A stretch of DNA of 64,000 bases, taken from positions 806,001 to 870,000 of the forward strand of contig NZ_BEWN01000001.1 in NCBI RefSeq assembly GCF_002723955.1, given 5' to 3'. Shown here piece after piece: positions 1 through 64,000 of this stretch. Both the position numbers and the translations under genes were made by a program. Every line of letters begins with the position of its first letter. The stretch's first letter is position 1. The stretch comes from Gluconobacter frateurii. Its GTDB lineage: Bacteria; Pseudomonadota; Alphaproteobacteria; Acetobacterales; Acetobacteraceae. The notes beneath the pieces were generated by a model. It was not told the DNA's origin, made no database searches, and saw only the letters and a program-made list of their open reading frames with translations.

Positions 1-2424
1 GTTGCGAAGGGGCCAGTAGCACTGGATGCGGATTTCCAGCATCTGCCCTCACATCCTCAGGGCACGCTGACGGCTCACGGAACGCTGGATCACGCGCCGC
101 TGGTGCTGGATAGCGCCGTGCAGAAAACGGATGATGGCGCATTCCATGTTGATCTGAACAAGCTGAGCTGGAACAGCCTCACCGGGCACGGCAAACTCCG
201 CCTGCCCAATGGCGCGAAGGTGCCTCTGGGTGATCTGGATCTCAGCGTCAAAAACCTTGCGGATTTCCAGCGTCTGATCGGTCAGGCCATCAAGGGACAT
301 CTGGCTCTTTCCATTCATACGACCGAGCCACAAGGCGCACCGCCGCAGGTCAAACTCGGACTTGATGGTGCGTTGGCCATGGCTCAGGCGAGCGTGCAGT
401 CCCTGACTCTAAAGGGTCTGATTTCCAATCCGATTGATGACCCAACTCCGGATCTGACGCTCGATCTCGCAGGCGTTCGCTCGCAGGATATCACGGGTAA
501 GGCGCGGGCCACGGTCAAAGGGCCGCAGTCTGCGATGGCCTTGACGCTGAATGGTGCTTTCCAGAATGTCATGGGTGCACCGGCCAATGTCGATACGGCT
601 GTTCTGCTGAACCTGCCGAAGAAAACCGTCCGCATTGATCGTCTGACGGCCATGGCGAAAGACGAATATATTCGTCTGGGTGGGCCCGCCAATGTATCCT
701 TCGGTGATATCATGGGCGTGGATCATCTGCGCGCGACATTGGCACCGAAGGGTGTGGCGCCTGCAACGATTGATGTTGCAGGCTCGATCAAGCCACGCCT
801 TGCGTTGACTGCGACGGTGGACCGTCTGACGCCTGCGATTGCCAAGCCTTTCGCCCCGGATCTGGCAGCAAGCGGCACCATTTCCGCGAAGGCCAATCTG
901 GGCGGAACACTGGATGCACCGACCGGAACCGTGTCTCTGAATGCGCATGGTCTGAAAATGCAGACAGGCCCGGCAGCATCGCTGCCAGCGGCAGAAATTC
1001 TGGCAAATATCGGCCTGGCCGGGAAAACAGCAAAGGTGGATGCGACCCTTGCTGCTGGTCCGAAAGTGGCTCTGGCCGTTCGTGGAACGGCGCCTACGTC
1101 GAAGGATGGTGCGATCGCTTTGAACACGACGGGCCATGTGGATCTGTCTGTGGCCAACGGTGTTCTGGGCGCCAGCGGCATGGCGACGAAGGGTCAGATC
1201 GGGATCAATCTGAATGTCACCGGAAACGCAACCCAGCCTCGGGCAACCGGGCAGGTTGACCTGCGCAATGTCTCTTTCGATCATTATGCACAGGGCGTCC
1301 GTCTGACGGATATCAACGGTGCGATTGTGGCCTCAGGTGACACTCTGACGCTTCAGAACGTTCTGGCTCACGCAGGGCAGGGAACGATTGGTCTGACGGG
1401 AACAGTCGGTGTGTTCCGGCCGGGGCTGCCGGTGGATATCAAAGTCATTTCCAACAAGGCGCGACCGATTTCCAGTGATCTGGTAACAGCCACGATCAAC
1501 ACGGATCTCCATATTCACGGACAGGCCACGACCCGCGTCGATGTGGATGGAAAGATCGTTCTTCCAAGCGTGACGGTAAACATCCCCAACTCCATGCCGG
1601 CTTCTGTGGCGCAGCTTGATGTGGTTCGTCCTGGCCAGAAGGCACCAGACACGACCAGTGCCCTGATCATTGGTCTGGCGATTGATGTGATTTCGCCGGG
1701 CCAGTTTGTGGTGCAGGGACATGGTCTGGATGCAGAAATGCAGGGCAAGCTGCATGTCGGTGGTACCAGCAGTGCACCATCAGTGACCGGTGGTTTCGAC
1801 ATGAAGCGCGGTAACTTCAACCTTGCCGGGATCAACCTGAACTTCACGCATGGGCGCGTCGCGTTCAATGGCACAGGCGTGAATCACAAGCTCGATCCGA
1901 CACTGGATTTCCGCGCGGATCGTAATGCTAAAGGAACACTGGCGAGCCTTCTGGTGACTGGCTATGCCAGTGCCCCCAAGATCGACTTCGCATCAGTGCC
2001 GACGCAGCCTCGGGATGAAGTCTTGGCCATTCTACTTTTCGGAACGGACGCCCATTCCCTTTCCACGACTCAACTTGCAGAACTTGCTGCTGCTGTAGCG
2101 CAACTTGCTGGAGGTTCGTCATTCGATCCGCTCGGGAAGGTGCGGAATGCGCTTGGGCTTGATCGTCTTGCTGTGGGGGGCGGGAGCGGCGTCGATAATG
2201 GCGGGACCAGTGTGGAAGCCGGAAAATACGTCATGAAGGGCGTGTATGTGGGTGCGAAACAGGCCACATCGGGTTCAGGTACGCAGGCACAGGTTCAGAT
2301 TGATCTGACGAAGCGCCTCAAGCTTAACACGACGGTCGGAACAGGTGGGCAGGTGACAGGCTTCACCACTCCGGAAAACGATCCGGGATCGAGTGTCGGC
2401 CTGTCTTACGGGTTCGACTACTAA
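1..2424 (+). CDS. tamB: TamB-type translocation/assembly protein (DUF490), 3' part
   Basis: The reading frame is open from base 1, so the gene starts left of the window and about 807 C-terminal residues are visible. They form long repetitive beta-rich sequence with alternating hydrophobic residues (LDLAGVRSQDITGKA-type repeats), typical of the periplasmic beta-taco of TamB/AsmA-like proteins. The last 300 residues match the TamB C-terminal domain (GGFDMKRGNFNLAGINLNF, then PRDEVLAILLFG) and the protein ends in SYGFDY, like a barrel-interacting end. TamB family members bridge inner and outer membrane and move phospholipids or assist outer-membrane protein insertion with the Omp85 protein TamA, which would be expected just upstream. 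The gene runs convergently into the next gene with only 6 nt between. Confidence 0.9.
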   Translation, partial: VAKGPVALDADFQHLPSHPQGTLTAHGTLDHAPLVLDSAVQKTDDGAFHVDLNKLSWNSLTGHGKLRLPNGAKVPLGDLDLSVKNLADFQRLIGQAIKGHLALSIHTTEPQGAPPQVKLGLDGALAMAQASVQSLTLKGLISNPIDDPTPDLTLDLAGVRSQDITGKARATVKGPQSAMALTLNGAFQNVMGAPANVDTAVLLNLPKKTVRIDRLTAMAKDEYIRLGGPANVSFGDIMGVDHLRATLAPKGVAPATIDVAGSIKPRLALTATVDRLTPAIAKPFAPDLAASGTISAKANLGGTLDAPTGTVSLNAHGLKMQTGPAASLPAAEILANIGLAGKTAKVDATLAAGPKVALAVRGTAPTSKDGAIALNTTGHVDLSVANGVLGASGMATKGQIGINLNVTGNATQPRATGQVDLRNVSFDHYAQGVRLTDINGAIVASGDTLTLQNVLAHAGQGTIGLTGTVGVFRPGLPVDIKVISNKARPISSDLVTATINTDLHIHGQATTRVDVDGKIVLPSVTVNIPNSMPASVAQLDVVRPGQKAPDTTSALIIGLAIDVISPGQFVVQGHGLDAEMQGKLHVGGTSSAPSVTGGFDMKRGNFNLAGINLNFTHGRVAFNGTGVNHKLDPTLDFRADRNAKGTLASLLVTGYASAPKIDFASVPTQPRDEVLAILLFGTDAHSLSTTQLAELAAAVAQLAGGSSFDPLGKVRNALGLDRLAVGGGSGVDNGGTSVEAGKYVMKGVYVGAKQATSGSGTQAQVQIDLTKRLKLNTTVGTGGQVTGFTTPENDPGSSVGLSYGFDY

Positions 2425-2430
2425 GCTTGG

Positions 2431-4014
2431 CTAGCGGGCGCGGACCGCGTCTTCAAGCAGTGACCTGACCCGGGTTACAACGTCCGACCAGTCCCGGAAA
2501 CGGGTCTGGCGGACGATTTTCATTTTCGGATACCACGGGCTGTCGCCCCGACCATGAAGCCAACGCCAGCAGTTGTTGAACCTGTCCATCATGATGACAG
2601 GTTTCCCAAGCCCTCCCGCCAGATGCACCATGGACGTATCCACGGACACGACCAGATCAAGGCAGGACACCAGAGCAGCCGTATCATCCATATCCAGACA
2701 TTGCGGCATGAAATCTACCAGAGGCCCCGGGAAATCCAGCCTTTGTTGGGCTGGTTCATCCTTCTGGAGAGAGTAGAAACTGATGCCCTTCAGATCAGCG
2801 AGTGGCGCAAGGGCTGAGAGAGGCATGGAGCGCTGGCGGTCTACCATCTGCGCGCCAGTGTTCTCCGGCCGTGCGCCACCTGCCCAAACCAGACCAACAC
2901 GCAGGTTACAATCAGTACGAAGGCTTTTCTTCCACTGGGTGGCTTTAGCCGGCTCGGCGGTCAGGTAGGGAACCGGAGCACCCATGGCATCTGGCGTTGC
3001 AGAGAACGCACGGGGAAGACTGATGAATGGGCAATGATAATCGTATTCCGGCGTCTCGCCACCGTGTTGCACGATGGAGACACCTTCAACACGGCCACAT
3101 AGTCCGGCCAGCGTGGATGTACCCCAGATATGAACGATGGCTCCTGTTCGGGCCAAAGCGGGAATATACCGAAGATACATCAGCGTATCGCCCAGACCTT
3201 CTTCCTGCGTCACGAGGACACGCTTTCCCACAAGGTTCAGGGATGGCGTGATATTGGGCAGAAGGCGGCTCTGCGGCAGGTTTGTATGCCCCGGCACTCC
3301 GAAGCGCCATTCGTGCTCTGCCCAACCCTGAGCCATACGGCCGCTTTTGAGCATGGCAATGGAATGATTGAGCCTGAGTGCAGCCTCATTTGGCCCAAGA
3401 GGAATGGTTTCCCGGTAGATGTTCGCTGCTTCTTCGAGGCGCCCGATATTGTTCAGAATGGCAGCCATGTTGCAGCCCGGGCCCCATTCCCCTGGGGAGC
3501 GCTGACGCAGATCATCCAGAATGGCGAGAGCTTCATCGAAGCGTCCCTGCTCGGTCAGATTCATGGCCAGAAGGTTGAGAGTGCCTTTGTCATTCGGGCG
3601 CCGTTTCAGACTCTCCCGCAGGCAGACCTCTGCTTCATCGAAGCGGCCCAGGTGCATGAGGATATTTCCCTGGGCATCCAAAAGGCGCGGATCATGAGGG
3701 GCTAGCTTGCGGCTTTCTGCAAACAGTAGGAGCAGATCTGCTCTGCGGCGCATGGCCACCGCTTCGTCGACAAGGGCGACGACGGCATGGCCGCCGAATG
3801 GTCGGGTAGCCTTTTCAAGCTCTACGGCTGCGTCCTGATACCGGGCAAGCCGAAAGAATGCGCGGCCCCTCGTCAGATGGACCGCATCGCTGTCTGAGAG
3901 AGGGGAGAGCAGCGCCAGAGCAGTTTCTGCGTCTCCGGCTCTAAGACTTTGATCCGCTTCGCTCAGACGATGATCAAGAGGGGAAGATAATGCGATGTCG
4001 CTGGTACTGCTCAT
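2431..4014 (-). CDS. TPR protein with GT-B (glycosyltransferase 9-like) C-terminal domain
   Basis: This 527-residue protein has an N-terminal TPR array (residues about 10-235; repeats such as GRFDEAEVCLRESLKRRPND and GRFDEALAILDDLRQRSPGE). The C-terminal half resembles the ADP-heptose-type GT-B fold: a glycine-rich QEEGLGDTLMYLRYIPAL segment, a GLVWAGG segment and SVDTSMVHLAGGLGKPV near the end. Such proteins are common in alphaproteobacteria and are assumed to glycosylate protein or surface glycan, but the acceptor cannot be read from sequence. No signal peptide is visible, so it is probably cytoplasmic. It is the last gene of an apparent operon with the receiver protein (10 nt upstream) and an SDR. 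Confidence 0.8.
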   Translation of the reverse strand: MSSTSDIALSSPLDHRLSEADQSLRAGDAETALALLSPLSDSDAVHLTRGRAFFRLARYQDAAVELEKATRPFGGHAVVALVDEAVAMRRRADLLLLFAESRKLAPHDPRLLDAQGNILMHLGRFDEAEVCLRESLKRRPNDKGTLNLLAMNLTEQGRFDEALAILDDLRQRSPGEWGPGCNMAAILNNIGRLEEAANIYRETIPLGPNEAALRLNHSIAMLKSGRMAQGWAEHEWRFGVPGHTNLPQSRLLPNITPSLNLVGKRVLVTQEEGLGDTLMYLRYIPALARTGAIVHIWGTSTLAGLCGRVEGVSIVQHGGETPEYDYHCPFISLPRAFSATPDAMGAPVPYLTAEPAKATQWKKSLRTDCNLRVGLVWAGGARPENTGAQMVDRQRSMPLSALAPLADLKGISFYSLQKDEPAQQRLDFPGPLVDFMPQCLDMDDTAALVSCLDLVVSVDTSMVHLAGGLGKPVIMMDRFNNCWRWLHGRGDSPWYPKMKIVRQTRFRDWSDVVTRVRSLLEDAVRAR

Positions 4015-4024
4015 TGTACCTGTC

Positions 4025-4405
4025 CTAGCCCGAAACCGGCTCTGCCATCTCCTGAAGGGCTTTCAGGATGGCGGCCAGAGAATAGGGTTTGGAAATGAAA
4101 CGGTCCCTTGCGGGATCCCCGGACGTTTCGTCCCTGCGAAGATCCCCATGGCCACTGATGTAAATGACCGGAAGATCGGGCCAGCGATTGCGTGCCTGAT
4201 GGCTGAGGCTCATGCCATCGCCATCAGGAAGTGCCATGTCCGCCACAAGGGCGTCCAGGCTAGGCTCTGAAGCGATGCAGGCGATCGCTTCCGCGCAGGT
4301 CCCTGCTTCCCTCACAGTTAGTCCGCTGTCCTGCAGAAACTCCACAAGACAGGTACGGATCAGAAAATCATCTTCAATGATGAGAACAGTGAGGGAAGGC
4401 GCCAT
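4025..4405 (-). CDS. Single-domain response regulator (receiver only)
   Basis: The 126-residue protein is a stand-alone CheY-like receiver. It has the acidic pocket near the N terminus (LIIEDDFLI), the phospho-acceptor Asp in VADMALPDGDG (about residue 57), a conserved Ser in YISGHGD and the Lys-Pro pair in RFISKPYSL. There is no output domain, so it probably acts in a phosphorelay or by protein contact. No histidine kinase is adjacent. It lies 6 nt downstream of the SDR gene and 10 nt upstream of the TPR gene, so the three are probably co-transcribed. Confidence 0.88.
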   Translation of the reverse strand: MAPSLTVLIIEDDFLIRTCLVEFLQDSGLTVREAGTCAEAIACIASEPSLDALVADMALPDGDGMSLSHQARNRWPDLPVIYISGHGDLRRDETSGDPARDRFISKPYSLAAILKALQEMAEPVSG

Positions 4406-4411
4406 AGGATT

Positions 4412-5212
4412 TTACGAAGACCAGTTCTTTTCGAAGTCACCATACAACGTCAGGCCACCATCCACATAGAGGGTTTGACCTGTAATGTAGGTGCTGTCTT
4501 CTGCTGCAAGAAACGTGACGGCGTCAGCAATTTCACGGCCTTCGCCCGGGCGCTTCATCGGAATGTGATCTGACACATTCTTGTACTGCACGGGATCGTT
4601 AATCCAGGACATGTTGATCGGCGTCACGATGGCGCCCGGTGCCACTGCATTCACGCGGATGCCACGGCTTGCATACTCCAGAGCCAGCGTGCGGACGATG
4701 TTGCCCACAGCGCCTTTGGAGGCAGAGTAGCCAAGATAATGAGGCTTCGGGATGATCTGGTGAACAGAGGAGTTCACGATGATCGCGCCCTGAATGCCGT
4801 TTTCAAGCCAGTACTTGATGGCTTCGCGGCACGGGAGCATCACGCCCGTCACATTGACGGCCATCACGCCTTCAAAGTCTTCGAGCTTGATGTCTTCGGA
4901 CGGGGACGCAATCTGGTAGCCTGCATTGCAGACCAGAACATCCAGTCCACCCATGGCCTCGATGCTCTCGCGCATCAGGCGGCGGACGTCTTCTTCCTTG
5001 GAAATGTCACCCGTGGCGATCGGGTGTTCACCGCCAGAGACCTTCGGAAGCTTCTCGCGGACAGCAATCAGCTTGTCTTCCTTGCGGCCATTCAGTGCGA
5101 CCTGAGCGCCTTCTTCTGCAAAGCGAAGGGCAGTGGCCTCACCAATACCTTGGGACGCACCCGTAACGAGTACTTTCTTGCCGGCGAAACGATTGCTGTA
5201 AGGGGCGGGCAT
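4412..5212 (-). CDS. SDR oxidoreductase, glucose 1-dehydrogenase type
   Basis: A 266-residue classical short-chain dehydrogenase. It shows the cofactor motif TGASQGIG, the NAG motif (LVCNAGYQ), catalytic Ser in NSSVHQ, Tyr-x-x-x-Lys in YSASKGA, and the C-terminal ITGQTLYVDGG typical of this subfamily. The sequence resembles the NADP-dependent cytosolic glucose dehydrogenases known from Gluconobacter, which oxidise glucose to gluconate for the pentose phosphate pathway; substrate assignment is by resemblance only. A good ribosome binding site (GAGGTGAGG) precedes the ATG. It heads an operon with a receiver protein and a TPR protein, and a long perfect palindrome lies about 110-145 nt upstream of its start. 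Confidence 0.85.
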   Translation of the reverse strand: MPAPYSNRFAGKKVLVTGASQGIGEATALRFAEEGAQVALNGRKEDKLIAVREKLPKVSGGEHPIATGDISKEEDVRRLMRESIEAMGGLDVLVCNAGYQIASPSEDIKLEDFEGVMAVNVTGVMLPCREAIKYWLENGIQGAIIVNSSVHQIIPKPHYLGYSASKGAVGNIVRTLALEYASRGIRVNAVAPGAIVTPINMSWINDPVQYKNVSDHIPMKRPGEGREIADAVTFLAAEDSTYITGQTLYVDGGLTLYGDFEKNWSS

Positions 5213-5320
5213 AGGTCCTCACCTCTCCTTGAACGTCAGTGATTTAAAGATGGGGTAGGGCATCCGGGAGCGGCCTTCCGTGTCGCCAACGCGGAAATGG
5301 CCTGAAGGATGCTTTTCAAA

Positions 5321-5356
5321 CTGTGATGTTTTCATAATGACATGAAAACATCACAG
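5321..5356. promoter_or_regulatory. Perfect 15-bp inverted repeat upstream of the SDR operon
   Basis: The left arm at 5321-5335 (CTGTGATGTTTTCAT) and right arm at 5342-5356 (its exact reverse complement) are separated by 6 nt. The element lies between the 3' end of the CarD gene and the start of the SDR gene. It is AT-rich and neither side has a T-run, so it looks more like an operator for a dimeric regulator than an intrinsic terminator, although a transcript hairpin downstream of carD is possible. Confidence 0.5.
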
Positions 5357-5369
5357 AATTCTGGAAGGC

Positions 5370-5957
5370 TCAGGCGGCCTTCATGGTCTTGGTCAGGCTC
5401 TCGAGAACCGTTGCGGGGTCCGTGTTTTCGAGAACGGCAACTTCTGCAACGAAGCGCTCCTGTGCCGCTTCGAAAAGCTTACGCTCAGAGAAGCTGCCAT
5501 CCAGGCTGTCTACGTTGCGACGGAGGTCACGCAGCACTTCCGCAATCTGGATCAGATCACCGGAGTTGATCTTTTCCTGATAGGCGACGGCACGGCGGGC
5601 CCACATGCCCTTGCTGACATGTGGCTTGCCCTTGATGACCGTCATCGCCTTGTCCACGATGTCCCGGGTGACGATCTTGCGCAGGCCGGCCTTACGGGCC
5701 TTGGCCAGCGGGATACGCAGGGTCATCTGGTTGCCAGGGAACGAGATCTGGATCATCTCGATCATGGTATCGGCCACTTCGACCATACCGATCTTGTCCA
5801 CCCGGCCTACGCCATGCGCTGCGTAAACGATGGAATCACCCTCGCTGAACGGATCTGAACCGTGCTCGGGATCGGTCTGACGGGCGGTGTTCTTGGCTGC
5901 GGCACGAGCCATTTCGTCGGTCATGCCGCCCTTCGGGGGGGTCTTGAAGGTGTTCAT
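5370..5957 (-). CDS. carD: CarD family transcriptional regulator
   Basis: A 195-residue CarD/CdnL-type protein. The N-terminal RNA-polymerase-interacting Tudor-like domain is clear (FSEGDSIVYAAHGVGRVDKI, residues about 38-57), followed by the helical DNA-contacting domain (LRDLRRNVDSLDGSFSERKL and AQERFVAEVAVL). Family members bind the RNA polymerase beta subunit and stabilise open complexes at many promoters. The first 35 residues are a basic extension. It is monocistronic, with the bestrophin gene 54 nt upstream on the same strand. Confidence 0.93.
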   Translation of the reverse strand: MNTFKTPPKGGMTDEMARAAAKNTARQTDPEHGSDPFSEGDSIVYAAHGVGRVDKIGMVEVADTMIEMIQISFPGNQMTLRIPLAKARKAGLRKIVTRDIVDKAMTVIKGKPHVSKGMWARRAVAYQEKINSGDLIQIAEVLRDLRRNVDSLDGSFSERKLFEAAQERFVAEVAVLENTDPATVLESLTKTMKAA

Positions 5958-6011
5958 AACTCAGGACGATACCAGAAAAACGGTATCCTGTCCTGCACTA
6001 TCCGACCTGAA

Positions 6012-6887
6012 TTATGCCTGCACGCCGTGCCTGGGCTGGATTGGGGCTGGCGCAGGCTCTCCAATGGGTTGCAGAAGATCGCGCTCGATGGTGCGGGCCA
6101 TGGTGTGCATCGGGAGTGCGTGCACGCTGGCGATAAACGGTTCCTGCAGGTCACGACCACTGCGGTCCAGCATCTGGAATAGCAGCCCGATCACACTGGA
6201 CCCAAGAGGCGTGATCCAACCAAGTGTTTGGACTGCCGAAAGGGGTAGAATGATGCAGAAGAGATGCGTTGCCAGTTCAGGAATGACGGAATACTGCACT
6301 GGCAGTGGCGTATTGCGGATACGCTCAAGACCACCCTGTGCGTTGGCAATATCCGAAAGAATACGATCCACCGTGCCATGAACGGCACCATCAATGCCTT
6401 TGAGTTCCACTTCCTGCTGTACGCCAAGACCGATTTCGTAAAGCAGTGCATTCGCCGTGTTGGAGCAGGCAAAGACCTTGGTGCGGACGTCAGCCGGGAG
6501 CAGTCTTTCGACTTCCTCGCCCGTAGAATCCCCACGCAGCGCGGCGCGCAGGACATGCGGATAGGCGGCCATGTATCGTGCAAGATCTGGACGACCGCCC
6601 AGCAGGGATGCGGCTTCACGTCCGAAGGATCGGCAGTTGTTCGTGATGGCGCCCCAAAGGGTCCGTCCTTCCCACCAGCGGGCATAGGCGGCGTTGTTTC
6701 GCATGCCAAGGAAGATGGCCAGTGCGGAACCCATCAACGAGATGGGAAGAGCAGGCTGGTCCATCCATTCCTGATGGTAGATCTGAAAGAGAATGACGAC
6801 CACAAGGTCCCAGAGTGCCAGGAGAACAATGGGTGGCAGGGATTCTCTGAAGAGAATAGCCAGGCCGTGTTGGCGATTGACGATCAA
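6012..6887 (-). CDS. Bestrophin family (UPF0187) membrane protein
   Basis: The 291-residue protein matches bacterial bestrophin homologues, which form pentameric ion channels. The N-terminal membrane segment contains the family-like PPIVLLALWDLVVVI, followed by LPISLMGSALAIFLGMRNNAAYARWWEGRTLWGAI, in which the N-x-A-Y-x-R-W-W-E-x-R signature is diagnostic. A second hydrophobic pair (HLFCIILPLSAV) lies near residue 220. Ion selectivity cannot be told from sequence. It is divergent from the formaldehyde dehydrogenase gene, with about 236 nt of shared upstream region. Confidence 0.9.
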   Translation of the reverse strand: MIVNRQHGLAILFRESLPPIVLLALWDLVVVILFQIYHQEWMDQPALPISLMGSALAIFLGMRNNAAYARWWEGRTLWGAITNNCRSFGREAASLLGGRPDLARYMAAYPHVLRAALRGDSTGEEVERLLPADVRTKVFACSNTANALLYEIGLGVQQEVELKGIDGAVHGTVDRILSDIANAQGGLERIRNTPLPVQYSVIPELATHLFCIILPLSAVQTLGWITPLGSSVIGLLFQMLDRSGRDLQEPFIASVHALPMHTMARTIERDLLQPIGEPAPAPIQPRHGVQA

Positions 6888-7123
6888 GCCGAAGGCTCCT
6901 TGCCTGAATGCGGTATGTCCTCTGAAACTAACCGTGAAAAGTATGACCGGCCAACACCAAAAGATTTCCGCAGTTTTGCGCAGTTTTGCCAGTCAAACCG
7001 GGACAGAAACTTTTCTCCTCGACAGGTCCGCCTGCAAAGGCCGGAGGAAAGCATAACGCGCCTCTTGCGTCCTGTTTCCCGAATGCGATACCTTGGCAGC
7101 ACTGTATGCAGGGAGACAGTCAG

Positions 7124-8239
7124 ATGGATGTCATTGCCGCGATTGCGTTTGAAGCAGGCAAGCCGCTTGAAATCGATACCGTTCAGCTTGAAGGGCCCAA
7201 AGAAGGCGAGGTTCTGGTCGAAATCAAGGCGACCGGCCTGTGTCATACCGATAAGTACACCCTGTCCGGACAGGACCCGGAAGGCCTGTTCCCCGCCATT
7301 CTGGGTCATGAAGGTGCCGGTATCGTCCGGGAAGTCGGACCGGGTGTGAAGCATCTGAAACCGGGTGACCATGTGATCCCGCTTTACACGCCGGAATGTC
7401 GGGAATGTCCGTCCTGCCTGTCCCGCAAGACGAATCTTTGTACGTCTATCCGCTCCACGCAGGGCAAGGGCGTGATGCCTGATGGAACCTCGCGCTTCTC
7501 CTACAAAGGCCAGTCGATCCATCACTACATGGGCTGTTCAACCTTCGCGAATTTTACGGTTCTGCCTGAAATTTCATTGGCCAAAATTCGCCCGGACGCT
7601 CCGTTCGACAAGGTCTGCTACATCGGCTGCGGCGTGACGACCGGCATTGGCGCGGTCATGTTTACGGCGCAGGTCGAGCCGGGTTCGACCGTGGCGGTCT
7701 TCGGTCTGGGGGGGATCGGTCTGAACGTCATTCAGGGCGCAAAGATGGTAGGCGCAACACGCATCATCGGCGTGGACGTCAATCCCGGCCGTGAAGCCAT
7801 GGCACGCCAGTTTGGCATGACGGATTTCGTGAATCCAAAAGATCTCGGGCCGAATGGCGATCTGGTCGGGCATCTCATCGAAATGACCGGTGGTGGCGCA
7901 GACTACACGTTCGAATGTGTGGGCAATGTCACGCTCATGCGTCAGGCTCTGGAAAGCGCCCATCGTGGCTGGGGTGTATCCTGCGTTATTGGTGTTGCCG
8001 GAGCCGGGCAGGAAATCAGCACGCGTCCGTTTCAGCTCGTGACGGGTCGCCGGTGGATCGGTTCGGCATTTGGTGGAGCGCGGGGTCGCACGGATGTTCC
8101 AAAAATCGTGGACTGGTACATGGATGGACGGATCGACATTGATTCCCTCATCACCCACAAACTCAAGCTCTCCGAAATCAATCACGGTTTTGATCTGATG
8201 GCGCGTGGCGAGAGCATCCGTAGCGTTGTGGAGTTCTGA
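7124..8239 (+). CDS. frmA: S-(hydroxymethyl)glutathione dehydrogenase / class III alcohol dehydrogenase
   Basis: The 371-residue zinc alcohol dehydrogenase oxidises S-hydroxymethylglutathione (formaldehyde plus glutathione) with NAD+. Catalytic zinc ligands are visible ([18 protein letters not shown]), as are the four structural-zinc cysteines ([15 protein letters not shown]) and the Rossmann motif [12 protein letters not shown]. The frame is open upstream to 6986, but I chose ATG 7124 because GGGAGA lies 7 nt before it and [15 protein letters not shown] is the usual family N terminus. It is followed after 2 nt by S-formylglutathione hydrolase, completing the pathway. Confidence 0.95.
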
Positions 8240-8241
8240 GC

Positions 8242-9102
8242 ATGTCGTCTGAAAACCTAGCCATAGAAACAGTGGGGCAGCATGCCTGTTGTGGGGGCTC
8301 CCTGCGTGTTCTGAAACATCCCTCAGAGGTTCTGGGCGTTCCCGCCACGTTCTCGATCTTCCTGCCCAAGGAGGCTTTGGCTGGGCAGAAGGTTCCGGTT
8401 ATTCACGTTCTGGCTGGTCTGACCGCCAATCATGAAACCTTCCTCATCAAATCCAACGCCATCCGTTTCGCGGCAGAGCATGGCATTGCTTTGGTTGCGC
8501 CGGACACATCTCCTCGCGATACAGGAACCCCGGGCGAAAATGACGCGTATGATCTCGGCTCAGGGGCAGGGTTCTATGTGGACGCCACGGCTGAACCATG
8601 GAGCAGGCACTATCGCATGGAGAGTTATATCCATCGGGAACTGCCAGCTCTGACGGAAAAGCTGTTCCCGCTTGATGGGGACCGTCGGGGCATCATGGGC
8701 CATTCCATGGGCGGCATGGGCACGCTCGTTCAGGCGCTTCGTTATCCCGAGTTCTGGAAATCCGTTTCAGCCTTTGCACCGATCTGCCATCCGAGTGTGA
8801 TTCCATGGGGGCAGAAGGCGTTCGATGCCTATTTTGGTGGGGACCCGTCAAAATGGCGCGACTGCGATCCCACGTTGCTTCTCAGGAACGGCCATAAGCA
8901 TCCCGCCACAATCCTTGTGGATCAGGGATTGCAGGACCAGTACCTGTCCGACCTGCGGGCTGATGCTCTTGTCGAGGCCGCAAAAGAAAGTGGGCAGTCG
9001 CTCGAAATGCGTCATCATGACGTTTACGACCATTCCTACTGGTTCATTCAGAGCTTCATTGCCGATCATCTGACCCATCACGCCAAAGGACTGAAGGCAT
9101 GA
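8242..9102 (+). CDS. fghA: S-formylglutathione hydrolase
   Basis: A 286-residue esterase-D-type alpha/beta hydrolase that splits S-formylglutathione into formate and glutathione. The nucleophile elbow GHSMGGMG (Ser about residue 153), the HVLAGLTANHETF oxyanion-loop segment and the late DHSYWFI histidine are all present. It is 2 nt behind frmA and its last codons overlap the following RNase T2 gene by 4 nt (ATGA), so the three are co-transcribed. Confidence 0.95.
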   Translation: MSSENLAIETVGQHACCGGSLRVLKHPSEVLGVPATFSIFLPKEALAGQKVPVIHVLAGLTANHETFLIKSNAIRFAAEHGIALVAPDTSPRDTGTPGENDAYDLGSGAGFYVDATAEPWSRHYRMESYIHRELPALTEKLFPLDGDRRGIMGHSMGGMGTLVQALRYPEFWKSVSAFAPICHPSVIPWGQKAFDAYFGGDPSKWRDCDPTLLLRNGHKHPATILVDQGLQDQYLSDLRADALVEAAKESGQSLEMRHHDVYDHSYWFIQSFIADHLTHHAKGLKA

Positions 9103-9878
9103 AGCGCCTTGTTGTTGCTGCCCTTCTTGTTCTCGGCGGGTGCGTTTCTTCACAGGCGCCTGTCGGACCATCGCTGACACCTGTTACCCATACGGATTTC
9201 AGTCACGATACGCTGGCCCTGACCTGGCAGCCGGGGTTTTGCGCAAGTGGAGGCGGTTGTACGGCCAGTCAGCCGCATAACCATCTGATTGGCCTGCATG
9301 GTCTCTGGGCGTCAGAGCCGCACGCACTTGAAGCGCAGAACGTCCCTGTTCAGCAGTGGTGGATGAAGGGGTGTGACATCTACGATCACGATGACACACC
9401 GCCAAAGCTCCAGCCTGCAACGGAAAACGCACTGGCCAGCGTCGTTCCTCACCTGAAGCATCCGTTGCATGTACATGAATATACCAAGCATGCCCGTTGC
9501 TTCGGTTACGATGCAGATCAGTTTTTCATCACATCCATGCAGTTGCGGGATCGTTTTGCGTCATCCGCTTATGGGCAGTGGCTAGCGCAGCATAGCGGTT
9601 TTCAGGTGAAAAAAGACGATCTGCTGGAGATGTTCGTACAACTGACCGGCGTGCGGGAAGAGCGGGCACTCCAGTTCCAGTGCGAACCTGATCATGATGG
9701 GAAAGTCGTTCTGACGCAGCTCTGGTTCACACTCGATCCGCAGAAACTGTCGACCTTCCCGGCCAATGGGTCTTATCGGTCATCCCCGCAGGTTCAGGAT
9801 AACTGCCCGGCAACGTTCATGATGCCGGGCTGGCCGCTTCCCGGAGCACAAGCGGCCGTGACAGATCAGCGCCCGTAA
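9099..9878 (+). CDS. Ribonuclease T2 family lipoprotein
   Basis: A 259-residue protein with a lipoprotein signal (VLGGC, lipobox Cys at about residue 15), so probably anchored in the envelope. The two RNase T2 active-site segments are present: LIGLHGLWASEPH (CAS I, histidine of HGLW) and LHVHEYTKHARC (CAS II, H-E-x-x-K-H). Cysteines expected to form disulphides are visible (CASGGGC, CDIYD). T2 enzymes cleave single-stranded RNA via 2',3'-cyclic phosphates. It overlaps fghA by 4 nt, an unexpected partner for a formaldehyde pathway, and runs convergently into hisI with a 13-nt overlap. Confidence 0.88.
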   Translation: MKRLVVAALLVLGGCVSSQAPVGPSLTPVTHTDFSHDTLALTWQPGFCASGGGCTASQPHNHLIGLHGLWASEPHALEAQNVPVQQWWMKGCDIYDHDDTPPKLQPATENALASVVPHLKHPLHVHEYTKHARCFGYDADQFFITSMQLRDRFASSAYGQWLAQHSGFQVKKDDLLEMFVQLTGVREERALQFQCEPDHDGKVVLTQLWFTLDPQKLSTFPANGSYRSSPQVQDNCPATFMMPGWPLPGAQAAVTDQRP

Positions 9879-10276
9879 AGTTCTTCGGCGCTGATTTCGG
9901 GCTGCGCGGTATCACGCAGCCCGTCCGGGGTGACCCCATGATAGAAGCAGCTGCGACGACCCGTATGGCAGGCTACGCCCGTCTGATCCACGATCATCAG
10001 AACAGCGTCCATGTCACAGTCCAGCCGGGCTTCCAGAAGATGCTGCTGCTGGCCTGACGTTTCGCCCTTCCGCCACAGGGATTTGCGGCTGCGGGACCAA
10101 TAGCAGACGCGGCCGGTAAGCAGCGTTTCCCGCAGGGCGTCTGCGTTCATCCATGCCAGCATCAGAATAACGCCCTTCGTATCCTGCGCGATGGCGGAAA
10201 TCAGGCCATTCGCATCGAACTTCGTCTGGCTGACAATGTCATCGACGATGGCGGGGGCAGGCGGGGTGTAGGTCAC
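9866..10276 (-). CDS. hisI: Phosphoribosyl-AMP cyclohydrolase
   Basis: The 136-residue HisI opens the purine ring of phosphoribosyl-AMP, the third step of histidine biosynthesis. Family motifs are clear: MLAWMNADALRETL, the RSRKSLWRKGETSG substrate loop, the metal-binding LDCDMDAVL and the C-terminal ACHTGRRSCF. It is the monofunctional form without the HisE pyrophosphohydrolase. The start is GTG at 10276, and that GTG overlaps the stop codon of the upstream ygfZ-like gene (GTGA), pointing to translational coupling. No other his genes are in the window. Confidence 0.95.
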   Translation of the reverse strand: MTYTPPAPAIVDDIVSQTKFDANGLISAIAQDTKGVILMLAWMNADALRETLLTGRVCYWSRSRKSLWRKGETSGQQQHLLEARLDCDMDAVLMIVDQTGVACHTGRRSCFYHGVTPDGLRDTAQPEISAEELYGR

Positions 10277-11115
10277 GAACGCATCTCCAAGGGGAACCAG
10301 TCAGGCCAGACAACGGAGACCGGTTTGCCTTCAAAAGCAAGTTCTGGAGACGACCACGCTTCACGACGCAGCATGGCCAAGGCGCGCGATCCCTGACGGG
10401 AGCGCAGTTCTCCGACCTCCTTGTCGCCCATGACCAGCGTACCACCGGTTTCCGGGAAAGCCCCATCCTGAAGCTGAACCGGTAGCAGGCGACGACGTAA
10501 CAGCCCACGGTAATGCGTCCGGGCCGTGAGTTCCTGGCCCATATAGCAGCCCTTTTTCCACGATACGCCGTGGAGCAGGTCCATATTGGCTTCAAGGGCC
10601 AGCGTCTTCTCGCTCTCAAAATCGACAGCTTCAGGAAGACCTTTCTCAAGTCGCCTCTTCAGCCAGTCCGCACCATGCTTTGCATCAACAGGCGCTTGCT
10701 CCACTACAGCCCGCCATCCCGCATCGTCACATCGCGGGTCATTCGCCACACAGACGGTATCCGCTGGAGCCGAACTGTCATGCCCGACAATCACCTGAAA
10801 GTCTGTGGCGGCAATTTTGACGTCAGCGCGCAGCCGAAACCGGGAGAGCTTTTTAGTCAGCATGTCCGCATGATCCGCCGGGCAATCCATCAGAATTCTG
10901 TCGGGCGTGCTGAACAGGAAAAACTCGCTCAGCCACCGCCCCTGTGGGGTCAGGAGGGCGCTCCACAAAGCAGTGTCTGGTGTCAGAAGCTGGACATCGT
11001 TCGTGATCAGTCCTTGCAGAAAGGAGACGCGATCAGCGCCGGTGAAAGCCAGAACGGAACGGTAGGGCAGCAGGTCAAGCATGGAGACGCACCGAGAATT
11101 CTTGAAGCGTGACAC
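10273..11115 (-). CDS. ygfZ: Folate-binding protein YgfZ (GcvT-like)
   Basis: The protein is related to the T-protein of the glycine cleavage system and to YgfZ/IBA57, which help Fe-S cluster maintenance with folate. The signature KKGCYMGQELTARTHYRG (YgfZ form of K-G-C-Y-x-G-Q-E) and the N-terminal FLQGLITNDV are present. The longest frame starts at GTG 11115 (280 residues), but ATG 11082 (MLDLLPYRSVLAFTG) begins exactly where family homology begins and may be the true start; neither has a clear ribosome binding site. It is coupled to hisI by a 4-nt overlap. Confidence 0.9.
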   Translation of the reverse strand: MSRFKNSRCVSMLDLLPYRSVLAFTGADRVSFLQGLITNDVQLLTPDTALWSALLTPQGRWLSEFFLFSTPDRILMDCPADHADMLTKKLSRFRLRADVKIAATDFQVIVGHDSSAPADTVCVANDPRCDDAGWRAVVEQAPVDAKHGADWLKRRLEKGLPEAVDFESEKTLALEANMDLLHGVSWKKGCYMGQELTARTHYRGLLRRRLLPVQLQDGAFPETGGTLVMGDKEVGELRSRQGSRALAMLRREAWSSPELAFEGKPVSVVWPDWFPLEMRS

Positions 11116-11361
11116 TCTCAGGAGGTGCCCCGAGCATCACAGGAGATTCAGTGAAACAGGACCAGTATGATACGGATTATGCTCTTTATGTATAGAGGAC
11201 CGAATTGACGAAATTTTATTGCCAGAAAGTAAAAATCTTGAGGCCTCATGCGTTTGTCACCCGGCATGCGGGTTGCGATCAATCATGGAGCGGAGGATAT
11301 TGGCATGTTACTGAGTGTTAGAAATAGCGTTCGAATATCCGTGATCCCGGAGTAAAAGCCC

Positions 11362-13683
11362 TTGTCAGCCGCCGAGATTGTTGACCCGACACGTAGTCCT
11401 GCCAGTAGCCGGCAGAAGGTCCTGCAGTTTCTTGGCCCGATTATTGGTGTGCTGCTCGTCATCGCGGCAATTATCGCAATCAGTCTTCACAATTACCGGA
11501 CGACCCGTCAGGGCGCGATTTCCCTGTCCAGCGATCTGTTGCGAAGCCAGCAGAAATACGTGACGGAAGAGGTTCAGAATTATCTGTCCCCAGCCTCGGA
11601 CAGCGCGACCATCGCGCAGGACATGTTCCGTGAGCCGCTGACGGACGCTTCGCCAGAAGCGTTCATGCTCTATGGGCGCTCGATGCTGGCGCACATGCCT
11701 CAGGTCGATAGCTTCTATCTGGCCAATGACCAGAAGCAGTTCTGGATGGTCACACGACACGGCAAGGACTACGAGCAGACCCACTTCCAGATCGAGAATG
11801 GTCACGGTGTCTATCGTCACACCTACGTCGATCAGAGCGGCACGCCTGTGGGGACCGGCTTCGATCCGGCGGACGGATACGATGTTACGGTCCGGCCATG
11901 GTTCCGGGGAGCCATCAAACGCATCGGGCGAGGAGAGGGGGCCCTTTACTGGACTGACCCCTACGCCTATCTCGCGGCGCGGGAATTCACCATCACCGCG
12001 TCCATGGCCTTTCAGACGAATGATGGTCATCAGGCCGTTTTCGCAACCAATATTGCCCTGAACCGGCTGACTTCCTTCCTGAGCAACCTTCAGGTCGGGC
12101 GGAGTGGCAAGGCGGTGATCGTCGACATGCATGGCCAGATCATTGCCGGGCAAACAGCGACAGATGATGGAACGCAACCGACCTTTGACCCGGCTAACAT
12201 GCATCTTGATCCCAAGACGCAGCCGGTTTTCATCCGGGCACTGAATACATTCAGGGTGAAAGGGCCGGGCCCCGGCCTGGTTTCGGCGCGAGGAAAAAAC
12301 TACGTCACCATCGCGACAGCGCTACCGTTTGTGCACAGGCGCTGGGTGCTGTTGCTGAACGCTCCTGAAAACGATTTCTCGGATTTTGCCATTACGGCGC
12401 GTCGGCAGAACATGTGGTTTTCAGCGCTTGTGGTCGGGCTGGCGTCGTTGCTGGCTTTGGGGCTGATCATCCAAGGGCGACGTATTGAGCGGCTTCGCAG
12501 ACGTATCGAAATCGGCCGTGAACAGATGCGCGCGGAAAATGCTTCTCTTTACGAGATTGCCAGTACGCCAGATCTGTTTGAGGCCTCCCATGATGTTCCA
12601 ATCCTGACGGAAGCTTTGGCGGCACGTACAAACTCCCGCCGTGCCAGCCTTTGGCGGCTCCTGCCGGATGGAGACAGGCTGCTTTGTGAAGACGCTTTTG
12701 ATCCGGTTCGTGACGTCCACAGTACCGGCATCGAAATCACCAAGCGCGAAAATCCTCTGCTGTTTGAAGCCTTGATGGAAGGACATTCCCTCTCCATTGA
12801 CGATGCACGACAGGATGAGCGCAGCCAGAGTTTTCAACGCATCATCATGAGAGCTGTTGAAGCCACGTCGCTGGTTTTTCATCCCGTGATGCGTGGACAT
12901 CAGCCGGTTGGCGCCATCGTGCTTGAAAACCCGTCCAAAGCCGATGCGATGGAGCATATCGTGGCGATTGTCTCGTCCGTCGTAGCGCTTCGCTTTTCGC
13001 AGGCGCTGGATCAGACTGATCGTCAGGCCGATGCCCGGCCGAGCGTGACCCATCAGTTGAAAGACACCCGCTACGACGAGGGGTTTCTTCTGCCTCCAGC
13101 ATCGGGCGGTGTGCAGGATGAGGCCGTTCCCAGCGGGATCTATCCGCAGGTGCCGGTCATGGTCATTTCATTTGCAGACCCTTACGCCATGGATCGCCAT
13201 AGCGCCGAGCGGGCCATGAAAGTGGTGTCATCCCTCAGTGAGGACATCCAGCGCATCTCCCGTGAAACCGGGTTGTTCTCCGTGCAGGTTGTGAGCAACC
13301 GTCTGGTTCTGGTGGGTGGTTGCTCGCAGGAGCCAGACCCGAATGCTATGCTGCGTCTTGCGGATGCCGCGGTGTCTATTCGTGAGGCATGTCTGTCACT
13401 GCTGGCATCCGTTGATATCGATCCTGTCTTCCGGGTGGGCATTGACGTCGGGCCGGTTATGGCAGCCATGCTGGGGTGTGACCCTGCGGTTTTCAATCTG
13501 TGGGGCGAAGCGATCAATGTTGCCGAGCTTCTGGCTGCCAGCGCGCCAGATGCTGGGACGATCCAGGTTTCAGAGCAGGCTTATCTTCAGCTTCGGGAGC
13601 ATTTCCTCTTCCGGGCACGCGGAATGTTCTATCTTCCCAATAGCGGCGTAACCCGCAGCTTCATTCTGGCTGGTCGCCGATGA
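11362..13683 (+). CDS. Membrane sensor: dCache, GAF and degenerate class III cyclase-like domain
   Basis: This 773-residue protein starts at TTG 11362, preceded by GGAG. It has a membrane segment (residues about 24-44), a periplasmic Cache-type sensor (about 60-330; WTDPYAYLAAREFTITASM is typical), a second membrane segment (about 351-370), a GAF-like domain (about 395-555) and a class III nucleotide-cyclase-like domain (about 597-770). The cyclase fold is recognised by FNLWGEAINVAELL and VFRVGIDVGPVMAAMLG. Several catalytic positions look lost: the second metal Asp is replaced in SNRLVLVGG, and the Arg five residues after the Asn in INVAELL is Leu. I therefore infer a sensor or scaffold rather than an active cyclase. 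It overlaps the MlaE-like gene by 4 nt and heads that operon. Confidence 0.82.
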   Translation: MSAAEIVDPTRSPASSRQKVLQFLGPIIGVLLVIAAIIAISLHNYRTTRQGAISLSSDLLRSQQKYVTEEVQNYLSPASDSATIAQDMFREPLTDASPEAFMLYGRSMLAHMPQVDSFYLANDQKQFWMVTRHGKDYEQTHFQIENGHGVYRHTYVDQSGTPVGTGFDPADGYDVTVRPWFRGAIKRIGRGEGALYWTDPYAYLAAREFTITASMAFQTNDGHQAVFATNIALNRLTSFLSNLQVGRSGKAVIVDMHGQIIAGQTATDDGTQPTFDPANMHLDPKTQPVFIRALNTFRVKGPGPGLVSARGKNYVTIATALPFVHRRWVLLLNAPENDFSDFAITARRQNMWFSALVVGLASLLALGLIIQGRRIERLRRRIEIGREQMRAENASLYEIASTPDLFEASHDVPILTEALAARTNSRRASLWRLLPDGDRLLCEDAFDPVRDVHSTGIEITKRENPLLFEALMEGHSLSIDDARQDERSQSFQRIIMRAVEATSLVFHPVMRGHQPVGAIVLENPSKADAMEHIVAIVSSVVALRFSQALDQTDRQADARPSVTHQLKDTRYDEGFLLPPASGGVQDEAVPSGIYPQVPVMVISFADPYAMDRHSAERAMKVVSSLSEDIQRISRETGLFSVQVVSNRLVLVGGCSQEPDPNAMLRLADAAVSIREACLSLLASVDIDPVFRVGIDVGPVMAAMLGCDPAVFNLWGEAINVAELLAASAPDAGTIQVSEQAYLQLREHFLFRARGMFYLPNSGVTRSFILAGRR

Positions 13684-14495
13684 AAGGCCGCCTGGAGAGG
13701 ATATCCCGCATTCAGAATGCTTTGGCCTATCTGGGGCATTTCACCCGTGCCCAGATGCGCTTTACCCTGATGGTCATCGGAGCGGCATGGGGCGTTCTGC
13801 GATTGGGACTGTCCCCGACATCCTGGCGGCGGACTGTAAGGATAGAATTCTGGCATTCCCTTCAGCAGGCCACCGGCGGAGGCATGATCAGTGTTCTCGT
13901 CACGGCGGCACTGACAGGATTCGGGATCGTTGCTCAGGCCGTGTACTGGCTGGGTTTCGCCGGAATGGCACAGATGACCGGATCCATTCTCTCAACCGTT
14001 ATGGTGCGTGAGATTGCGCCGGTTCTTGTGGGCGTCATCCTGCTGGGGCGGTCGGGTATGCTGATGCTGACCGAACTGGGAACACTTACCACCGGAGGGC
14101 AGATGCGGGTTCTGACAGGAATGGGGATCGACCCGTTCGTGGCCTTCCTGCTCCCCCGCAGCCTTGCCATGACCATCAGCGGATTCACGCTGGGGATCAT
14201 CTTCAGTCTTACGGCTCTTCTGGTGGGATATGTCGTATGCCGGGTGGAGGGGGTCATCACCATGCCGGTCTGGGCTTTCCTGGATCAGGTGGTAAGCAGC
14301 ATGCACCCGGTGGACTACTTCGCCATCCCGGCCAAATTCATTTTCAGTGGTTTTGCCGTCGGCGTCTGTTCCTGCCTCTCTGGTATGGATGCTACGAGTG
14401 AGGATGACCTTGCCTCCCTGATGCCTCGCGGATTTGCACGCGGTATCCTGTCCATCATGACGATCAATGTCGTTCTGAGCGTGTGGTTGGACTGA
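13680..14495 (+). CDS. mlaE: MlaE family ABC transporter permease
   Basis: A 271-residue MlaE/YrbE permease of the MCE lipid transport systems. Diagnostic parts are GMISVLVTAALTGFGIVAQ (residues about 62-80), the MVREIAPVLVGVILLGRSG segment, and ELGTLTTGGQMRVLTGMGIDP, the cytoplasmic coupling region. Five to six membrane helices are visible. It would form the inner-membrane core with the neighbouring ATPase-like and MCE proteins to move phospholipids or hydrophobic compounds between membranes. It is coupled by a 4-nt overlap to the upstream sensor gene and is 1 nt from the ATPase-like gene. Confidence 0.93.
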   Translation: MKGRLERISRIQNALAYLGHFTRAQMRFTLMVIGAAWGVLRLGLSPTSWRRTVRIEFWHSLQQATGGGMISVLVTAALTGFGIVAQAVYWLGFAGMAQMTGSILSTVMVREIAPVLVGVILLGRSGMLMLTELGTLTTGGQMRVLTGMGIDPFVAFLLPRSLAMTISGFTLGIIFSLTALLVGYVVCRVEGVITMPVWAFLDQVVSSMHPVDYFAIPAKFIFSGFAVGVCSCLSGMDATSEDDLASLMPRGFARGILSIMTINVVLSVWLD

Positions 14496-14496
14496 C

Positions 14497-15225
14497 ATGG
14501 CAGACGAGAACAAGGCTCCGGCTACCGAACTGAATATCCTTGATCCGGTTCTGGAACTGGTGGACGCCCGACCCCGCTTTGACGGCACCGGGCTGGCATC
14601 CGTGCGCTACAATCTGCGCCTGAACCCCGGCGATTGCGCCCTGATCGAATGTCGGGACATGCAGCAGGCCAGTCTGTTTGCCGATATGTGCGTCGGACTG
14701 GTGGATCTGGATGATGGGCAGGCCCGGTGTATGGGCCTCGAATGGAATGATCTGGATGAGCGGCGGGCCGCTGCCCTGCGCGGCCGTATCGGGCGAATGG
14801 TCGCCAATGGTGGCTGGATCGACCTGTACGGCACTCACATGAACATTCTCTGGCCGCAGTTATATCATACCCGTGTGCCGGAAGAGCGCCTGATGCAGCG
14901 GGCCGTGCAGCTTGGCATGCAGTTCGGTCTTCCCGGGTTACCGGTCATTTCTCCAGGGAAGCTCTCTCCACTGGACCGCTGCCGGGCAGATTGCGTGCGG
15001 GCTTTTCTGGGGGAGCCAGCGCTTCTGTTGCTTGAGAACCCCATGGGGGATGCGAATGCTCCCCTCCTTAATGCGTTTCTGTCAGCCCTGACCGATGCGC
15101 GGGATCGTGGTTGTGCGGTTGTCTGGCTTGCGCCCGATGACAGTAGCTGGCGGTCCTATGAGTCGGATGCGAGCATTCGCCTGCGTCTTTATGATGATGG
15201 ACTGTTTTCGATGCGAGGGTCTTGA
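14497..15225 (+). CDS. MlaF-position ABC ATPase-like protein lacking Walker A and B catalytic residues
   Basis: Position and overall pattern identify this 242-residue protein as the MlaF-type ABC subunit (NPGDCALIEC in place of PGD-x-x-x-I-x-G; DLDDGQARCMGLEWNDLD as the loop after the first helix). The P-loop at residues 51-59 reads ECRDMQQAS with no glycines and Gln in place of the catalytic Lys. The signature region reads LSPLDRCRAD instead of LSGGQ. The Walker B end reads LLLLENP, with Glu for the metal Asp and Asn for the catalytic Glu. It probably cannot hydrolyse ATP. The frame is intact and tightly coupled to both neighbours (1-nt gap, 4-nt overlap), so this looks like a maintained pseudo-ATPase, not decay. 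Confidence 0.8.
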   Translation: MADENKAPATELNILDPVLELVDARPRFDGTGLASVRYNLRLNPGDCALIECRDMQQASLFADMCVGLVDLDDGQARCMGLEWNDLDERRAAALRGRIGRMVANGGWIDLYGTHMNILWPQLYHTRVPEERLMQRAVQLGMQFGLPGLPVISPGKLSPLDRCRADCVRAFLGEPALLLLENPMGDANAPLLNAFLSALTDARDRGCAVVWLAPDDSSWRSYESDASIRLRLYDDGLFSMRGS

Positions 15226-16178
15226 TGTTTCGCGTACGCCGCCCTGACACTGCCCGTCCGCTCTTTCAGAACCGCTACGCGGATGAATGGGTTGGGCTGC
15301 TGGTTCTTGCAACCATTGTCCTGTTTGCGGTTGCCGTAGCGGAAGCCGGGTTTCTCAAACAGTGGCTGACCCCGGAAAAGAAGATCCACTTTGTGCTGCC
15401 TGAAACTGGCGTTGCAGGCCTGGCGATTGGCGATGACATCGAAATCATGGGTGTTCATGCCGGTGAAATCCGCCATCTGGATCTGAACAGCACGGGCCGC
15501 ATGTACGCGGAAGGCTATATCGAACCCCAGTTTGTGCCCTTCATCAAGCAGGATAGTTCAGCCGTGATCCGGCATCGGTTCGTTGTCGCTGGCGCAAGCT
15601 ATATCGAGCTGGGACGCGGGAGAGGCGAGGACATGGACTGGGGCTATGCCGTCCTGAACGCAACTGTGGAAGCCAATCCTGCGGACGTCATTACCCAGAC
15701 TGTCACAGATGTTCGGAACAAGCTGGTCCCTGCCATGGACAGCGTTCAGGCCATCACCAAGCAGGTCAACGACATGCTGACGGATATGCGGGCAGGCAAG
15801 GGGACGGTGGGTGGCCTTTTGGTCAAGGATGACACCCTTCAGCGCGCCAATCAGGCTCTTGAGAACCTGAATGAAGTCATCGCGCGCCTTCAGCCAATCG
15901 AGAAACAGCTTGGTGGCGTCATGACCAAAGCTGACGGCACGATGGAGAATGCCCGGTCTGCATCTGCAACACTGAAAAAGAGCATGCCGCAGGTTCAGGA
16001 AACGATTGCTCATACCAATGCGGCCACGGCCCAGATTCCGGCCCTGATCTCACAGGCGGAAGCCAGCGCAAACAGTCTGCGCAAGCTGACCGATCAGCTA
16101 CGAGGCCTATGGCTCCTTGGCGGAAGTGCGCAGAAAACACCGTCCCATCGTCTGCCAGCGGAGGCCGTTCGACCATGA
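15222..16178 (+). CDS. mlaD: MlaD family MCE-domain protein
   Basis: A 318-residue protein with one N-terminal membrane anchor (WVGLLVLATIVLFAVAVAEA, residues 26-45), an MCE domain (about 50-140; VAGLAIGDDIEIMGVHAGEI and SYIELGRG) and a long helical tail (about 165-300) with GTVGGLLVKDDTLQRANQAL, the usual MCE follow-on. MCE proteins form periplasmic hexamers that carry lipids between membranes. It overlaps the ATPase-like gene by 4 nt and the next lipoprotein gene by 4 nt. Confidence 0.93.
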   Translation: MMFRVRRPDTARPLFQNRYADEWVGLLVLATIVLFAVAVAEAGFLKQWLTPEKKIHFVLPETGVAGLAIGDDIEIMGVHAGEIRHLDLNSTGRMYAEGYIEPQFVPFIKQDSSAVIRHRFVVAGASYIELGRGRGEDMDWGYAVLNATVEANPADVITQTVTDVRNKLVPAMDSVQAITKQVNDMLTDMRAGKGTVGGLLVKDDTLQRANQALENLNEVIARLQPIEKQLGGVMTKADGTMENARSASATLKKSMPQVQETIAHTNAATAQIPALISQAEASANSLRKLTDQLRGLWLLGGSAQKTPSHRLPAEAVRP

Positions 16179-16999
16179 AGCCCATGATGGTCCTGTGTCT
16201 GCTGATGGCTGGATGTTCGTCAGTCAGCAAAGGCCCCGATCCGGATCAGGCCTATGAGAATGCCATGGAAACCGGTCGGAGCGCTTTCGATCTTGGTCAT
16301 CCGGACCAGTCTGAGAGCCAGTATCGCACTGCCATGGATCGTGCCCTGATCCGGGATGATGCTCCCCAGATCCATGATGCGGGGTTCAACCTCGCCACGG
16401 CGTTGCTGGAGGAAAACAAGCCTGCTGACGCTTTGACGGCTCTGGATCGTACCGAGAGAGCCCTGAAGCTTCGTCAGTATAGCCAGACCAGTGATCTGGA
16501 ACTTGTCAGAAGTGCGGCCCTGTACCGGCAGCATGATCTGACAGGCTCTGAAGCCTCAGCTCTTATGGCTCTCCAGTCGGCGGATGCAGAAATCCGGAAC
16601 CGGGCGGCTTATCTGGCTGGTCTGGGGGCGTCGGATCAGGGGGACACAGTACAGTTGACCCGGATGGCAGCGTTACTGGCCCCCTCGAAAGAACCTGCGG
16701 CCAAGATGGACCATCAGGATCTGGCGGCGCGTCTGGCGCTCCTGAACCATGCGCCAGCCCTGGCTCTGGATCAGGCGATGTCCCTGACGCAGAAAAGACG
16801 GGATGCGCAGGATTATGAAGGGATGCGACGTGCCCTTCTCGTGGCCGCTCAGGCCGCTGAGGCACAGGGAGACATGAGCACTGCCGCAGCCTTGCGCCAG
16901 CAGGAACTGTCGAGCCGTAGTGTACAGGAAACCGGGCATGTAGAGAAAGCGTCCATCACGGTCTCCACGGTGAGTACGCCAGCGACACCCATTCGCTAA
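16175..16999 (+). CDS. TPR-like lipoprotein of the MCE transport operon
   Basis: A 274-residue protein. ATG 16175 overlaps the mlaD stop (ATGA) and gives a lipoprotein signal MKPMMVLCLLMAGCSS with Cys at residue 14, so I prefer it to the in-frame upstream start at 16109. The mature part is helical with TPR-like pairs (AFDLGHPDQSESQYRTAMDR, NLATALLEENKPADALTALD). I do not recognise a defined family. The position suggests a periplasmic or outer-membrane partner of the MCE system, in the place usually held by MlaC or an ABC-type auxiliary lipoprotein. Confidence 0.75.
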   Translation: MKPMMVLCLLMAGCSSVSKGPDPDQAYENAMETGRSAFDLGHPDQSESQYRTAMDRALIRDDAPQIHDAGFNLATALLEENKPADALTALDRTERALKLRQYSQTSDLELVRSAALYRQHDLTGSEASALMALQSADAEIRNRAAYLAGLGASDQGDTVQLTRMAALLAPSKEPAAKMDHQDLAARLALLNHAPALALDQAMSLTQKRRDAQDYEGMRRALLVAAQAAEAQGDMSTAAALRQQELSSRSVQETGHVEKASITVSTVSTPATPIR

Positions 17000-17079
17000 T
17001 CCCCCAAACCGTCTTCTGGCATTGTTTACGCTACCCAATTCATCCGATAGTGACGACATCGGAATGAATGGAGAATGAG

Positions 17080-18524
17080 ATGAAGCAGGCGTCCAGACGG
17101 GTCGTTCTTGGGTCTGGAGTGGCTTTGCTAGCGCTCAGCCAAATACGTCGAAGTGTCGCGCGCCCTTATCGCTTGCCCTCGGCTGCTGCCATGGCTGCCG
17201 ATCAGTTGCGCCCACAATATCACCTGATTGCGCCATACGGGTGGATGAATGACCCGTGTGGTCCGGTGTGGGTCAATGGTCGCTATCACATGTTCTATCA
17301 GTGGGGTCCGGACAAGGCCGCTTTTGGAAACATTCACTGGGGGCACGCTACAAGCACGGATCTGGTTCATTGGCATCATGAGCCGGTGGCGCTGAGCCCT
17401 GTTCCCGGTGGTCCTGACAGCCTCGGGGTATTCAGCGGCTGTGTAGTGATCGTCGGAGACCGTGCGATCGCTTTTTATACGGGTATTGAGCCATCTGTGC
17501 AGTGTACTGCGACGTCAGATCTGCAGATGGTGCACTGGGAACAGAACCCTGTCCCTGTGGTCTCCGAGCCGCCGCCGGGTCTGGAGGTCGATGGATTTCG
17601 TGATCCGCTGGTCTGGAAAGATCAGGAAGGGTGGCACATGTTGCTGGGTGCCAACGTCCGACAGTCTCCGCTCGGTCCGGGGGAGTGGTTCTGAAATATG
17701 ATAGCCATGACCTGAAAGACTGGACGTATCGCGGTCTCTTTTATGGCCCGACACATATGAGCGGCGCCTATGATGACGCCATGGAATGCCCTGACTTTTT
17801 TTCGCTCGGCAATACTCAGGTTCTGATCTACTCCTTGGGAAATACCGTCTATTACGCATCCGGCTCTTACCGCGCAGGCATATTTGAGCCTCGGTTGATT
17901 CATTCTCTAGGATATGGATCGTTTTATGCCGGGCGAACGATGCTTGATGAACATGGGAAGCGCGTTCTCTGGGGTTGGATTCCCGAAAAGCCAGAGCGCA
18001 GCCATGCCGCCATGGAGGCGGGTTGGAGTGGCGTTATGTCTCTTCCAAGAATAGTCACATCCAATAGGGACGGAAGCCTTCGTCTTGAGCCCTATCCGGC
18101 TCTTTCCGCGCTGGAAGATGCGCCATTCCGCCAACTTGCTCCGTTCATCTGGTCTGCGCCTAACGGACCGAATGGCCGGATTCGTCTGACGTTCACCGGG
18201 ACAGCACCGGGACGTCTGACATTTGGAGGGCAGGGAGCGTTTCTCGACGTTGATTACGACCCGTACCGCCCGGAAAGCGAACTGATAGCCAATGGCGATA
18301 GCGCACCGCTTCCTCTGGCAGCTCGCAACGCACTGGATATTTTCATTGATGGCTCAGTCGTAGAGATTTTCACGTCTGCAGGTGCCTGTCTCACAACGCG
18401 GGCCTATGGAAAGACCGACACCTCTTTTACGCTGACACTGGAGGGAACTTTCAAATACGCTTCCGTGTCGGCCCGGACAATGAAATCCATTTCTCCAGAC
18501 CGGTTGACAGGCAATTCCACCTAA
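17080..18524 (+). pseudogene. GH32 fructan hydrolase (levanase/inulinase type), frameshifted
   Basis: Two overlapping frames together encode one glycoside hydrolase family 32 protein of about 480 residues. The first (from 17080 or 17068 to 17694) has a twin-arginine-like signal (ASRRVVLGSGVALLALS), the nucleophile motif GWMNDPCGP (Asp codon 17251) and GFRDPLVW. The second continues from GGVVLKYDSHDLKDW and has the acid/base motif AMECPDF (Glu codon 17784) and the C-terminal beta-sandwich. The break lies at a run of five G at 17679-17683; six G would restore one frame (GPGGVVLKYD). As read, the catalytic residues are split and the product is truncated at 17694. The nucleophile motif also has Cys where MNDPNG is usual. 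A sequencing error or phase variation is possible. Confidence 0.85.
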
Positions 18525-18528
18525 AGTT

Positions 18529-19833
18529 TCAGGCCGCTCCTCCGGCCTCCAGTTCAATGAGCGCCAGACCTTCGGCGACGGATACGAATTCCGAGCCACC
18601 ATCGACGCGGTCTGCCCCAAAGCGGTCGATAAACAGTTGACGGACGGCGGGCACGAATGACGTACCGCCGGTCAGGAACACGCGATCGATCCCATTTGTT
18701 CCCAGACCGGTCCGCTCAAGCGCGTCGTCAATAGCAGTCGCCAGCTTATCCAGATCCGGACTGATCCAGCTCTCGAAGTCTGCGCGCGTGATCGTCTGTT
18801 CGATTTTAAGATCTTTGTGAGCAAAGCGCAGTACGGTGCTGTCCTGCCGGGAGAGCTCGGTCTTGGCCTGACCGATGGCCCGGTAGAGGTTCTGCCCTTC
18901 CTGATCCTCGATCAGACGCAGCAGATTGCGGAGCTTCTGCGGGTCGGATGCTGTCTTAGCGACATCTTCGATGCTGCGGAGGGTCTGAGGCGTCCGCATC
19001 AGGGACAGGCGATGCCAGCGGCCCAAGCTCGCATACCATTCGATCGGAACGGGAAGGGGTTGCCCACCCATGACGCGGTAGGTCGTATCCCGTCCGAGGG
19101 CCGGGGCAATGACATTATCGATGATGCGGAAGTCGAACTGATCTCCTGCAATGCCAACGCCGGAATGGCCAAGCGTGACAGTGCGGGGAGAGCCGTGCGG
19201 ATCGAAGCGCATGACGGAAAAGTCACTGGTACCGCCACCAAAGTCTCCGACCAGAACAGTCGCGGGAGCATCGAGACGCTGCATGAACCGCCAGCCGGCG
19301 CCTTCCGGTTCAAGGACAACATTGGGTTCTGCAAAACCCGCTTCGACAAAGCTTTCCTTGAGACGCTTTACACCCAGTTCGTCATCCGCGAGCTCGCCGG
19401 CAAAACGTACCGGGCGCCCAATCGTGGCGCTGACCTGATCCGGGCTGATACCGGCTTTGTCCATAAGGGAGCGAAGAAACCGGGCAATCAGGTTCTGAAG
19501 CGTCATGGTGCTGGAAAAGACGCGGGTTTCGCGGAAGGAGCCCTGAGCGAGATAGGTCTTCATGGACATGATGAGGCGGCTTTCCGCCGGATCGTCCAGA
19601 TAGGCTTCGATTGCATCGAGCCCAATGGCGTCCTGAAGTACGCGCTTTTTCCCATCCTGATCGAGCCAGAGGCAGAGCAGGGTCCGACAGGTTTCGGAAG
19701 ACGGGCTGTCGATGAAGTTGAAGACGGCAGGCTGCGTCGTGCCGTGCTCATCTGCAATGACCACAACGCTGTTGGTCGTGCCGAAGTCGATGCCGACGCG
19801 AATTTTTGGCGCTGTAGAAGAATGCGTCGTCAT
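18529..19833 (-). CDS. Hsp70-family (YegD-like) chaperone protein
   Basis: A 434-residue actin/Hsp70-fold ATPase without the DnaK substrate-binding domain. Visible motifs are VGIDFGTTNSVVVI (phosphate 1), LVGDFGGGTSDFSVMRF (phosphate 2) and RVFLTGGTSFVPAVRQLF (adenosine). The frame opens at 19899, but ATG 19833 (MTTHSSTAPKIRVGID) starts just before the homology. Stand-alone YegD-like proteins have no firmly established client. It is convergent with the GH32 pseudogene, 4 nt apart. Confidence 0.88.
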   Translation of the reverse strand: MTTHSSTAPKIRVGIDFGTTNSVVVIADEHGTTQPAVFNFIDSPSSETCRTLLCLWLDQDGKKRVLQDAIGLDAIEAYLDDPAESRLIMSMKTYLAQGSFRETRVFSSTMTLQNLIARFLRSLMDKAGISPDQVSATIGRPVRFAGELADDELGVKRLKESFVEAGFAEPNVVLEPEGAGWRFMQRLDAPATVLVGDFGGGTSDFSVMRFDPHGSPRTVTLGHSGVGIAGDQFDFRIIDNVIAPALGRDTTYRVMGGQPLPVPIEWYASLGRWHRLSLMRTPQTLRSIEDVAKTASDPQKLRNLLRLIEDQEGQNLYRAIGQAKTELSRQDSTVLRFAHKDLKIEQTITRADFESWISPDLDKLATAIDDALERTGLGTNGIDRVFLTGGTSFVPAVRQLFIDRFGADRVDGGSEFVSVAEGLALIELEAGGAA

Positions 19834-19951
19834 GCTGGCTGGTCCCGTCCCGAATTCGCGAAAGGGCGAGGGTTTAGGAAAGAACGGCAGCCGCGCCAAG
19901 AGAAAAAGTAAAGGAGCGATCTGGCAGAGGCGGGAAGACCATCGGGAGTGA

Positions 19952-20350
19952 TCAGTCTTTTGATGCGTCGTAGAGATGCTGAGCCTTCTCGATTTCTGAC
20001 ATATGCGTTTCGGCCCAATGTGTCAGGCTGGAGACCGCCTGGATCAAGGTCATGCCCAGTGGTTTGAGGCTGTATTCCACTGTTACCGGCACAGTTGGAT
20101 AGACTGTTCGTGAAATCAGTCCATCGCGCTCAAGGTTTTTCAGAACCTGTGAGAGGACTTTCTGGGAAATCCCATGAATATCCCGTTTGAGCGCGTTGAA
20201 ACGCACAACATCATTCTGAAGTCGGTCAAGGATGAGGAGAGCCCATTTGTCTCCCAGCCGATCCAGAACCAGCCGCGTGGGGCAATCCTTGGCGTAGACG
20301 TTAAAGCAAAGAGCCTGGGGGCGTGACGCAGGTTTCTCGGAGGTGACCAT
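19952..20350 (-). CDS. HxlR family transcriptional regulator
   Basis: A 132-residue winged-helix regulator. The family-typical cysteine and helix (CPTRLVLDRLGDKWALLIL), the recognition region FNALKRDIHGISQKVLSQVLKNLERDGLI and the wing TVYPTVPVTVEYSLKPLG are all present. Many HxlR proteins sense aldehydes, quinones or thiol stress by the N-terminal Cys. It is divergent from a WrbA-like flavoprotein gene with 119 nt between, so regulation of that gene is likely. Confidence 0.93.
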   Translation of the reverse strand: MVTSEKPASRPQALCFNVYAKDCPTRLVLDRLGDKWALLILDRLQNDVVRFNALKRDIHGISQKVLSQVLKNLERDGLISRTVYPTVPVTVEYSLKPLGMTLIQAVSSLTHWAETHMSEIEKAQHLYDASKD

Positions 20351-20409
20351 GTGTCTGAAAAGTGCCTTCTTGCTTCAGAATGTCTGAACGCTCTACCACG
20401 GATGAGGGA

Positions 20410-20430
20410 GTGGTATCAAAAAGAAACCAC
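20410..20430. promoter_or_regulatory. Candidate HxlR operator
   Basis: An inverted pair GTGGT (20410-20414) and ACCAC (20426-20430), 11 nt apart, lies between the divergent HxlR and WrbA-like genes, and GTATC is repeated at 20413 and 20431. The position fits an autoregulatory operator; the sequence alone is weak. Confidence 0.3.
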
Positions 20431-20469
20431 GTATCCAAACGCGTTTTTGCTATGTGAAGGAGCAAAACA

Positions 20470-21024
20470 ATGTCGAAGGTCTTGGTCGTCTATCACTCAG
20501 GATATGGGCACACGAAAGTTGTTGCTGAGCATGTCGCAAAAGGCGCTCAGGCAGAACTTGTCGCCATCAGCGCAGAGGGTGACATTACCGACGCAGACTG
20601 GGCAGCACTCGATGCGGCAGATGCCATTATTTTCGGTACGCCAACCTATATGGGCAATGTGAGCTGGCAGTTTAAGAAGTTTGCTGATGCCACGTCCAAA
20701 ATCTGGTTCACGCGTGGATGGCAGGACAAGGTATTTGGCGGGTTCACCAATTCGGCGAGCCCGAGTGGCGACAAGCAGGTCACACTGATTACCCTGCAGA
20801 CGCTTGCGTCCCAACATGGGGGGATCTGGGTCAGCCTTGGTATGCCACCGTCGAATACTCTCGAAGCAACCGCGGAGGATCCGAACAATCTGGGTGGTTC
20901 AGTCGGTCTGCTTGCGCGCTCTCCCGCAAATGCGGGTGTTGATGGTGTTCAGAAAGGTGACCTGATCACAGCTGAACACTATGGCAAGCGCGTCGCTGAT
21001 ATTGCGGCCCGTCTGAAGGCCTGA
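20470..21024 (+). CDS. wrbA: NAD(P)H:quinone oxidoreductase, WrbA/flavodoxin family
   Basis: A 184-residue flavodoxin-fold protein. The FMN phosphate loop (VVYHSGYGHTKVVAEHVAKG), the IIFGTPTYMGNVSWQFKKF loop and GGFTNSASPSGDKQVTL place it in the WrbA-like quinone reductase group, which performs two-electron quinone reduction and limits redox cycling. AAGGAG lies 9 nt before ATG 20470. The divergent HxlR regulator suggests induction by quinones or reactive electrophiles. Confidence 0.88.
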   Translation: MSKVLVVYHSGYGHTKVVAEHVAKGAQAELVAISAEGDITDADWAALDAADAIIFGTPTYMGNVSWQFKKFADATSKIWFTRGWQDKVFGGFTNSASPSGDKQVTLITLQTLASQHGGIWVSLGMPPSNTLEATAEDPNNLGGSVGLLARSPANAGVDGVQKGDLITAEHYGKRVADIAARLKA

Positions 21025-21034
21025 TCAGGTGGCC

Positions 21035-21071
21035 GGAGGTTGCCAATAACACGGCAACCTCCTTTTGTTTT
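21035..21071. terminator. Terminator between wrbA and bioB
   Basis: A perfect 10-bp stem GGAGGTTGCC (21035-21044) pairs with 21053-21062 across an 8-nt loop, followed on the plus strand by TTTTGTTTT. It ends the wrbA transcript; the bioB gene is convergent and its 3' end overlaps the T-run. Confidence 0.9.
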
Positions 21072-22111
21072 CAGGATAAAGCAGGTTCGCAGGCGGCAAT
21101 GTCTGGAACGGCAGGGCGTAGAGTGCCCATTTCCGCTTCGGACTGTACCATCGGGGTCATGCCCAGAGCGGACAGAAGCTGACGGTCCCGGTGTTCTGCG
21201 GGGTTCGGGGTCGTCAGAAGCTTTTCACCGCAGAAAATGGAATTGGCACCTGCCAGGAAGCATAGGGCATGGGCTTCATCCGTCATGTTCTCACGGCCAG
21301 CCGCAAGGCGGACATGGCTTTGCGGCATCATGATCCGGGCCGTGGCAATCATACGCACAAAGGTAATCGGATCGACGGCTTCCACGTCTCCCAGAGGTGT
21401 ACCTTCCACGCGCACGAGCAGATTGATCGGCACGCTTTCCGGATGCTTCGGCAGATTGGCGAGCGTCATCAGCAGGCCAGCACGGTCAGACAGGTCTTCG
21501 CCCATACCGACAATACCGCCACAGCAGACATTGATGCCCGCATCCCGCACGTTGGACAGCGTATCGAGACGTTCCTGATAGGTGCGTGTCGAGATGATGG
21601 AGCCGTAGAACTCTTCGGACGTATCGAGATTGTGGTTGTAATAATCCAGCCCGGCATCCTTGAGACGCTGGGACTGCGTGGAATCCAGCATCCCCAGTGT
21701 AACGCAGGTCTCAAGACCAAGAGATTTTACGCCTTCGATCATCTCGCAGACAGAATCGAGGTCATGCTCCTTCGGGGAGCGCCATGCGGCGCCCATGCAG
21801 AATCGACCTGCACCTGCGGCCTTGGCGGCACGGGCTTCTTTCATGACCTTGTCGAGCGCCATCAGACGCTCGGCCTTCACGCTTTTCTCGTGGCGTGCGC
21901 TCTGCGGACAGTAGGCGCAATCTTCCGGGCAGCCACCCGTCTTGATCGAAAGAAGCGTGGAAATCTGCACTTTTGTGGGGTCGAAATAACGACGGTGCAG
22001 TTCCTGGGCGCGGAACATCAGGTCCGGGAAGGGGAGGTTGATCAGTGCTTCAACCTCAGCGCGCGTCCAGTCGTGGCGGACGTCTGGCTGTGTCATTTTC
22101 TGAGCCGTCAC
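21071..22111 (-). CDS. bioB: Biotin synthase
   Basis: A 346-residue radical-SAM enzyme that inserts sulphur into dethiobiotin. The radical-SAM cysteines ([16 protein letters not shown]-x3-C-x2-C) are present, as are [24 protein letters not shown] and the C-terminal [14 protein letters not shown]. The annotated start is GTG 22111; an in-frame ATG at 22096 is an alternative. No other bio genes are nearby. Confidence 0.96.
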
Positions 22112-22212
22112 GGGGCTTTCTCCAACGTTGTTGCGTCACACCTACCCAAAATGGCCCCGGCGTGTCATCTCATCGTCATGATTATGAGCCGGAAAACGGA
22201 CGAGGCAAAGCA

Positions 22213-23034
22213 ATGAAACACTGGCGTATCGAGCAGATGGACTGGGATTCCTTTGATCCATCCCGCGTGGACCCGGATATCATTCCTCTGGTGAAGTCTG
22301 CTTCAGTGGTGGAAAAGAACGGTCTGGACTACGCGGAATATCTGCGTCGGGTCTTTATAGGTGATCCTGATTTCAGTGCCGCGGCGGCCAACTGGGCGGT
22401 GGAAGAAGTACAGCATGGTGATGCGCTGGGTCGCTGGGCGATGCTGGCGGACCCGAGCTGGGACTATGAAGAAGCCTTTGACCGGTACAGGGCAAGTTAC
22501 AAGATTGATGCAGATGTCGATGCATCCATTCGTGGCTCCCGCACGGGCGAACTGATCGCGCGCTGTATGGTCGAGACGGGGACGTCTTCGTTCTATACAG
22601 CGCTGGCGGATGCGACGGATGAGCCGCTTCTGAAAGCCATTTGCAAGCAGATTGCGGCCGACGAATACCGCCACTTCAAGCTGTTCTATGATCACATGCA
22701 CCGTTATCTGAAGCGCGAGAAGCTAAGCGTCTGGGCGCGGACCCGCATTGCTTTAAGTCGTGTGACGGAGAGTGAGGACGATGAACTCGCCTCTGCCTAT
22801 CACACGACCAATGAAGGAGAGGACGTCCCTTACGATCACAAGCGCTGCATCGCGGCGTACATGTCCAAGGCGATGGGGTTCTATCAGCAGAAGCATATTG
22901 ATCGTGTGACGGCCATGATCTTCAAGACCATCGGCTTTACGCCGCATTCAAAGCTTCAGAGGCTTGCGGCAAATGGTGTCTATCGGTTGATCCAGTGGCG
23001 CAAGCGGTCATTCCAGCGCCAGATTGCAGCCTGA
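22213..23034 (+). CDS. Ferritin-like diiron protein (acyl-ACP desaturase-like)
   Basis: A 273-residue helical protein with two carboxylate-histidine pairs, EEVQHG and ADEYRHF, plus an intervening Glu (MVETGTSSFY). This is the E-x-x-H / D-E-x-R-H diiron pattern of the ferritin-like superfamily, closest to acyl-ACP desaturase-type members. The substrate is unknown. ATG 22213 has GAGG upstream; the longer frame to 22045 would overlap bioB on the other strand and is rejected. It is divergent from bioB with about 100 nt between. Confidence 0.78.
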   Translation: MKHWRIEQMDWDSFDPSRVDPDIIPLVKSASVVEKNGLDYAEYLRRVFIGDPDFSAAAANWAVEEVQHGDALGRWAMLADPSWDYEEAFDRYRASYKIDADVDASIRGSRTGELIARCMVETGTSSFYTALADATDEPLLKAICKQIAADEYRHFKLFYDHMHRYLKREKLSVWARTRIALSRVTESEDDELASAYHTTNEGEDVPYDHKRCIAAYMSKAMGFYQQKHIDRVTAMIFKTIGFTPHSKLQRLAANGVYRLIQWRKRSFQRQIAA

Positions 23035-23127
23035 CCGGTTGGTCCTCCGCTGAAATTCACAAGACGGAAGATGCAGTTTTGTGTCATGAAGACGTGCATT
23101 TTCTGTCTTGAATACTGGAGCTTGAGA

Positions 23128-23760
23128 ATGGACGTCCGTTCACTTCTGTCCCGCCGCCTGATCTGGGGTGCCGCAGCCCTGATGTCCGTGGCCGGACTGT
23201 CTCAGGGATTTGCCGCAAAGGCTGATCCGTACTCTCTCCCGATTGCGACCTCTGGCCCGATCAAGGCGGATGCACCTGCGGGCGCAACTGTTGCGAGTCA
23301 GCAACTGGCGCGTCAGGTGGGATATGCCCAGTTCACCGCATCTGACTGGCATGTCGGAACGGTGCGTCACATGGTCATGTTCAAATACAAGAAGGATGCG
23401 ACGCCTGCACAGCGTGCCGAAGTTGCGGCCCGCTTCCTTCACCTGGCGCAGGATAGCCGTCGCCCGGATGGACGACCTGTCGTCGTAAGCCTGGAGACGG
23501 GCTTCCAGAACAGCGGTGAGGGGGTCGAGGGCGGCCTGCAGCAGGCTTTTTTTGTGACCTTCCGTTCGGAAGGGGACCGCAATTATTATGTGGGCAAGCC
23601 TGTCGTGACCGACCCGGCCTTCTTCGATCCGGCTCATGAAGCCTTCAAGGAGTTTGCAGGGCCGTATCTCGATAAGGTCATGGTCTTTGACTATGATGTG
23701 CTGGCTGTTTCGGCCCCGGCGGAAAAGGCCCGTAAGGCCTCTCGTAAAAACGGTAAGTAA
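23128..23760 (+). CDS. Exported Dabb (stress-responsive alpha/beta barrel) domain protein
   Basis: A 210-residue protein with an N-terminal export signal that includes twin arginines (LLSRRLIWGAAALMSVAGLS, cleavage probably near FAAKA), suggesting Tat or Sec export. The mature part contains a Dabb domain (residues about 85-195; VRHMVMFKYKKDATPAQRAE to LDKVMVFDYDV), a small dimeric alpha/beta barrel. Bacterial Dabb proteins have no common function. GGAG lies 7 nt before ATG 23128. A terminator follows the stop codon. Confidence 0.8.
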   Translation: MDVRSLLSRRLIWGAAALMSVAGLSQGFAAKADPYSLPIATSGPIKADAPAGATVASQQLARQVGYAQFTASDWHVGTVRHMVMFKYKKDATPAQRAEVAARFLHLAQDSRRPDGRPVVVSLETGFQNSGEGVEGGLQQAFFVTFRSEGDRNYYVGKPVVTDPAFFDPAHEAFKEFAGPYLDKVMVFDYDVLAVSAPAEKARKASRKNGK

Positions 23761-23761
23761 C

Positions 23762-23792
23762 AAAAAGTCTCCGTCTGTATGGACGGCTTTTT
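23762..23792. terminator. Terminator after the Dabb gene
   Basis: AAAAAG (23762-23767) and CTTTTT (23787-23792) flank a CCGTC/GACGG stem (23771-23775 with 23782-23786), with three unpaired bases on the left side. The plus-strand T-run fits an intrinsic terminator. Confidence 0.7.
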
Positions 23793-23837
23793 GACGACGT
23801 GATCTTTTATGCCTCATGCTACGGCAACCGCCAGAAC

Positions 23838-25934
23838 ATGAGGCATAATGTGAAGACCACAGTTTCTGTTAAACGTCGCTTGACGCAGGGCGCGAGCCTC
23901 TTTGCGCTGGCCATGGGCCTGACATCTGTCAGTGCTCAGGCTGCTGGTTACAATTCGGGCTGGGGCTTCGATGAAGCCGGCATGAACCGCAGCGTCAAAC
24001 CGGGCGACAATTTCTTCGAATATGCCAACGGCACCTATCTCAAGAACCTGAAAATTCCAGGGGATATGAGCAGCTACGGGCCATTCCGCATTCTCTACGA
24101 GCTGTCCATGGAGCGTCAGAAGGCGATCCTGAGCGAAGCCCAGAAGCATGTCTCGGCAGAACCGTCGGATGACATGGGCAAGATTGGCACGTTCTATGCC
24201 AGCTTCCTGGACCAGAAGGCTGTAGACGCGCTTGGTGCCAAGCCGCTGGCGGCTGATCTGGAAAAGATCCGCAAGGTCAGTGACGCCAAGAGCCTTGCAG
24301 CAGCCTTTGGGTCATCCCTGAAGTCCATGGCGTTCTCGACGTTTCAGATTGGCGTCGAGCAGGACCAGAAGGACCCGGAACACTACATGCTGATGCTCGA
24401 TCAGGGTATGAGTATCGGTGTCAGCGGCGGTCTCGGCCTGCCCGATATCAGCTACTACACAGACCCCAAGCTGGCCGACAAAAAGAAGGCTTATCAGGCG
24501 TATATTGCCCGCATGCTGACGCTTGAAGGCTGGCCGGATGCCACAAAGAATGCTCAGGCTGTGGTGGATCTGGAGACGGCTCTGGCGAAGGTCGAAGTCC
24601 CTCGTGACCAGACCCGTGATCCGCTCAAAATCTATAACCCGATGCCGGTATCCCAGCTCCAGAAGATTGCTCCGGATTTTGATTGGACGGCCTTCCTGAC
24701 CACAGCAGGTCTCCCGGCCGAAGGCCTGGCAGATCGCAAGGTTGATGTGCGCGAGCCGGAAGGCATTGCGGCCATGGCCCGCGTTCTGAAAGCCGCCGAT
24801 TACAGCACGCTTCAGGCCTGGCTGGCTTTCCATCTGGCGGACAACGCGGCAACCTATCTGTCGCATGACTTCTCGGACGCCTCGTTCGACTTCAACAGCA
24901 AGACGCTCTCTGGTGTTGCCCAGCAGTCCCCGCGCTGGAAGCGTGCAACCCGCGTGACGAACGGTGCCATGGGCTGGGCGATCGGCAAGATCTATGTGGC
25001 TCGTTACTTCCCACCGTCCGCGCAGGCCCAGATCACGTCTCTGGTGCAGGAAGTGAAATCTTCCTTCCATGATCGCCTTGAGCACAATACCTGGATGGAT
25101 GAGCCGACCCGCAAGGCCGCGCTCAACAAGCTGGACCATTTCGCCATTCAGGTCGGTTATCCGAAGAAGTGGTGGGATTACAGCAACCTCGTCGTTCGCA
25201 AGGGCGATGTGTACGGCAATGCCGTGCGTGGTGCGGCGTTCAACTGGCAGCATGAGCTGAACAAGCTCGACAAGCCGGTGGATCGCGATGAGTGGGGCAT
25301 GACGCCGCAGACGGTGAACGCTTACAACGACCCGACGATGAATGAGATCGTCTTCCCGGCTGCCATTCTTCAGCCGCCGTTCTTCGATCCGAAGGGCGAT
25401 ATGGCTGTGAACTATGGTGCCATCGGTGGTGTCATTGGCCACGAGATGAGCCATGGCTTTGACGATCAGGGTCGTCATTATGACGAGCATGGTCGTCTGA
25501 ATGACTGGTGGAGCAAGGCGTCTTCCGATGCATTCCAGAAGCTCGCGGATCGTCTGGGTGCACAGTATGACGCGCAGGAGCCTCTGCCGGGCACCCATGT
25601 GAACGGCAAGATGACGATGGGCGAAAACATCGCGGATTCTGGTGGTCTAAATCTTGGTCTGCAGGCGTATCATGACTCCTTGCATGGCAAGCCGGAAACC
25701 AAGGTCCATGGCCTAACGGGTGATCAGCGCGTCTTCCTGGGCTGGGCGCAGGTCTGGCGTGAGAAGGATCGTCCGGATGCGCTGCGTCAGCAGATGCTTT
25801 CGAACGAACACGCACCGGCTGTCACGCGTGTGAACATCCCTACACATAATATCGATGCCTGGTATGACGCATTTGGCGTAAAAGAGGGCGACAAGCTCTA
25901 TCTGGCCCCGGATCAGCGCGTAAAGATCTGGTAA
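23838..25934 (+). CDS. M13 family metallopeptidase (PepO/neprilysin type)
   Basis: A 698-residue exported zinc endopeptidase. ATG 23838 gives a signal peptide ending near SVSAQA; the frame opens at 23799. The zinc site GHEMSHGFDDQG (H-E-x-x-H) and the third ligand with its partner Asp (MGENIADSGGL) are intact, and NAYNDPTMNEIVFPAAILQ is the conserved substrate-binding segment. Members degrade small peptides in the periplasm. The length is normal for the family. It is monocistronic, with a possible weak hairpin downstream. Confidence 0.95.
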   Translation: MRHNVKTTVSVKRRLTQGASLFALAMGLTSVSAQAAGYNSGWGFDEAGMNRSVKPGDNFFEYANGTYLKNLKIPGDMSSYGPFRILYELSMERQKAILSEAQKHVSAEPSDDMGKIGTFYASFLDQKAVDALGAKPLAADLEKIRKVSDAKSLAAAFGSSLKSMAFSTFQIGVEQDQKDPEHYMLMLDQGMSIGVSGGLGLPDISYYTDPKLADKKKAYQAYIARMLTLEGWPDATKNAQAVVDLETALAKVEVPRDQTRDPLKIYNPMPVSQLQKIAPDFDWTAFLTTAGLPAEGLADRKVDVREPEGIAAMARVLKAADYSTLQAWLAFHLADNAATYLSHDFSDASFDFNSKTLSGVAQQSPRWKRATRVTNGAMGWAIGKIYVARYFPPSAQAQITSLVQEVKSSFHDRLEHNTWMDEPTRKAALNKLDHFAIQVGYPKKWWDYSNLVVRKGDVYGNAVRGAAFNWQHELNKLDKPVDRDEWGMTPQTVNAYNDPTMNEIVFPAAILQPPFFDPKGDMAVNYGAIGGVIGHEMSHGFDDQGRHYDEHGRLNDWWSKASSDAFQKLADRLGAQYDAQEPLPGTHVNGKMTMGENIADSGGLNLGLQAYHDSLHGKPETKVHGLTGDQRVFLGWAQVWREKDRPDALRQQMLSNEHAPAVTRVNIPTHNIDAWYDAFGVKEGDKLYLAPDQRVKIW

Positions 25935-25949
25935 GGGTCGTGACAAAAC

Positions 25950-25988
25950 GAAGCGTGAGGCCTATTTCACGGTCTCACGTTTCAACTT
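25950..25988. terminator. Possible weak terminator after the M13 gene
   Basis: CGTGAG (25954-25959) pairs with CTCACG (25974-25979), extendable outward to 25950 and 25983 with one GU pair, over a 14-nt loop. A short CAACTTTT follows. The long loop makes this only a possible terminator. Confidence 0.4.
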
Positions 25989-26009
25989 TTCGACTGACGG
26001 ACCTGCCTC

Positions 26010-26741
26010 ATGACGCAAATGACGATCGGCCATCTGTACACCTCGCTTCATGCCGGGTGCGCCAGTGCGGTCGCGCGTGTTCTCGAAGCGCATGAAGTGG
26101 AAGTCGAGTTCGTGGACCTCGACCCGGAAGACATCGAAGAAGCGCTGGAGCAGGGGGAAGTCGATCTTCTGGTTTCCGCCTGGTTTCCACGAGATGAAAA
26201 ATTATCCGGCCCCGGCTCCCGTGTTATCGGTGACCTGTACCAGCCACAGATTTCCTTTGCCGCACTGAAAGCGGTTGGTCCGGTCAATACCCTGACGTCC
26301 GCTGACGTCGATCGTGTCATCGTTGCGGATGACAGCCGGGAAATTCTAGAAAAAGCCCTGAAGCAGCTTCCGGCGCTGTCCTCTCTTCCGATGGAAGTGG
26401 TTGGGGAAGCCGCTTTAATCGCCCGGCTGGAAAAGGCTCAGGCCGAAGGGGAGGCGCCCCTTGTTGTCGCAACACAGCCGCATGCTGTGTTTCACACGTC
26501 TTTGCTGACGCTGGTTGAAGATCCGGGCAAGCTACTGGGTGGCGAGATGTCCGCTCGCATGATCCTGCGTGAAGACGTGGCCCGCAAAGCGGACACGGAT
26601 CTGCTGGATGAGCTTTCCGAGATGATGCTCGGCAACAAGGTCATGAGTGCGCTGGACTATATGATCGGCGTGGAGGGGCAGGACCCTGATGAAGCAGCCG
26701 AAGCCTGGCAGCGTGGCCGCCTGATCCCGCGGGACGCCTGA
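26010..26741 (+). CDS. OpuAC-like substrate-binding-fold protein without signal peptide
   Basis: A 243-residue protein resembling the glycine betaine-type periplasmic binding domain OpuAC. VDLLVSAWFPRDE corresponds to the A-D-A-M-V-S-A-W ligand-loop segment, and MSALDYMIGVEGQDPDEAAEAWQ to the family C terminus. There is no signal peptide or lipobox and no transporter gene beside it, so it may be a cytosolic ligand sensor or carrier. An in-frame ATG at 26019 is an alternative start. A strong terminator follows. Confidence 0.65.
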   Translation: MTQMTIGHLYTSLHAGCASAVARVLEAHEVEVEFVDLDPEDIEEALEQGEVDLLVSAWFPRDEKLSGPGSRVIGDLYQPQISFAALKAVGPVNTLTSADVDRVIVADDSREILEKALKQLPALSSLPMEVVGEAALIARLEKAQAEGEAPLVVATQPHAVFHTSLLTLVEDPGKLLGGEMSARMILREDVARKADTDLLDELSEMMLGNKVMSALDYMIGVEGQDPDEAAEAWQRGRLIPRDA

Positions 26742-26743
26742 AC

Positions 26744-26775
26744 AAAAAAGGGCCGGAGGAATCCGGCCCTTTTTT
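26744..26775. terminator. Strong bidirectional terminator
   Basis: GGGCCGG (26750-26756) pairs with CCGGCCC (26763-26769), flanked by six A (26744-26749) and six T (26770-26775). It serves both the OpuAC-like gene and the convergent SDR gene. Confidence 0.95.
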
Positions 26776-26786
26776 ATGGTCTCAGA

Positions 26787-27566
26787 TCAGCGGTAAACGA
26801 GGCCGCCGTCGATCAGGATGGACTGACCGGTAATGTAATCCGAGTCCTTACCGGACAGGAATGCTACGAAGCCTGCGACGTCGTCGGCAGTTTCAACACG
26901 GCCGAGAGCAATGCCTTCGACATACTTTTTATACGTTGCGCCGATGTCTGCACCCGTAATCTCAGCCATGCGCTTGTCGATTTCGACCCACATGTCTGTC
27001 CCGACGATGCCGGGGCAATAGGAATTCACGGTAATGCCGGAAGACGCCAGTTCCTTGGCGGCGGATTGCGTCAGGGCGCGAACGGCAAACTTGGTGGAGG
27101 AGTAGATGCCGAGAAGTGGAAAGCCTTCATGTCCGGCAATAGAGCAGGCATTGATGATCTTGCCCTTCTTGCCGCTGGCCTGGAAGATCTTGGCTGAGGC
27201 CTGAATACCCCAGATGACGCCTTGCACGTTGATGCGGAAAATCTTCTCAACTTCTTCCGGTGTTACATCCAGAATGGGTTTGACCTGACAGATGCCGGCG
27301 TTGTTCACCATGATGTCGAGGCCACCGAGCTGGTCGGCAGCGTCTTTCAGGGTTGCCTGAAATGCATCCCGGTTACTGATGTCCGCCGTCAGCGCGATGG
27401 CGCGACGGCCAAGAGCTTCAACTTCTTTTGCAGCCTGTTGAACGGTTTCCTGTTTGACGTCCAGCAGGATGATGTCCGCGCCGTCGCGCGCTAAACGAAG
27501 AGCAATGGCCTTGCCGATACCCTGAGCCGCCCCGGTTACAGCGGCAATCTTACCAGAAAGAGACAT
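26787..27566 (-). CDS. SDR oxidoreductase, acetoin/diacetyl reductase (2,3-butanediol dehydrogenase) type
   Basis: A 259-residue SDR with cofactor motif VTGAAQGIGKAIA, NNAGIC, catalytic Ser in NACSIAGHEG, YSSTKFAVRALTQ (Tyr and Lys) and the subfamily-typical YCPGIVGTDMWVEID. This last stretch and HEGFPLLGIYSSTKFA resemble acetoin reductases (meso-2,3-butanediol dehydrogenases). Gluconobacter uses relatives of this group on several polyols, so the substrate is uncertain. ATG 27566 (MSLSGKIAAVTG) is preceded by GAGAGGAAA; the frame to 27698 lacks homology. Confidence 0.85.
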   Translation of the reverse strand: MSLSGKIAAVTGAAQGIGKAIALRLARDGADIILLDVKQETVQQAAKEVEALGRRAIALTADISNRDAFQATLKDAADQLGGLDIMVNNAGICQVKPILDVTPEEVEKIFRINVQGVIWGIQASAKIFQASGKKGKIINACSIAGHEGFPLLGIYSSTKFAVRALTQSAAKELASSGITVNSYCPGIVGTDMWVEIDKRMAEITGADIGATYKKYVEGIALGRVETADDVAGFVAFLSGKDSDYITGQSILIDGGLVYR

Positions 27567-27991
27567 GCAGAAATTTCCTCTCTCTTCACACGCCACGACA
27601 TGTGGTTCGCGTGAACGATAAACTTCTTCCCCTTCCTGTCTTTGATTTTCCACAAAAAAAGACACACTTTCGAAAACATCCACAAAAATGTGTTTCATAT
27701 GACAGTGATATTACATCCTGTTCATATTTAAACAATCTCTGATAATTATTTTTACCGACATGAGTATTTAATATGGAAAATGTATACTTTGTTTTATTCA
27801 AACAAGAAAATATAAAAAAATTTTATATATCTGTGAATTTTGTTTTTGAAAATCAAATCCCCGACAGGTGTCAAAAATAGAATTCTCTTATTATCAAATT
27901 TCGTCATTGTATTTATGTGTCTGTTGTTCAGAATCCTGAAATATATGACGCAAGAACTTGTGATGTAACGATTGTTCTATTGGGATGGAAG
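27567..27991. other. AT-rich intergenic region upstream of the OprB porin
   Basis: About 425 nt between divergent genes, strongly AT-rich at 27650-27900 (runs such as AAAAAAATTTTATATATC) compared with the 60% GC surroundings. It probably holds promoters of the SDR and porin genes. I see no convincing gene, tRNA or repeat. Confidence 0.6.
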
Positions 27992-29458
27992 ATGCGGAAC
28001 TTACGCGTTCGTGTGCAAGGTGGAAATCTTCGACGTATTGCGGGTCTTTTCTTGTTTGGAAGTGTATTTGTCTCAGTTCCAGCATTAGGGCAGGTTATGG
28101 ACCGGGATGTTGGTTCTGCTCCAAGTCTTCTGGTCTCGACGCCTCTGCCGAAAAATGGCTCCCGCAAGACCAGCGTGCCAGAATTTTCTCATCCGGAAGC
28201 TATTGTTTCCAATCCGCTGTCAGACTGGCTGCGCAAGAGGGGGATCAATTTCCTCGTCGATAACACCAATGAATTTGCAGGCGCTATTACCAGGCCGACG
28301 CGAGGCAGCACGCCGGGTTTTGAAAACTATAAGCAGGGTGCGAGCAATGCAGGTCAGTATGCAATGCAGCTCGATATCGATTGGGAAAAGCTTGCGGGCC
28401 TGCGTGGATTTGCCACGCACATGATTACGGTCGGGCGTTACGGCACCACTGCGAACCGTATGTTTGGTGACTGGCTCAATCATGCTTCCGAAGATTACGG
28501 CGGAGGAGGCAATGTCGTTGTGCATCTTGTTTATATGTATGGTGAAGAAACGCTTTATGGCGGTCGACTTGCCATAGCTGCCGGGCGGATGTCTGAAATC
28601 TCGGATTTTGCTGCCAGCCCATTATTCTGCAATTTTCAGAACGGAAGTTTCTGCGGCCGCCCCAAGGGCATTACCGATACCAATTTCGATGCGGGTTACC
28701 CGGCGGCAACATGGGGTTTCCGTGTACGTGGGAGGCCTGTGCGTTCTGTCTATGTGCAGACGGGTGTGTACCCAATCGAAAACGGAATTTATCAGGTCTA
28801 TCAGCATCGGACCGGCTTCAAATTCAACGGCGCCAATATCATTGGCTATGCCGCACCAATTGAAACCGCCTGGGAACCTGTGTTCGGACACGGGAAACTG
28901 CCGGGCCACTACAAGTTTGGTGCCCAGGTTTTCAGCACGCCTCAGGTCGATAACTATTATGATCTGTATGGCGGCTCCTATGCCACCACTGGACTTGCAC
29001 AGAAAAAACGGAGTGCATCATGGTCCACATGGGTCATGCTGGATCAGCAATTCCTGCACTATAAGGCCAAAGGATCTGGTTTAACCGGAATGGCTGGTTT
29101 GATTTACAATGATCCGCACACATCGCTGCGGCGCTATTTGGTTTATGGGGCGCTTATTAATCGTGGTCTCTTCGCTTCCCGACCATACGATACGTTGGGC
29201 TTTTCCCTGACCTATACGAAGATTGCGTCCGGTGTCAGTCGCACGGAAGCGGCTTTGATCCGGAAGGGAGGGACACTTCTCAATCACGCCACTGGAGTGC
29301 AGCGGGATGCTGTCGTGATGGAATTCAATTACGCAATTCACGTCGTACGAGGCGTCATTTTTACGCCGCTCTTTGAATATTACATTCACCCGAATGCCCA
29401 ATATAACCTTCGGGATGCGGCTCTCCTTGGTTTCAAGAGCCATATTCAGTTCATGTAA
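27992..29458 (+). CDS. OprB family carbohydrate-selective porin
   Basis: A 488-residue outer-membrane porin. ATG 27992 begins a basic N terminus and hydrophobic signal (GLFLFGSVFVSVPALG). The barrel shows OprB features: AGAITRPTRGSTPGFENYKQ near the start, then LAIAAGRMSEISDFAASPLFCNFQNG and the C-terminal AVVMEFNYAIHVVRGVIFTPLFEYY. The final residues are KSHIQFM rather than ending in Phe, which is seen in some OprB proteins. OprB porins pass sugars such as glucose or polyols to periplasmic dehydrogenases and transporters. The upstream region is unusually AT-rich. Confidence 0.9.
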   Translation: MRNLRVRVQGGNLRRIAGLFLFGSVFVSVPALGQVMDRDVGSAPSLLVSTPLPKNGSRKTSVPEFSHPEAIVSNPLSDWLRKRGINFLVDNTNEFAGAITRPTRGSTPGFENYKQGASNAGQYAMQLDIDWEKLAGLRGFATHMITVGRYGTTANRMFGDWLNHASEDYGGGGNVVVHLVYMYGEETLYGGRLAIAAGRMSEISDFAASPLFCNFQNGSFCGRPKGITDTNFDAGYPAATWGFRVRGRPVRSVYVQTGVYPIENGIYQVYQHRTGFKFNGANIIGYAAPIETAWEPVFGHGKLPGHYKFGAQVFSTPQVDNYYDLYGGSYATTGLAQKKRSASWSTWVMLDQQFLHYKAKGSGLTGMAGLIYNDPHTSLRRYLVYGALINRGLFASRPYDTLGFSLTYTKIASGVSRTEAALIRKGGTLLNHATGVQRDAVVMEFNYAIHVVRGVIFTPLFEYYIHPNAQYNLRDAALLGFKSHIQFM

Positions 29459-29575
29459 AAACGACGCGGATAGGGCTTGTAGGGGTGGGGTATGCCGTAA
29501 AACAGCGTCGGCCAGTTCTCTTGTCGGTAAAGATACGTTAATTAATCATTACTGACATGGTGTAACGGTAGAAGA

Positions 29576-30454
29576 ATGACTCATTCCGACAGGACGGATG
29601 CAGTTTTTGAGGCTTTTCACGGTCTCAGCGATGAAGAATGGCTGCATGTTCTGACGGCTTCCGTTTTCGCGCGGGAGGTTCGTGGCGTTCGGATGCCAGA
29701 CTTCCCACCAGACAACATCCAGCGTGAAATTCATGGGCATCATGGAGAAGTCTCTATTCATGAAGCGCATGTTTTCTACCGGGAAATCAAAGCTTACTGT
29801 GCTTATGCCGGTCGGCCTGTTCGACCAGAGACAGCGCTGCTGGATTTTGGATGCGGATGGGGACGTACGGCGCGTCTGTTCATGAAAGACGTGCGTCCGC
29901 AGTCTCTTGTGAGTGTGGAGAACACGGATCGCTTTCTCATGGCTGCCCGTCGGGCCAATCCATTTTTGAGTTTTCTTCAGGCTGGACCGGTGCCTCCGCT
30001 CCCGATGGTGTCCGAAAGTCTGGATCTGGTGACGTCCTGGTCCACCTTTTCCCATCTGGATGAGTTTCTTGCCGGTCACTGGATGCGAGAATTTCATAGG
30101 CTTCTGAAGCCGGATGGGCTGGTTGTTCTGACAACACAGAGCCGCCGTTTTCTGGCGTTCTGCGCGGAGCAGCGTCTGCGTCGGGCGTCAGGAATGCGAT
30201 TGGAACATCCCTGGCACGAGGCCTGTGCGGACAGTTTTATTGATGAGGCCCGTGCCAATTCGGATTTCGAGGCCGGCCGGTTTCTGCATGCTTCCTCGGC
30301 AAAGCCTCCCCATTTTCAGGCGCATTATGGCGAGGCCATTATCCCTCGGAATTATGTTCTGAAGGCATGGGGCGGTCTTTTCCGCATGATCGAGTATCTG
30401 GATAATCCTGTACGACTGCCTCAGGTTCTGATTGTCTTGCAGAAGATTGGGTAA
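29576..30454 (+). CDS. Class I SAM-dependent methyltransferase
   Basis: A 292-residue protein with motif I LLDFGCGWGRTARLF (residues about 88-102) and a following acidic residue (VENTD). The later SESLDLVTSWSTFSHLDEFL and FHRLLKPDGLVVLTTQS match motifs II and III of class I methyltransferases. The substrate is not evident. Its neighbours (OprB porin, exported protein of unknown function) do not help. Confidence 0.85.
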   Translation: MTHSDRTDAVFEAFHGLSDEEWLHVLTASVFAREVRGVRMPDFPPDNIQREIHGHHGEVSIHEAHVFYREIKAYCAYAGRPVRPETALLDFGCGWGRTARLFMKDVRPQSLVSVENTDRFLMAARRANPFLSFLQAGPVPPLPMVSESLDLVTSWSTFSHLDEFLAGHWMREFHRLLKPDGLVVLTTQSRRFLAFCAEQRLRRASGMRLEHPWHEACADSFIDEARANSDFEAGRFLHASSAKPPHFQAHYGEAIIPRNYVLKAWGGLFRMIEYLDNPVRLPQVLIVLQKIG

Positions 30455-30471
30455 GACATCATTTGTCATGA

Positions 30472-31224
30472 ATGGGTATAATGACCAGAACATTTCGGAC
30501 ATTCAGTCTTGTAACCGCATTTTTCTGTCTCCCTGTTCATGTGGCGTACGCTGCTGATGAGCATGTGACCGTAGCGGGAAAACCTGCTGTTCGCGTGGCG
30601 ACTTACAAGGATGTCGCCCATCTCTATGAACGCTTCGAAAAATTTCCGGCTGCAGCCCGGGAGGGACTATCACTCCATTTTACCGGTGAACTGCTGCCGG
30701 ATCATGAGCTTCCGTCAAAAGCGCGCCTCGTCATCCATAGTAAGCAAGGTGATATTCCTCTGTTCTTCGGAACAGATCGGGAGATGCACTTCCCGCGTAC
30801 AGCCCAGTTGGTGGCAGAAAATCCGCCAATTCTTCAGACAGTGTCGATGGGTCATAACGTCCGGACAGAACTGTCTCTCCGGGTGGAAGTGCCTCAGGGG
30901 GACAGATTTACGGGTGTTCAGGCACGGCATTGGCTCGCACAGATCAACGCTTGCATCCGGGATCTTACGGGAGTCATCCTGTCTTGGCTCATGCCTGATG
31001 CGCATCGGCTCAAAGTCGATCTGGCGCCTGGCGCGCGTTTCGAGGCTGTGACCGGCGGTCATGTCACGTTGCTGGCCAGCAACGCAGGCAAAGAGCCCAT
31101 GACAGTCCTGTTGCGTCCGCAGGATTATTCGGAAGGCACGATTTTCCGCTCAACCAAGCCTTTTGCGCAGGTTCGTGTCAGAATTCCGGGGGATGCATAT
31201 CTGACTTTTACGCCGGACAGATAA
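30472..31224 (+). CDS. Exported protein of unknown function
   Basis: A 250-residue protein whose first 27 residues form a signal peptide (TFSLVTAFFCLPVHVAYA). I do not recognise a family. The mature part alternates beta-like stretches with a Trp/Cys-containing segment (HWLAQINACIRDLTGVILSW) and ends in a beta-rich region (RVRIPGDAYLTFTPDR). ATG 30481 is an alternative start. It is 17 nt downstream of the methyltransferase gene, so probably co-transcribed, and 71 nt before fabD. Confidence 0.7.
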   Translation: MGIMTRTFRTFSLVTAFFCLPVHVAYAADEHVTVAGKPAVRVATYKDVAHLYERFEKFPAAAREGLSLHFTGELLPDHELPSKARLVIHSKQGDIPLFFGTDREMHFPRTAQLVAENPPILQTVSMGHNVRTELSLRVEVPQGDRFTGVQARHWLAQINACIRDLTGVILSWLMPDAHRLKVDLAPGARFEAVTGGHVTLLASNAGKEPMTVLLRPQDYSEGTIFRSTKPFAQVRVRIPGDAYLTFTPDR

Positions 31225-31295
31225 CGCAGAATTTGACAGATCGCGCATGAAACAGCATCACCCTGAGCCTGTTTTTCATGCCAGCAGGGGGCTCC

Positions 31296-32240
31296 ATGTC
31301 CGTTCACGCTTTTGTCTTTCCCGGTCAGGGCAGCCAGTCAGTTGGAATGGGGCAGGCCCTGCACGATGCCTTTGCCTCCTCCCGCGCCGTCTTTCAGGAA
31401 GTCGATGACGCTCTGGGGCAGAACCTGTCCAAGCTTATGTTTACTGGCGATGCTGATGAACTGACCCGGACGGAGAATACGCAGCCAGCTCTTTTCGCAG
31501 TCTCGCTGGCTACGGTTCGCGCTCTGGAGTCTGAAGGAGGTTTCGCCCTGACGGACAAGGCGGCGTTGGTAGCGGGCCACTCGCTCGGCGAATATTCTGC
31601 ACTTGCGGCTGCCGGGACGCTTGGGATTGCGGAAGGTGCACGCCTCCTGCGTCTGCGCGGTCAGGCCATGCAACGCGCTGTTCCGGCAGGTGAGGGCGGA
31701 ATGGCCGCTCTGCTGGGTGTTGAAGCCGAGCAAGCCCAGTCGATTTGTGACGATGCGGCTCAGGGGCAGATCCTTGAGATTGCCAATGACAATGGCGGTG
31801 GCCAGATTGTTGTTTCCGGCCATATGGATGCTGTAGATCGCGCTATCTCCCTGGCAAAAGAGCGCGGAATCAAACGCGCCGTGAAGCTTCCGGTCTCCGC
31901 GCCGTTCCATTCGTCGCTGATGGCTCCGGCCGCTCACGAAATGGAAGAGGCTCTCGCCAAGGCAACATTGAATACTCCGAAAGTGCCGGTGATTGCCAAC
32001 GTCACGGCGGCCAAGGTGACCGATCCCGAGGCGATCCGTGATCTTCTCGTCAAGCAGGTGACGGGGACCGTTCGCTGGCGCGAGAGCGTTCAGGCCATCG
32101 CCGCCATGGGCGTGACGAATATGCACGAACTGGGGGCAGGCAAGGTTCTGTGTGGTCTGGCGCGTCGCATTGCACCGGACCTTGCGACGGACAATGCTGG
32201 TACCCCTGCTGAAATCGAAGCCCTGCTCAAGGCTCTGTAA
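31296..32240 (+). CDS. fabD: Malonyl CoA-acyl carrier protein transacylase
   Basis: A 314-residue enzyme that loads malonate onto ACP for fatty acid synthesis. FPGQGSQSVGMG at the N terminus, catalytic Ser in VAGHSLGEYSALAAAG, the Arg in RLRGQAMQ and the catalytic His in SAPFHSSLM are all present. ATG 31296 has AGGGGG upstream and matches the family N terminus; the frame opens 6 codons earlier. It starts the fabD-fabG-acpP-fabF-mltG cluster. Confidence 0.96.
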   Translation: MSVHAFVFPGQGSQSVGMGQALHDAFASSRAVFQEVDDALGQNLSKLMFTGDADELTRTENTQPALFAVSLATVRALESEGGFALTDKAALVAGHSLGEYSALAAAGTLGIAEGARLLRLRGQAMQRAVPAGEGGMAALLGVEAEQAQSICDDAAQGQILEIANDNGGGQIVVSGHMDAVDRAISLAKERGIKRAVKLPVSAPFHSSLMAPAAHEMEEALAKATLNTPKVPVIANVTAAKVTDPEAIRDLLVKQVTGTVRWRESVQAIAAMGVTNMHELGAGKVLCGLARRIAPDLATDNAGTPAEIEALLKAL

Positions 32241-32252
32241 GGACAACGAACC

Positions 32253-32993
32253 ATGTTCTCTCTTTCTGGCAAGACCGCGCTTGTAACAGGCGCATCCGGT
32301 GGTATCGGTGCCGCTATCGCTCGTCAGCTTCATGCACTCGGCGCAACGGTTGTTCTCAGCGGCACGCGTGAAGCGGCTCTGAAGGAACTGGCAGACAGCC
32401 TTGGTGAGCGCGCGCATATTGCCGTTGCCAATCTGTCAGACGCGTCCGAAGCCGATGGCCTTGTTGCCAAGGCGGAGGAAGTGGCTGGTGCTCCGCTGGA
32501 CATTCTGGTGAACAACGCGGGTCTGACGCGCGATACGCTTGCCATCCGTATGAAGGATAGTGACTGGTCGCAGGTCATGACGGTGGATCTGGAAAGCCCG
32601 TTCCGTCTGGCTCGCGCAGCTCTCAAGGGTATGCTGCGTCGTCGTGCTGGTCGTATCATTTCCATCGCATCCGTTGTTGGAACGACGGGGAATGCCGGTC
32701 AGGCCAACTATGCGGCTGCAAAGGCCGGCATCGTTGGTATGAGCAAGTCCCTGGCCCAGGAAGCTGGTCCGCGCGGTGTGACGGTCAATGTTGTCGCCCC
32801 TGGTTTCATTGAAACGCCGATGACAGATGTGCTGTCCGAAGGCATCCGCGAGAAGCTGGTTGGCTCCATTCCGCTGGGTCGGATGGGAAACCCGGATGAC
32901 GTAGCTGCGGCAGTGGTGTATCTGGCTTCTGACGAGGCTGCATGGGTCACCGGGACGACCTTGCACGTCAACGGTGGCATGGCCATGGTCTGA
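32253..32993 (+). CDS. fabG: 3-oxoacyl-ACP reductase
   Basis: A 246-residue SDR that reduces 3-oxoacyl-ACP with NADPH. TGASGGIGAAIA, NNAGLTRD, the Ser in ISIASVVG, YAAAKAGIVGMSK and the C-terminal WVTGTTLHVNGGMAMV are the FabG hallmarks. It is 12 nt after fabD and 202 nt before acpP, where an extra promoter for the highly expressed acpP is likely. Confidence 0.95.
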   Translation: MFSLSGKTALVTGASGGIGAAIARQLHALGATVVLSGTREAALKELADSLGERAHIAVANLSDASEADGLVAKAEEVAGAPLDILVNNAGLTRDTLAIRMKDSDWSQVMTVDLESPFRLARAALKGMLRRRAGRIISIASVVGTTGNAGQANYAAAKAGIVGMSKSLAQEAGPRGVTVNVVAPGFIETPMTDVLSEGIREKLVGSIPLGRMGNPDDVAAAVVYLASDEAAWVTGTTLHVNGGMAMV

Positions 32994-33195
32994 GACGCTT
33001 GGCGTTTCAGGTCAAAGCGTGCTAATCGCGCGCTGCTTTGCCCGGTCTGATGAAGGCCGATGTCCGGTTCGGCCGGCGGCAACGCCTTTCCGCAAGGGGA
33101 GGTGGCCTGCGCTGGGAGCCCATGAGGGCTACCGGACTGGCAGACGGCAATACGAGTTTTTTGTAACGCCCTGAACGGGCAGAAGGAACAAACAG

Positions 33196-33435
33196 ATGAG
33201 CGATATCGCTGACAAGGTGAAGAAGATCGTTGTCGAGCACCTCGGCGTTGAAGAAAGCAAGGTCACGCCGGAAGCGTCTTTCATTGACGATCTGGGCGCA
33301 GACAGCCTCGACACGGTCGAGCTGGTCATGGCTTTCGAAGAAGCTTTCTCCGTCGAGATCCCGGAAGATGCAGCCGAGAAGATCGCTACCGTCAAGGACG
33401 CGATTGACTACATCGAGAAGCAGAAGGCTGCCTGA
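33196..33435 (+). CDS. acpP: Acyl carrier protein
   Basis: The 79-residue acidic carrier of fatty acid synthesis. The phosphopantetheine Ser is in [15 protein letters not shown] (Ser about residue 37). AGAAGGA precedes the ATG. This is the housekeeping ACP; a second, sphingolipid-associated ACP lies at 48222-48476. Confidence 0.97.
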
Positions 33436-33558
33436 GGCGCTTTCGGGACTGGCTTCAGGCTGGTCCCATCCCGCCCTATAATAAACAGGGGCGGATAAAC
33501 GGAGCAGTCTCAAGGCTGCGCCGTACTGGTCGTTTACAACGTGAGACATGAGGCATCG

Positions 33559-34842
33559 ATGAGCGGGAATGCAATCAACGGAAGACGCGTCGTCGTTACC
33601 GGTATCGGTGTTGTCAGCCCACTTGCGGTGGGTGCGGAACTGACGTGGAAGCGTCTGATCGAAGGGCAGTCCGGTATCGGGCGTATCACCCATTTTGATC
33701 CATCCGAACTCCCTGCGCAGGTCGCTGGTCAGGTTCCTGAGGGACCGACCGAAGAAGGCGGTCTCACGCTGTCTGACTGGGTGCCGGTCAAAGACCAGAA
33801 GAAAATGGATCGCTTCATCCATCTTGGTCTGGCCGCTGCCATCCAGGCTGTCGAAGACTCGGGCTGGAAGCCTGAGAACGAAGACGATCGCTGCGCCACA
33901 GGCGTGATGATCGGCTCCGGAATCGGTGGTCTGCAGACGATTTATGAAGGTTCCCTGACAGTTTCGAGCGGCAAGGCCCGTCGTCTGTCACCGTTCTTCA
34001 TCCCGTCCGCGCTTATCAATCTCATTTCCGGTCACCTTTCGATCCGCTACGGGTTCAAGGGACCGAACCATGCTGTTGTCACAGCTTGCGCAACAGGCGT
34101 GCATGCGATCGGCGATGCCTCCCGTCTGATCCAGTACGGTGATGCAGACGTCATGATTGCCGGTGGTGCGGAAGCGGCCATCTGCTCGCTGGGTATTGCC
34201 GGTTTCTGCTCGGCACGTGCGCTCTCCACCGGCTCCAATGATGATCCGACCAAGGCTTCCCGCCCGTGGGACAAGGATCGTGATGGCTTCATCATGGGTG
34301 AGGGCGCCGGGGTGGTCGTGCTGGAAGAGTACGAGCATGCCAAGGCCCGTGGTGCAAAGATCTATGGCGAAATCGGCGGCTATGGCCTGTCCGGCGACGC
34401 TCATCACATCACAGCCCCGGCGGAAGGTCATGAAGGTGCCTTCCGCGCCATGAAGGCTGCTCTGAAGAACAGCGGTCTTCAGGCGTCTGACATCGACTAC
34501 GTCAACGCGCACGGCACCTCCACCATGGCTGACGATCTGGAACTGGATGCAGTCGAGCGTTTCTTCGGCGACCATGCCAAGAACCTTGCCATGTCCTCCA
34601 CGAAGTCTGCCATTGGCCATCTTCTGGGTGCCGCTGGTGCCGTAGAAGCCATCTTCTGCCTTCAGGCCATCCGTGACGGCATCGTTCCGCCGACGCTGAA
34701 CCTCGAGAACCCGGCCCGCGAGAGCGTCATTGATCGCGTGGCTCTCAAGGCCCAGAAGCGCAAGGTCGATGTCGCCCTGTCCAACAGTTTCGGATTTGGT
34801 GGCACGAATGCCAGCATCATCCTGAAGCGTTGCGAGGGCTGA
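33559..34842 (+). CDS. fabF: 3-oxoacyl-ACP synthase II
   Basis: A 427-residue condensing enzyme. Catalytic Cys in VTACATGVHAIG, His in NAHGTSTMADD and His in KSAIGHLLGAAGA form the Cys-His-His triad. The frame opens at GTG 33541, but ATG 33559 has TGAGG 5 nt upstream and begins MSGNAINGRRVVVTG, the better start. It elongates acyl-ACP and lies directly downstream of acpP. Confidence 0.96.
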   Translation: MSGNAINGRRVVVTGIGVVSPLAVGAELTWKRLIEGQSGIGRITHFDPSELPAQVAGQVPEGPTEEGGLTLSDWVPVKDQKKMDRFIHLGLAAAIQAVEDSGWKPENEDDRCATGVMIGSGIGGLQTIYEGSLTVSSGKARRLSPFFIPSALINLISGHLSIRYGFKGPNHAVVTACATGVHAIGDASRLIQYGDADVMIAGGAEAAICSLGIAGFCSARALSTGSNDDPTKASRPWDKDRDGFIMGEGAGVVVLEEYEHAKARGAKIYGEIGGYGLSGDAHHITAPAEGHEGAFRAMKAALKNSGLQASDIDYVNAHGTSTMADDLELDAVERFFGDHAKNLAMSSTKSAIGHLLGAAGAVEAIFCLQAIRDGIVPPTLNLENPARESVIDRVALKAQKRKVDVALSNSFGFGGTNASIILKRCEG

Positions 34843-34860
34843 ACGGGATTACTGTGGTCT

Positions 34861-35898
34861 ATGCCTGACAGCCAGCCGGACGGCGAAGAAAACAAGACAC
34901 CGCTTCTTCCCCCCAAGGCTGGCCGCAAGCTGGCAATATTCATGGCGCCGCTGTTCTGTCTTGCAGCAGCGGTGGCCGGATACGGTCATTATACCGATCC
35001 GGGACCGCTGCCTGACTCCAAGGCGTTCGTGATCCCTCATGGCAACAATGCCACGGTCACGAAGGCGCTTCAGGCGGACGGTATCCTGTCCCCCACATGG
35101 TCTTCCGGCGCATTTTTTCGCATTTCAGCGTTTCTGACCCATCGCGAAGGGCAGATTCATGCGTCTGAATTCCTGTTTCCTTCCCGTGTTTCTGTTGCGC
35201 ATGTCCTTGAGATTCTGCGCCATGGTAAACCCCTCTCTCATCCCCTGACCGTTCCGGAAGGCCTGACAGCCAAGAAGATTGCGGACATCATTCGCAAGGC
35301 ACCTGTGCTGACTGGTGATGTTCCCGAGATCGCCGAAGGAACAGTTCTGCCCCAGACCATCGCTTATGTGTGGGGAACTCCACGGCAGGCTATCGTGGAT
35401 CGTCTGCACCGCATGATGGACAAGCAGCTGCAAGCAAGCTGGGAGAAGCGGGATGTGGAAGCTCTGGATGGCCTGATCCAGAGCCCACAGGAGCTTCTGA
35501 CGCTCGCTTCCCTGATCGAGCGGGAGACGGGTGTGCCGTCAGAGCGCCCCATGGTGGCGCGGGTGTTTCTGAACCGCCTCAAACTTGGGATGCGTCTTCA
35601 GACGGACCCCAGCGTGATCTATGGCCTGAGTGACGGTCTCGGAACGCTGGATCGTCCGCTCATGCATGAGGATCTGCAAACGCCGGGTCCGTATAATACC
35701 TATCTCGAAACTGGCCTGCCACCGGGGCCAATTTGTTCCCCCGGTGTTACTTCCCTGGAGGCCGCCGCTCATCCGGCAGACAGTAAAGCTCTGTATTTTG
35801 TAGCGACGGGAGAGGGTGGTCATAATTTTGCGGAGACCCTGCAGGAGCAGGACCAGAATATTAGGGCTTATCGCGAAAAAACTGCTTCGCCCCAGTGA
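34861..35898 (+). CDS. mltG: Endolytic transglycosylase MltG
   Basis: A 345-residue single-pass membrane protein (hydrophobic segment about residues 23-43) with an N-terminal LysM-like region (VPEGLTAKKIADII) and the YceG catalytic domain. The catalytic Glu is in TLASLIERETG; RVFLNRLKLGMRLQTDPSVIYG and PYNTYLETGLPPGPICSPG are the conserved surroundings. MltG cleaves nascent peptidoglycan and is commonly found after fabF. It ends the operon, with a strong terminator following. Confidence 0.95.
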   Translation: MPDSQPDGEENKTPLLPPKAGRKLAIFMAPLFCLAAAVAGYGHYTDPGPLPDSKAFVIPHGNNATVTKALQADGILSPTWSSGAFFRISAFLTHREGQIHASEFLFPSRVSVAHVLEILRHGKPLSHPLTVPEGLTAKKIADIIRKAPVLTGDVPEIAEGTVLPQTIAYVWGTPRQAIVDRLHRMMDKQLQASWEKRDVEALDGLIQSPQELLTLASLIERETGVPSERPMVARVFLNRLKLGMRLQTDPSVIYGLSDGLGTLDRPLMHEDLQTPGPYNTYLETGLPPGPICSPGVTSLEAAAHPADSKALYFVATGEGGHNFAETLQEQDQNIRAYREKTASPQ

Positions 35899-35900
35899 TA

Positions 35901-35940
35901 AAAGAAGCCCCGTATTAAGATGCGGGGCTTCTTTGTTTTT
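35901..35940. terminator. Strong terminator after mltG
   Basis: A perfect 12-bp stem AAAGAAGCCCCG (35901-35912) pairs with 35923-35934 over a 10-nt loop, followed by GTTTTTT on the plus strand. The convergent SYLF gene ends at 35940 and may share it. Confidence 0.95.
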
Positions 35941-36815
35941 TAGTGAACGGGTGCCAGAGACGAGCTCTGTACACCGCGCGTCTGTGTGCTGTAAGGGCGC
36001 GATGCGTCGTAGTTGCTCGGATAGGGGCTGCTGCCTACGGGATCGACATCCGTTGTGGCAGTCTGGGGCGCAGGAGCCGTAGCAGCCGTCGCGTGAGCAG
36101 TGGATGCTGTTGGCAGTTTGGCAACATTCATCATCATGCGACGCAAGGGATCAGCGGATGGGTTATTCACGCGCATCGTCACGATGACGTCTTCTGGCCC
36201 AACCGTCTGGTTGTAGTAGGCCTTGTTGGCTCCGCTATCGACAGTCAGCTTCGAGCCACCCAGAGAGAGGCCTGCATAAAGCCCCTGTGCCTTCTGGGCA
36301 GCGTAGATGTCGGTATTTCTAGCTCCGGCCGTGCTGCTTTCTGCTCCGGTTCCGATCGTTGCGAAGGACGCGGAGGCCGTTGCATCAAACTTGAACTGGC
36401 TATCCAGAAGGGCCTGGATGCCACGCTGGGACATGATGAAGAAAATCATCTCGGAACTTTGCACACCAGCCTGGATACCGAGCGAGCCTGTGCTCAGGCG
36501 ATAGAATGCCGGGTCAGACCATGAGCCGCGGGCATCCCGGCTCATGAGAACACAGCGTCCCCCAGAGCCACCGAGCCCGAAGGACATGTTCAGCACCGAC
36601 GGGCAAACCATGACGGCCTTGGCCTGCGCCAGAAGCTGCTGGGAACGGGAGGTCGCGGTCGTGTTCGCAAACAGGTCCTGAACTGCGATTGTCGCCTTGT
36701 CGACAACGATCTGCTGTTCGCTGGCTGTTGTGGTGGACGTACCAGAGCACGCCGCGAGCGTTGCACACCCTGTGGCGGCAAGAACGGTCGAACGCAGGAG
36801 ACCGGACAGGGTCAT
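35940..36815 (-). CDS. SYLF (Ysc84) domain lipoprotein
   Basis: A 291-residue protein with a lipoprotein signal (ATGCATLAACSG, lipobox Cys about residue 23). The SYLF lipid-binding domain is recognised by LLAQAKAVMVCPSVLNMSFGLGG, MSRDARGSWSDPAFYRLSTGSLGIQAGVQSSEMIFFIM (split here only for description) and the later GAESS/ADIYAAQKAQGLYAGLSLGG-type stretch. The last 60 residues are Ala/Thr/Pro-rich and probably disordered. SYLF domains bind phosphoinositides in eukaryotes; the bacterial role is unclear. Confidence 0.87.
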   Translation of the reverse strand: MTLSGLLRSTVLAATGCATLAACSGTSTTTASEQQIVVDKATIAVQDLFANTTATSRSQQLLAQAKAVMVCPSVLNMSFGLGGSGGRCVLMSRDARGSWSDPAFYRLSTGSLGIQAGVQSSEMIFFIMSQRGIQALLDSQFKFDATASASFATIGTGAESSTAGARNTDIYAAQKAQGLYAGLSLGGSKLTVDSGANKAYYNQTVGPEDVIVTMRVNNPSADPLRRMMMNVAKLPTASTAHATAATAPAPQTATTDVDPVGSSPYPSNYDASRPYSTQTRGVQSSSLAPVH

Positions 36816-36905
36816 AAAGCTTACCTTCTGCTAACGGCAACATTGAAGTCTTCCCGCACTATGCGGGAAATGCGGCCAAATCACGAATAGGGATTAGGGA
36901 GGGAC

Positions 36906-37694
36906 TCAGATTTCCACCTGGACCGCTTCGGAAAGGGCCTTGGCGATACCGGGGGCTGCCGCAAGAATGGTGGCCCCGCCTGTCAGACCGCCGGTCTGGA
37001 GAAATGGAGAGACAGTGGCCCCGGCTTCTTCCAGAATAATGAGAGCCGCTGCGACGTCCCAGAGCTGGATCACGATTTCCAGATAGCCGTCACTGCGGCC
37101 GCAGGCGACATCCGTCAGGGCCAGAGCCCCCGAACCGCCAGAGCGAGGCATGGCCCCCAGAGCCATGATGGCGCCGATCTTTTCGCCGAACAGTTCGGTC
37201 GAGACGCGGCAGGACCATCCCATCTCAATCATCGCTTCCTGAGGGTTGCTGATTGGGGAGGCCTTGATCGGCTTGCCATTCAGAAAGGCGCCTTTGCCTT
37301 TCCGGGCGGTGAAAACCTCACCAAGCGCAGGGGCTTCGATCACACCGGCAACGGGTTCATCGCCTTTGAGAAGGCCAAGCGAAACACACCATCGATCACG
37401 GCCTCGCGCAAAGTTGGAGGTGCCATCAATGGGGTCCACAACCCAGCGGAATTGTCCTTCGCGGGTGACGCCACCTTCTTCGCCCTGGAAACCATCTTCC
37501 GGGAAGAGCTCCTGAATGCGCTTGCTGACCAAGGCTTCAACGGCACCATCCGCTTCCGTCAGATAGTCCTGCCGCCCCTTCATCGTGCCCGTCGGCCCAC
37601 CGGGCGCCGGACGCATCAAGAGGGCAAGGGCGGCCGCATCCCGAACCACGCTCCGGGCGGCTTCGAGGCGCACGGCGACAGGATCAAAACTCAT
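36906..37694 (-). CDS. Inositol monophosphatase family protein
   Basis: A 262-residue Mg2+-dependent phosphatase of the IMPase/SuhB/CysQ/HisN superfamily. Metal site motifs are GEEGG, WVVDPIDGTSNFARG and the C-terminal WDVAAALIILEEAGATVS. The substrate could be inositol phosphate, histidinol phosphate or 3'-phosphoadenosine 5'-phosphate; the sequence does not settle this. It lies 11 nt downstream of the MmcB-like gene on the same strand. Confidence 0.9.
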   Translation of the reverse strand: MSFDPVAVRLEAARSVVRDAAALALLMRPAPGGPTGTMKGRQDYLTEADGAVEALVSKRIQELFPEDGFQGEEGGVTREGQFRWVVDPIDGTSNFARGRDRWCVSLGLLKGDEPVAGVIEAPALGEVFTARKGKGAFLNGKPIKASPISNPQEAMIEMGWSCRVSTELFGEKIGAIMALGAMPRSGGSGALALTDVACGRSDGYLEIVIQLWDVAAALIILEEAGATVSPFLQTGGLTGGATILAAAPGIAKALSEAVQVEI

Positions 37695-37705
37695 TAGGGT
37701 ATTTC

Positions 37706-38233
37706 CTATTCTGTGCGGCGCGCGGCACGCAGGGAGGCAGTAAGGGCGGGATCTTCAAGAGACATCAGGCGGCTGGCCGCCGTCGTAGCAAAGAGGTGCA
37801 GAATAGTCCTGCGGCGGGCAGCAGCAAGCTTGTGCTCTGCTGGTTCCCGGATAACGGCGCATTCCGCCACAATACTGTGGAACAGACTGTCTGGAACCAT
37901 GCTGAGGCTGACTGTGATGATGCCAACGTCTTCCGGCAGAACATGCAGCGGAAAACCGTCATCCACAGCAAAAAATAGCCTGTCAGACCAACTTCGATAG
38001 TCGGACCATTTCTGGTCCGCCTGGAAATCACGGATGCCGGATTTGATCTCGATACAGGTCAGGCTGTGATCCGGCAGAAGCGCCATGACGTCTGCACGGC
38101 GCCCGGCTGAGGGCAGAGCGAATTCATTGATCGCGGCCCAGCCCATGGTGCGACAAAGCCCCAGAACAGCCCGCCTAATAGCGAGTTGTCTCTCTGGAAA
38201 ACCGGGTGTCATCTCGGAAAGAACCGAACTCAT
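37706..38233 (-). CDS. mmcB: MmcB family DNA repair protein
   Basis: A 175-residue protein typical of alphaproteobacteria. CIEIKSGIRDFQADQKWSDY and RLFFAVDDGFPLHVLPED are the family's hallmark and resemble a restriction-nuclease-like core (Asp in RADVMAL, then E-I-K). Caulobacter MmcB is an SOS-linked mutagenesis factor. The start is divergent from the beta-propeller gene at 38315. Confidence 0.85.
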   Translation of the reverse strand: MSSVLSEMTPGFPERQLAIRRAVLGLCRTMGWAAINEFALPSAGRRADVMALLPDHSLTCIEIKSGIRDFQADQKWSDYRSWSDRLFFAVDDGFPLHVLPEDVGIITVSLSMVPDSLFHSIVAECAVIREPAEHKLAAARRRTILHLFATTAASRLMSLEDPALTASLRAARRTE

Positions 38234-38314
38234 GGTTCCATATTGCCCCGATCTGCGCTTTACGTCTGCCCCTGTTCTTGTTTTTCCCTGTTTGTATGTT
38301 CAAGGAGAGTCGGC

Positions 38315-39205
38315 ATGCCGTTCCTGCGCACGGACCACTGGCGTTGTGCCATTATCCACGCTCCTCTGGCAGATCTGATCCGGGCAGGAAGTCTGAACGG
38401 ATTTGAAGTCACAACCCTGCCAGACATTGGAGACCACCGGTTTCTCGCAGACCCATTCGGATTATGGCGGGGCGGAAGGCTGCATGTCTTTGCTGAGGCT
38501 TATGATTACCGGAGCCCGAAAGGTGTCATCGAAGTGCTGGTCTATGACAGCACCGGACGGCTTATCGAGCGCGAGGAAGTGCTGCGTGAAGACTGGCACC
38601 TTTCGTACCCTTATGTGTTCGAGCATGAGGGGGAGACGTATCTGCTGCCAGAAGCCAGTGCGTCTGGCCGGTTGACCCTCTACCGGGCGACACAGTTTCC
38701 CCTTGGTTGGGAAAAGGTCGAGGCGTTCAATTTTCCGGAAGCTGCCATCGACGCGACGCCTTTTCACCATGCCGGGCGCTGGTGGATGTTCTGGACGCCT
38801 GCCGGTACGCGGGAAGAACGCCAGTCAACACTCTATCTCTCGGTGGCTGATGACCTTATGGGGCCGTGGACGTCTCTAGGCCTTTTCCTGAACGATCGCG
38901 CAGGGGCACGGCCGGGCGGCACACCCATCGTGGTCGATGGAGAAATCTTCCTCCCGACGCAGGACTGCCGCGGCACCTACGGTCGGGGTATTCGTCTGTT
39001 GAAAATCGAAGGACTGGAGCGCGGACTGCCGAAAGTCACGCCGGACGCGATTCTGGACGCGCCTGCCGTACTCCGTCGTCGTTTCCCGGACGGTTTTCAC
39101 ACGTTATCTGCGGCAGGGCAGGTGACGCTTGTAGATGTGAAGCGTGTGGGGTTTGGCCCCAGGCGAGACCTTATGAACGTGAAGCGTCGTCTCGGGCTGG
39201 GCTAA
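38315..39205 (+). CDS. Beta-propeller protein related to the N-terminal domain of glucosamine inositolphosphorylceramide transferase
   Basis: A 296-residue protein starting at ATG 38315, with AAGGAGAG 5 nt upstream; the longer frame to 38186 overlaps mmcB and is rejected. Repeated blades with Asp/Trp motifs (FLADPFGLWRGGRLHVFAEA, WHLSYPYVFEHEGETYLLPE, AAIDATPFHHAGRWWMFWTP) resemble a five-bladed GH43-like propeller. The same fold forms the N-terminal domain of plant GINT1, which glycosylates sphingolipid head groups. Whether this protein is a hydrolase, transferase partner or lectin is unknown. It converges with the GT4 gene, overlapping by 35 nt, at the edge of the sphingolipid locus. Confidence 0.72.
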   Translation: MPFLRTDHWRCAIIHAPLADLIRAGSLNGFEVTTLPDIGDHRFLADPFGLWRGGRLHVFAEAYDYRSPKGVIEVLVYDSTGRLIEREEVLREDWHLSYPYVFEHEGETYLLPEASASGRLTLYRATQFPLGWEKVEAFNFPEAAIDATPFHHAGRWWMFWTPAGTREERQSTLYLSVADDLMGPWTSLGLFLNDRAGARPGGTPIVVDGEIFLPTQDCRGTYGRGIRLLKIEGLERGLPKVTPDAILDAPAVLRRRFPDGFHTLSAAGQVTLVDVKRVGFGPRRDLMNVKRRLGLG

Positions 39206-40271
39206 AACCCGGTAGCCGATCCAGAACCGCATTGCCCTGCCGCAGGAAGGCGTCGGGGCCAAAGCGGTCCAGCACGCGCTTGCGGGACAGGGCCCCCATG
39301 GAGTGCAGCTTTTTCGGCTGCATGATGAGCTCTGCAATGGCGCTTGCCAGAACAGGAGCATTGTTGAAGGGCACAACCAAACCTGAGTGCCCATCATCCA
39401 TCGTATGGGGAATCTCGCCAGCAGGGGTGGCTATCACGGGTAATCCACAAGCCATGGCTTCATGGGCAGCAACGCACATGCCTTCCCAATGAGAGGGCTG
39501 AACGTACAGGTGCAAGGTCGGAAGAAAAGTGAATGGCTCTTCACAGTGACCCAGAAAATCAACAGGTAGCTTCTTGTCCAGAACGATCTTCTCAAGAGCG
39601 TCTCTTTCAGGACCATCGCCTGCCAGCACGACCCGATAAGGTGGCAGATCCGGATGGTCGCGCAGAAGATCCAGTGCTTCGAACAGCAGGTCGTATCCTT
39701 TGACCGCGTGGAGCCGACCAAGACTTCCGATCCGGACAACTTTTCCCTTTTTCCACGCCGGCGCTTTTGGGCTCGCAGGATCTGCCCGGAAAATGGGCCA
39801 GGTCATGACCTTGCTCCGCAGACCCAGACTCTTGCGTGAAAAGCTTTCGACTGTTGGGGAGTCTGCAACCCAGAGGGCGGCTTTCCGGCACAGAAGACGT
39901 AGCAGAATGCTGTTAGCCTTCTTCAGGCGGGCCGAGTGTTGCCAGTGAACTGCAGGGACGCCCAGCTTGTTGGCCGCACGCTGGCCCAGAAGGGTTGCGC
40001 GCGTCAGAGATGTCCAGATCAGATCGGGCTGGAAAGCATCCATTTCATCGCGAAGCCATCGCCATGCGGCCAGATGATCTTTCTTGCCGCCGGAGCGGAC
40101 GTGAACCTTGATTCCCTGCTTCTCCAGCACGGGGATGGCAAGACCGTCTCGCTTTTCAAGGCTGAACACCGTGACTTCACCGCCCCGACTTTGAAGAACA
40201 GAGATGATGTCAGGGATGGGAAGTTGTGCGCCCCCACATTCCAGAGAATTGATAACGTAGGCAATTTTCAT
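39171..40271 (-). CDS. GT4 family glycosyltransferase
   Basis: A 366-residue GT-B enzyme. The ATG at 40271 overlaps the preceding gene's stop (ATGA) and begins MKIAYVINSLECGGAQ, the typical GT4 start, so I reject the longer frame to 40562. The donor site motif EGMCVAAHEAMACGLPVIAT (E-x7-E) and GSLGRLHAVKGYDLLFEAL are intact. It is the last gene of a six-gene operon with a nucleotidyltransferase, lipid hydroxylase and LptF/LptG proteins, so the acceptor may be a glycolipid such as ceramide; this is inferred from context. Confidence 0.88.
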   Translation of the reverse strand: MKIAYVINSLECGGAQLPIPDIISVLQSRGGEVTVFSLEKRDGLAIPVLEKQGIKVHVRSGGKKDHLAAWRWLRDEMDAFQPDLIWTSLTRATLLGQRAANKLGVPAVHWQHSARLKKANSILLRLLCRKAALWVADSPTVESFSRKSLGLRSKVMTWPIFRADPASPKAPAWKKGKVVRIGSLGRLHAVKGYDLLFEALDLLRDHPDLPPYRVVLAGDGPERDALEKIVLDKKLPVDFLGHCEEPFTFLPTLHLYVQPSHWEGMCVAAHEAMACGLPVIATPAGEIPHTMDDGHSGLVVPFNNAPVLASAIAELIMQPKKLHSMGALSRKRVLDRFGPDAFLRQGNAVLDRLPGFSPARDDASRS

Positions 40272-41023
40272 GAGGATCGCTGTGCCAGAAGCTCTTCGGC
40301 CAGGGTAAGATCGGCTGGCTTGTCGACATCCACGGCGGCCTGACCGTCCGACAAGGGTATAAGACGGACGCGTGCGCCTGTCAGGGTTTCGATACGCTGA
40401 CAGAGTGCGTTGGAATCCAGCCGTCCCAGGAGGGCGCGAAGAAGGGTTCCAAAACCAAGCGTCCGCGCCATTTTCAGAGGGCGCTTGCGGTCTTTCTGCA
40501 AGCGTTTCCAGAGCTCCACGACAGCTTCGGCGCGTGGCGTTCCCATCCAGAAAAGATTGCACCCCGAAAAACTCATATCCGACAGTCGGATATAGGTACG
40601 CTTGGTGTTGGGAACATCCCGCTCGACAGTGGCTTTAAGTGCAACACCTACGGCCAGATCGCAGTCACGGGTTTTCCCGAGGAATTCAGTGATCCACTCG
40701 GGCCGTAGCAGTGCATGATCTGCCGTGGTGACAAGGCACGGGGTGCCGATGTGGGTTAGCGCCTCTGCAACACTCTCACTGGGGGAGGAGGCGGCTTTCA
40801 GGATCTCAGCCGTACCAGCAATGTCACGGATGCGGTCAGGTGCTTCAATGCTGATGGTAACAGGGCCGAGACCGGGCGTGACTGCAAGTGTTCTGAGAAC
40901 ACGCCCAAGCATGGGTTCTCCCCGAACGGGGAGAAGTGCCTTGTGAGACACTTTCCCCAGTTGGGCGAGGACATCCTGTTCACCATCGCGGGAACCGGCA
41001 AGAACCAGAACGGGGAGAGTCAC
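40268..41023 (-). CDS. MobA/GlmU-like nucleotidyltransferase family protein
   Basis: A 251-residue NTP-transferase-fold protein. PVLVLAGSRDGEQD followed by KVSHKALLPVRGEPMLGRVL is the nucleotide-binding start, with Lys and Pro in place, and LVTTADHALLRPEW supplies the metal-binding Asp. The C terminus has DGQAAVDVDKPADLTLAEEL, as in NDP-sugar or CDP-alcohol pyrophosphorylases. It probably activates a head group or sugar as an NDP derivative. It overlaps its neighbours by 4 nt on both sides. Confidence 0.83.
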   Translation of the reverse strand: MTLPVLVLAGSRDGEQDVLAQLGKVSHKALLPVRGEPMLGRVLRTLAVTPGLGPVTISIEAPDRIRDIAGTAEILKAASSPSESVAEALTHIGTPCLVTTADHALLRPEWITEFLGKTRDCDLAVGVALKATVERDVPNTKRTYIRLSDMSFSGCNLFWMGTPRAEAVVELWKRLQKDRKRPLKMARTLGFGTLLRALLGRLDSNALCQRIETLTGARVRLIPLSDGQAAVDVDKPADLTLAEELLAQRSS

Positions 41024-41817
41024 GCCGTGCGGCTACGGTCTGATGCAGGACGGGCGCCGTCTGGTCGATCTTTCGGGGGAGATCCCGTCAGATCCATGAC
41101 CCAAGGATAGCGCTTGGCTTCTTCGATGTCATAGCCGAGGTTGAAAACGTGCTGGCTGCGGGCGCGATCACGTGCTTCGCGATAAAAGCTGCCGAAAAGA
41201 CGGTCCGGCACGTAGTTCGTGATGCCGTAATTGCCGTCCTCGTCATGGAAATGATGCAGAACATGCAACTGCTTGATGTGGGCGACCCATTTCCAGCGCG
41301 GCTTGTACGCCAGATGCTGGATGCAGTGAAAGAACTCATAGATGCACGTCATCACCAGAGCTGTGGAAAGTGCGCAGAAAGAGCCGCTCCAGCCGCTTAT
41401 GAGATACCCGATCGGCATGGTGATGATCGCCATCGTCGGAACCGTGTTCAGGGGCGATCCGAACAGTACGTCCAGAAGATGCGGGTCCTGATGATGATCG
41501 AAATGGATGCGCTTCCACAGAGCCGCGGTCCAGTGATTCCGATACAGCCAGCGCCCGTGGAGGATGAAGCGATGGATCATGTACCAGGCCAGAGGATAAA
41601 CGGCGATCACAACCGGGATGGGGATCAGTGTGCCCCATAGGCTGTGGGAGAAGTGAAGGGCTCCAAAGGCAGCGGCGGCAATCAGCGCAAAATAGAGAAG
41701 GATCGTTGGGTATGTGAGGTAGGCAATCCACAGCTGGGGCAGAGACATCTTGCCCAGATCAAAGCTGCGCCCCGTCCGCAGGGACGACATATTATGCCAG
41801 GGTTTGGACTTGCTCAT
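41020..41817 (-). CDS. Fatty acid hydroxylase/sterol desaturase family membrane enzyme
   Basis: A 265-residue integral membrane diiron protein with the complete His-box set: HRFILH, HFDHHQDPH, HCIQH and LHVLHHFHDE. Two hydrophobic pairs precede the first box. Family members hydroxylate or desaturate lipids, including ceramide fatty acids. Acetic acid bacteria are known to make ceramides with 2-hydroxypalmitate, so a ceramide 2-hydroxylase role is a reasonable inference given serine palmitoyltransferase 6 kb away. Overlaps of 4 nt link it to lptG-like and nucleotidyltransferase genes. Confidence 0.87.
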   Translation of the reverse strand: MSKSKPWHNMSSLRTGRSFDLGKMSLPQLWIAYLTYPTILLYFALIAAAAFGALHFSHSLWGTLIPIPVVIAVYPLAWYMIHRFILHGRWLYRNHWTAALWKRIHFDHHQDPHLLDVLFGSPLNTVPTMAIITMPIGYLISGWSGSFCALSTALVMTCIYEFFHCIQHLAYKPRWKWVAHIKQLHVLHHFHDEDGNYGITNYVPDRLFGSFYREARDRARSQHVFNLGYDIEEAKRYPWVMDLTGSPPKDRPDGARPASDRSRTA

Positions 41818-42914
41818 TTTTCCTCCATCCGCAGGATCCAGGTCATCCCCAAGAAGGCGCCTAGCAGCGGGCCCGCACTGGTAGCCAGAGGCGCTCCAAG
41901 CGTTCCTGCATTTCCGAGTGCGGAAATCATTCCTTGCAGGATTACGAAACCCATACCGGCAGCCAGTACATAGACCGGAAGAGGATTTCGAAGTCCTGCC
42001 CGTGGAGGGATATAGATCACTGGCAGCGCCAATAGAAGCATTACTGCAATCTGAAATGGAAGAATGATGCCACTGAAGAGTGCCATGCGATATGTCGCGC
42101 GCGGCAGACTGGCTGGCGCGCCCTTGTGAAGAATAGCCCCGATCTGCGCTGGTGTAACGGCAGCGTTGTCTTCAGAGAGGGTCATGATCATCTTGGGGGT
42201 GGCCGGAATTTCGAAGCGGTTGTCACCTCCCGTTACCTTTACGAAAGCCCCATTATCTGTGAGCGTCAAATCCTGGGCGCCCGTCGGCTGCCAGACTTGC
42301 CCGTCATAAGATAGTGTTGTGGCGTGCTCCGTACCCGTCAGCAGGCCGCTGGCATCACGGTGGTAGATCGTCACGTCCCGAAGAAAAGACCCGCCGTGTG
42401 CGTACTGGCCAATCCGCACGAGTGTTGGTCCCGCACGGAACCATAGAATACGCTTTGCAGGTGTATCCGGCTTTGCGGCGTCGGGATCAGTTTTGTTCCA
42501 CCACGTTGCAAGTGCATTTTCGCAGGGAGGGATGACCCAGTACTGGACCGCCGTGGCGGTAAAGCCGACAATCAGGATTGCCGGGAGAAAACGTTGGTAA
42601 AGACCTGCAGTCGAAAGGCCGGATGCACGAAGTGCAGCCATTTCCGACGAAAGCGTCATCTGCATGAGCAGGAACAGTGCTCCAATCATGAACGCCAAGG
42701 GTATGATTTCAACGCTCAGGGCCGGCAGATGCAGAAACGCAAACGTCAGAATGCCCCGAAAGCCCAGATTCCGGTTCAGGATGGGCGTCGTTTTTTCAAG
42801 AAGCGCCAGAATTTCGAGCAGAGAAACAAGAACCGCACCGCATAGCATGAAGCGGCCGAGCAGGGCGCGGTTCAGATACCGGTACAGAACGTGTCGTGGT
42901 GCGTGTGCAGTCAT
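41814..42914 (-). CDS. LptG-like YjgP/YjgQ family permease
   Basis: A 366-residue protein with the LptF/LptG architecture: three N-terminal membrane helices (YLNRALLGRFMLCGAVLVSL, ALSVEIIPLAFMIGALFLLM), a periplasmic beta-jellyroll (about 125-265) and three C-terminal helices. The conserved SSEMAALRASGLS coupling segment follows helix 2. In the Lpt system this pair extracts LPS from the inner membrane with LptB. The pair here sits in an operon with lipid-modifying genes rather than lpt genes, so it may be the only Lpt pair or a paralogue for another lipid. Confidence 0.85.
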   Translation of the reverse strand: MTAHAPRHVLYRYLNRALLGRFMLCGAVLVSLLEILALLEKTTPILNRNLGFRGILTFAFLHLPALSVEIIPLAFMIGALFLLMQMTLSSEMAALRASGLSTAGLYQRFLPAILIVGFTATAVQYWVIPPCENALATWWNKTDPDAAKPDTPAKRILWFRAGPTLVRIGQYAHGGSFLRDVTIYHRDASGLLTGTEHATTLSYDGQVWQPTGAQDLTLTDNGAFVKVTGGDNRFEIPATPKMIMTLSEDNAAVTPAQIGAILHKGAPASLPRATYRMALFSGIILPFQIAVMLLLALPVIYIPPRAGLRNPLPVYVLAAGMGFVILQGMISALGNAGTLGAPLATSAGPLLGAFLGMTWILRMEEK

Positions 42915-44062
42915 GAGGGGCGAACCAGCTTGCGACGTCTCCAGGATCCGCGGGAGCGGCGAAGAAGCGTGGCGGGACAGGCGATACAGAAAATGGCCAG
43001 CGGAACCCAGATGGCCAACCAGATGGGGAGGCGCCCTGTAGCGGCCAGACTATGACCGAACATCAGTGTCTGGTCGAAGCCCACCAGAATGGCGGACACG
43101 GCGATCAGGCCCCACACGGATCTGCGCCGTCTTGAACCGATAGCCAATGCCACGGCCAAAGGGGGAATGAACGGGATGGCCAGCGCGTGCGCCACACGGA
43201 AATCCATTTCCGCACGGAGCGTACGGTATTCAATCCCGGGAACGCCGTATCGCAGGTCATGAGCCAGTTCAAAAAGGGTTAGTTCCCGCTCGTCCGCTCC
43301 TCTGGAGCGGAAAGAATTTTCCTGGGTCGGTCGTTCAATGATGCGCACCACATGGGAAAAATGGGTCACTGTTGGCTTGAAATTTGCGCGATTGGGGAAT
43401 GGGTCATCAACAATTTCCCCGTTCCACAGATCAAGCTGGGTACTACGCAATTTGTTGGAAATGGTGAGTTGACCCGTGCGTGCCGTGATGATGTGGGCCA
43501 CGCCATTCTTGTTCACTTCCCGAATGAAAATCCGCTTCATCCGAGTGCCCGCGTGGCTCACATTGTCCGCCGTCATCACGGCCGTGCTGGATGTCGATGC
43601 AAACATGCCGGCCTGAAGATGGGGCGCCCATCCCGTATGGGCGGCGAAATAAAAGCCAGCCCGGTAATCATATCGGGCCACTGGCTGGATATATCCGTAA
43701 AGCAGGACACTCGCGGCCCCAAGCAGGAGGCCGACGAACATGAACGGACGACTGATACGCAGAAGGGAAACCCGACCGGCTTCAAGCGCATCAATCTCGT
43801 TGTTGTCGCTCATTCCGCGAATGGTGAGGAACACGGAGATGCAAAGCGCCGCCGGGACTGCAATTCCGAAGTAATGTGGAAGAAGATCTGTCAGCAACTT
43901 GATACACGTTGCCAGAGAACTCCCTGCTGATGCCAGATAATCGAACAAAGCCAGAAGCCGTTCCAGAAGCAATGCGATCAGCATTGCGACCAGAGCGATT
44001 ACGAACGGCGGTATCATCTGCGTGAGAAGATACCGGTCCAGTATGGTTGCGCGCTGCTTCAT
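42911..44062 (-). CDS. LptF-like YjgP/YjgQ family permease
   Basis: A 383-residue partner of the LptG-like protein. It has helices at residues about 13-33, 55-80 and 100-125 and three more near the C terminus, with a periplasmic domain between. The coupling segment IRGMSDNNEIDALEAGRVS is typical of LptF. The gene overlaps the upstream metallophosphoesterase and downstream LptG-like gene by 4 nt each. Whether the cargo is LPS or another lipid cannot be read from sequence; the operon content points towards sphingolipid. Confidence 0.85.
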   Translation of the reverse strand: MKQRATILDRYLLTQMIPPFVIALVAMLIALLLERLLALFDYLASAGSSLATCIKLLTDLLPHYFGIAVPAALCISVFLTIRGMSDNNEIDALEAGRVSLLRISRPFMFVGLLLGAASVLLYGYIQPVARYDYRAGFYFAAHTGWAPHLQAGMFASTSSTAVMTADNVSHAGTRMKRIFIREVNKNGVAHIITARTGQLTISNKLRSTQLDLWNGEIVDDPFPNRANFKPTVTHFSHVVRIIERPTQENSFRSRGADERELTLFELAHDLRYGVPGIEYRTLRAEMDFRVAHALAIPFIPPLAVALAIGSRRRRSVWGLIAVSAILVGFDQTLMFGHSLAATGRLPIWLAIWVPLAIFCIACPATLLRRSRGSWRRRKLVRPS

Positions 44063-44967
44063 GCCTGGTTTTTCCGTGGCCGCACCCAGGACGCTTTTTC
44101 CGTAATCCTACCATCGAATCTGTGGCGAGCCATCTGAATGACCCAGTCGTTGTTCTGTGAATGAATGGAGAGATGATTCCAGCAGGCCTGCCGGTGTTCC
44201 CGTTTGTCCATGAGGGACGCCGAGGCTACGCCCAGCAGGGGTATGTCCGTGCCAGGGATATGGGTCAGGGTCGCGTCATGAGAATGGCCATGCAGAACAA
44301 TTTCTGCGCCGGTGCGCTCAAGCACCCGGGCAAAAGCCCGGTAGTCGTGCAGGGACTTGCGCCAAGTCACCAGACCGCGTCTGGGCGGATGATGAATCAT
44401 GACAACACGGCACAGCCCAGCCTTTCCAAGTTGGTTCAATAGGGTTTCAAGCCGTGCAAGTTGTTTGCGCCCGACGCGACCATAGGCCATGAAAGGCGGT
44501 GTCGGCACGCCTGAATTCACACCGATAACTGCCACGCCATCATGAATCCGTGCATACGGATAAGACGCGGCAGACCACGTCTTCCACTGAAGCAGGCCTT
44601 TTTCGGCTGGCTGACGAATCATGCAGTCATGATTGCCAGGAATAACCATAGCGGTAGCCGGAAGTTGTTTCAGCCAGTTCGCAGCAAGCGCAAATTCATC
44701 CGGGGTGCCGAAATTCGTCAGATCACCACTGACCAGAATGGCATCCACATTATTTCTGGCGATGTCCTCTACGATGGCCGCACAGGTTGCAGCCAGATGC
44801 ACATGACGGCGGTGCTTTTTCCAGGACAGAAGGCTCAGTGCACGCTTGTTGATGGCGTCCCGCCAGTGCACCGGCGGTGGCGGAAGGTGGGGATCTGACA
44901 AGTGGGCCAAGGTGACGGCATGCGTCTCCCGCGGAGTGCGTGTTTCTGCGGGGCGTGTGTGGGGCAT
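44059..44967 (-). CDS. Calcineurin-like metallophosphoesterase
   Basis: A 302-residue phosphoesterase with all five metal motifs: LAHLSDPHLP, ILVSGDLTNFG, VIPGNHDC, VMIHHPP and VLHGHSHDAT. There is no signal peptide, so it is likely cytoplasmic. The subfamily resembles LpxH/CpdA-type enzymes that cut phosphodiesters or pyrophosphates, possibly a lipid head-group intermediate here. It is the first gene of the six-gene operon and is divergent from the lipid kinase gene, with about 125 nt between. Confidence 0.87.
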   Translation of the reverse strand: MPHTRPAETRTPRETHAVTLAHLSDPHLPPPPVHWRDAINKRALSLLSWKKHRRHVHLAATCAAIVEDIARNNVDAILVSGDLTNFGTPDEFALAANWLKQLPATAMVIPGNHDCMIRQPAEKGLLQWKTWSAASYPYARIHDGVAVIGVNSGVPTPPFMAYGRVGRKQLARLETLLNQLGKAGLCRVVMIHHPPRRGLVTWRKSLHDYRAFARVLERTGAEIVLHGHSHDATLTHIPGTDIPLLGVASASLMDKREHRQACWNHLSIHSQNNDWVIQMARHRFDGRITEKASWVRPRKNQA

Positions 44968-45092
44968 TTGAGAAACGTGGCCTTAGTCAGTCTTTCCACC
45001 AGAAGGAGACACCCATATTCTGGTGGAACCATCATAGCCGTGCTAGACCCGCCCGCATAGCTCCGAACATAACACGAAGAACTCCCCCCATA

Positions 45093-46043
45093 GTGCGATT
45101 TGCTCTTATTCATAATGCCCGTAGCCGCAAGAACAGGCGTAGTGGTTCCGTTTTTGCTGTTGAGGCCAAAGCGCTTCTGGGTGAAAACTTCGTTCCATCA
45201 GATAGTCGGGAAGGTATGACGGAGCACGTGCGCCATCTTTGCAAAAGAGATGTGCGGACGATCGTGATTGATGGTGGAGACGGCACAGTCAGCACAGCGT
45301 TGACTGCCATTGCCCGTGTCTATCCTGCCGACCGGCTGCCGGATATTGCTGTCCTGGCCTCAGGGAATACCAATCTGATCGCCAATGATGTCGGGTTCGG
45401 GCTACGCGGGATGGAGGCAATCCGTCGCCTTCAGCGAGGGGCGGCGATGCGTTCCAGCATCCGGACACCAATCCGGCTGTCATGGCCGGAGACAGACCGT
45501 AGTCCCGTTCTTGGGCTTTTTGGCGGCTGCACCGGATATGCGCGGGCTGTCCGGATTGCGCATTCCCCGACTGTGGTGCGCTTTGCGCCGCATGATCTGG
45601 CTGTTGGCTTTACGCTACTCAGCACTGTTATCAGTCTCATGTTTCGAAAAAGCCGGGAAAGCTGGCTCTCTGGCGAGGCTCTGAGGGTTGAAACCTCCGG
45701 GCATGCGTATGACGGAAACAGCTTCATGTTTCTGACGACGGGATTGTCCAAGCTCTCCCGTGGGATCTGGCCTTTCTGGGATGCGGAGCCGAATGTTGAA
45801 GGACTCCGCTACCTCGATGTCGGGGCTCATCCAGAAAATCTCTCACGCGCGACGGCTGCGTTGCTGTGTGGCCGTGCGCCACGCTGGCTGCGTCGTCATC
45901 CGGATTACGTCAGCGGCCGCACCGATGACATGATTCTGACGACGAAAAGCGATTTCGTTCTGGACGGCGAGGTTTTCACGCCGTCCGAACATGAGCAGAT
46001 GCGTCTTGAGCGTGGACCGGCATTCCGTTTTCTCCATGCCTGA
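45093..46043 (+). CDS. Diacylglycerol kinase-family lipid kinase, candidate ceramide kinase
   Basis: A lipid kinase of about 316 residues. The nucleotide loop VIDGGDGTVSTAL (G-G-D-G-T), the following LASGNTNLIANDVG and the C-terminal FVLDGEVF match the DAGK/sphingosine kinase/ceramide kinase catalytic fold. I place the start at GTG 45093 (VRFALIHNARSRKN) because the longer frame to 44940 runs into the divergent gene; the ribosome binding site is weak. The next gene begins inside it with an 8-nt overlap. Near serine palmitoyltransferase genes, a ceramide kinase as described in Caulobacter is the likeliest role. Confidence 0.82.
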   Translation: MRFALIHNARSRKNRRSGSVFAVEAKALLGENFVPSDSREGMTEHVRHLCKRDVRTIVIDGGDGTVSTALTAIARVYPADRLPDIAVLASGNTNLIANDVGFGLRGMEAIRRLQRGAAMRSSIRTPIRLSWPETDRSPVLGLFGGCTGYARAVRIAHSPTVVRFAPHDLAVGFTLLSTVISLMFRKSRESWLSGEALRVETSGHAYDGNSFMFLTTGLSKLSRGIWPFWDAEPNVEGLRYLDVGAHPENLSRATAALLCGRAPRWLRRHPDYVSGRTDDMILTTKSDFVLDGEVFTPSEHEQMRLERGPAFRFLHA

Positions 46044-46974
46044 CGCTCTTGAAAAATTCCTGATCGGGGAACTGACAACTTCGGTTCATCCTGATGTCGT
46101 GGCCTTCGCGGATGCTTTGGCTTCTGCCTGCCCTCAGACCCCTCTTGGGGTCTTGTTTTATGGGTCTGTCCTGCGGACGGAAGACTTCGAAGGTATTCTC
46201 GATTTCTATATTGTAACGGAAGACGCTGGAGGCTTTACAGGAGGGCTGGTTTCACGAACCGGCAATCTTCTGTTGCCGCCTAATGTGCGTTATGCGGAAT
46301 TCAAAACCGGACAGCGAACTCTGCGGGCCAAAATCGCGGTCCTGTCACGCCAGCAGTTTGAAGAGCGCACAACGCTTGGCACGCTGGACACAACCCTGTG
46401 GGCCAGATTCTGCCAGCCAGTCAGGCTCATCTGGGTGAGGGACGAAAAAGCCGCAGACACGCTTCTCGATCTGATTGCACGGTGTGTAACCACGGCGTCC
46501 TGCTGGGCAGCTTTGTTGGGAGCGCCGCGTATGACGGCGATTGAATACTGGCAGTCCCTCTTTTCACGGACCTACGCTTCTGAATTGCGAGTTGAGAAGA
46601 AGGGCCGAGGGCAAAGCCTGATCTCCGGTCAGGAGAACCGATTTGCAGCCATGTTGCCACTGGGTTGGGCGCGGGCTCACCTCCGTTATTCGGCTACGGG
46701 AAATGCGCTGGAACCCGTTCTGTCTCTCGGGGCCCGAAAGCGTGCTGCACGGCGTTGGAAGTTGGTCGCTCAGACCGGCAAGTCTCGGAATGTCGTTCGC
46801 TTGATAAAGGCGGCTTTCACCTTCGAGAACGGAGCGTCCTATCTTGCTTGGAAAATCCAGCGGCATACGGGGCTGGACCTGAATCTTTCCGAAGCGGAAC
46901 AGAAACATCCGCTTCTGTTTCTGCCAGTTCTTCTGCGGCGTATGCAGCGCTTGCGCAAGCAGGCGCAGAGCTAA
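46036..46974 (+). CDS. Tam41-like nucleotidyltransferase (candidate lipid-phosphate cytidylyltransferase)
   Basis: A 312-residue protein of a family usually left unnamed. I see similarity to mitochondrial Tam41 (CDP-DAG synthase): LFYGSVLR for the Y-G-S-G-V nucleotidyltransferase loop, GILDFYIVTED for the metal-binding L-D-F-x-x-x-V-D-D, KIAVLSRQQFE for Y-G-V-I-S, LWARFCQPVRLIW for the A-G-R-L-Q-K-P-V segment and FSRTYASELR for L-S-Y-S-G-D-F-R. The first loop is shortened and diverged. ATG 46036 lies inside the lipid kinase stop region (8-nt overlap), so the two are translationally coupled. I infer that it may turn the kinase product plus CTP into a CDP-lipid. Confidence 0.65.
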   Translation: MPDALEKFLIGELTTSVHPDVVAFADALASACPQTPLGVLFYGSVLRTEDFEGILDFYIVTEDAGGFTGGLVSRTGNLLLPPNVRYAEFKTGQRTLRAKIAVLSRQQFEERTTLGTLDTTLWARFCQPVRLIWVRDEKAADTLLDLIARCVTTASCWAALLGAPRMTAIEYWQSLFSRTYASELRVEKKGRGQSLISGQENRFAAMLPLGWARAHLRYSATGNALEPVLSLGARKRAARRWKLVAQTGKSRNVVRLIKAAFTFENGASYLAWKIQRHTGLDLNLSEAEQKHPLLFLPVLLRRMQRLRKQAQS

Positions 46975-46979
46975 GACAT

Positions 46980-47009
46980 AAAAAAGGACCTTCGAGAAGG
47001 TCCTTTTTT
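46980..47009. terminator. Bidirectional terminator between convergent operons
   Basis: A perfect 13-bp stem AAAAAAGGACCTT (46980-46992) pairs with 46997-47009 over a 4-nt loop, giving a T-run on both strands. It ends the lipid kinase operon and the serine palmitoyltransferase operon. Confidence 0.97.
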
Positions 47010-47031
47010 ATGTTTGAAGATCCAGTTTTCT

Positions 47032-48225
47032 TCAGGCTTGGAAGTGTTCCGCTACTGCTTTGAAAACTGCTGTCGCCTTGTCAATTTCTTCTGCACTGTG
47101 AGCAGCCATGACGGAGCATCGCAGGAGCGGGCGGTTGTCAGGCGTCGCCGGTGGAAGAGACAGGTTCACATACACGCCGTTTTCCAGCAGAGCATTCCAG
47201 AAGCCAACAGCCTGCGGAATATTCTCAAGCGTAACAGCGACGACTGGAGAAACATGCTCACCGGTCTGGAGTCCGGCAGCCTTTAGGCCTGCGTGAAGAC
47301 GGGCGGCATTTTCCTGCAACTTCACGCGCAGTTCCGGGCGCGCTTCCATGTCATCCAGAGCCGCAAGGGTCGCAGCGATAATTTCCGGGGGTAGGGACGC
47401 TGTGAACATGTAAGGGCGTGAGCATAGGCGCATCAGATCCACGCCGTCATGGTCCGTGACGCAGTAGCCACCAACTGTGCCAAGAGACTTGGAGAAGGTA
47501 CCGACAATGAAGTCGATGCCATCTTCACAGCCCTGCATCTCTGCAACGCCGCGGCCATGTTCGCCCAGTACGCCGAAGGAATGCGCTTCGTCTGCCATCA
47601 GGTAAGCGCCGTGACGCGTCTTGATGTCCACGAACTTGTCCAGAGGGGCGACATTCCCCGTCATGGAGTAGATGCCTTCAGCGATGATCAGCTTTGCGCC
47701 AGGATGATCTTTCAGGCGTGCGAGACGCTTTTCCAGATCGACCGGATCATTGTGGCGGAAACGAATGACCTGCGCGCCGGACAGCTTGGCGCCATCATAG
47801 ATGCTGGCATGACTGTCTGCATCGAGAAGCAGGACATCGTCCTTGTTCACGAGTGCAGAGATCGTGCCCAGGTTGGCTTGATATCCGGTGGAGAACACCA
47901 TGCAGTGCTTGCGGCCAAAGAAGGACGCAAGACGCTTTTCAAGGCGCTGATGCAAACCGAACGTGCCGTTGGCAATCCGGGAGCCGGTTGTGCCGACGCC
48001 CATGGTGCGGGCTGTTTCAATAGCGGCTTCAGCCGCACGCGAAGACTGGCTCAGACCAAGATAGTTGTTGGTGCCGAACAGAAGCGTCTCTCGGCCTTCG
48101 ATCAGCCCAACCGTCGCCGAAAGGGGGCGTTCGATCACAACCTCAAACGGGTTGCGCGGCGACACTGCGGTAAGCCCCTCGTAAGCTGTACGAAGCGCCG
48201 CGTGCTTGGCGAAGATATCGATCAC
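47032..48225 (-). CDS. spt: Serine palmitoyltransferase (alpha-oxoamine synthase family)
   Basis: A 397-residue PLP enzyme that condenses serine with an acyl thioester to 3-ketosphinganine, the first step of sphingolipid synthesis. The PLP Lys is in FIVGTFSKSLGTVGGY; LMADEAHSFGVLGEHGRG and FGTNNYLGLSQSSRA are conserved. GTG 48225 overlaps the ACP stop (GTGA), so I prefer it to ATG 48255, which would overlap by 34 nt. KBL- or HemA-type activity cannot be excluded by sequence alone, but the acyl-ACP synthetase and ACP upstream strongly favour serine palmitoyltransferase. It is the last gene of the operon. Confidence 0.9.
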   Translation of the reverse strand: MIDIFAKHAALRTAYEGLTAVSPRNPFEVVIERPLSATVGLIEGRETLLFGTNNYLGLSQSSRAAEAAIETARTMGVGTTGSRIANGTFGLHQRLEKRLASFFGRKHCMVFSTGYQANLGTISALVNKDDVLLLDADSHASIYDGAKLSGAQVIRFRHNDPVDLEKRLARLKDHPGAKLIIAEGIYSMTGNVAPLDKFVDIKTRHGAYLMADEAHSFGVLGEHGRGVAEMQGCEDGIDFIVGTFSKSLGTVGGYCVTDHDGVDLMRLCSRPYMFTASLPPEIIAATLAALDDMEARPELRVKLQENAARLHAGLKAAGLQTGEHVSPVVAVTLENIPQAVGFWNALLENGVYVNLSLPPATPDNRPLLRCSVMAAHSAEEIDKATAVFKAVAEHFQA

Positions 48226-48476
48226 GCCTGGCTGGCCTTGAGGGTGTGTAGGCATGCAGCCAGATCGTTGATGGTCCGGATGTCGGCCAGCTTGTCCAGC
48301 GGGACCGAGACATCCAGTTCGTCTTCAATTTCCATAACGAAATTCATGACTGCCAGGCTATCGAAAGCCAGATCTTCGACGATCTTGCTGTTGCCATTGA
48401 TGTCCCGCGGAACTTTCGGGTTGGCGAGCAGTTTTTCGATGATCATGCCGGAGATGCCGGCGACGCTGTCAGTCAT
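48222..48476 (-). CDS. Specialised acyl carrier protein for sphingolipid synthesis
   Basis: An 84-residue ACP, clearly distinct from AcpP at 33196. The phosphopantetheine Ser is in EDLAFDSLAVMNFVMEIEDEL. It lies between an acyl-ACP synthetase and serine palmitoyltransferase and is coupled to the latter by a GTGA overlap. This is the arrangement of the dedicated ACP in Caulobacter ceramide synthesis, so it probably delivers the acyl chain to Spt. Confidence 0.9.
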   Translation of the reverse strand: MTDSVAGISGMIIEKLLANPKVPRDINGNSKIVEDLAFDSLAVMNFVMEIEDELDVSVPLDKLADIRTINDLAACLHTLKASQA

Positions 48477-48536
48477 GAAATTGAACTCTCGGTCTCTGTA
48501 TGCAGTTTTGGGGACGCTTTATGCGTCAAAGCACGT

Positions 48537-48572
48537 CAGTCCGCTACCCCTTCTGTGCAAGGGGGCGGACTG
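48537..48572. promoter_or_regulatory. Intercistronic hairpin between acyl-ACP synthetase and ACP genes
   Basis: CAGTCCG (48537-48543) pairs with CGGACTG (48566-48572), with a second stem between ACCCCTT and AAGGGG inside. There is no T-run on either side. It may stabilise or partly attenuate the transcript and change the ratio of ACP/Spt to the upstream genes. Confidence 0.45.
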
Positions 48573-48579
48573 ATGTTGT

Positions 48580-50388
48580 TCAGGCTGCTGAACTTGCAGC
48601 CTGTTCCAGGTCGAACTGACCCGAGAGCAGCATTGCCTTGGCGCGGGCACGCGTCAGCTTTCCAGAAGACGTCTGCGGAAGCGTACGAGGTGGAACCAGA
48701 ACGACCCGGACATCCACGCCATGTTGACGACGGAAGAGGCTGGTGACTTCATCACGCAGGCTGTTGCGACTTTCTTCTTCGGTGGCGCGACACTGCACCA
48801 GAGCCACGATGCTCTCGCCGGTTTCCGTTTCAACTGAAAAAACAGCGACGTCGCGAGAGCGCAAAGTGCTTATTTCACTTTCGGCGGACCACTCAAGATC
48901 CTGAGGCCAGATATTGCGGCCATTGATGATGATCAGGTCCTTGGCACGGCCTGTGACCACGATCTGACCATTCAGGTGATAGCCAAGATCGCCTGTATTC
49001 AGCCAGCCATCAGCATCCAGAACAGCTTCTGTTTCTTCTGGACGACGGAAATAGCCGCACATCAGGCTGGGGCCCCGAACGAAAACGCAGCCGACATGAC
49101 GATCGGGCTGGACCTTACCTGACGGGTCGCGCACCTCAATTTCATGTTCAGGCAGAGGCTCGCCGCACAGCACGAAGGTCCGAAGGGCATGAGACGGATC
49201 GTTGGAGGGCTGGGCGAGTCCATCCTTCTCGAGCGTCCGCAGGTCGATTGTATCTGTCTGGATCCCAGTGTTCAGCGGAGCGAAGCTGATGGCGAGCGTA
49301 GCTTCTGCCATGCCATAACTGGCAACAAAAGCGCGCGCATCGAACCCATTGGAGGCAAAGCGTTCAGCAAAGCCTTCAAGGATATGGTGGCGGATCATGT
49401 CACCGCCGATGCCAGCAATGCGCCAACACGAAAGATCCAGTTCGGCCTGACCGCTGCGGCGTGAGCAGAGCTCGTATCCGAACGACGGGCTGTAGGCGAT
49501 CGTGCCACGGTTCCGCGAGATCAGGTCCAGCCAGACATGCGGGCGCCGGGCAAATTCACGCGTCGGCAGCAGATCGACCGTCAATTGGCATGTGAGTGGC
49601 GTCAGGAAAAACCCTACCAGTCCCATGTCATGATAAAGCGGGAGCCAGGACACACAGCGATCATCACGCGGGTCTTCTGCCGGATGAACCTTCAGGCCGT
49701 CCCGGGCAATGGCACGGGCATTGGCCATGCCGGCAGCCTGCGTCACGGAGACGCCCATCGGGAAGCGGGTGCTGCCTGATGAAAACTGCAGATAGGACAG
49801 GTCTTCAGGCCGGATGTCCGGCAAATCGACACTGGCCTCGGCATGGCGATGCAGGTCCGCAGGGGAGCCGCCGAAGATCAGGTCCAGACCGTCCACAATA
49901 TCAGAAGTCCAGCTTCCGATCACATCCGGCACGACAACTGCGCGCGCGGCCGCTACCTGAATCATGCCACGAAGCGTGGACACATATCCTTCCTTGCCAC
50001 CAAAGGCGACAGGAAGCGGAAGGGGGGCAGGAACCAGACCGGCATACTGACAGCCGAAGAAGATGCGGGCGAAATCGCCATCGCTTTCCGCAACAATCGC
50101 GACCCGGTCCCCAGGAGCCAGTCCAAGGCCCAGAAGGCGTCGGGCCATCGAGATCGCCTGTTCGCGCAGGACGCGGTAGGGCAGAGCTTCCAGAAGCTGT
50201 CCACGTCCGGAGTAGATGTTGAATCCACTCTCGCCCTGGGCTGCGTAATCAAGCGCTGCGGCGAAGCTCGGGAAATCTCCGTACCGTCTGACCAGACCGG
50301 AGCGGCTTGGCGTCGGAGCGGGATGGGCGATGGGGTTCTGGTTGTCCTCGGTCAAACCTAGACTAGCTCCATTAGGGTCGCCGGACAT
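48580..50388 (-). CDS. Fatty acyl-AMP ligase / acyl-ACP synthetase
   Basis: A 602-residue adenylate-forming enzyme. Core motifs are LQFSSGSTRFPMGVSVT (A3, with Met where Lys is usual), VASYGMAEATLAISF (A5), DGWLNTGDLGYHLNGQIVVTGRAKDLIIINGRNIWPQDLEW (A7-A8, described in parts) and TSSGKLTRARAK (A10 Lys). The FAAL-like organisation and adjacent ACP suggest it activates a fatty acid and transfers it to that ACP for Spt. The start overlaps the upstream stop as TGATG. A 103-nt gap with a hairpin separates it from the ACP gene. Confidence 0.87.
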   Translation of the reverse strand: MSGDPNGASLGLTEDNQNPIAHPAPTPSRSGLVRRYGDFPSFAAALDYAAQGESGFNIYSGRGQLLEALPYRVLREQAISMARRLLGLGLAPGDRVAIVAESDGDFARIFFGCQYAGLVPAPLPLPVAFGGKEGYVSTLRGMIQVAAARAVVVPDVIGSWTSDIVDGLDLIFGGSPADLHRHAEASVDLPDIRPEDLSYLQFSSGSTRFPMGVSVTQAAGMANARAIARDGLKVHPAEDPRDDRCVSWLPLYHDMGLVGFFLTPLTCQLTVDLLPTREFARRPHVWLDLISRNRGTIAYSPSFGYELCSRRSGQAELDLSCWRIAGIGGDMIRHHILEGFAERFASNGFDARAFVASYGMAEATLAISFAPLNTGIQTDTIDLRTLEKDGLAQPSNDPSHALRTFVLCGEPLPEHEIEVRDPSGKVQPDRHVGCVFVRGPSLMCGYFRRPEETEAVLDADGWLNTGDLGYHLNGQIVVTGRAKDLIIINGRNIWPQDLEWSAESEISTLRSRDVAVFSVETETGESIVALVQCRATEEESRNSLRDEVTSLFRRQHGVDVRVVLVPPRTLPQTSSGKLTRARAKAMLLSGQFDLEQAASSAA

Positions 50389-51518
50389 CAGGCGGCTTTC
50401 TGTAAAAAATCGACAATGGCATCCGCGGCAGCGGGGGCCGTAGGCTGTTCGCCTAGAGTTTCGAATGTCTCTAGTACATATTGGCGCTGAATCTCAAGGA
50501 AACGTGAGTGTGTCTCAAACGCCTTAACAATTTCGTCAGCTGGATGGGCGATATTATCCGTAACAGGCCCAAGCGTCCATGACTGATAATTCGGGTTGTT
50601 CTGCCAGTCTGCTTCATGAGCATTCAGAAACAGGCAGGGCCGGGGTTTTATCATGAATTCTGCAACCTGACTGCTAACGTCCCCGAGATAGAGATCTGCA
50701 CCCATGGTATAGGTCATATCGATACTGCGTTGACTTCCAGGGTCAACGATAAGGTGCGGAACACTTTCATAATCACGTTTGAGGGCTTCTCCCTCATCAC
50801 GATTATTGTCAAAGAGACGAAAGTGCGGCGCGAAGATCACATTGTACTGGTCTTGCCGGGCAAAGAAGTCCAGCAGGTCGCGGCCCATAGCCTTCCAGGA
50901 AGAAAATTTCTGCACAAAGTGTGGATTGTACAGAACGGTCGGACGATTGTTGCTGAAGAGTGGCTGTCTGCGGGCATGCATTCGCCGAACCAGATCAAAC
51001 TTTGCATATGTTCCGCGATGGTAGAAGCCCGGGCGGATAATACCGTTCTTCAACATGCGGTCTTCGACCTTCCGGCCCGGTACAAGCAGGTAATCAAATT
51101 TCCGCAGATGCTGTGCAAAGCCGATGGCGCGATCACCTGCGCCATGACCCGTCCAGATCATGCGGGGTGTACGCACGCCCATGTTGCGAAGCTGTAGAGA
51201 GGTTGCTTCAGGGACGATAATTGCTTCGAAGCCTCGGAAATACCGGCGTGAAAAGAAAAGGCCCAGGAGTCTGTCCAGTACACGGAGGCCCTGAGCTTCG
51301 ATGCGGTGGCGCAGGTTTTCCGAAATGGGAAGAAGATCAAACTGAACGCGTGATTCCGGATAGAGCGTTGCCAGTGACCGCGCCAGTTCGAGGTGGCTGC
51401 TAGTCAGGCAAGCGACATGTACGGAAATTTCAGGATGCCGTGCGGACATTTCGAGCGCAATCGGCAGAGCGTGCAGCGTCTGATGGCGCTGTGCAATCAG
51501 AGGAAAGACGACTTTCAT
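50388..51518 (-). CDS. CDP-glycerol glycerophosphotransferase-like (TagB/TagF fold) protein
   Basis: A 376-residue protein starting at ATG 51518 (MKVVFPLIAQRHQTLHALPI); the longer frame to 51776 lies inside the flippase gene and is rejected. IWTGHGAGDRAIGFAQHLRKFDYLLVPG, NRPTVLYNPHF, VIFAPHFRLFDN and TYTMGADLYLGDVSSQVAEFMIKPRPCLFLN (described in parts) match the GT-B fold of CDP-glycerol:glycerophosphotransferases, including G-H-G and D-x-S-S. It could add a glycerophosphate-type group to a lipid. It sits in the serine palmitoyltransferase operon, coupled as TGATG to the acyl-ACP synthetase gene. Confidence 0.78.
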   Translation of the reverse strand: MKVVFPLIAQRHQTLHALPIALEMSARHPEISVHVACLTSSHLELARSLATLYPESRVQFDLLPISENLRHRIEAQGLRVLDRLLGLFFSRRYFRGFEAIIVPEATSLQLRNMGVRTPRMIWTGHGAGDRAIGFAQHLRKFDYLLVPGRKVEDRMLKNGIIRPGFYHRGTYAKFDLVRRMHARRQPLFSNNRPTVLYNPHFVQKFSSWKAMGRDLLDFFARQDQYNVIFAPHFRLFDNNRDEGEALKRDYESVPHLIVDPGSQRSIDMTYTMGADLYLGDVSSQVAEFMIKPRPCLFLNAHEADWQNNPNYQSWTLGPVTDNIAHPADEIVKAFETHSRFLEIQRQYVLETFETLGEQPTAPAAADAIVDFLQKAA

Positions 51519-51520
51519 AG

Positions 51521-52882
51521 TCAGTTTGCCGTCCGCAATGTAGGGGTTCGAAGGACAAGGAAAAGCTGCAGACCAATCAGGAGTGTGACGCCCAGAAGAG
51601 TCATTGGGCCAACGCCGTCCAGTCCGTAGCGACGAACAACCAGCACGAGCCCGGGAAAGAACACGAGGCAGTCCAAAAGGCGGACTGACGTTGCTGCCCC
51701 GGAGCGGTTGGTTGTGAAGAGAAGAGGCTCCAGCGGTAGGCCCCAGACCGCCACCACCTCCGCGGCGAGCAGCCACAGGATGACGGGAAGCGTCTGCACG
51801 GCTCCGCTGTTACCAATATAGAGCTGAAGAAGGGGTTTTCCAGCCAGGAGGGTTGCAATCAGCAGACAGGTGCCAATGCAGCCCGCTGCTAGTGCCACCT
51901 GTAAGGTAAGACGATACAGGCGTGTCATGGCATGATCACGCCACAGGCGGGCCATTTCCGGATAGACTGTTGTCTGGATAATGGACGCTGGTTTGGCGAT
52001 GCCGGACGCAATCTGGCTGGCAATGCGGCAATAACCCGCACTGGCTGGGCCCACATAAGCGCCCACGACCAAAGTGCCGATATGGTTGAAGGTCAGAGCC
52101 AGAGCTGAATTGAGGTTGGTAGCAAGAGCGAAGCGGCGGATACCGGGATGGGTTTTAAAGAACGTTCCGCTGGAAAGATCCGGGAGAAGGCCCCACAGCT
52201 CCCTGGGAAGGCCCCGGATCAGGTTTCGTCGCATCAGTTCTCGCAAGGCCATGATGCTCAGCGTTGCCCAGGCAGCAACTTCAGCCAGAATCCAGACGGT
52301 TGCAAGCGCCATGACAGATGGGCCGGTGAAGGCAAGGGCTGCCGTACCGATCACACGAACAATCGTAGCCACCACGCCCTGAATGGAAATCAGATCATAG
52401 CGGTTGAAAACGCTGAGGAGCCCCGTTGGCGTTGCGGAGGCCATGAAGAGGATCGAGACGCAGAAGACGACGCCAATCACATGGATTTCCGGTGGCCATC
52501 CCAGGAGCGTCATGCCGGACAGGCTGATGGCAATACCGCCTGCGCACCCTAGTAGGCCTCCAATGCCGTCCAGAAGGAAGCTGAACGCAACAATACGCTG
52601 AAATCCGGAACAATCCCCGCTGGTCAGTGGGTGCAGCCCATATTTCAAGACGGTCTGCCAGGATTGAAAATCCACAAGGTCACTCATTGTCCGGGCGAAC
52701 GCGTACATCATGGCTATTAACCCGAACCCGTGACTGCCAAGCAGATGGGTGGCCATCCAGATGTGAACCAGGCTGAGTGGAGCGTTAATGACGCGACCGC
52801 CCAGAAGGAGGCTCACATTTTTCATGACACGCCGGCCGCCGACCGCTTTCTGGGGCTGTAAAGACGGTGTTGCGTCCGACAT
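51521..52882 (-). CDS. Polysaccharide/lipid flippase (Wzx/MOP-like)
   Basis: A 453-residue integral membrane protein with about 12 predicted helices, starting with RRVMKNVSLLLGGRVINAPLSLVHIWMATHLLGSHGFGL, the usual Wzx/RfbX-type beginning. The internal YVGPASAGYCRIASQIASGIAKPASI is also typical. Family members flip lipid-linked saccharides. It is the first gene of the serine palmitoyltransferase operon, 2 nt before the TagF-like gene, and may flip a sphingolipid or a glycan intermediate. Confidence 0.85.
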   Translation of the reverse strand: MSDATPSLQPQKAVGGRRVMKNVSLLLGGRVINAPLSLVHIWMATHLLGSHGFGLIAMMYAFARTMSDLVDFQSWQTVLKYGLHPLTSGDCSGFQRIVAFSFLLDGIGGLLGCAGGIAISLSGMTLLGWPPEIHVIGVVFCVSILFMASATPTGLLSVFNRYDLISIQGVVATIVRVIGTAALAFTGPSVMALATVWILAEVAAWATLSIMALRELMRRNLIRGLPRELWGLLPDLSSGTFFKTHPGIRRFALATNLNSALALTFNHIGTLVVGAYVGPASAGYCRIASQIASGIAKPASIIQTTVYPEMARLWRDHAMTRLYRLTLQVALAAGCIGTCLLIATLLAGKPLLQLYIGNSGAVQTLPVILWLLAAEVVAVWGLPLEPLLFTTNRSGAATSVRLLDCLVFFPGLVLVVRRYGLDGVGPMTLLGVTLLIGLQLFLVLRTPTLRTAN

Positions 52883-53394
52883 CAGGGTGTGGAAACTTTC
52901 ATCGCTGTCAGATCGTTGTCATGTATCGGCCTCAGAAATAGGCTTTTAGGTGAAAATCAAAACTCACATTTTATGACCGAACGTTGCACATCGGCGAAGG
53001 TCGTGTGGTTTTTATGGTAAAGTCATTGATTGGAATTGAAAAAATTCTCAAAAACTAGCTATCAGGCGTGGTGGGCTTTTGCGGATTTTGTTTGCGAAGT
53101 TGCAAACTTTGAAAACAGGGGTTGCTCTTCCAATGTGCCAAAAAGGAGTTGGCATACAAACGCATTTTTCTGAATTGAAGAACAACGTCGAAAGAAATAG
53201 CGGCCTTGAGTCGTGTGAGAGAAAATTTCTTCCCGAAAATATATCAAAATATTTCTAAACCGCTGAACAGGCTGCTGCATCGACTGTCCAAGGCGTATTG
53301 TATTCTTGCAGAGCGTGTTTCATACCACCTGCTGAGCGGGTTAAAAAACCGTTAAAATAGACGATCGGGCACTTGTCTGAAAGCAGGGAGACGC
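52883..53394. other. Intergenic region between the sphingolipid operon and the GT4 pair
   Basis: About 510 nt between divergent units, more AT-rich than the surroundings, especially 52940-53060 and 53180-53280. It should contain promoters for the flippase operon (left) and the GT4 pair (right). Small palindromes such as TGCCAA/TTGGCA (53136-53141 and 53149-53154) are present. I see no convincing gene. Confidence 0.55.
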
Positions 53395-54921
53395 ATGGCG
53401 GCATATACCATCTGGATTGATATGGAGGATATCTTCCAGTACGCGGCACACAATCGCAGACCGAGCGGTATACAGCGCCAGGTATATGAAATTCTTCAGG
53501 TCTTGCAGGGATGTATTTCTCGCCCGGAAGATGTTCGTATTGGATATGTTCGCAAGGGGGCTGATGGCGATCCTGCCTGTATTGTTTCCGCTCAAGATGT
53601 CGAAAATCTTTTTGCATCGCTGGCAGACGACGAAATAGCATCCGTTTCGGGCCTTTCGCGAAAAACCCCGTCTTCTAAACAGGCGCGCAGAAAAAACTTT
53701 TCTTTACAGTCTGTAAACGCGAAAGCGGTGGCGTTCAGGCAATTTAATTCCCTACGTCACGCTTTGATCAGGAAGTTCGAGCAGATGCCCGAGCCTGTGG
53801 GGCGACCGTTACTGCGGGCAGGAACGCTCCAGATGCGTGTCCTGCGGATGATACGGGATTTGAGAAACCAGTCGGCTGTCAGGCACTCTGCATCTGGGGA
53901 AAATGTGCCCGTTCGGATACCTCAGTCAGGCAGAGGATCTTCGGCTCCGCTGCCGCGCCCTCACGGAATGAAGCCGGATGATATTTTTCTTGTTATGGGG
54001 GCTGCATGGGCAGATGCAGCTTTTGGTGAGCGCCTTCGTGCGGTGCGCAAGAGCTATGGTATGAAACCGGTACTGCTGATTTACGATCTTATTCCGCTGA
54101 CATGTCCGGAGTGGTTCCCACCTCAGGTGGTATCAACGTTTTCTGCATGGCTGGAGAACGTTATTCCGCAATGCAGTGATATCATGGTGATCAGCCATGC
54201 AACAAAGAAAGATGTTCAAGACTTTCTCGTCCAACGCAGCCTGCATCTGAATCAGGCGCCATGGGTTGTTCCCATGGGTGGGGGTTTTGGGGATATGAGC
54301 GTTGCAACCAGCGGTCCCGATGCCCCCGGACTGCCTCCTGCCAAAAGTTACGTCTTGTTTGTCTCCACGCTTGAGGCCCGTAAAAACCATATTCTGATGT
54401 TTCAGGTCTGGGCGCGGTTGCTTCGCGAGAAGGCTTATACGGATGTGCCAACACTGGTCTTCGCGGGCCGTCCGGCGTCCATGGTGGAAGACCTGATGCA
54501 GCAGATGGAAAATACGGACTATCTGGATGGAAAAGTTCGTCTGATACGCGAGCCAAGCGACGAAGAACTGCGATGCCTTTACAAAAACTGTCTCTTTACA
54601 GTGTTCCCTTCGCTCTACGAGGGCTGGGGCTTACCGGTGACGGAAAGTCTTTTGTTCGGCCGACCCTGTGTGGCGTCCAACGTGACATCCATTCCTGAGG
54701 CGGGTGGCGATTTTGCGCGTTATTTCGATCCGTATGACTTCGAGACTGTATATGACACCATTTGCCGGACAATCGAGGATCGTGAGGGTTTGAAAGCCTG
54801 GGAAGATCAGATCCGTAAGAATTTTCGGCCCACACCATGGTCCGACACTGCCAAGGCTATTCTGCAATCCTGCGAGGTGGCTCACCAGTCGTCCCAGCCG
54901 ACGTTGCGGAGGGCCGGCTGA
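53395..54921 (+). CDS. GT4 family glycosyltransferase, first of a tandem pair
   Basis: A 508-residue GT-B protein with a long N-terminal region starting YTIWIDMEDIFQYAAHNRRP, which is shared in form with the next gene. The C-terminal GT4 domain (residues about 315-490) has VLFVSTLEARKNHILMFQ and the intact donor motif YEGWGLPVTESLLFGRPCVA (E-x7-E). Related proteins occur in polysaccharide loci. GGGAGA precedes the ATG. The next gene overlaps as TGATG. Confidence 0.87.
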   Translation: MAAYTIWIDMEDIFQYAAHNRRPSGIQRQVYEILQVLQGCISRPEDVRIGYVRKGADGDPACIVSAQDVENLFASLADDEIASVSGLSRKTPSSKQARRKNFSLQSVNAKAVAFRQFNSLRHALIRKFEQMPEPVGRPLLRAGTLQMRVLRMIRDLRNQSAVRHSASGENVPVRIPQSGRGSSAPLPRPHGMKPDDIFLVMGAAWADAAFGERLRAVRKSYGMKPVLLIYDLIPLTCPEWFPPQVVSTFSAWLENVIPQCSDIMVISHATKKDVQDFLVQRSLHLNQAPWVVPMGGGFGDMSVATSGPDAPGLPPAKSYVLFVSTLEARKNHILMFQVWARLLREKAYTDVPTLVFAGRPASMVEDLMQQMENTDYLDGKVRLIREPSDEELRCLYKNCLFTVFPSLYEGWGLPVTESLLFGRPCVASNVTSIPEAGGDFARYFDPYDFETVYDTICRTIEDREGLKAWEDQIRKNFRPTPWSDTAKAILQSCEVAHQSSQPTLRRAG

Positions 54922-56333
54922 TGAGCAGGATCTGGATTGATATCGACGTACTGTTTTCCCGTTCATCAGTAGAAATTTGTCCGCCGAGCGTTCTGCGCGT
55001 TGTGCTGGAGATCTGCCAGGCCCTGCAGGTGAGCGCGTCAACTCAGGTTGGTTTTGTACGCCGGAAAGGTGGCCCGCAAAACTGGGTGTGCGTGGACTGG
55101 TCGGACGTGCAGGATCTGCCTGCTGTGACCCGTTACCGGGCTGGTGCTCTTCATCTGACCGGGCGACAGGTTAGCACAACTAAGCCTTCGAAAATCTCGG
55201 AAGGTGCGTCCTTTACGCAGACCAACGGTGTAGCCGATGTTCTGAAAACACAGCTTCAGGTTCTTCGGGCCGGGTCAGGATGGTTTGGAGCGGCCGCACG
55301 ATACAGCCTGCAGCGATGGCAGGATAATCGTGCCCGTCGGACAGCTTTATCAAAAACGGCTCATGTTCCAGTCAGACGGCACCGCGCATCCGTTCTCAGC
55401 GGCTCCTCACTCAGGGAGGTGGTACGTCCGGGAGATCTCTTTCTTGCTCTTGGGTCCACATGGGAGCGAGAGGACTATCCCCAGACGGTACGTTGGCTTC
55501 GGGACGTGCTGCGTGTTCGTTTCGGTCTCTTTGTTCATGATTTGCTGCCTGTTTACCGTCAGGAGTGGTTTTTAAAGAATAAGACCTCTCGGTATAAAAC
55601 ATGGCATCAGACAATTCTGCCATTGGTGGATCAGGTTTTTGTCGATGGGGTCGACGCCGCATCCGAGGTGACCACATATCTGGCGCAGATCAGTCGTCCG
55701 CTTTTGCAGCCAATCGTGACTGTTCCTTTGGGAACTGCACCTACCTCGACTGATGCTCATCTGCCCGTGCAGGAAAGAGGGGAAATTGGAGTTGAAGGGG
55801 AGTATGTTCTCTGTGTGGCCACGCTTGAACCCCGCAAGAACCACGAATTGCTACTGCGGGTATGGCGTCGTCTGCTTCAGGTCATGCCTGCTACAACTAT
55901 TCCAAAGCTGATTTTGGTGGGGGAGGTTGGATGGCTGGTGAGTGATCTCATGCAGCAGCTTGAAAACTCGGACTGGCTGAACGGGTATGTGCAGCTCGTC
56001 AGTGCGCCATCCGATGCGCAGTTGGAACATCTCTATCGCAACTGCCTTTTCACCGTGGCTCCATCTCTTGCTGGAGGCGTCAGCCTGCCCGTCCTGGAGA
56101 GCCTCCATTATGGTAAGCCCTGTCTGGCCTCGCATGCGCTGGCAGGAAACGTGAGCGATCAGGGGTTAGTGAAACATTTTGATCCGTTGAACCTGCATGA
56201 CGCATTGCGTGTTATCCGGAATGCTATTGAAGATCGCCATAATTTGAAGCAGTGGGCAAAAGAGATTGAGAACCGCTTCAAGCCCGTTTCATGGCGTCAG
56301 TCTGTGGAAACCATTCTCCGTCACACAGTTTGA
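54921..56333 (+). CDS. GT4-like glycosyltransferase, second of a tandem pair, altered donor motif
   Basis: A 470-residue paralogue of the preceding protein (SRIWIDIDVLFSRSSVEICP at the start; VLCVATLEPRKNHELLLRVW in the GT4 domain). Its donor motif reads SLAGGVSLPVLESLHYGKPC, so the first Glu of E-x7-E is Gly while the second remains. This may lower or abolish catalysis and suggests a regulatory or partner role in a heteromer. ATG 54921 overlaps the upstream stop (TGATG), so I reject the frame from 54837. Confidence 0.82.
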   Translation: MSRIWIDIDVLFSRSSVEICPPSVLRVVLEICQALQVSASTQVGFVRRKGGPQNWVCVDWSDVQDLPAVTRYRAGALHLTGRQVSTTKPSKISEGASFTQTNGVADVLKTQLQVLRAGSGWFGAAARYSLQRWQDNRARRTALSKTAHVPVRRHRASVLSGSSLREVVRPGDLFLALGSTWEREDYPQTVRWLRDVLRVRFGLFVHDLLPVYRQEWFLKNKTSRYKTWHQTILPLVDQVFVDGVDAASEVTTYLAQISRPLLQPIVTVPLGTAPTSTDAHLPVQERGEIGVEGEYVLCVATLEPRKNHELLLRVWRRLLQVMPATTIPKLILVGEVGWLVSDLMQQLENSDWLNGYVQLVSAPSDAQLEHLYRNCLFTVAPSLAGGVSLPVLESLHYGKPCLASHALAGNVSDQGLVKHFDPLNLHDALRVIRNAIEDRHNLKQWAKEIENRFKPVSWRQSVETILRHTV

Positions 56334-56353
56334 AAGCGAGGTCTTTTCCAGCG

Positions 56354-58996
56354 TCACAGTGTTTTGCGCAGGGAAAGGCCAACCGTACGGCCTATCGGAT
56401 CCATGAAAGCGGGTTGATAGCCAGCAGGTGTAACGCCCATACCATTATGCACGTGGATACGCGTGTTCGAGATATTATCCAGCGACAGCATGATGCGAAA
56501 GTTTTTCGCCCAGTTCCGGTTCTGCCAATGTGGCATATCTCCCAGTGTCACGAAGACAGAGACATCGAGTGTTGCGAGACTGCTGAAATACAGGCTCCCC
56601 GCCGAGGTGCTTCCGAGCGTCGTCGTGCCGGACTGCCATTTTCCATCCAGCCGCACGCCAAAGCCATTCCTGTAAGCGCCTGCCTGCAGTTCAACTTCGT
56701 GTTTCGGTTTTCCACCCAGCCCTCCAATGGTGCCGCCATTCAGCAGATCAATGGCAGGCAAGCCGGAGCGTAGCCTGACGGTATCATTGAGGCGCCAGAC
56801 CTGCGTCAAAACAACGTAGTACCGCCCTTGAGTGCCACTACCGGCATGTCTTTTATGATCCGACGCCGCATGGTCGTCTCCAAAGGGGCGCGAAAGCGAG
56901 AAGGTAGTATTCCACTCGGTCCGTTTCTCGTTCTCGGCATTCACAGGACGCAGGTCTACTGTTTCGAGGACGCCGGTTGCGTTGCGCTGGTAGTTATCGG
57001 GAAACGCCTCCTGGAGAGCTGCCGTGGCGGTCGGGAGTGAAAGAGCGGGATGATGTGTGTTGTCATGCACATAATTGAGGTGCAGGCGCGATCCGTTCAG
57101 AAAAGGCGGGGAGAGAATGGCGCCCAAACTGAGTTCATGACGATCCGCGGAGCGCAGATTGCGGTTGCCACCGGAAATGGTTGTGACCTGCACGGACTCA
57201 CCGCGTACATAATCATAGGTCGTGACGTTTGGTGTCTCGATGGTGGGAGCGACGAGAGATGAGGCTGCTGGAGCCTCTGTTTGTTGTAGAGCTGAGAAGG
57301 GAAGCTGAATCCAGCTTGTCGGGGACCACGTGACACCGCCGCCAAGAGTGCCGAGTGTCCCAAAATGGGAGACCTGACTCACTGCGCCATTTACGTTGGC
57401 ATCAAGTTTTCCCATAAACGACAGGACGTGCTGCTTGCTATTGGCGATCGGAAGGTCCCCGTTGATCCGCAGGGTCCCTATATCCCGGCTGATCGAAGAA
57501 CGGGACGTGACCCCGCTGATGGACGATGCTGCGTTCTGTTTGCTGAGTGTTCCAGTTGCGGCGATGCTTGTTGAAGCATCTCCCGCGGGGAGAGAAAATA
57601 CCGGCCCTGACAGCAGGCCGCTGATCTGACCCTGATTGCTGGTCGTGCGACCATGATTGACCAGTCTACTGTTGAGCCATGACGATGAAATGGTGGACCA
57701 TGGATCGAAAGACAGGTCTCCGGTGTCCAGAGCCGTTTGGGCCGTTGTCAGGGAGAGGCCAGTCTGGCTCTGTGTCACTGTTCGGGCGTAGTCGTAGCTG
57801 CCTTTTCCATTCCATTTCCAGCTTCCGAGATCGCCGTTGAAATTCAGACCTACATGGCCTGTCTCGGTGTGACCCGTTTGCTGGAGAGGGCGGATGTTGC
57901 TGAAACCTCGGTAAAGTAGAACATCCTGAGAGAAGGGCGAATAGGGATTTCCGGCTGGTATCGTGACTATGCCCCGCGCTGGGCCTTGAAGACTGATCTG
58001 ATCCTGATGGTCAAAGCTCAGGTTGATGGAACTTGTGACGTTTTCGGTCAGATGGTCGGCGTAGACCCCGTTCAGGGAGAGCTCATGTTTGCGCGGTTGC
58101 AGGGTATAAGCAGAAGCATTTGTGCTGCTGGTCAGTGAATTTGCGGATTGCAGAATATCGGTGAGGGTAGCGGCCTGCCCATAGGGAAGTGAGGGGCTAC
58201 CCGCTGTCGTAACGGTCTGACCAGCAAGGTCGTCGAGTGCGGGATCAAGGCTGCTGCCATCAGCCGTGGCAAGGTTTCCCTGAGTGGAATAAAGCGAACT
58301 GGCTGCGGGAGGAGCAACACCCCGTTGACTGTCTCGCAGCCACGCACTTGCCGTATAGCGCGCGCTGAGATTGATGCGCCGGTCGTCATGCAGTTTGGTG
58401 AAGCTGAGTGCGAGGGCACCATTTTCGCCGCCACCATCCGTCGAGGTCTCACCATATGCGCGGGCGCGAACGGCGCGAAACTGCTTGACCGTGATGATGT
58501 TTACGACGCGCTGGTCTGCTGCGTAGCCGTAGCGTAGAGCTTCTTCTTCCGTAAAGATTTCTACGCGGGATATGGCTTCGAATGGCAGGTCATTAACTTC
58601 TTGGAGACCGGAAATTCGTTTGCCGTTCAACAAGACAACCGGAGCATTTCCTGTGGCGCCCCGGCCTGAGCGTGTCTCCGGGGAGATGGTGGTGAGTAGG
58701 TCAGTAACAGTATCAACCCCGTAAGAACGGATTTCGTCTGCTCCGATCCGCATGAGCGGCTTAGGCGCGCCAATGACCGTTCCCTCAGATTTGTGACCCG
58801 TTACAACAATCCGCTCAGTCGTGGAGGGGGTTTCTGTCTGCGCGCTGCTTGCAGGGGGTGGTGTAAATGAAGCGGTGTCAGCCTGTGCCAAGGCAGTGCC
58901 GCAGGAAAGGGCGGCTCCGAGACCGTAATATGAAAGTGTCCGTATGACGAACCGAGACGACGTGGCGGCAAGATGGCCATGAGTGAGGCTATTCAT
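56354..58996 (-). CDS. TonB-dependent receptor
   Basis: An 880-residue outer-membrane receptor. It has a signal peptide (GLGAALSCGTALAQA), a TonB box-like ERIVVTGH, a plug domain (VTDLLTTISPETRSGRGATGNAPVVLLNGKRISG, described in parts) and a large beta barrel. The sequence resembles the proteobacterial receptors with catecholate- or sugar-like plugs, but the ligand is unknown. No adjacent transporter or anti-sigma gene gives a clue. The barrel ends GRTVGLSLRKTL. It is convergent with the GT4 pair, 20 nt apart. Confidence 0.9.
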   Translation of the reverse strand: MNSLTHGHLAATSSRFVIRTLSYYGLGAALSCGTALAQADTASFTPPPASSAQTETPSTTERIVVTGHKSEGTVIGAPKPLMRIGADEIRSYGVDTVTDLLTTISPETRSGRGATGNAPVVLLNGKRISGLQEVNDLPFEAISRVEIFTEEEALRYGYAADQRVVNIITVKQFRAVRARAYGETSTDGGGENGALALSFTKLHDDRRINLSARYTASAWLRDSQRGVAPPAASSLYSTQGNLATADGSSLDPALDDLAGQTVTTAGSPSLPYGQAATLTDILQSANSLTSSTNASAYTLQPRKHELSLNGVYADHLTENVTSSINLSFDHQDQISLQGPARGIVTIPAGNPYSPFSQDVLLYRGFSNIRPLQQTGHTETGHVGLNFNGDLGSWKWNGKGSYDYARTVTQSQTGLSLTTAQTALDTGDLSFDPWSTISSSWLNSRLVNHGRTTSNQGQISGLLSGPVFSLPAGDASTSIAATGTLSKQNAASSISGVTSRSSISRDIGTLRINGDLPIANSKQHVLSFMGKLDANVNGAVSQVSHFGTLGTLGGGVTWSPTSWIQLPFSALQQTEAPAASSLVAPTIETPNVTTYDYVRGESVQVTTISGGNRNLRSADRHELSLGAILSPPFLNGSRLHLNYVHDNTHHPALSLPTATAALQEAFPDNYQRNATGVLETVDLRPVNAENEKRTEWNTTFSLSRPFGDDHAASDHKRHAGSGTQGRYYVVLTQVWRLNDTVRLRSGLPAIDLLNGGTIGGLGGKPKHEVELQAGAYRNGFGVRLDGKWQSGTTTLGSTSAGSLYFSSLATLDVSVFVTLGDMPHWQNRNWAKNFRIMLSLDNISNTRIHVHNGMGVTPAGYQPAFMDPIGRTVGLSLRKTL

Positions 58997-59149
58997 TGTC
59001 GACCCGCTGATCTCCGCGAAAATAGCCTTTGGTCCTGCTGAGAGAAAAGTCAGGCCAAGCTTCGTATTCCGAAAGGCGTATTGAAACAGGCCTGTTCTGA
59101 CGGATACGTTCTGTTTTGTCGAGCAACACGGCAGCAGAAAATAGTCTCC

Positions 59150-59725
59150 TCAGAAGGAGATTTTTTCTGCGTTCCGTAAGGTTTCCTGATCGATCACATC
59201 TCTTATGGCGCGGGTAAGCGTAGAGTGGTCCGTGTAACGGCGCCCATAGGTCAGGTTGAACTGGTGATCAAAATCCGGGGGATTAACGCCCGTATTGTGT
59301 TGCCAGATGGTCTCGATCTTGTCGAAAGCCTTGGCCATTCTGGCTTCAGGGGTAGACGCGTTTTCGTACTCATCCCAGAGCTCAAGGAATTCGGTCCTCA
59401 GATCGTCAGGCAGGGGAGCCATGACCGTCAGAAGATCTTCGCGCTCCTGTTTGGATTTATTGAGCGACGCTTCAATCGAGATTGCCGGAACATCTCCATG
59501 AATGGCTTCGCCAAGGTCATGCAGGATGCAGATTTTTAGCAGCCGCAGCAGGTCAATGCCTTCAAGATAGTCTGCAAAGGTGATGACCAGCAGACAAAGG
59601 CCCCATGTATGCTCTGCTGTGCTTTCCGGTTGGCCATCCTGCGTAAATGATCGTCGGAGCACGTCTTTTAATTTCGAGGCTTCACGAAGGAAATCGAGAC
59701 GTCTTTCAATCTCGGTGATGGTCAT
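59150..59725 (-). CDS. HD-domain hydrolase (YfbR/HDDC2-like)
   Basis: A 191-residue protein with the HD metal motif spread over ESTAEHTWGLCLL (His), CILHDLGEAIHGD (His-Asp) and a later Asp (FDKIETIWQHN). The subgroup resembles YfbR/HDDC2, 5'-deoxynucleotidases acting on nucleoside monophosphates. The N-terminal LDFLREASKLKDVLRRSF is typical of that group. Confidence 0.87.
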   Translation of the reverse strand: MTITEIERRLDFLREASKLKDVLRRSFTQDGQPESTAEHTWGLCLLVITFADYLEGIDLLRLLKICILHDLGEAIHGDVPAISIEASLNKSKQEREDLLTVMAPLPDDLRTEFLELWDEYENASTPEARMAKAFDKIETIWQHNTGVNPPDFDHQFNLTYGRRYTDHSTLTRAIRDVIDQETLRNAEKISF

Positions 59726-59807
59726 TCAGTCAGTTCCGGTCGTTGGACAGCATGCTTCGAAGAGCCGGTCGTCAAAAAATCATGGGAGATCGACGTGCTT
59801 TCTCGCG

Positions 59808-59933
59808 TTACATGACCAGCGCATACAGGATGAGATAGCCGATGAGGACCAGTGTCGCCAGAATGCCCAGAAGAACCGGAAAACCAATTCCATTCTGGAG
59901 GGATTTAAAAGCTTTGACGAGGAACTGGGCCAT
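59808..59933 (-). CDS. Small single-helix membrane protein (41 aa)
   Basis: A 41-residue reading frame from ATG 59933 to TAA at 59808. CGGAG lies 7 nt before the start. Residues about 17-40 form one hydrophobic helix (FPVLLGILATLVLIGYLILY) after a short basic, amphipathic N terminus (AQFLVKAFKSLQNGIG). The coding potential rests on the ribosome binding site and clean membrane topology. Function is unknown; small helper subunits of respiratory complexes look similar. It lies 82 nt upstream of the HD gene on the same strand. Confidence 0.6.
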   Translation of the reverse strand: MAQFLVKAFKSLQNGIGFPVLLGILATLVLIGYLILYALVM

Positions 59934-60148
59934 GGCGCACTCCGGGTAACAGTGCACAGGTGACGTCTTGGGCACTTGGCCGAACTATAGGACAAATCAT
60001 CTGAAAAGATAACGTCTCTTTCAGAAAAGGCCGACTGGTATAATGGCCTCCGCGGGCATAGGACGCTTATTCGGTATGAAAATTTTGCCTGAATGAGGCC
60101 ATATTGCCGGAATAGCGTTCTCTGAATTCTGAAAAAAGGAAATGTGTG

Positions 60149-60298
60149 ATGAAGCGTTTTGCGACACTGTTTCTAGGGTTTGGTCTGATGCTGCCACTGA
60201 TGGCTTGTTACGGTCCTCACGGACATGACTGGCATCATCACCATGATCGTCGTGGTGGCCCGTATATGGGCGGCGGCGGTGGGTACAGCCATCGCTAA
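60149..60298 (+). CDS. Small His/Gly-rich lipoprotein (49 aa)
   Basis: A 49-residue frame starting ATG 60149 with AAGGA 8 nt upstream. The N terminus MKRFATLFLGFGLMLPLMAC is a lipoprotein signal with lipobox Cys at 20. The mature part is rich in His and Gly (HGHDWHHHHDRRGGPYMGGG) and could bind metal. Similar tiny His-rich lipoproteins are common in proteobacteria and usually unstudied. It precedes cysG by about 126 nt. Confidence 0.7.
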   Translation: MKRFATLFLGFGLMLPLMACYGPHGHDWHHHHDRRGGPYMGGGGGYSHR

Positions 60299-60424
60299 AG
60301 GCGATTTTTTCATCTGAAGAGTATGGTCTCTCTGTCCATGGGCGTGTGACCGGCTTTGCCTGTCAGGAACTGGCGTGTAGTGAGTAGGAAGGTGTTCCTT
60401 TCCGGAACTGTTTTCTGAAAGCGT

Positions 60425-61834
60425 ATGGATACAGAGATGCCCGCATCCGGGGTTGAGACAGGCTGGTTTCCCATTTCCCTTCGTCTGGAAGGTGCACGTG
60501 TTCTGGTTGTTGGCGGCGGCGAGGTTGCCGTCAACAAGGGGCGACTTCTGCTCGATCATGGTGCAAGGATCGAGATTGTTGCTGAGGCCTTGAACGGTAT
60601 TGTTCAGGAATGGGTGGATGAAGGCCTAGCGCGACATGTTGGCGGTCGGGTCGATGACGCGATGCTCAGGCAGGTCATGCCGGGCTGTCGTCTTGTCTAT
60701 GCTGCGACGGATGACAGGGCCGTTAACCGGGTGGTTGCCACGCTCGCAGACAGCCTGAACATTCCCGTCTGTGCGGTTGACGACCCGGAGCCTTCAACGT
60801 TCATAACGCCTGCCCAGGTGCGGCGGGGAGTGGTTCGGGTGGCTATTTCTACGGCCGGGGGAGCGCCTGTTCTGGCTCGTCGTCTGCGGGAGCAGATTGA
60901 GAGCTGGATGCCAGAAGGTACAGGGCGGCTCGCAGCCTACATGCAGTCCCGGCGGCCGCGTGTCTCAGAAAAATATCCTGCGGTTCAGGATCGCAAAAGA
61001 ATCTGGGAAGACTTTCTGGATGGCGCGGGCGCTGAAGCGGCGCTTTCCGGCGATGAGGTTCGGGCAGATCGGACCCTTGATCAACTTCTGACAGAGCAGA
61101 AAAAGGCCGGAGAAGTCTGGCTCGTGGGCGGTGGCCCCGGTGATCCGGATCTTCTTACGCTTAAGGCGCTGCATTTCATGCAGAATGCTGATGTCGTACT
61201 ATATGACAATCTTCTGCCCAAGGTTCTTCTGGAGCGTGTGCGCCGGGATGCTGAACTGATCTTCGTTGGAAAACAGCGTGACCGTCATGCCATGCCGCAA
61301 TCCGCGATCAATGCCGAGATGGTGCGGCATGCGAAAGCGGGCCAGCGCGTTCTACGCCTCAAAGGTGGAGATCCATTCATTTTCGGGCGTGGCGGGGAGG
61401 AAATCGAGTCTCTTGTTGAGGCAGGCGTTTCTTTTCGTGTCGTGCCGGGAATTACCGCCGCAAGCGGGTGCGCATCTTATGCCGGGATACCGCTGACCCA
61501 CAGAGACTGTGCGCAGGCCTGTCTTTTCGTGACGGGACATGCGCGTGCGGATGGCGTTCTGGATCTGCCATGGGATGATATGGCTGACCGACGCCAGACA
61601 GTTGTAATCTACATGGGAATATCGACGCTGCCCGAGCTTATGGCAGGGCTCATGAAAAATGGTCTTCCGCAGGACTGGCCAGTTGCGATTGTGGAGCGTG
61701 GAACTCAGCCAGCTCAGCGTGTTCTGACAGGAACGCTGGCTACAATCGCTGAAGAGGCTGCTGCGGCCAAAGTCTCATCGCCGGCGCTGGTCATTGTTGG
61801 CGAAGTCGTCAACCATCGTGTGATTTCGCCATAA
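60425..61834 (+). CDS. cysG: Siroheme synthase CysG (trifunctional)
   Basis: A 469-residue fusion. The N-terminal precorrin-2 dehydrogenase/ferrochelatase part (about 12-210) has the NAD loop VLVVGGGEVAVNKGRLLLDHGA. The C-terminal uroporphyrinogen III methyltransferase part (about 220-469) has VWLVGGGPGDPDLLTLKA, VLRLKGGDPFIFGRGGEE and the P-G-I-T-A-A-S-G-C-A-S-Y-A-G-I-P-L-T-H-R-D motif. It makes siroheme for sulphite or nitrite reductase. ATG 60437 (MPASGVETG) is an alternative start. Confidence 0.95.
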   Translation: MDTEMPASGVETGWFPISLRLEGARVLVVGGGEVAVNKGRLLLDHGARIEIVAEALNGIVQEWVDEGLARHVGGRVDDAMLRQVMPGCRLVYAATDDRAVNRVVATLADSLNIPVCAVDDPEPSTFITPAQVRRGVVRVAISTAGGAPVLARRLREQIESWMPEGTGRLAAYMQSRRPRVSEKYPAVQDRKRIWEDFLDGAGAEAALSGDEVRADRTLDQLLTEQKKAGEVWLVGGGPGDPDLLTLKALHFMQNADVVLYDNLLPKVLLERVRRDAELIFVGKQRDRHAMPQSAINAEMVRHAKAGQRVLRLKGGDPFIFGRGGEEIESLVEAGVSFRVVPGITAASGCASYAGIPLTHRDCAQACLFVTGHARADGVLDLPWDDMADRRQTVVIYMGISTLPELMAGLMKNGLPQDWPVAIVERGTQPAQRVLTGTLATIAEEAAAAKVSSPALVIVGEVVNHRVISP

Positions 61835-61902
61835 GAGCTAATTTAAACGGTGTTCCTTTGTAGAAAATGTAGGAGGTAACGCCTGATCCGGAGAAGTATT
61901 CC

Positions 61903-62841
61903 ATGACGTCACTGACGGCTATCATCTCGGAAATCGCAGATGAAATGCGGGCCGAAACGGACCGAGGACAGGTGGCAAACTATATCCCGCCCCTGGCCTC
62001 TGTTGATCTAGGGCGGTTTGGGATGGCGATTATTGACGCGGAAGGCGCCAGCCATACTGTTGGTGATGCCGAAGAGCCATTTTCCGTTCAGAGTGTTTCC
62101 AAGGTTTTTGGCCTGACTCTTGCCCTGAATGCCGTAGATGCAGGCTTGTGGAGCCGTGTGCGCCAGGAACCGTCTGGCAGTGCTTTCAATTCCATTATCC
62201 AGCTTGAAAATGAGAATGGAATTCCCAGAAATCCGTTCATCAACGCGGGTGCTATTGTGGTCTCGGATATTCTGGTTTCGCATTATGGCTTGGAGGGTGC
62301 TCAGAATGAGCTCCTGGGTCTTCTACGTCCGTTGAGCGCTGATCCGGATACCATTCTGATTGATCGTGAGGTTGCCACTCAGGAAGAAGAAACGGGGTTC
62401 CGCAACAAGGCCCTCGCGAATTACATGCGAACCTTCGGGAATATTCACAATGCCGTCGATGAGACGCTTGCATTTTATTTTCATCAGTGCGCTCTGACCA
62501 TGAGTTGCCTTCAACTCGCGGAAGTCGGAACTTACCTGATGACCGGCGGGATTAACCCCCGCACGGGAGAGCGGGTTATTTCAACCCGGAATGCACAAAC
62601 GGTTCTCGCTCTCATGATGATGTGCGGTCATTATGATGGTTCAGGGTCTTTCGCCATTCGCGTGGGGCTTCCTGGAAAGTCTGGTGTTGGCGGTGGTATT
62701 CTTGCGGTTACGCCGGGAGTAGCGTCTGTGGCAGTCTGGTCACCTGGCCTGAACACGCAAGGCAATTCCCTGCTTGGAACCCGTGCGCTCGAGCGGCTTG
62801 TCCAGCACACAGGCTGGAATGTCTTTCGCGCCAGTCGATGA
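61903..62841 (+). CDS. glsA: Glutaminase (glutaminase A family)
   Basis: A 312-residue Ser-dependent glutaminase with the beta-lactamase-like fold. The catalytic Ser-x-x-Lys is in [25 protein letters not shown], the Tyr region [11 protein letters not shown] and [18 protein letters not shown] are conserved. It hydrolyses glutamine to glutamate and ammonia. CCGGAGAAG lies 6 nt before ATG 61903. Confidence 0.95.
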
Positions 62842-63367
62842 GAAGAAATAGCAATACATTATTAAATTAATACAATAATTATATTCCGCTATAAATTGAA
62901 TATTTTCCCATATTTGGTATTCTGGAGCGAATACCTATGAAATGGCATTGCGGAGAGCTGCATATGTCCTTTCCTTTCACTAAGCGTATTCTCGTTCCTG
63001 TTTTTGTATTGCCAGGGCTGACGTGTGTTGCTGCCGGTGCGGAAGTTCCTGACTGATGCCATTCATGCGACAGGTGAGACCTGTATGTTCTCCACAGACA
63101 TGCATTTCGCCATAAATGTCTTGGATTACGCCGGGCATTCGCCGCATGGCTTGGCTGAATAACGCATTTTGGCCATGCGGTGTGACTTGAATCTGGCCGT
63201 GGGCGATGCCGTGAGATACTGCGCCCAGCTTGGGGAAAGCGCTCACGGCTTTGGTCCAGGGTGACCTATAACAGCTACTTTCTCTTAGGTGTGTGGCGCT
63301 TTTCCATTTTTGAATATTGAGATGCAATCGCCACGAAAATAAAGAATCCGTCAGATAAGGGCCGGTC
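62842..63367. other. Intergenic region with AT-rich start and gene remnants
   Basis: About 526 nt. The first 95 nt are very AT-rich (TTATTAAATTAATAC-type). A short signal-peptide frame lies at 62964-63056. The remainder (63057-63367) has partial frames on both strands, including a minus-strand frame running to 63387 with no recognisable family, and looks like decayed coding DNA. Confidence 0.5.
62964..63056 (+). pseudogene. Signal-peptide stub of an exported protein
   Basis: ATG 62964 has GGAGAG 6 nt upstream and encodes 30 residues that form a complete signal peptide (FTKRILVPVFVLPGLTCVAA then GAEVPD) before a stop. No continuation with recognisable homology is seen in the other frames. It is best explained as the 5' end of a truncated exported-protein gene; a functional micropeptide is less likely. 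Confidence 0.45.
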
Positions 63368-64000
63368 TTATCCAGCCAGCGTGTCATAGAGGAGTTTGAA
63401 ATTCAGGATGAGGATCAACCCGGCCACGCCCCAGGAAAGAGCGGTCATAACGGGAGAGATCGTGAATTCTCCCATTTTGCGACGGTCGGATACGAACATC
63501 ACAAGAGGGATGACGGCAAAGGGAAGCTGAAGCGAAAGAATGACCTGACTGGCCAGCAGGAGGGTGCCGACACCATGGCCGCCATAGATCACTGTCACGA
63601 TAGCAACGGGAATGATTGCCAGACCCCGTGTCAGGAGGCGTCGGGCCCAGTGCGGAATATGTAGCCGCAGGAAGCCTTCCATAATGATTTGCCCGGCAAG
63701 GGTGCCGGTAACAGTCGAGTTGGTTCCTGCGGCAAGGAGGGCAAGGGCAAATAGTGTGGAGGCAATCCCTAAGCCAAGAATGGGAGACAGCAGCCGATAA
63801 GCATCCTCGATTTCTGCAACGTTTTGATGGCCTGTTTCATGAAATGCGGCTGCTGCTACGATCAGGATGGCGGCGTTGATGAACAGGGCTAGCATGAGGG
63901 CGATCGTGCTGTCCCAGGTTGACCAGCGAATTGCCTCGCGCCTTCCTGCAGGCGTGCGGTCATAAGCCCGGGTCTGGACGATGGAAGAATGCAGATACAG
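63368..64000 (-). CDS. mntH: Nramp family divalent metal transporter, partial at the right edge
   Basis: The frame is open to base 64000, so the 5' end is outside the window; about 210 C-terminal residues are visible. Family motifs are HSSIVQTR near the edge (the H-S-S-x-V-Q-T-R loop), [25 protein letters not shown] (the transport motif with G-x3-T-x-T-G-T-x-A-G-Q) and [20 protein letters not shown]. MntH proteins import Mn2+ or Fe2+ with protons across the inner membrane. Confidence 0.92.

Follow-up and report, generated by a model that had tools for sequence, protein, structure and literature searches.

The window analysed here, a stretch of 64,000 nucleotides from Gluconobacter frateurii, contains at 38315..52882 fourteen reading frames, every one of which is open from its start codon to a single stop (Table 1). 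Successive genes overlap by 4 bases at five junctions, from the GT4 glycosyltransferase to the metallophosphoesterase. The starts adopted for the lipid kinase and the Tam41-like (Tam-like) protein are GTG 45093 and ATG 46036, respectively.

Table 1. Genes of the locus, with positions in the window and presence at related loci.
Feature	Position	Strand	Evidence	Related loci
GINT1_N-domain protein, 296 aa; candidate head-group decoration	38315..39205	+	PF24793, 119.9 bits vs cut-off 27	
GT4 glycosyltransferase	39171..40271	-	PF00534, 110 bits	13/30
MobA-like nucleotidyltransferase; probable CC_1153 counterpart	40268..41023	-	PF12804 (NTP_transf_3), 43 bits; PDB 2dpw, E 1e-24	28/30
Fatty acid hydroxylase (His-box); predicted 2-hydroxylase of N-acyl chain	41020..41817	-	PF04116, 64 bits vs cut-off 31	29/30
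LptG2-like permease	41814..42914	-	PF03739 (LptF_LptG), 217 bits vs 28	28/30
LptF2-like permease	42911..44062	-	PF03739, 174 bits vs 28	28/30
Metallophosphoesterase; CC_1158 counterpart by domain and position	44059..44967	-	PF00149, 64 bits	28/30
GGDGT lipid kinase; predicted ceramide kinase (CpgB counterpart)	45093..46043	+	PF00781 (DAGK_cat), 41 bits	30/30
Tam41-like cytidylyltransferase; predicted CDP-ceramide synthase (CpgC counterpart)	46036..46974	+	Predicted fold, gene order	
Serine palmitoyltransferase (SPT)	47032..48255	-	NF047599, 613 bits vs cut-off 500; PDB 2x8u	26/30
Dedicated acyl carrier protein (AcpR)	48222..48476	-	PF00550, 43 bits	25/30
Acyl-ACP synthetase / fatty acyl-AMP ligase (AasR)	48580..50388	-	NF006624, 908 bits vs 600	24/30
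TagF-like CDP-alcohol phosphotransferase (GT-B), predicted	50388..51518	-	Predicted fold	14/30
Oligosaccharide/lipid flippase family protein	51521..52882	-	PF01943 (Polysacc_synt), 45 bits	10/30

Synteny was assessed at 30 related loci picked for the Tam-like gene, presence being scored as a tblastn match of at least 45 bits. The core genes are retained at 24 to 30 of these, the exceptions including two loci (G029 and G116) that lack the metallophosphoesterase, LptF2 and LptG2 together. The GINT1_N, GT4, TagF-like and flippase genes form a more variable layer, each being found at 10 to 14 loci. The contig scan for relatives covered the best 80 of 327, and the absence of Caulobacter among these carries no meaning. 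We conclude that the locus is a genuine, conserved cluster for sphingolipid synthesis, hydroxylation, phosphorylation and probable Lpt-type export in acetic-acid-type bacteria. An earlier note on this DNA had described it as one such unit and had proposed conservation across Acetobacteraceae as a check; the core synteny bears out both. Its further claim that the locus decorates the lipid falls to the variable layer and is less certain than the core.

Proposed ceramide formation and genes outside the window

SPT scores 444 bits on the related alpha-type model NF047603 (cut-off 670), and its matches in a PDB search are SPTs, the best with an E value of 1e-116. As in the Caulobacter-type CPG2 pathway, it is accompanied by a dedicated ACP and an acyl-ACP synthetase, and the profile scores agree with the earlier identification of all three. 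GOX2056-2058 are given as spt, acpR and aasR in the accessible part of PMC9386255, the sole paper touching the locus among the matches listed in a literature search on acetic acid bacterial sphingolipids. SPT is found in 30 of the 31 Acetobacteraceae genomes that carry the Tam-like gene (Tam-positive), the exception being G056, which has no close SPT; a close SPT is also found in six Tam-negative Acetobacteraceae. In the proposed pathway AasR would load a fatty acid onto AcpR, from which SPT would condense it with serine.

The placing of CerS and CerR outside the window was borne out, a CerS homologue being located on contig C4 of the present genome (G000) at 276484-277650, with 36% to a Dongia-type protein and 32% to E. 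coli YghO. CerS was found in all 33 genomes examined, and since 18 Tam-negative Acetobacteraceae also have a match it is not specific to the Tam-positive branch. The genome search suggested earlier thus succeeded for CerS; for the epimerase-type reductase CerR, the present genome has no clear ortholog, its best match reaching 44 bits (34% over about 200 aa). CerR scores 218-570 bits in G063, G102, G071, G293 and G155, and at most 93 bits in the other genomes.

A short-chain dehydrogenase (SDR) adjoins cerS in 28/28 CerR-less genomes examined. It forms cerS-SDR-SPT-like clusters in G010 and G105, and in G056 the SDR-cerS pair lies inside the sphingolipid locus itself. The adjacency is partly general synteny, with glk and thiL often kept there too. 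This SDR is the likely substitute for CerR. By class and motifs (YxxxK and a glycine-rich nucleotide motif) it resembles Bacteroides BT_0972 and eukaryotic KDSR (TSC10), as these are described in the accessible text of PMC9278070. As a candidate it would fill the missing reduction step across the whole clade, and it gives reason to test GOX1849, the homology-based choice of Gluconobacter reductase in the part of PMC9386255 available. The SDR would reduce the ketone in place of CerR and CerS would add the N-acyl chain, both from genes outside the window, and the His-box enzyme would hydroxylate that chain.

The best PDB match of the hydroxylase is a weak one to SCS7 (E 0.2). Its gene adjoins cerS in Dongia-type loci and in three of the six Tam-negative ceramide clusters. 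Here it lies inside the operon, whereas the reported Caulobacter enzyme, CC_0202 of the DesA family, is encoded away from its locus. Hydroxyceramides are lipids associated with acetic acid bacteria.

Proposed lipid activation, head group and export

The GDGT motif is invariant across 14 aligned kinase sequences, and the kinase gene is present at 18 of 20 Tam-like loci outside Acetobacteraceae as well as at all 30 within. The kinase and Tam-like genes overlap. The earlier pairing of a lipid kinase with a Tam41-like protein is upheld by the DAGK_cat match and the predicted fold. In Pfam the window's Tam-like protein itself matched no family; Tam41_Mmp37 was matched by one of 42 alignment members (E 9e-7). 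PDB sequence-profile searches with the Tam-like alignments did not find Tam41. The predicted model does have the Tam41 fold, at 13% identity and a Foldseek TM-score of 0.45-0.53 depending on query length, with residues past 278 falling outside the best match. Tam41 is a CDP-diacylglycerol synthase according to PDB titles, whereas the present protein, of predicted function, is set in a sphingolipid operon.

Judged by gene order, domains and published accounts, the pair may correspond to CpgB and CpgC of Caulobacter, the latter having a reported CDP-DAG-synthase-like domain. The kinase would make ceramide-1-phosphate, and the Tam-like protein would use CTP to turn this into CDP-ceramide, which would serve as donor in forming a phosphodiester head group. 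The fold together with the gene overlap supports this second step, although the predicted fold would not by itself prove ceramide specificity, a point against our explanation. An NDP-activated ceramide is already proposed in the available portion of PMC11324152, and PMC13228409, in the text accessible, describes the CpgC step from ceramide-1-phosphate to CPG as proceeding 'via an unidentified mechanism'; a literature search for 'CDP-ceramide' found no paper. The predicted Tam41 fold beside the kinase makes CDP-ceramide synthesis directly and simply assayable.

Searches of the present genome at E 0.001 gave no match to the CDP-alcohol phosphotransferase CpgA (query, a Dongia-type protein) or the CDP-glycerate synthase CpgD (query, a Roseomonas mucosa candidate identified by family and place), and 29 of the 31 Tam-positive Acetobacteraceae, the present genome included, have no clear ortholog of either. 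In Caulobacter these two enzymes serve the second phosphoglycerate. The MobA-like nucleotidyltransferase, a probable CC_1153 counterpart by domain and position, was considered as CpgD and rejected, because its match in the R. mucosa and Dongia-type loci is the gene next to cerS, and a different gene in R. mucosa is the CpgD-like one. With the metallophosphoesterase it would build or trim the head group, joined in some genomes by the TagF-like, GT4 and GINT1_N proteins. That the CC_1153 and CC_1158 counterparts persist without CpgA and CpgD, though serving CPG2 formation in Caulobacter, counts against our explanation. LptF2 and LptG2 would then export the finished lipid; LptF2 scores 162 bits on the LPS LptF equivalog, under the cut-off of 230, and therefore looks like a divergent paralog.

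The variable genes

The product of 38315..39205, left unnamed earlier, is a GINT1_N protein by profile. The domain is named after GINT1, a plant inositolphosphoceramide (GIPC) glycosyltransferase with a C-terminal GT64 catalytic domain; the 296-aa protein gave no glycosyltransferase match in the profile search and so has no GT64 part. It scores 22 bits on GH43, under that family's cut-off, and its PDB matches among GH43-type proteins are weak, none better than E 0.03; it is perhaps a GH43-like beta-propeller. GINT1_N occurs in 27/31 Tam-positive and 10/89 Tam-negative genomes, and in none of the six that are SPT-positive but Tam-negative (Fisher tests ignoring ancestry, p 1e-14 and 9e-5, respectively). 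In a quick tree built from 47 SPT rows, without G063 and G056, cpgA and cerR change twice each and GINT1_N three times, so few independent events lie behind these associations. Given its presence in Tam-negative genomes, we do not accept GINT1_N as proof of sphingolipid glycosylation. Measured from start to stop, the longest frames run to 294-393 aa across Tam-positive genomes, as against 514 and 542 in the two Tam-negative genomes measured. This 'stand-alone' contrast is only partial, however: if a start close to the match is taken, either group yields about 300 aa, and the stop-to-stop frames of G001 and G056 reach 462 and 620.

The TagF-like reading is a tentative one. TagF ranks first in both fold listings for the model, and PF04464 (Glyphos_transf) is found in 15 of 22 alignment members (E 1e-7); the window protein itself matched no Pfam family, and UDP-GlcNAc 2-epimerases are nearly as close in fold. 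Identity to the TagF/TarL CDP-alcohol polymerases is 13-14%, and the context here is sphingolipid. In many genomes the GINT1_N, GT4, TagF-like and flippase genes are located elsewhere, in several of them together.

Comparison with Caulobacter and alternative readings

This kind of locus is already known from Caulobacter: the accessible part of PMC11324152 describes the homologous locus, and the ceramide kinase CpgB and CDP-glycerate synthase CpgD have been characterised. C. crescentus CC_1168-CC_1152 (CPG/CPG2) shares AasR, AcpR, SPT, a predicted ceramide kinase, a predicted CpgC counterpart, metallophosphoesterase, LptF2/LptG2, a CC_1153-like nucleotidyltransferase and flippase, with CerS elsewhere in the present genome. 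By contrast, the present genome has no clear CpgA, CpgD or CerR ortholog and has GINT1_N, GT4 and TagF-like genes in addition. Dongia-type MAGs and R. mucosa have the core with CerR, CerS and CpgA nearby, in an order agreeing with that published for Caulobacter (PMC11324152, as available). The R. mucosa plasmid locus (NZ_CP025062) shares the hydroxylase, Tam-like protein, kinase, LptF/G and nucleotidyltransferase, but retains CerR along with a CDP-alcohol phosphotransferase resembling CpgA and a cytidylyltransferase resembling CpgD. The lipid had been called undescribed; although the kind of locus is known, this remains plausible given the lack of CpgA and CpgD.

The locus probably encodes the Caulobacter phosphosphingolipid pathway in an acetic-acid-bacterial form, acting in the order of steps given above. 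Its product would most likely be an N-(2-hydroxyacyl) ceramide that receives a phosphodiester head group via CDP-ceramide and is exported by LptF2/LptG2. The changes relative to Caulobacter suggest a different head group, and the missing CpgA and CpgD predict that these easily cultured bacteria carry another lipid in the outer membrane. A more far-reaching reading, unlikely as a whole, is that acetic acid bacteria have replaced the CDP-glycerate branch by another head group: after Tam41-like activation to CDP-ceramide, a GINT1_N/GT4/TagF set would decorate the lipid to give bacterial phosphoceramide glycolipids, employing a domain that also occurs in the glycosyl-inositol-phosphoceramide synthesis of plants, and an SDR unrelated to CerR would reduce the ketone.

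It is quite possible, if somewhat short of an even chance, that two neighbouring systems are present: a sphingolipid core from aas to the nucleotidyltransferase, and an unrelated surface-glycan module of GINT1_N, GT4, TagF-like protein and flippase. The variable presence of these four genes, their grouping elsewhere and the Tam-negative occurrences of GINT1_N fit this; the confinement of GINT1_N, at any position, to Tam-positive members among SPT-positive genomes argues against it, although shared ancestry could explain that pattern. Rather unlikely, but to be weighed, is that the locus makes Caulobacter's own CPG, and CPG2 through a CpgA/CpgD substitute such as the TagF-like protein, so that the enzymes alone differ. 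Counterparts of two genes required for CPG in the available text of PMC11324152 are at 30/30 loci, the TagF-like protein has the predicted fold of CDP-glycerol polymerases, CPG2 addition is likened to TagF in the accessible part of the CpgD paper (PMC12275187), and the nucleotidyltransferase and metallophosphoesterase are retained. Yet the TagF-like gene is at fewer than half of the loci, though sometimes elsewhere in the genome, and CpgA and CpgD are missing together, as expected if the CDP-glycerate step were lost.

It seems improbable that diacylglycerol and phosphatidic acid are the substrates of the kinase and the Tam-like protein, which would then supply extra CDP-diacylglycerol beside a sphingolipid that is plain hydroxyceramide or a glycosylceramide. 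The activity of Tam41 itself would favour it, as would the hydroxyceramides of acetic acid bacteria and the phosphorylation of diacylglycerol by CpgB in vitro, reported in the portion of PMC10331486 available. Co-occurrence of the Tam-like gene with SPT and its constant place beside the kinase point the other way, and in the accessible text of PMC11324152 Caulobacter CC_1161 or CC_1159/CC_1160 mutants lose CPG and show raised ceramide, CC_1160 restoring CPG.

An inositol-monophosphatase-family gene lies nearby at 36906-37694, with MmcB and Ysc84 as neighbours. Together with GINT1_N it suggests an inositol head group; against this, MmcB and Ysc84 look like ordinary neighbours.

Organisation and conservation of the locus

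The locus described in the earlier note is real: 14 intact genes lie at window positions 38315-52882 (window G000:C1:806001-870000; genome of 3.3 Mb), and their core recurs in 30 related loci. Its interpretation as a locus for sphingolipid synthesis, modification and export is largely right, but the kind of pathway is already known from Caulobacter; what is new is the remodelling specific to this clade.

Features of the Gluconobacter frateurii locus and its surroundings (window positions unless a contig is named)
Feature	Position	Strand	Remarks
Ysc84, inositol-monophosphatase-family and MmcB genes	35940-38233		Flank; recur in 16, 18 and 10 of 30 relatives' stretches
GINT1_N (PF24793)	38315-39205	+	First gene of the locus
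GT4, NTP transferase, hydroxylase, LptG2, LptF2, metallophosphoesterase		-	Five 4-base overlaps
Kinase	45093-46043	+	8-base overlap with Tam-like gene, dependent on start codons chosen
Tam-like (predicted CDP-ceramide synthase)	46036-46974	+
SPT (serine palmitoyltransferase)	47032-48255	-	Among last five genes
ACP, acyl-ACP synthetase		-	Among last five genes
TagF-like	50388-51518	-	Among last five genes
Flippase		-	Among last five genes
Two overlapping GT4 glycosyltransferase genes; 880-aa protein	53395-58996		Beyond flippase; TonB plug match of the 880-aa protein slightly under cut-off
cerS	C4:276484-277650		Outside the window

Of 120 Acetobacteraceae, 31 carry the Tam-like gene, as do 42 of the 385 genomes sampled across the class. 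Conservation was counted, from matches of at least 45 bits, in 30 loci besides the window, all picked for this gene and several of them truncated where a contig ends. The kinase is present in 30/30, the hydroxylase in 29, the NTP transferase, LptF2, LptG2 and metallophosphoesterase in 28 each, SPT in 26, ACP in 25 and the acyl-ACP synthetase in 24; TagF is found in 14, GT4 and GINT1_N in 13 each and the flippase in 10. The conservation of the whole neighbourhood proposed as a check holds for the core (24-30 of 30) but not for these last four genes (10-14). SPT is encoded somewhere in 30 of the 31 Tam-positive genomes (E 1e-60); in G054, from the same genus as the window, it lies on a separate contig (stretches L034, L281), with the kinase-to-GINT1_N part kept together. 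Two small genomes (G029, G116; loci L054, L055) retain the kinase, Tam-like, hydroxylase and NTP transferase genes, the metallophosphoesterase, LptF2 and LptG2 being absent at the locus. Some MAGs whose titles read Gammaproteobacteria, Deltaproteobacteria/Desulfobacterota or Nitrospiraceae (L133, L150, L183 and others) also carry a Tam-like gene, which thus extends beyond Alphaproteobacteria.

Correspondence with the Caulobacter pathway

Caulobacter ceramide synthesis is described as involving CC_1165 (AasR), 1163 (AcpR), 1162 (SPT), 1164 (CerR) and 1154 (CerS), with CC_1160 as ceramide kinase; CC_1161, with a CDP-DAG-synthase-like domain, is required for CPG, CC_1159, 1158, 1153 and 1152 act in CPG2 formation, and CC_1156/1155 are LptF2/LptG2 (PMC11324152). 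CpgD, which we map to CC_1152 from ccna_01210, is reported to make CDP-glycerate (PMC12275187), the proposed CpgA substrate (PMC13228409). In Dongia-type MAGs (L094, of the same genus as L092) and in Roseomonas mucosa, the window core is accompanied by CerR, CerS and CpgA. The window genes are matched to Caulobacter roles by gene position in these loci and by published descriptions of the Caulobacter genes. In an R. mucosa isolate from human skin, a plasmid (L206, NZ_CP025062) carries a full CPG2-type set (kinase, Tam-like protein annotated 'hypothetical', CpgA-like, CpgD-like, CerS, CerR, LptF/G), from which CPG2-like lipids would be predicted in that organism. An ELM1/GtrOC1-like putative glycosyltransferase lies within the same region (L206:20500-21702). 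Proteins of one family member, G102, are 87-96% identical to those of R. mucosa, and on this ground the family is taken to be Acetobacteraceae.

Among 33 genomes, a Dongia-type CpgA query gave strong matches in G063, G102, G293 and G155, none in G000, and none or short generic ones below 30 bits in the others. An R. mucosa CpgD candidate matched the same four strongly (226-440 bits), with all others at or below 57 bits. Both proteins are thus without a clear ortholog in 29 of the 31 Tam-positive Acetobacteraceae, G000 included, despite which the NTP transferase and metallophosphoesterase are retained. Outside the family, CpgA is present at 11 of 20 loci.

PF24793 (GINT1_N) is found in 27/31 Tam-positive (not in G060, G063, G102 or G116) versus 10/89 Tam-negative genomes, and the two family members having CpgA and CpgD both lack it. 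Read from start to stop, its longest frames span 294-393 aa in Tam-positive genomes, against 514 and 542 aa in two Tam-negative genomes that were measured. Read from stop to stop, they are mostly 296-393 aa in Tam-positive genomes (462 in G001, 620 in G056), while in the ten Tam-negative ones they lie between 354 and 629 aa, the shortest being in G099, where a second frame has 475. Ancestry limits how much such counts can weigh: mapped on an SPT tree, cpgA shows two changes and GINT1_N three.

Ceramide synthase and candidate reductase outside the window

The genome search suggested in the earlier note for the two missing enzymes succeeded for CerS, but G000 has no CerR match of at least 218 bits. 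CerS homologs occur in all 33 genomes examined and, across the 120 family genomes, in 31/31 Tam-positive and 18/89 Tam-negative ones. CerR reaches 218 bits only in G063, G102, G071, G293 and G155, the best match in the rest of the 33 being at most 93 bits. In all 28 genomes without such a match, a short-chain dehydrogenase (SDR) gene directly adjoins cerS divergently (272 aa in G000); in the G071 stretch, CerR is present and SDR was not seen. At E 1e-40, SDR is found in 32 of 120 genomes: 28 Tam-positive ones, G010, G105 and, more weakly, G072 and G031.

In most of the 28, glk and thiL also flank the pair, so general synteny accounts for part of the adjacency. The pair is nevertheless kept without either flank in L257, L266, L277 and L279; in G056 (L061) it forms part of the sphingolipid locus itself, and in G010 and G105 (L298, L299) it clusters with an SPT-like gene. 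The SPT-like enzyme in these last three stretches is divergent (34-35% to the window SPT), and is perhaps another alpha-oxoamine synthase or makes a different sphingoid base. SDR bears TGASSGIG and YSGSK and belongs to the enzyme class described for the yeast, human and Bacteroides KDSR (PMC9278070). The Gluconobacter reductase gene (epi) has been given as GOX1849 (PMC9386255), an assignment that merits testing.

Proposed route and Tam-negative ceramide clusters

The most likely order of steps begins with acyl-AcpR and serine, which would give 3-ketosphinganine for reduction by SDR and N-acylation by CerS; alternatively, acylation may precede reduction, as proposed for Caulobacter. In the order we favour, the ceramide would then be 2-hydroxylated by FA_hydroxylase, phosphorylated by the kinase, activated to CDP-ceramide by the Tam-like protein, transferred to an alcohol, optionally decorated, and exported by LptF2/LptG2. 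A link between the hydroxylase and ceramide itself is supported by the gene's adjoining cerS in Dongia-type loci and in 3/6 Tam-negative ceramide clusters.

SPT was checked in 36 of the 89 Tam-negative genomes, six picked for GINT1_N and 30 others, 20 of these for CerS or SDR matches. Close SPT (53-61%) was present in six of the 36, and 36-39% matches in five more. GINT1_N is absent from all six SPT-positive genomes, whose ceramide clusters (L292-L297) are compact. Two of them, L293 and L294, weakly match a CDP-alcohol phosphotransferase and a cytidylyltransferase (44-60 bits), which suggests a further, different head group.
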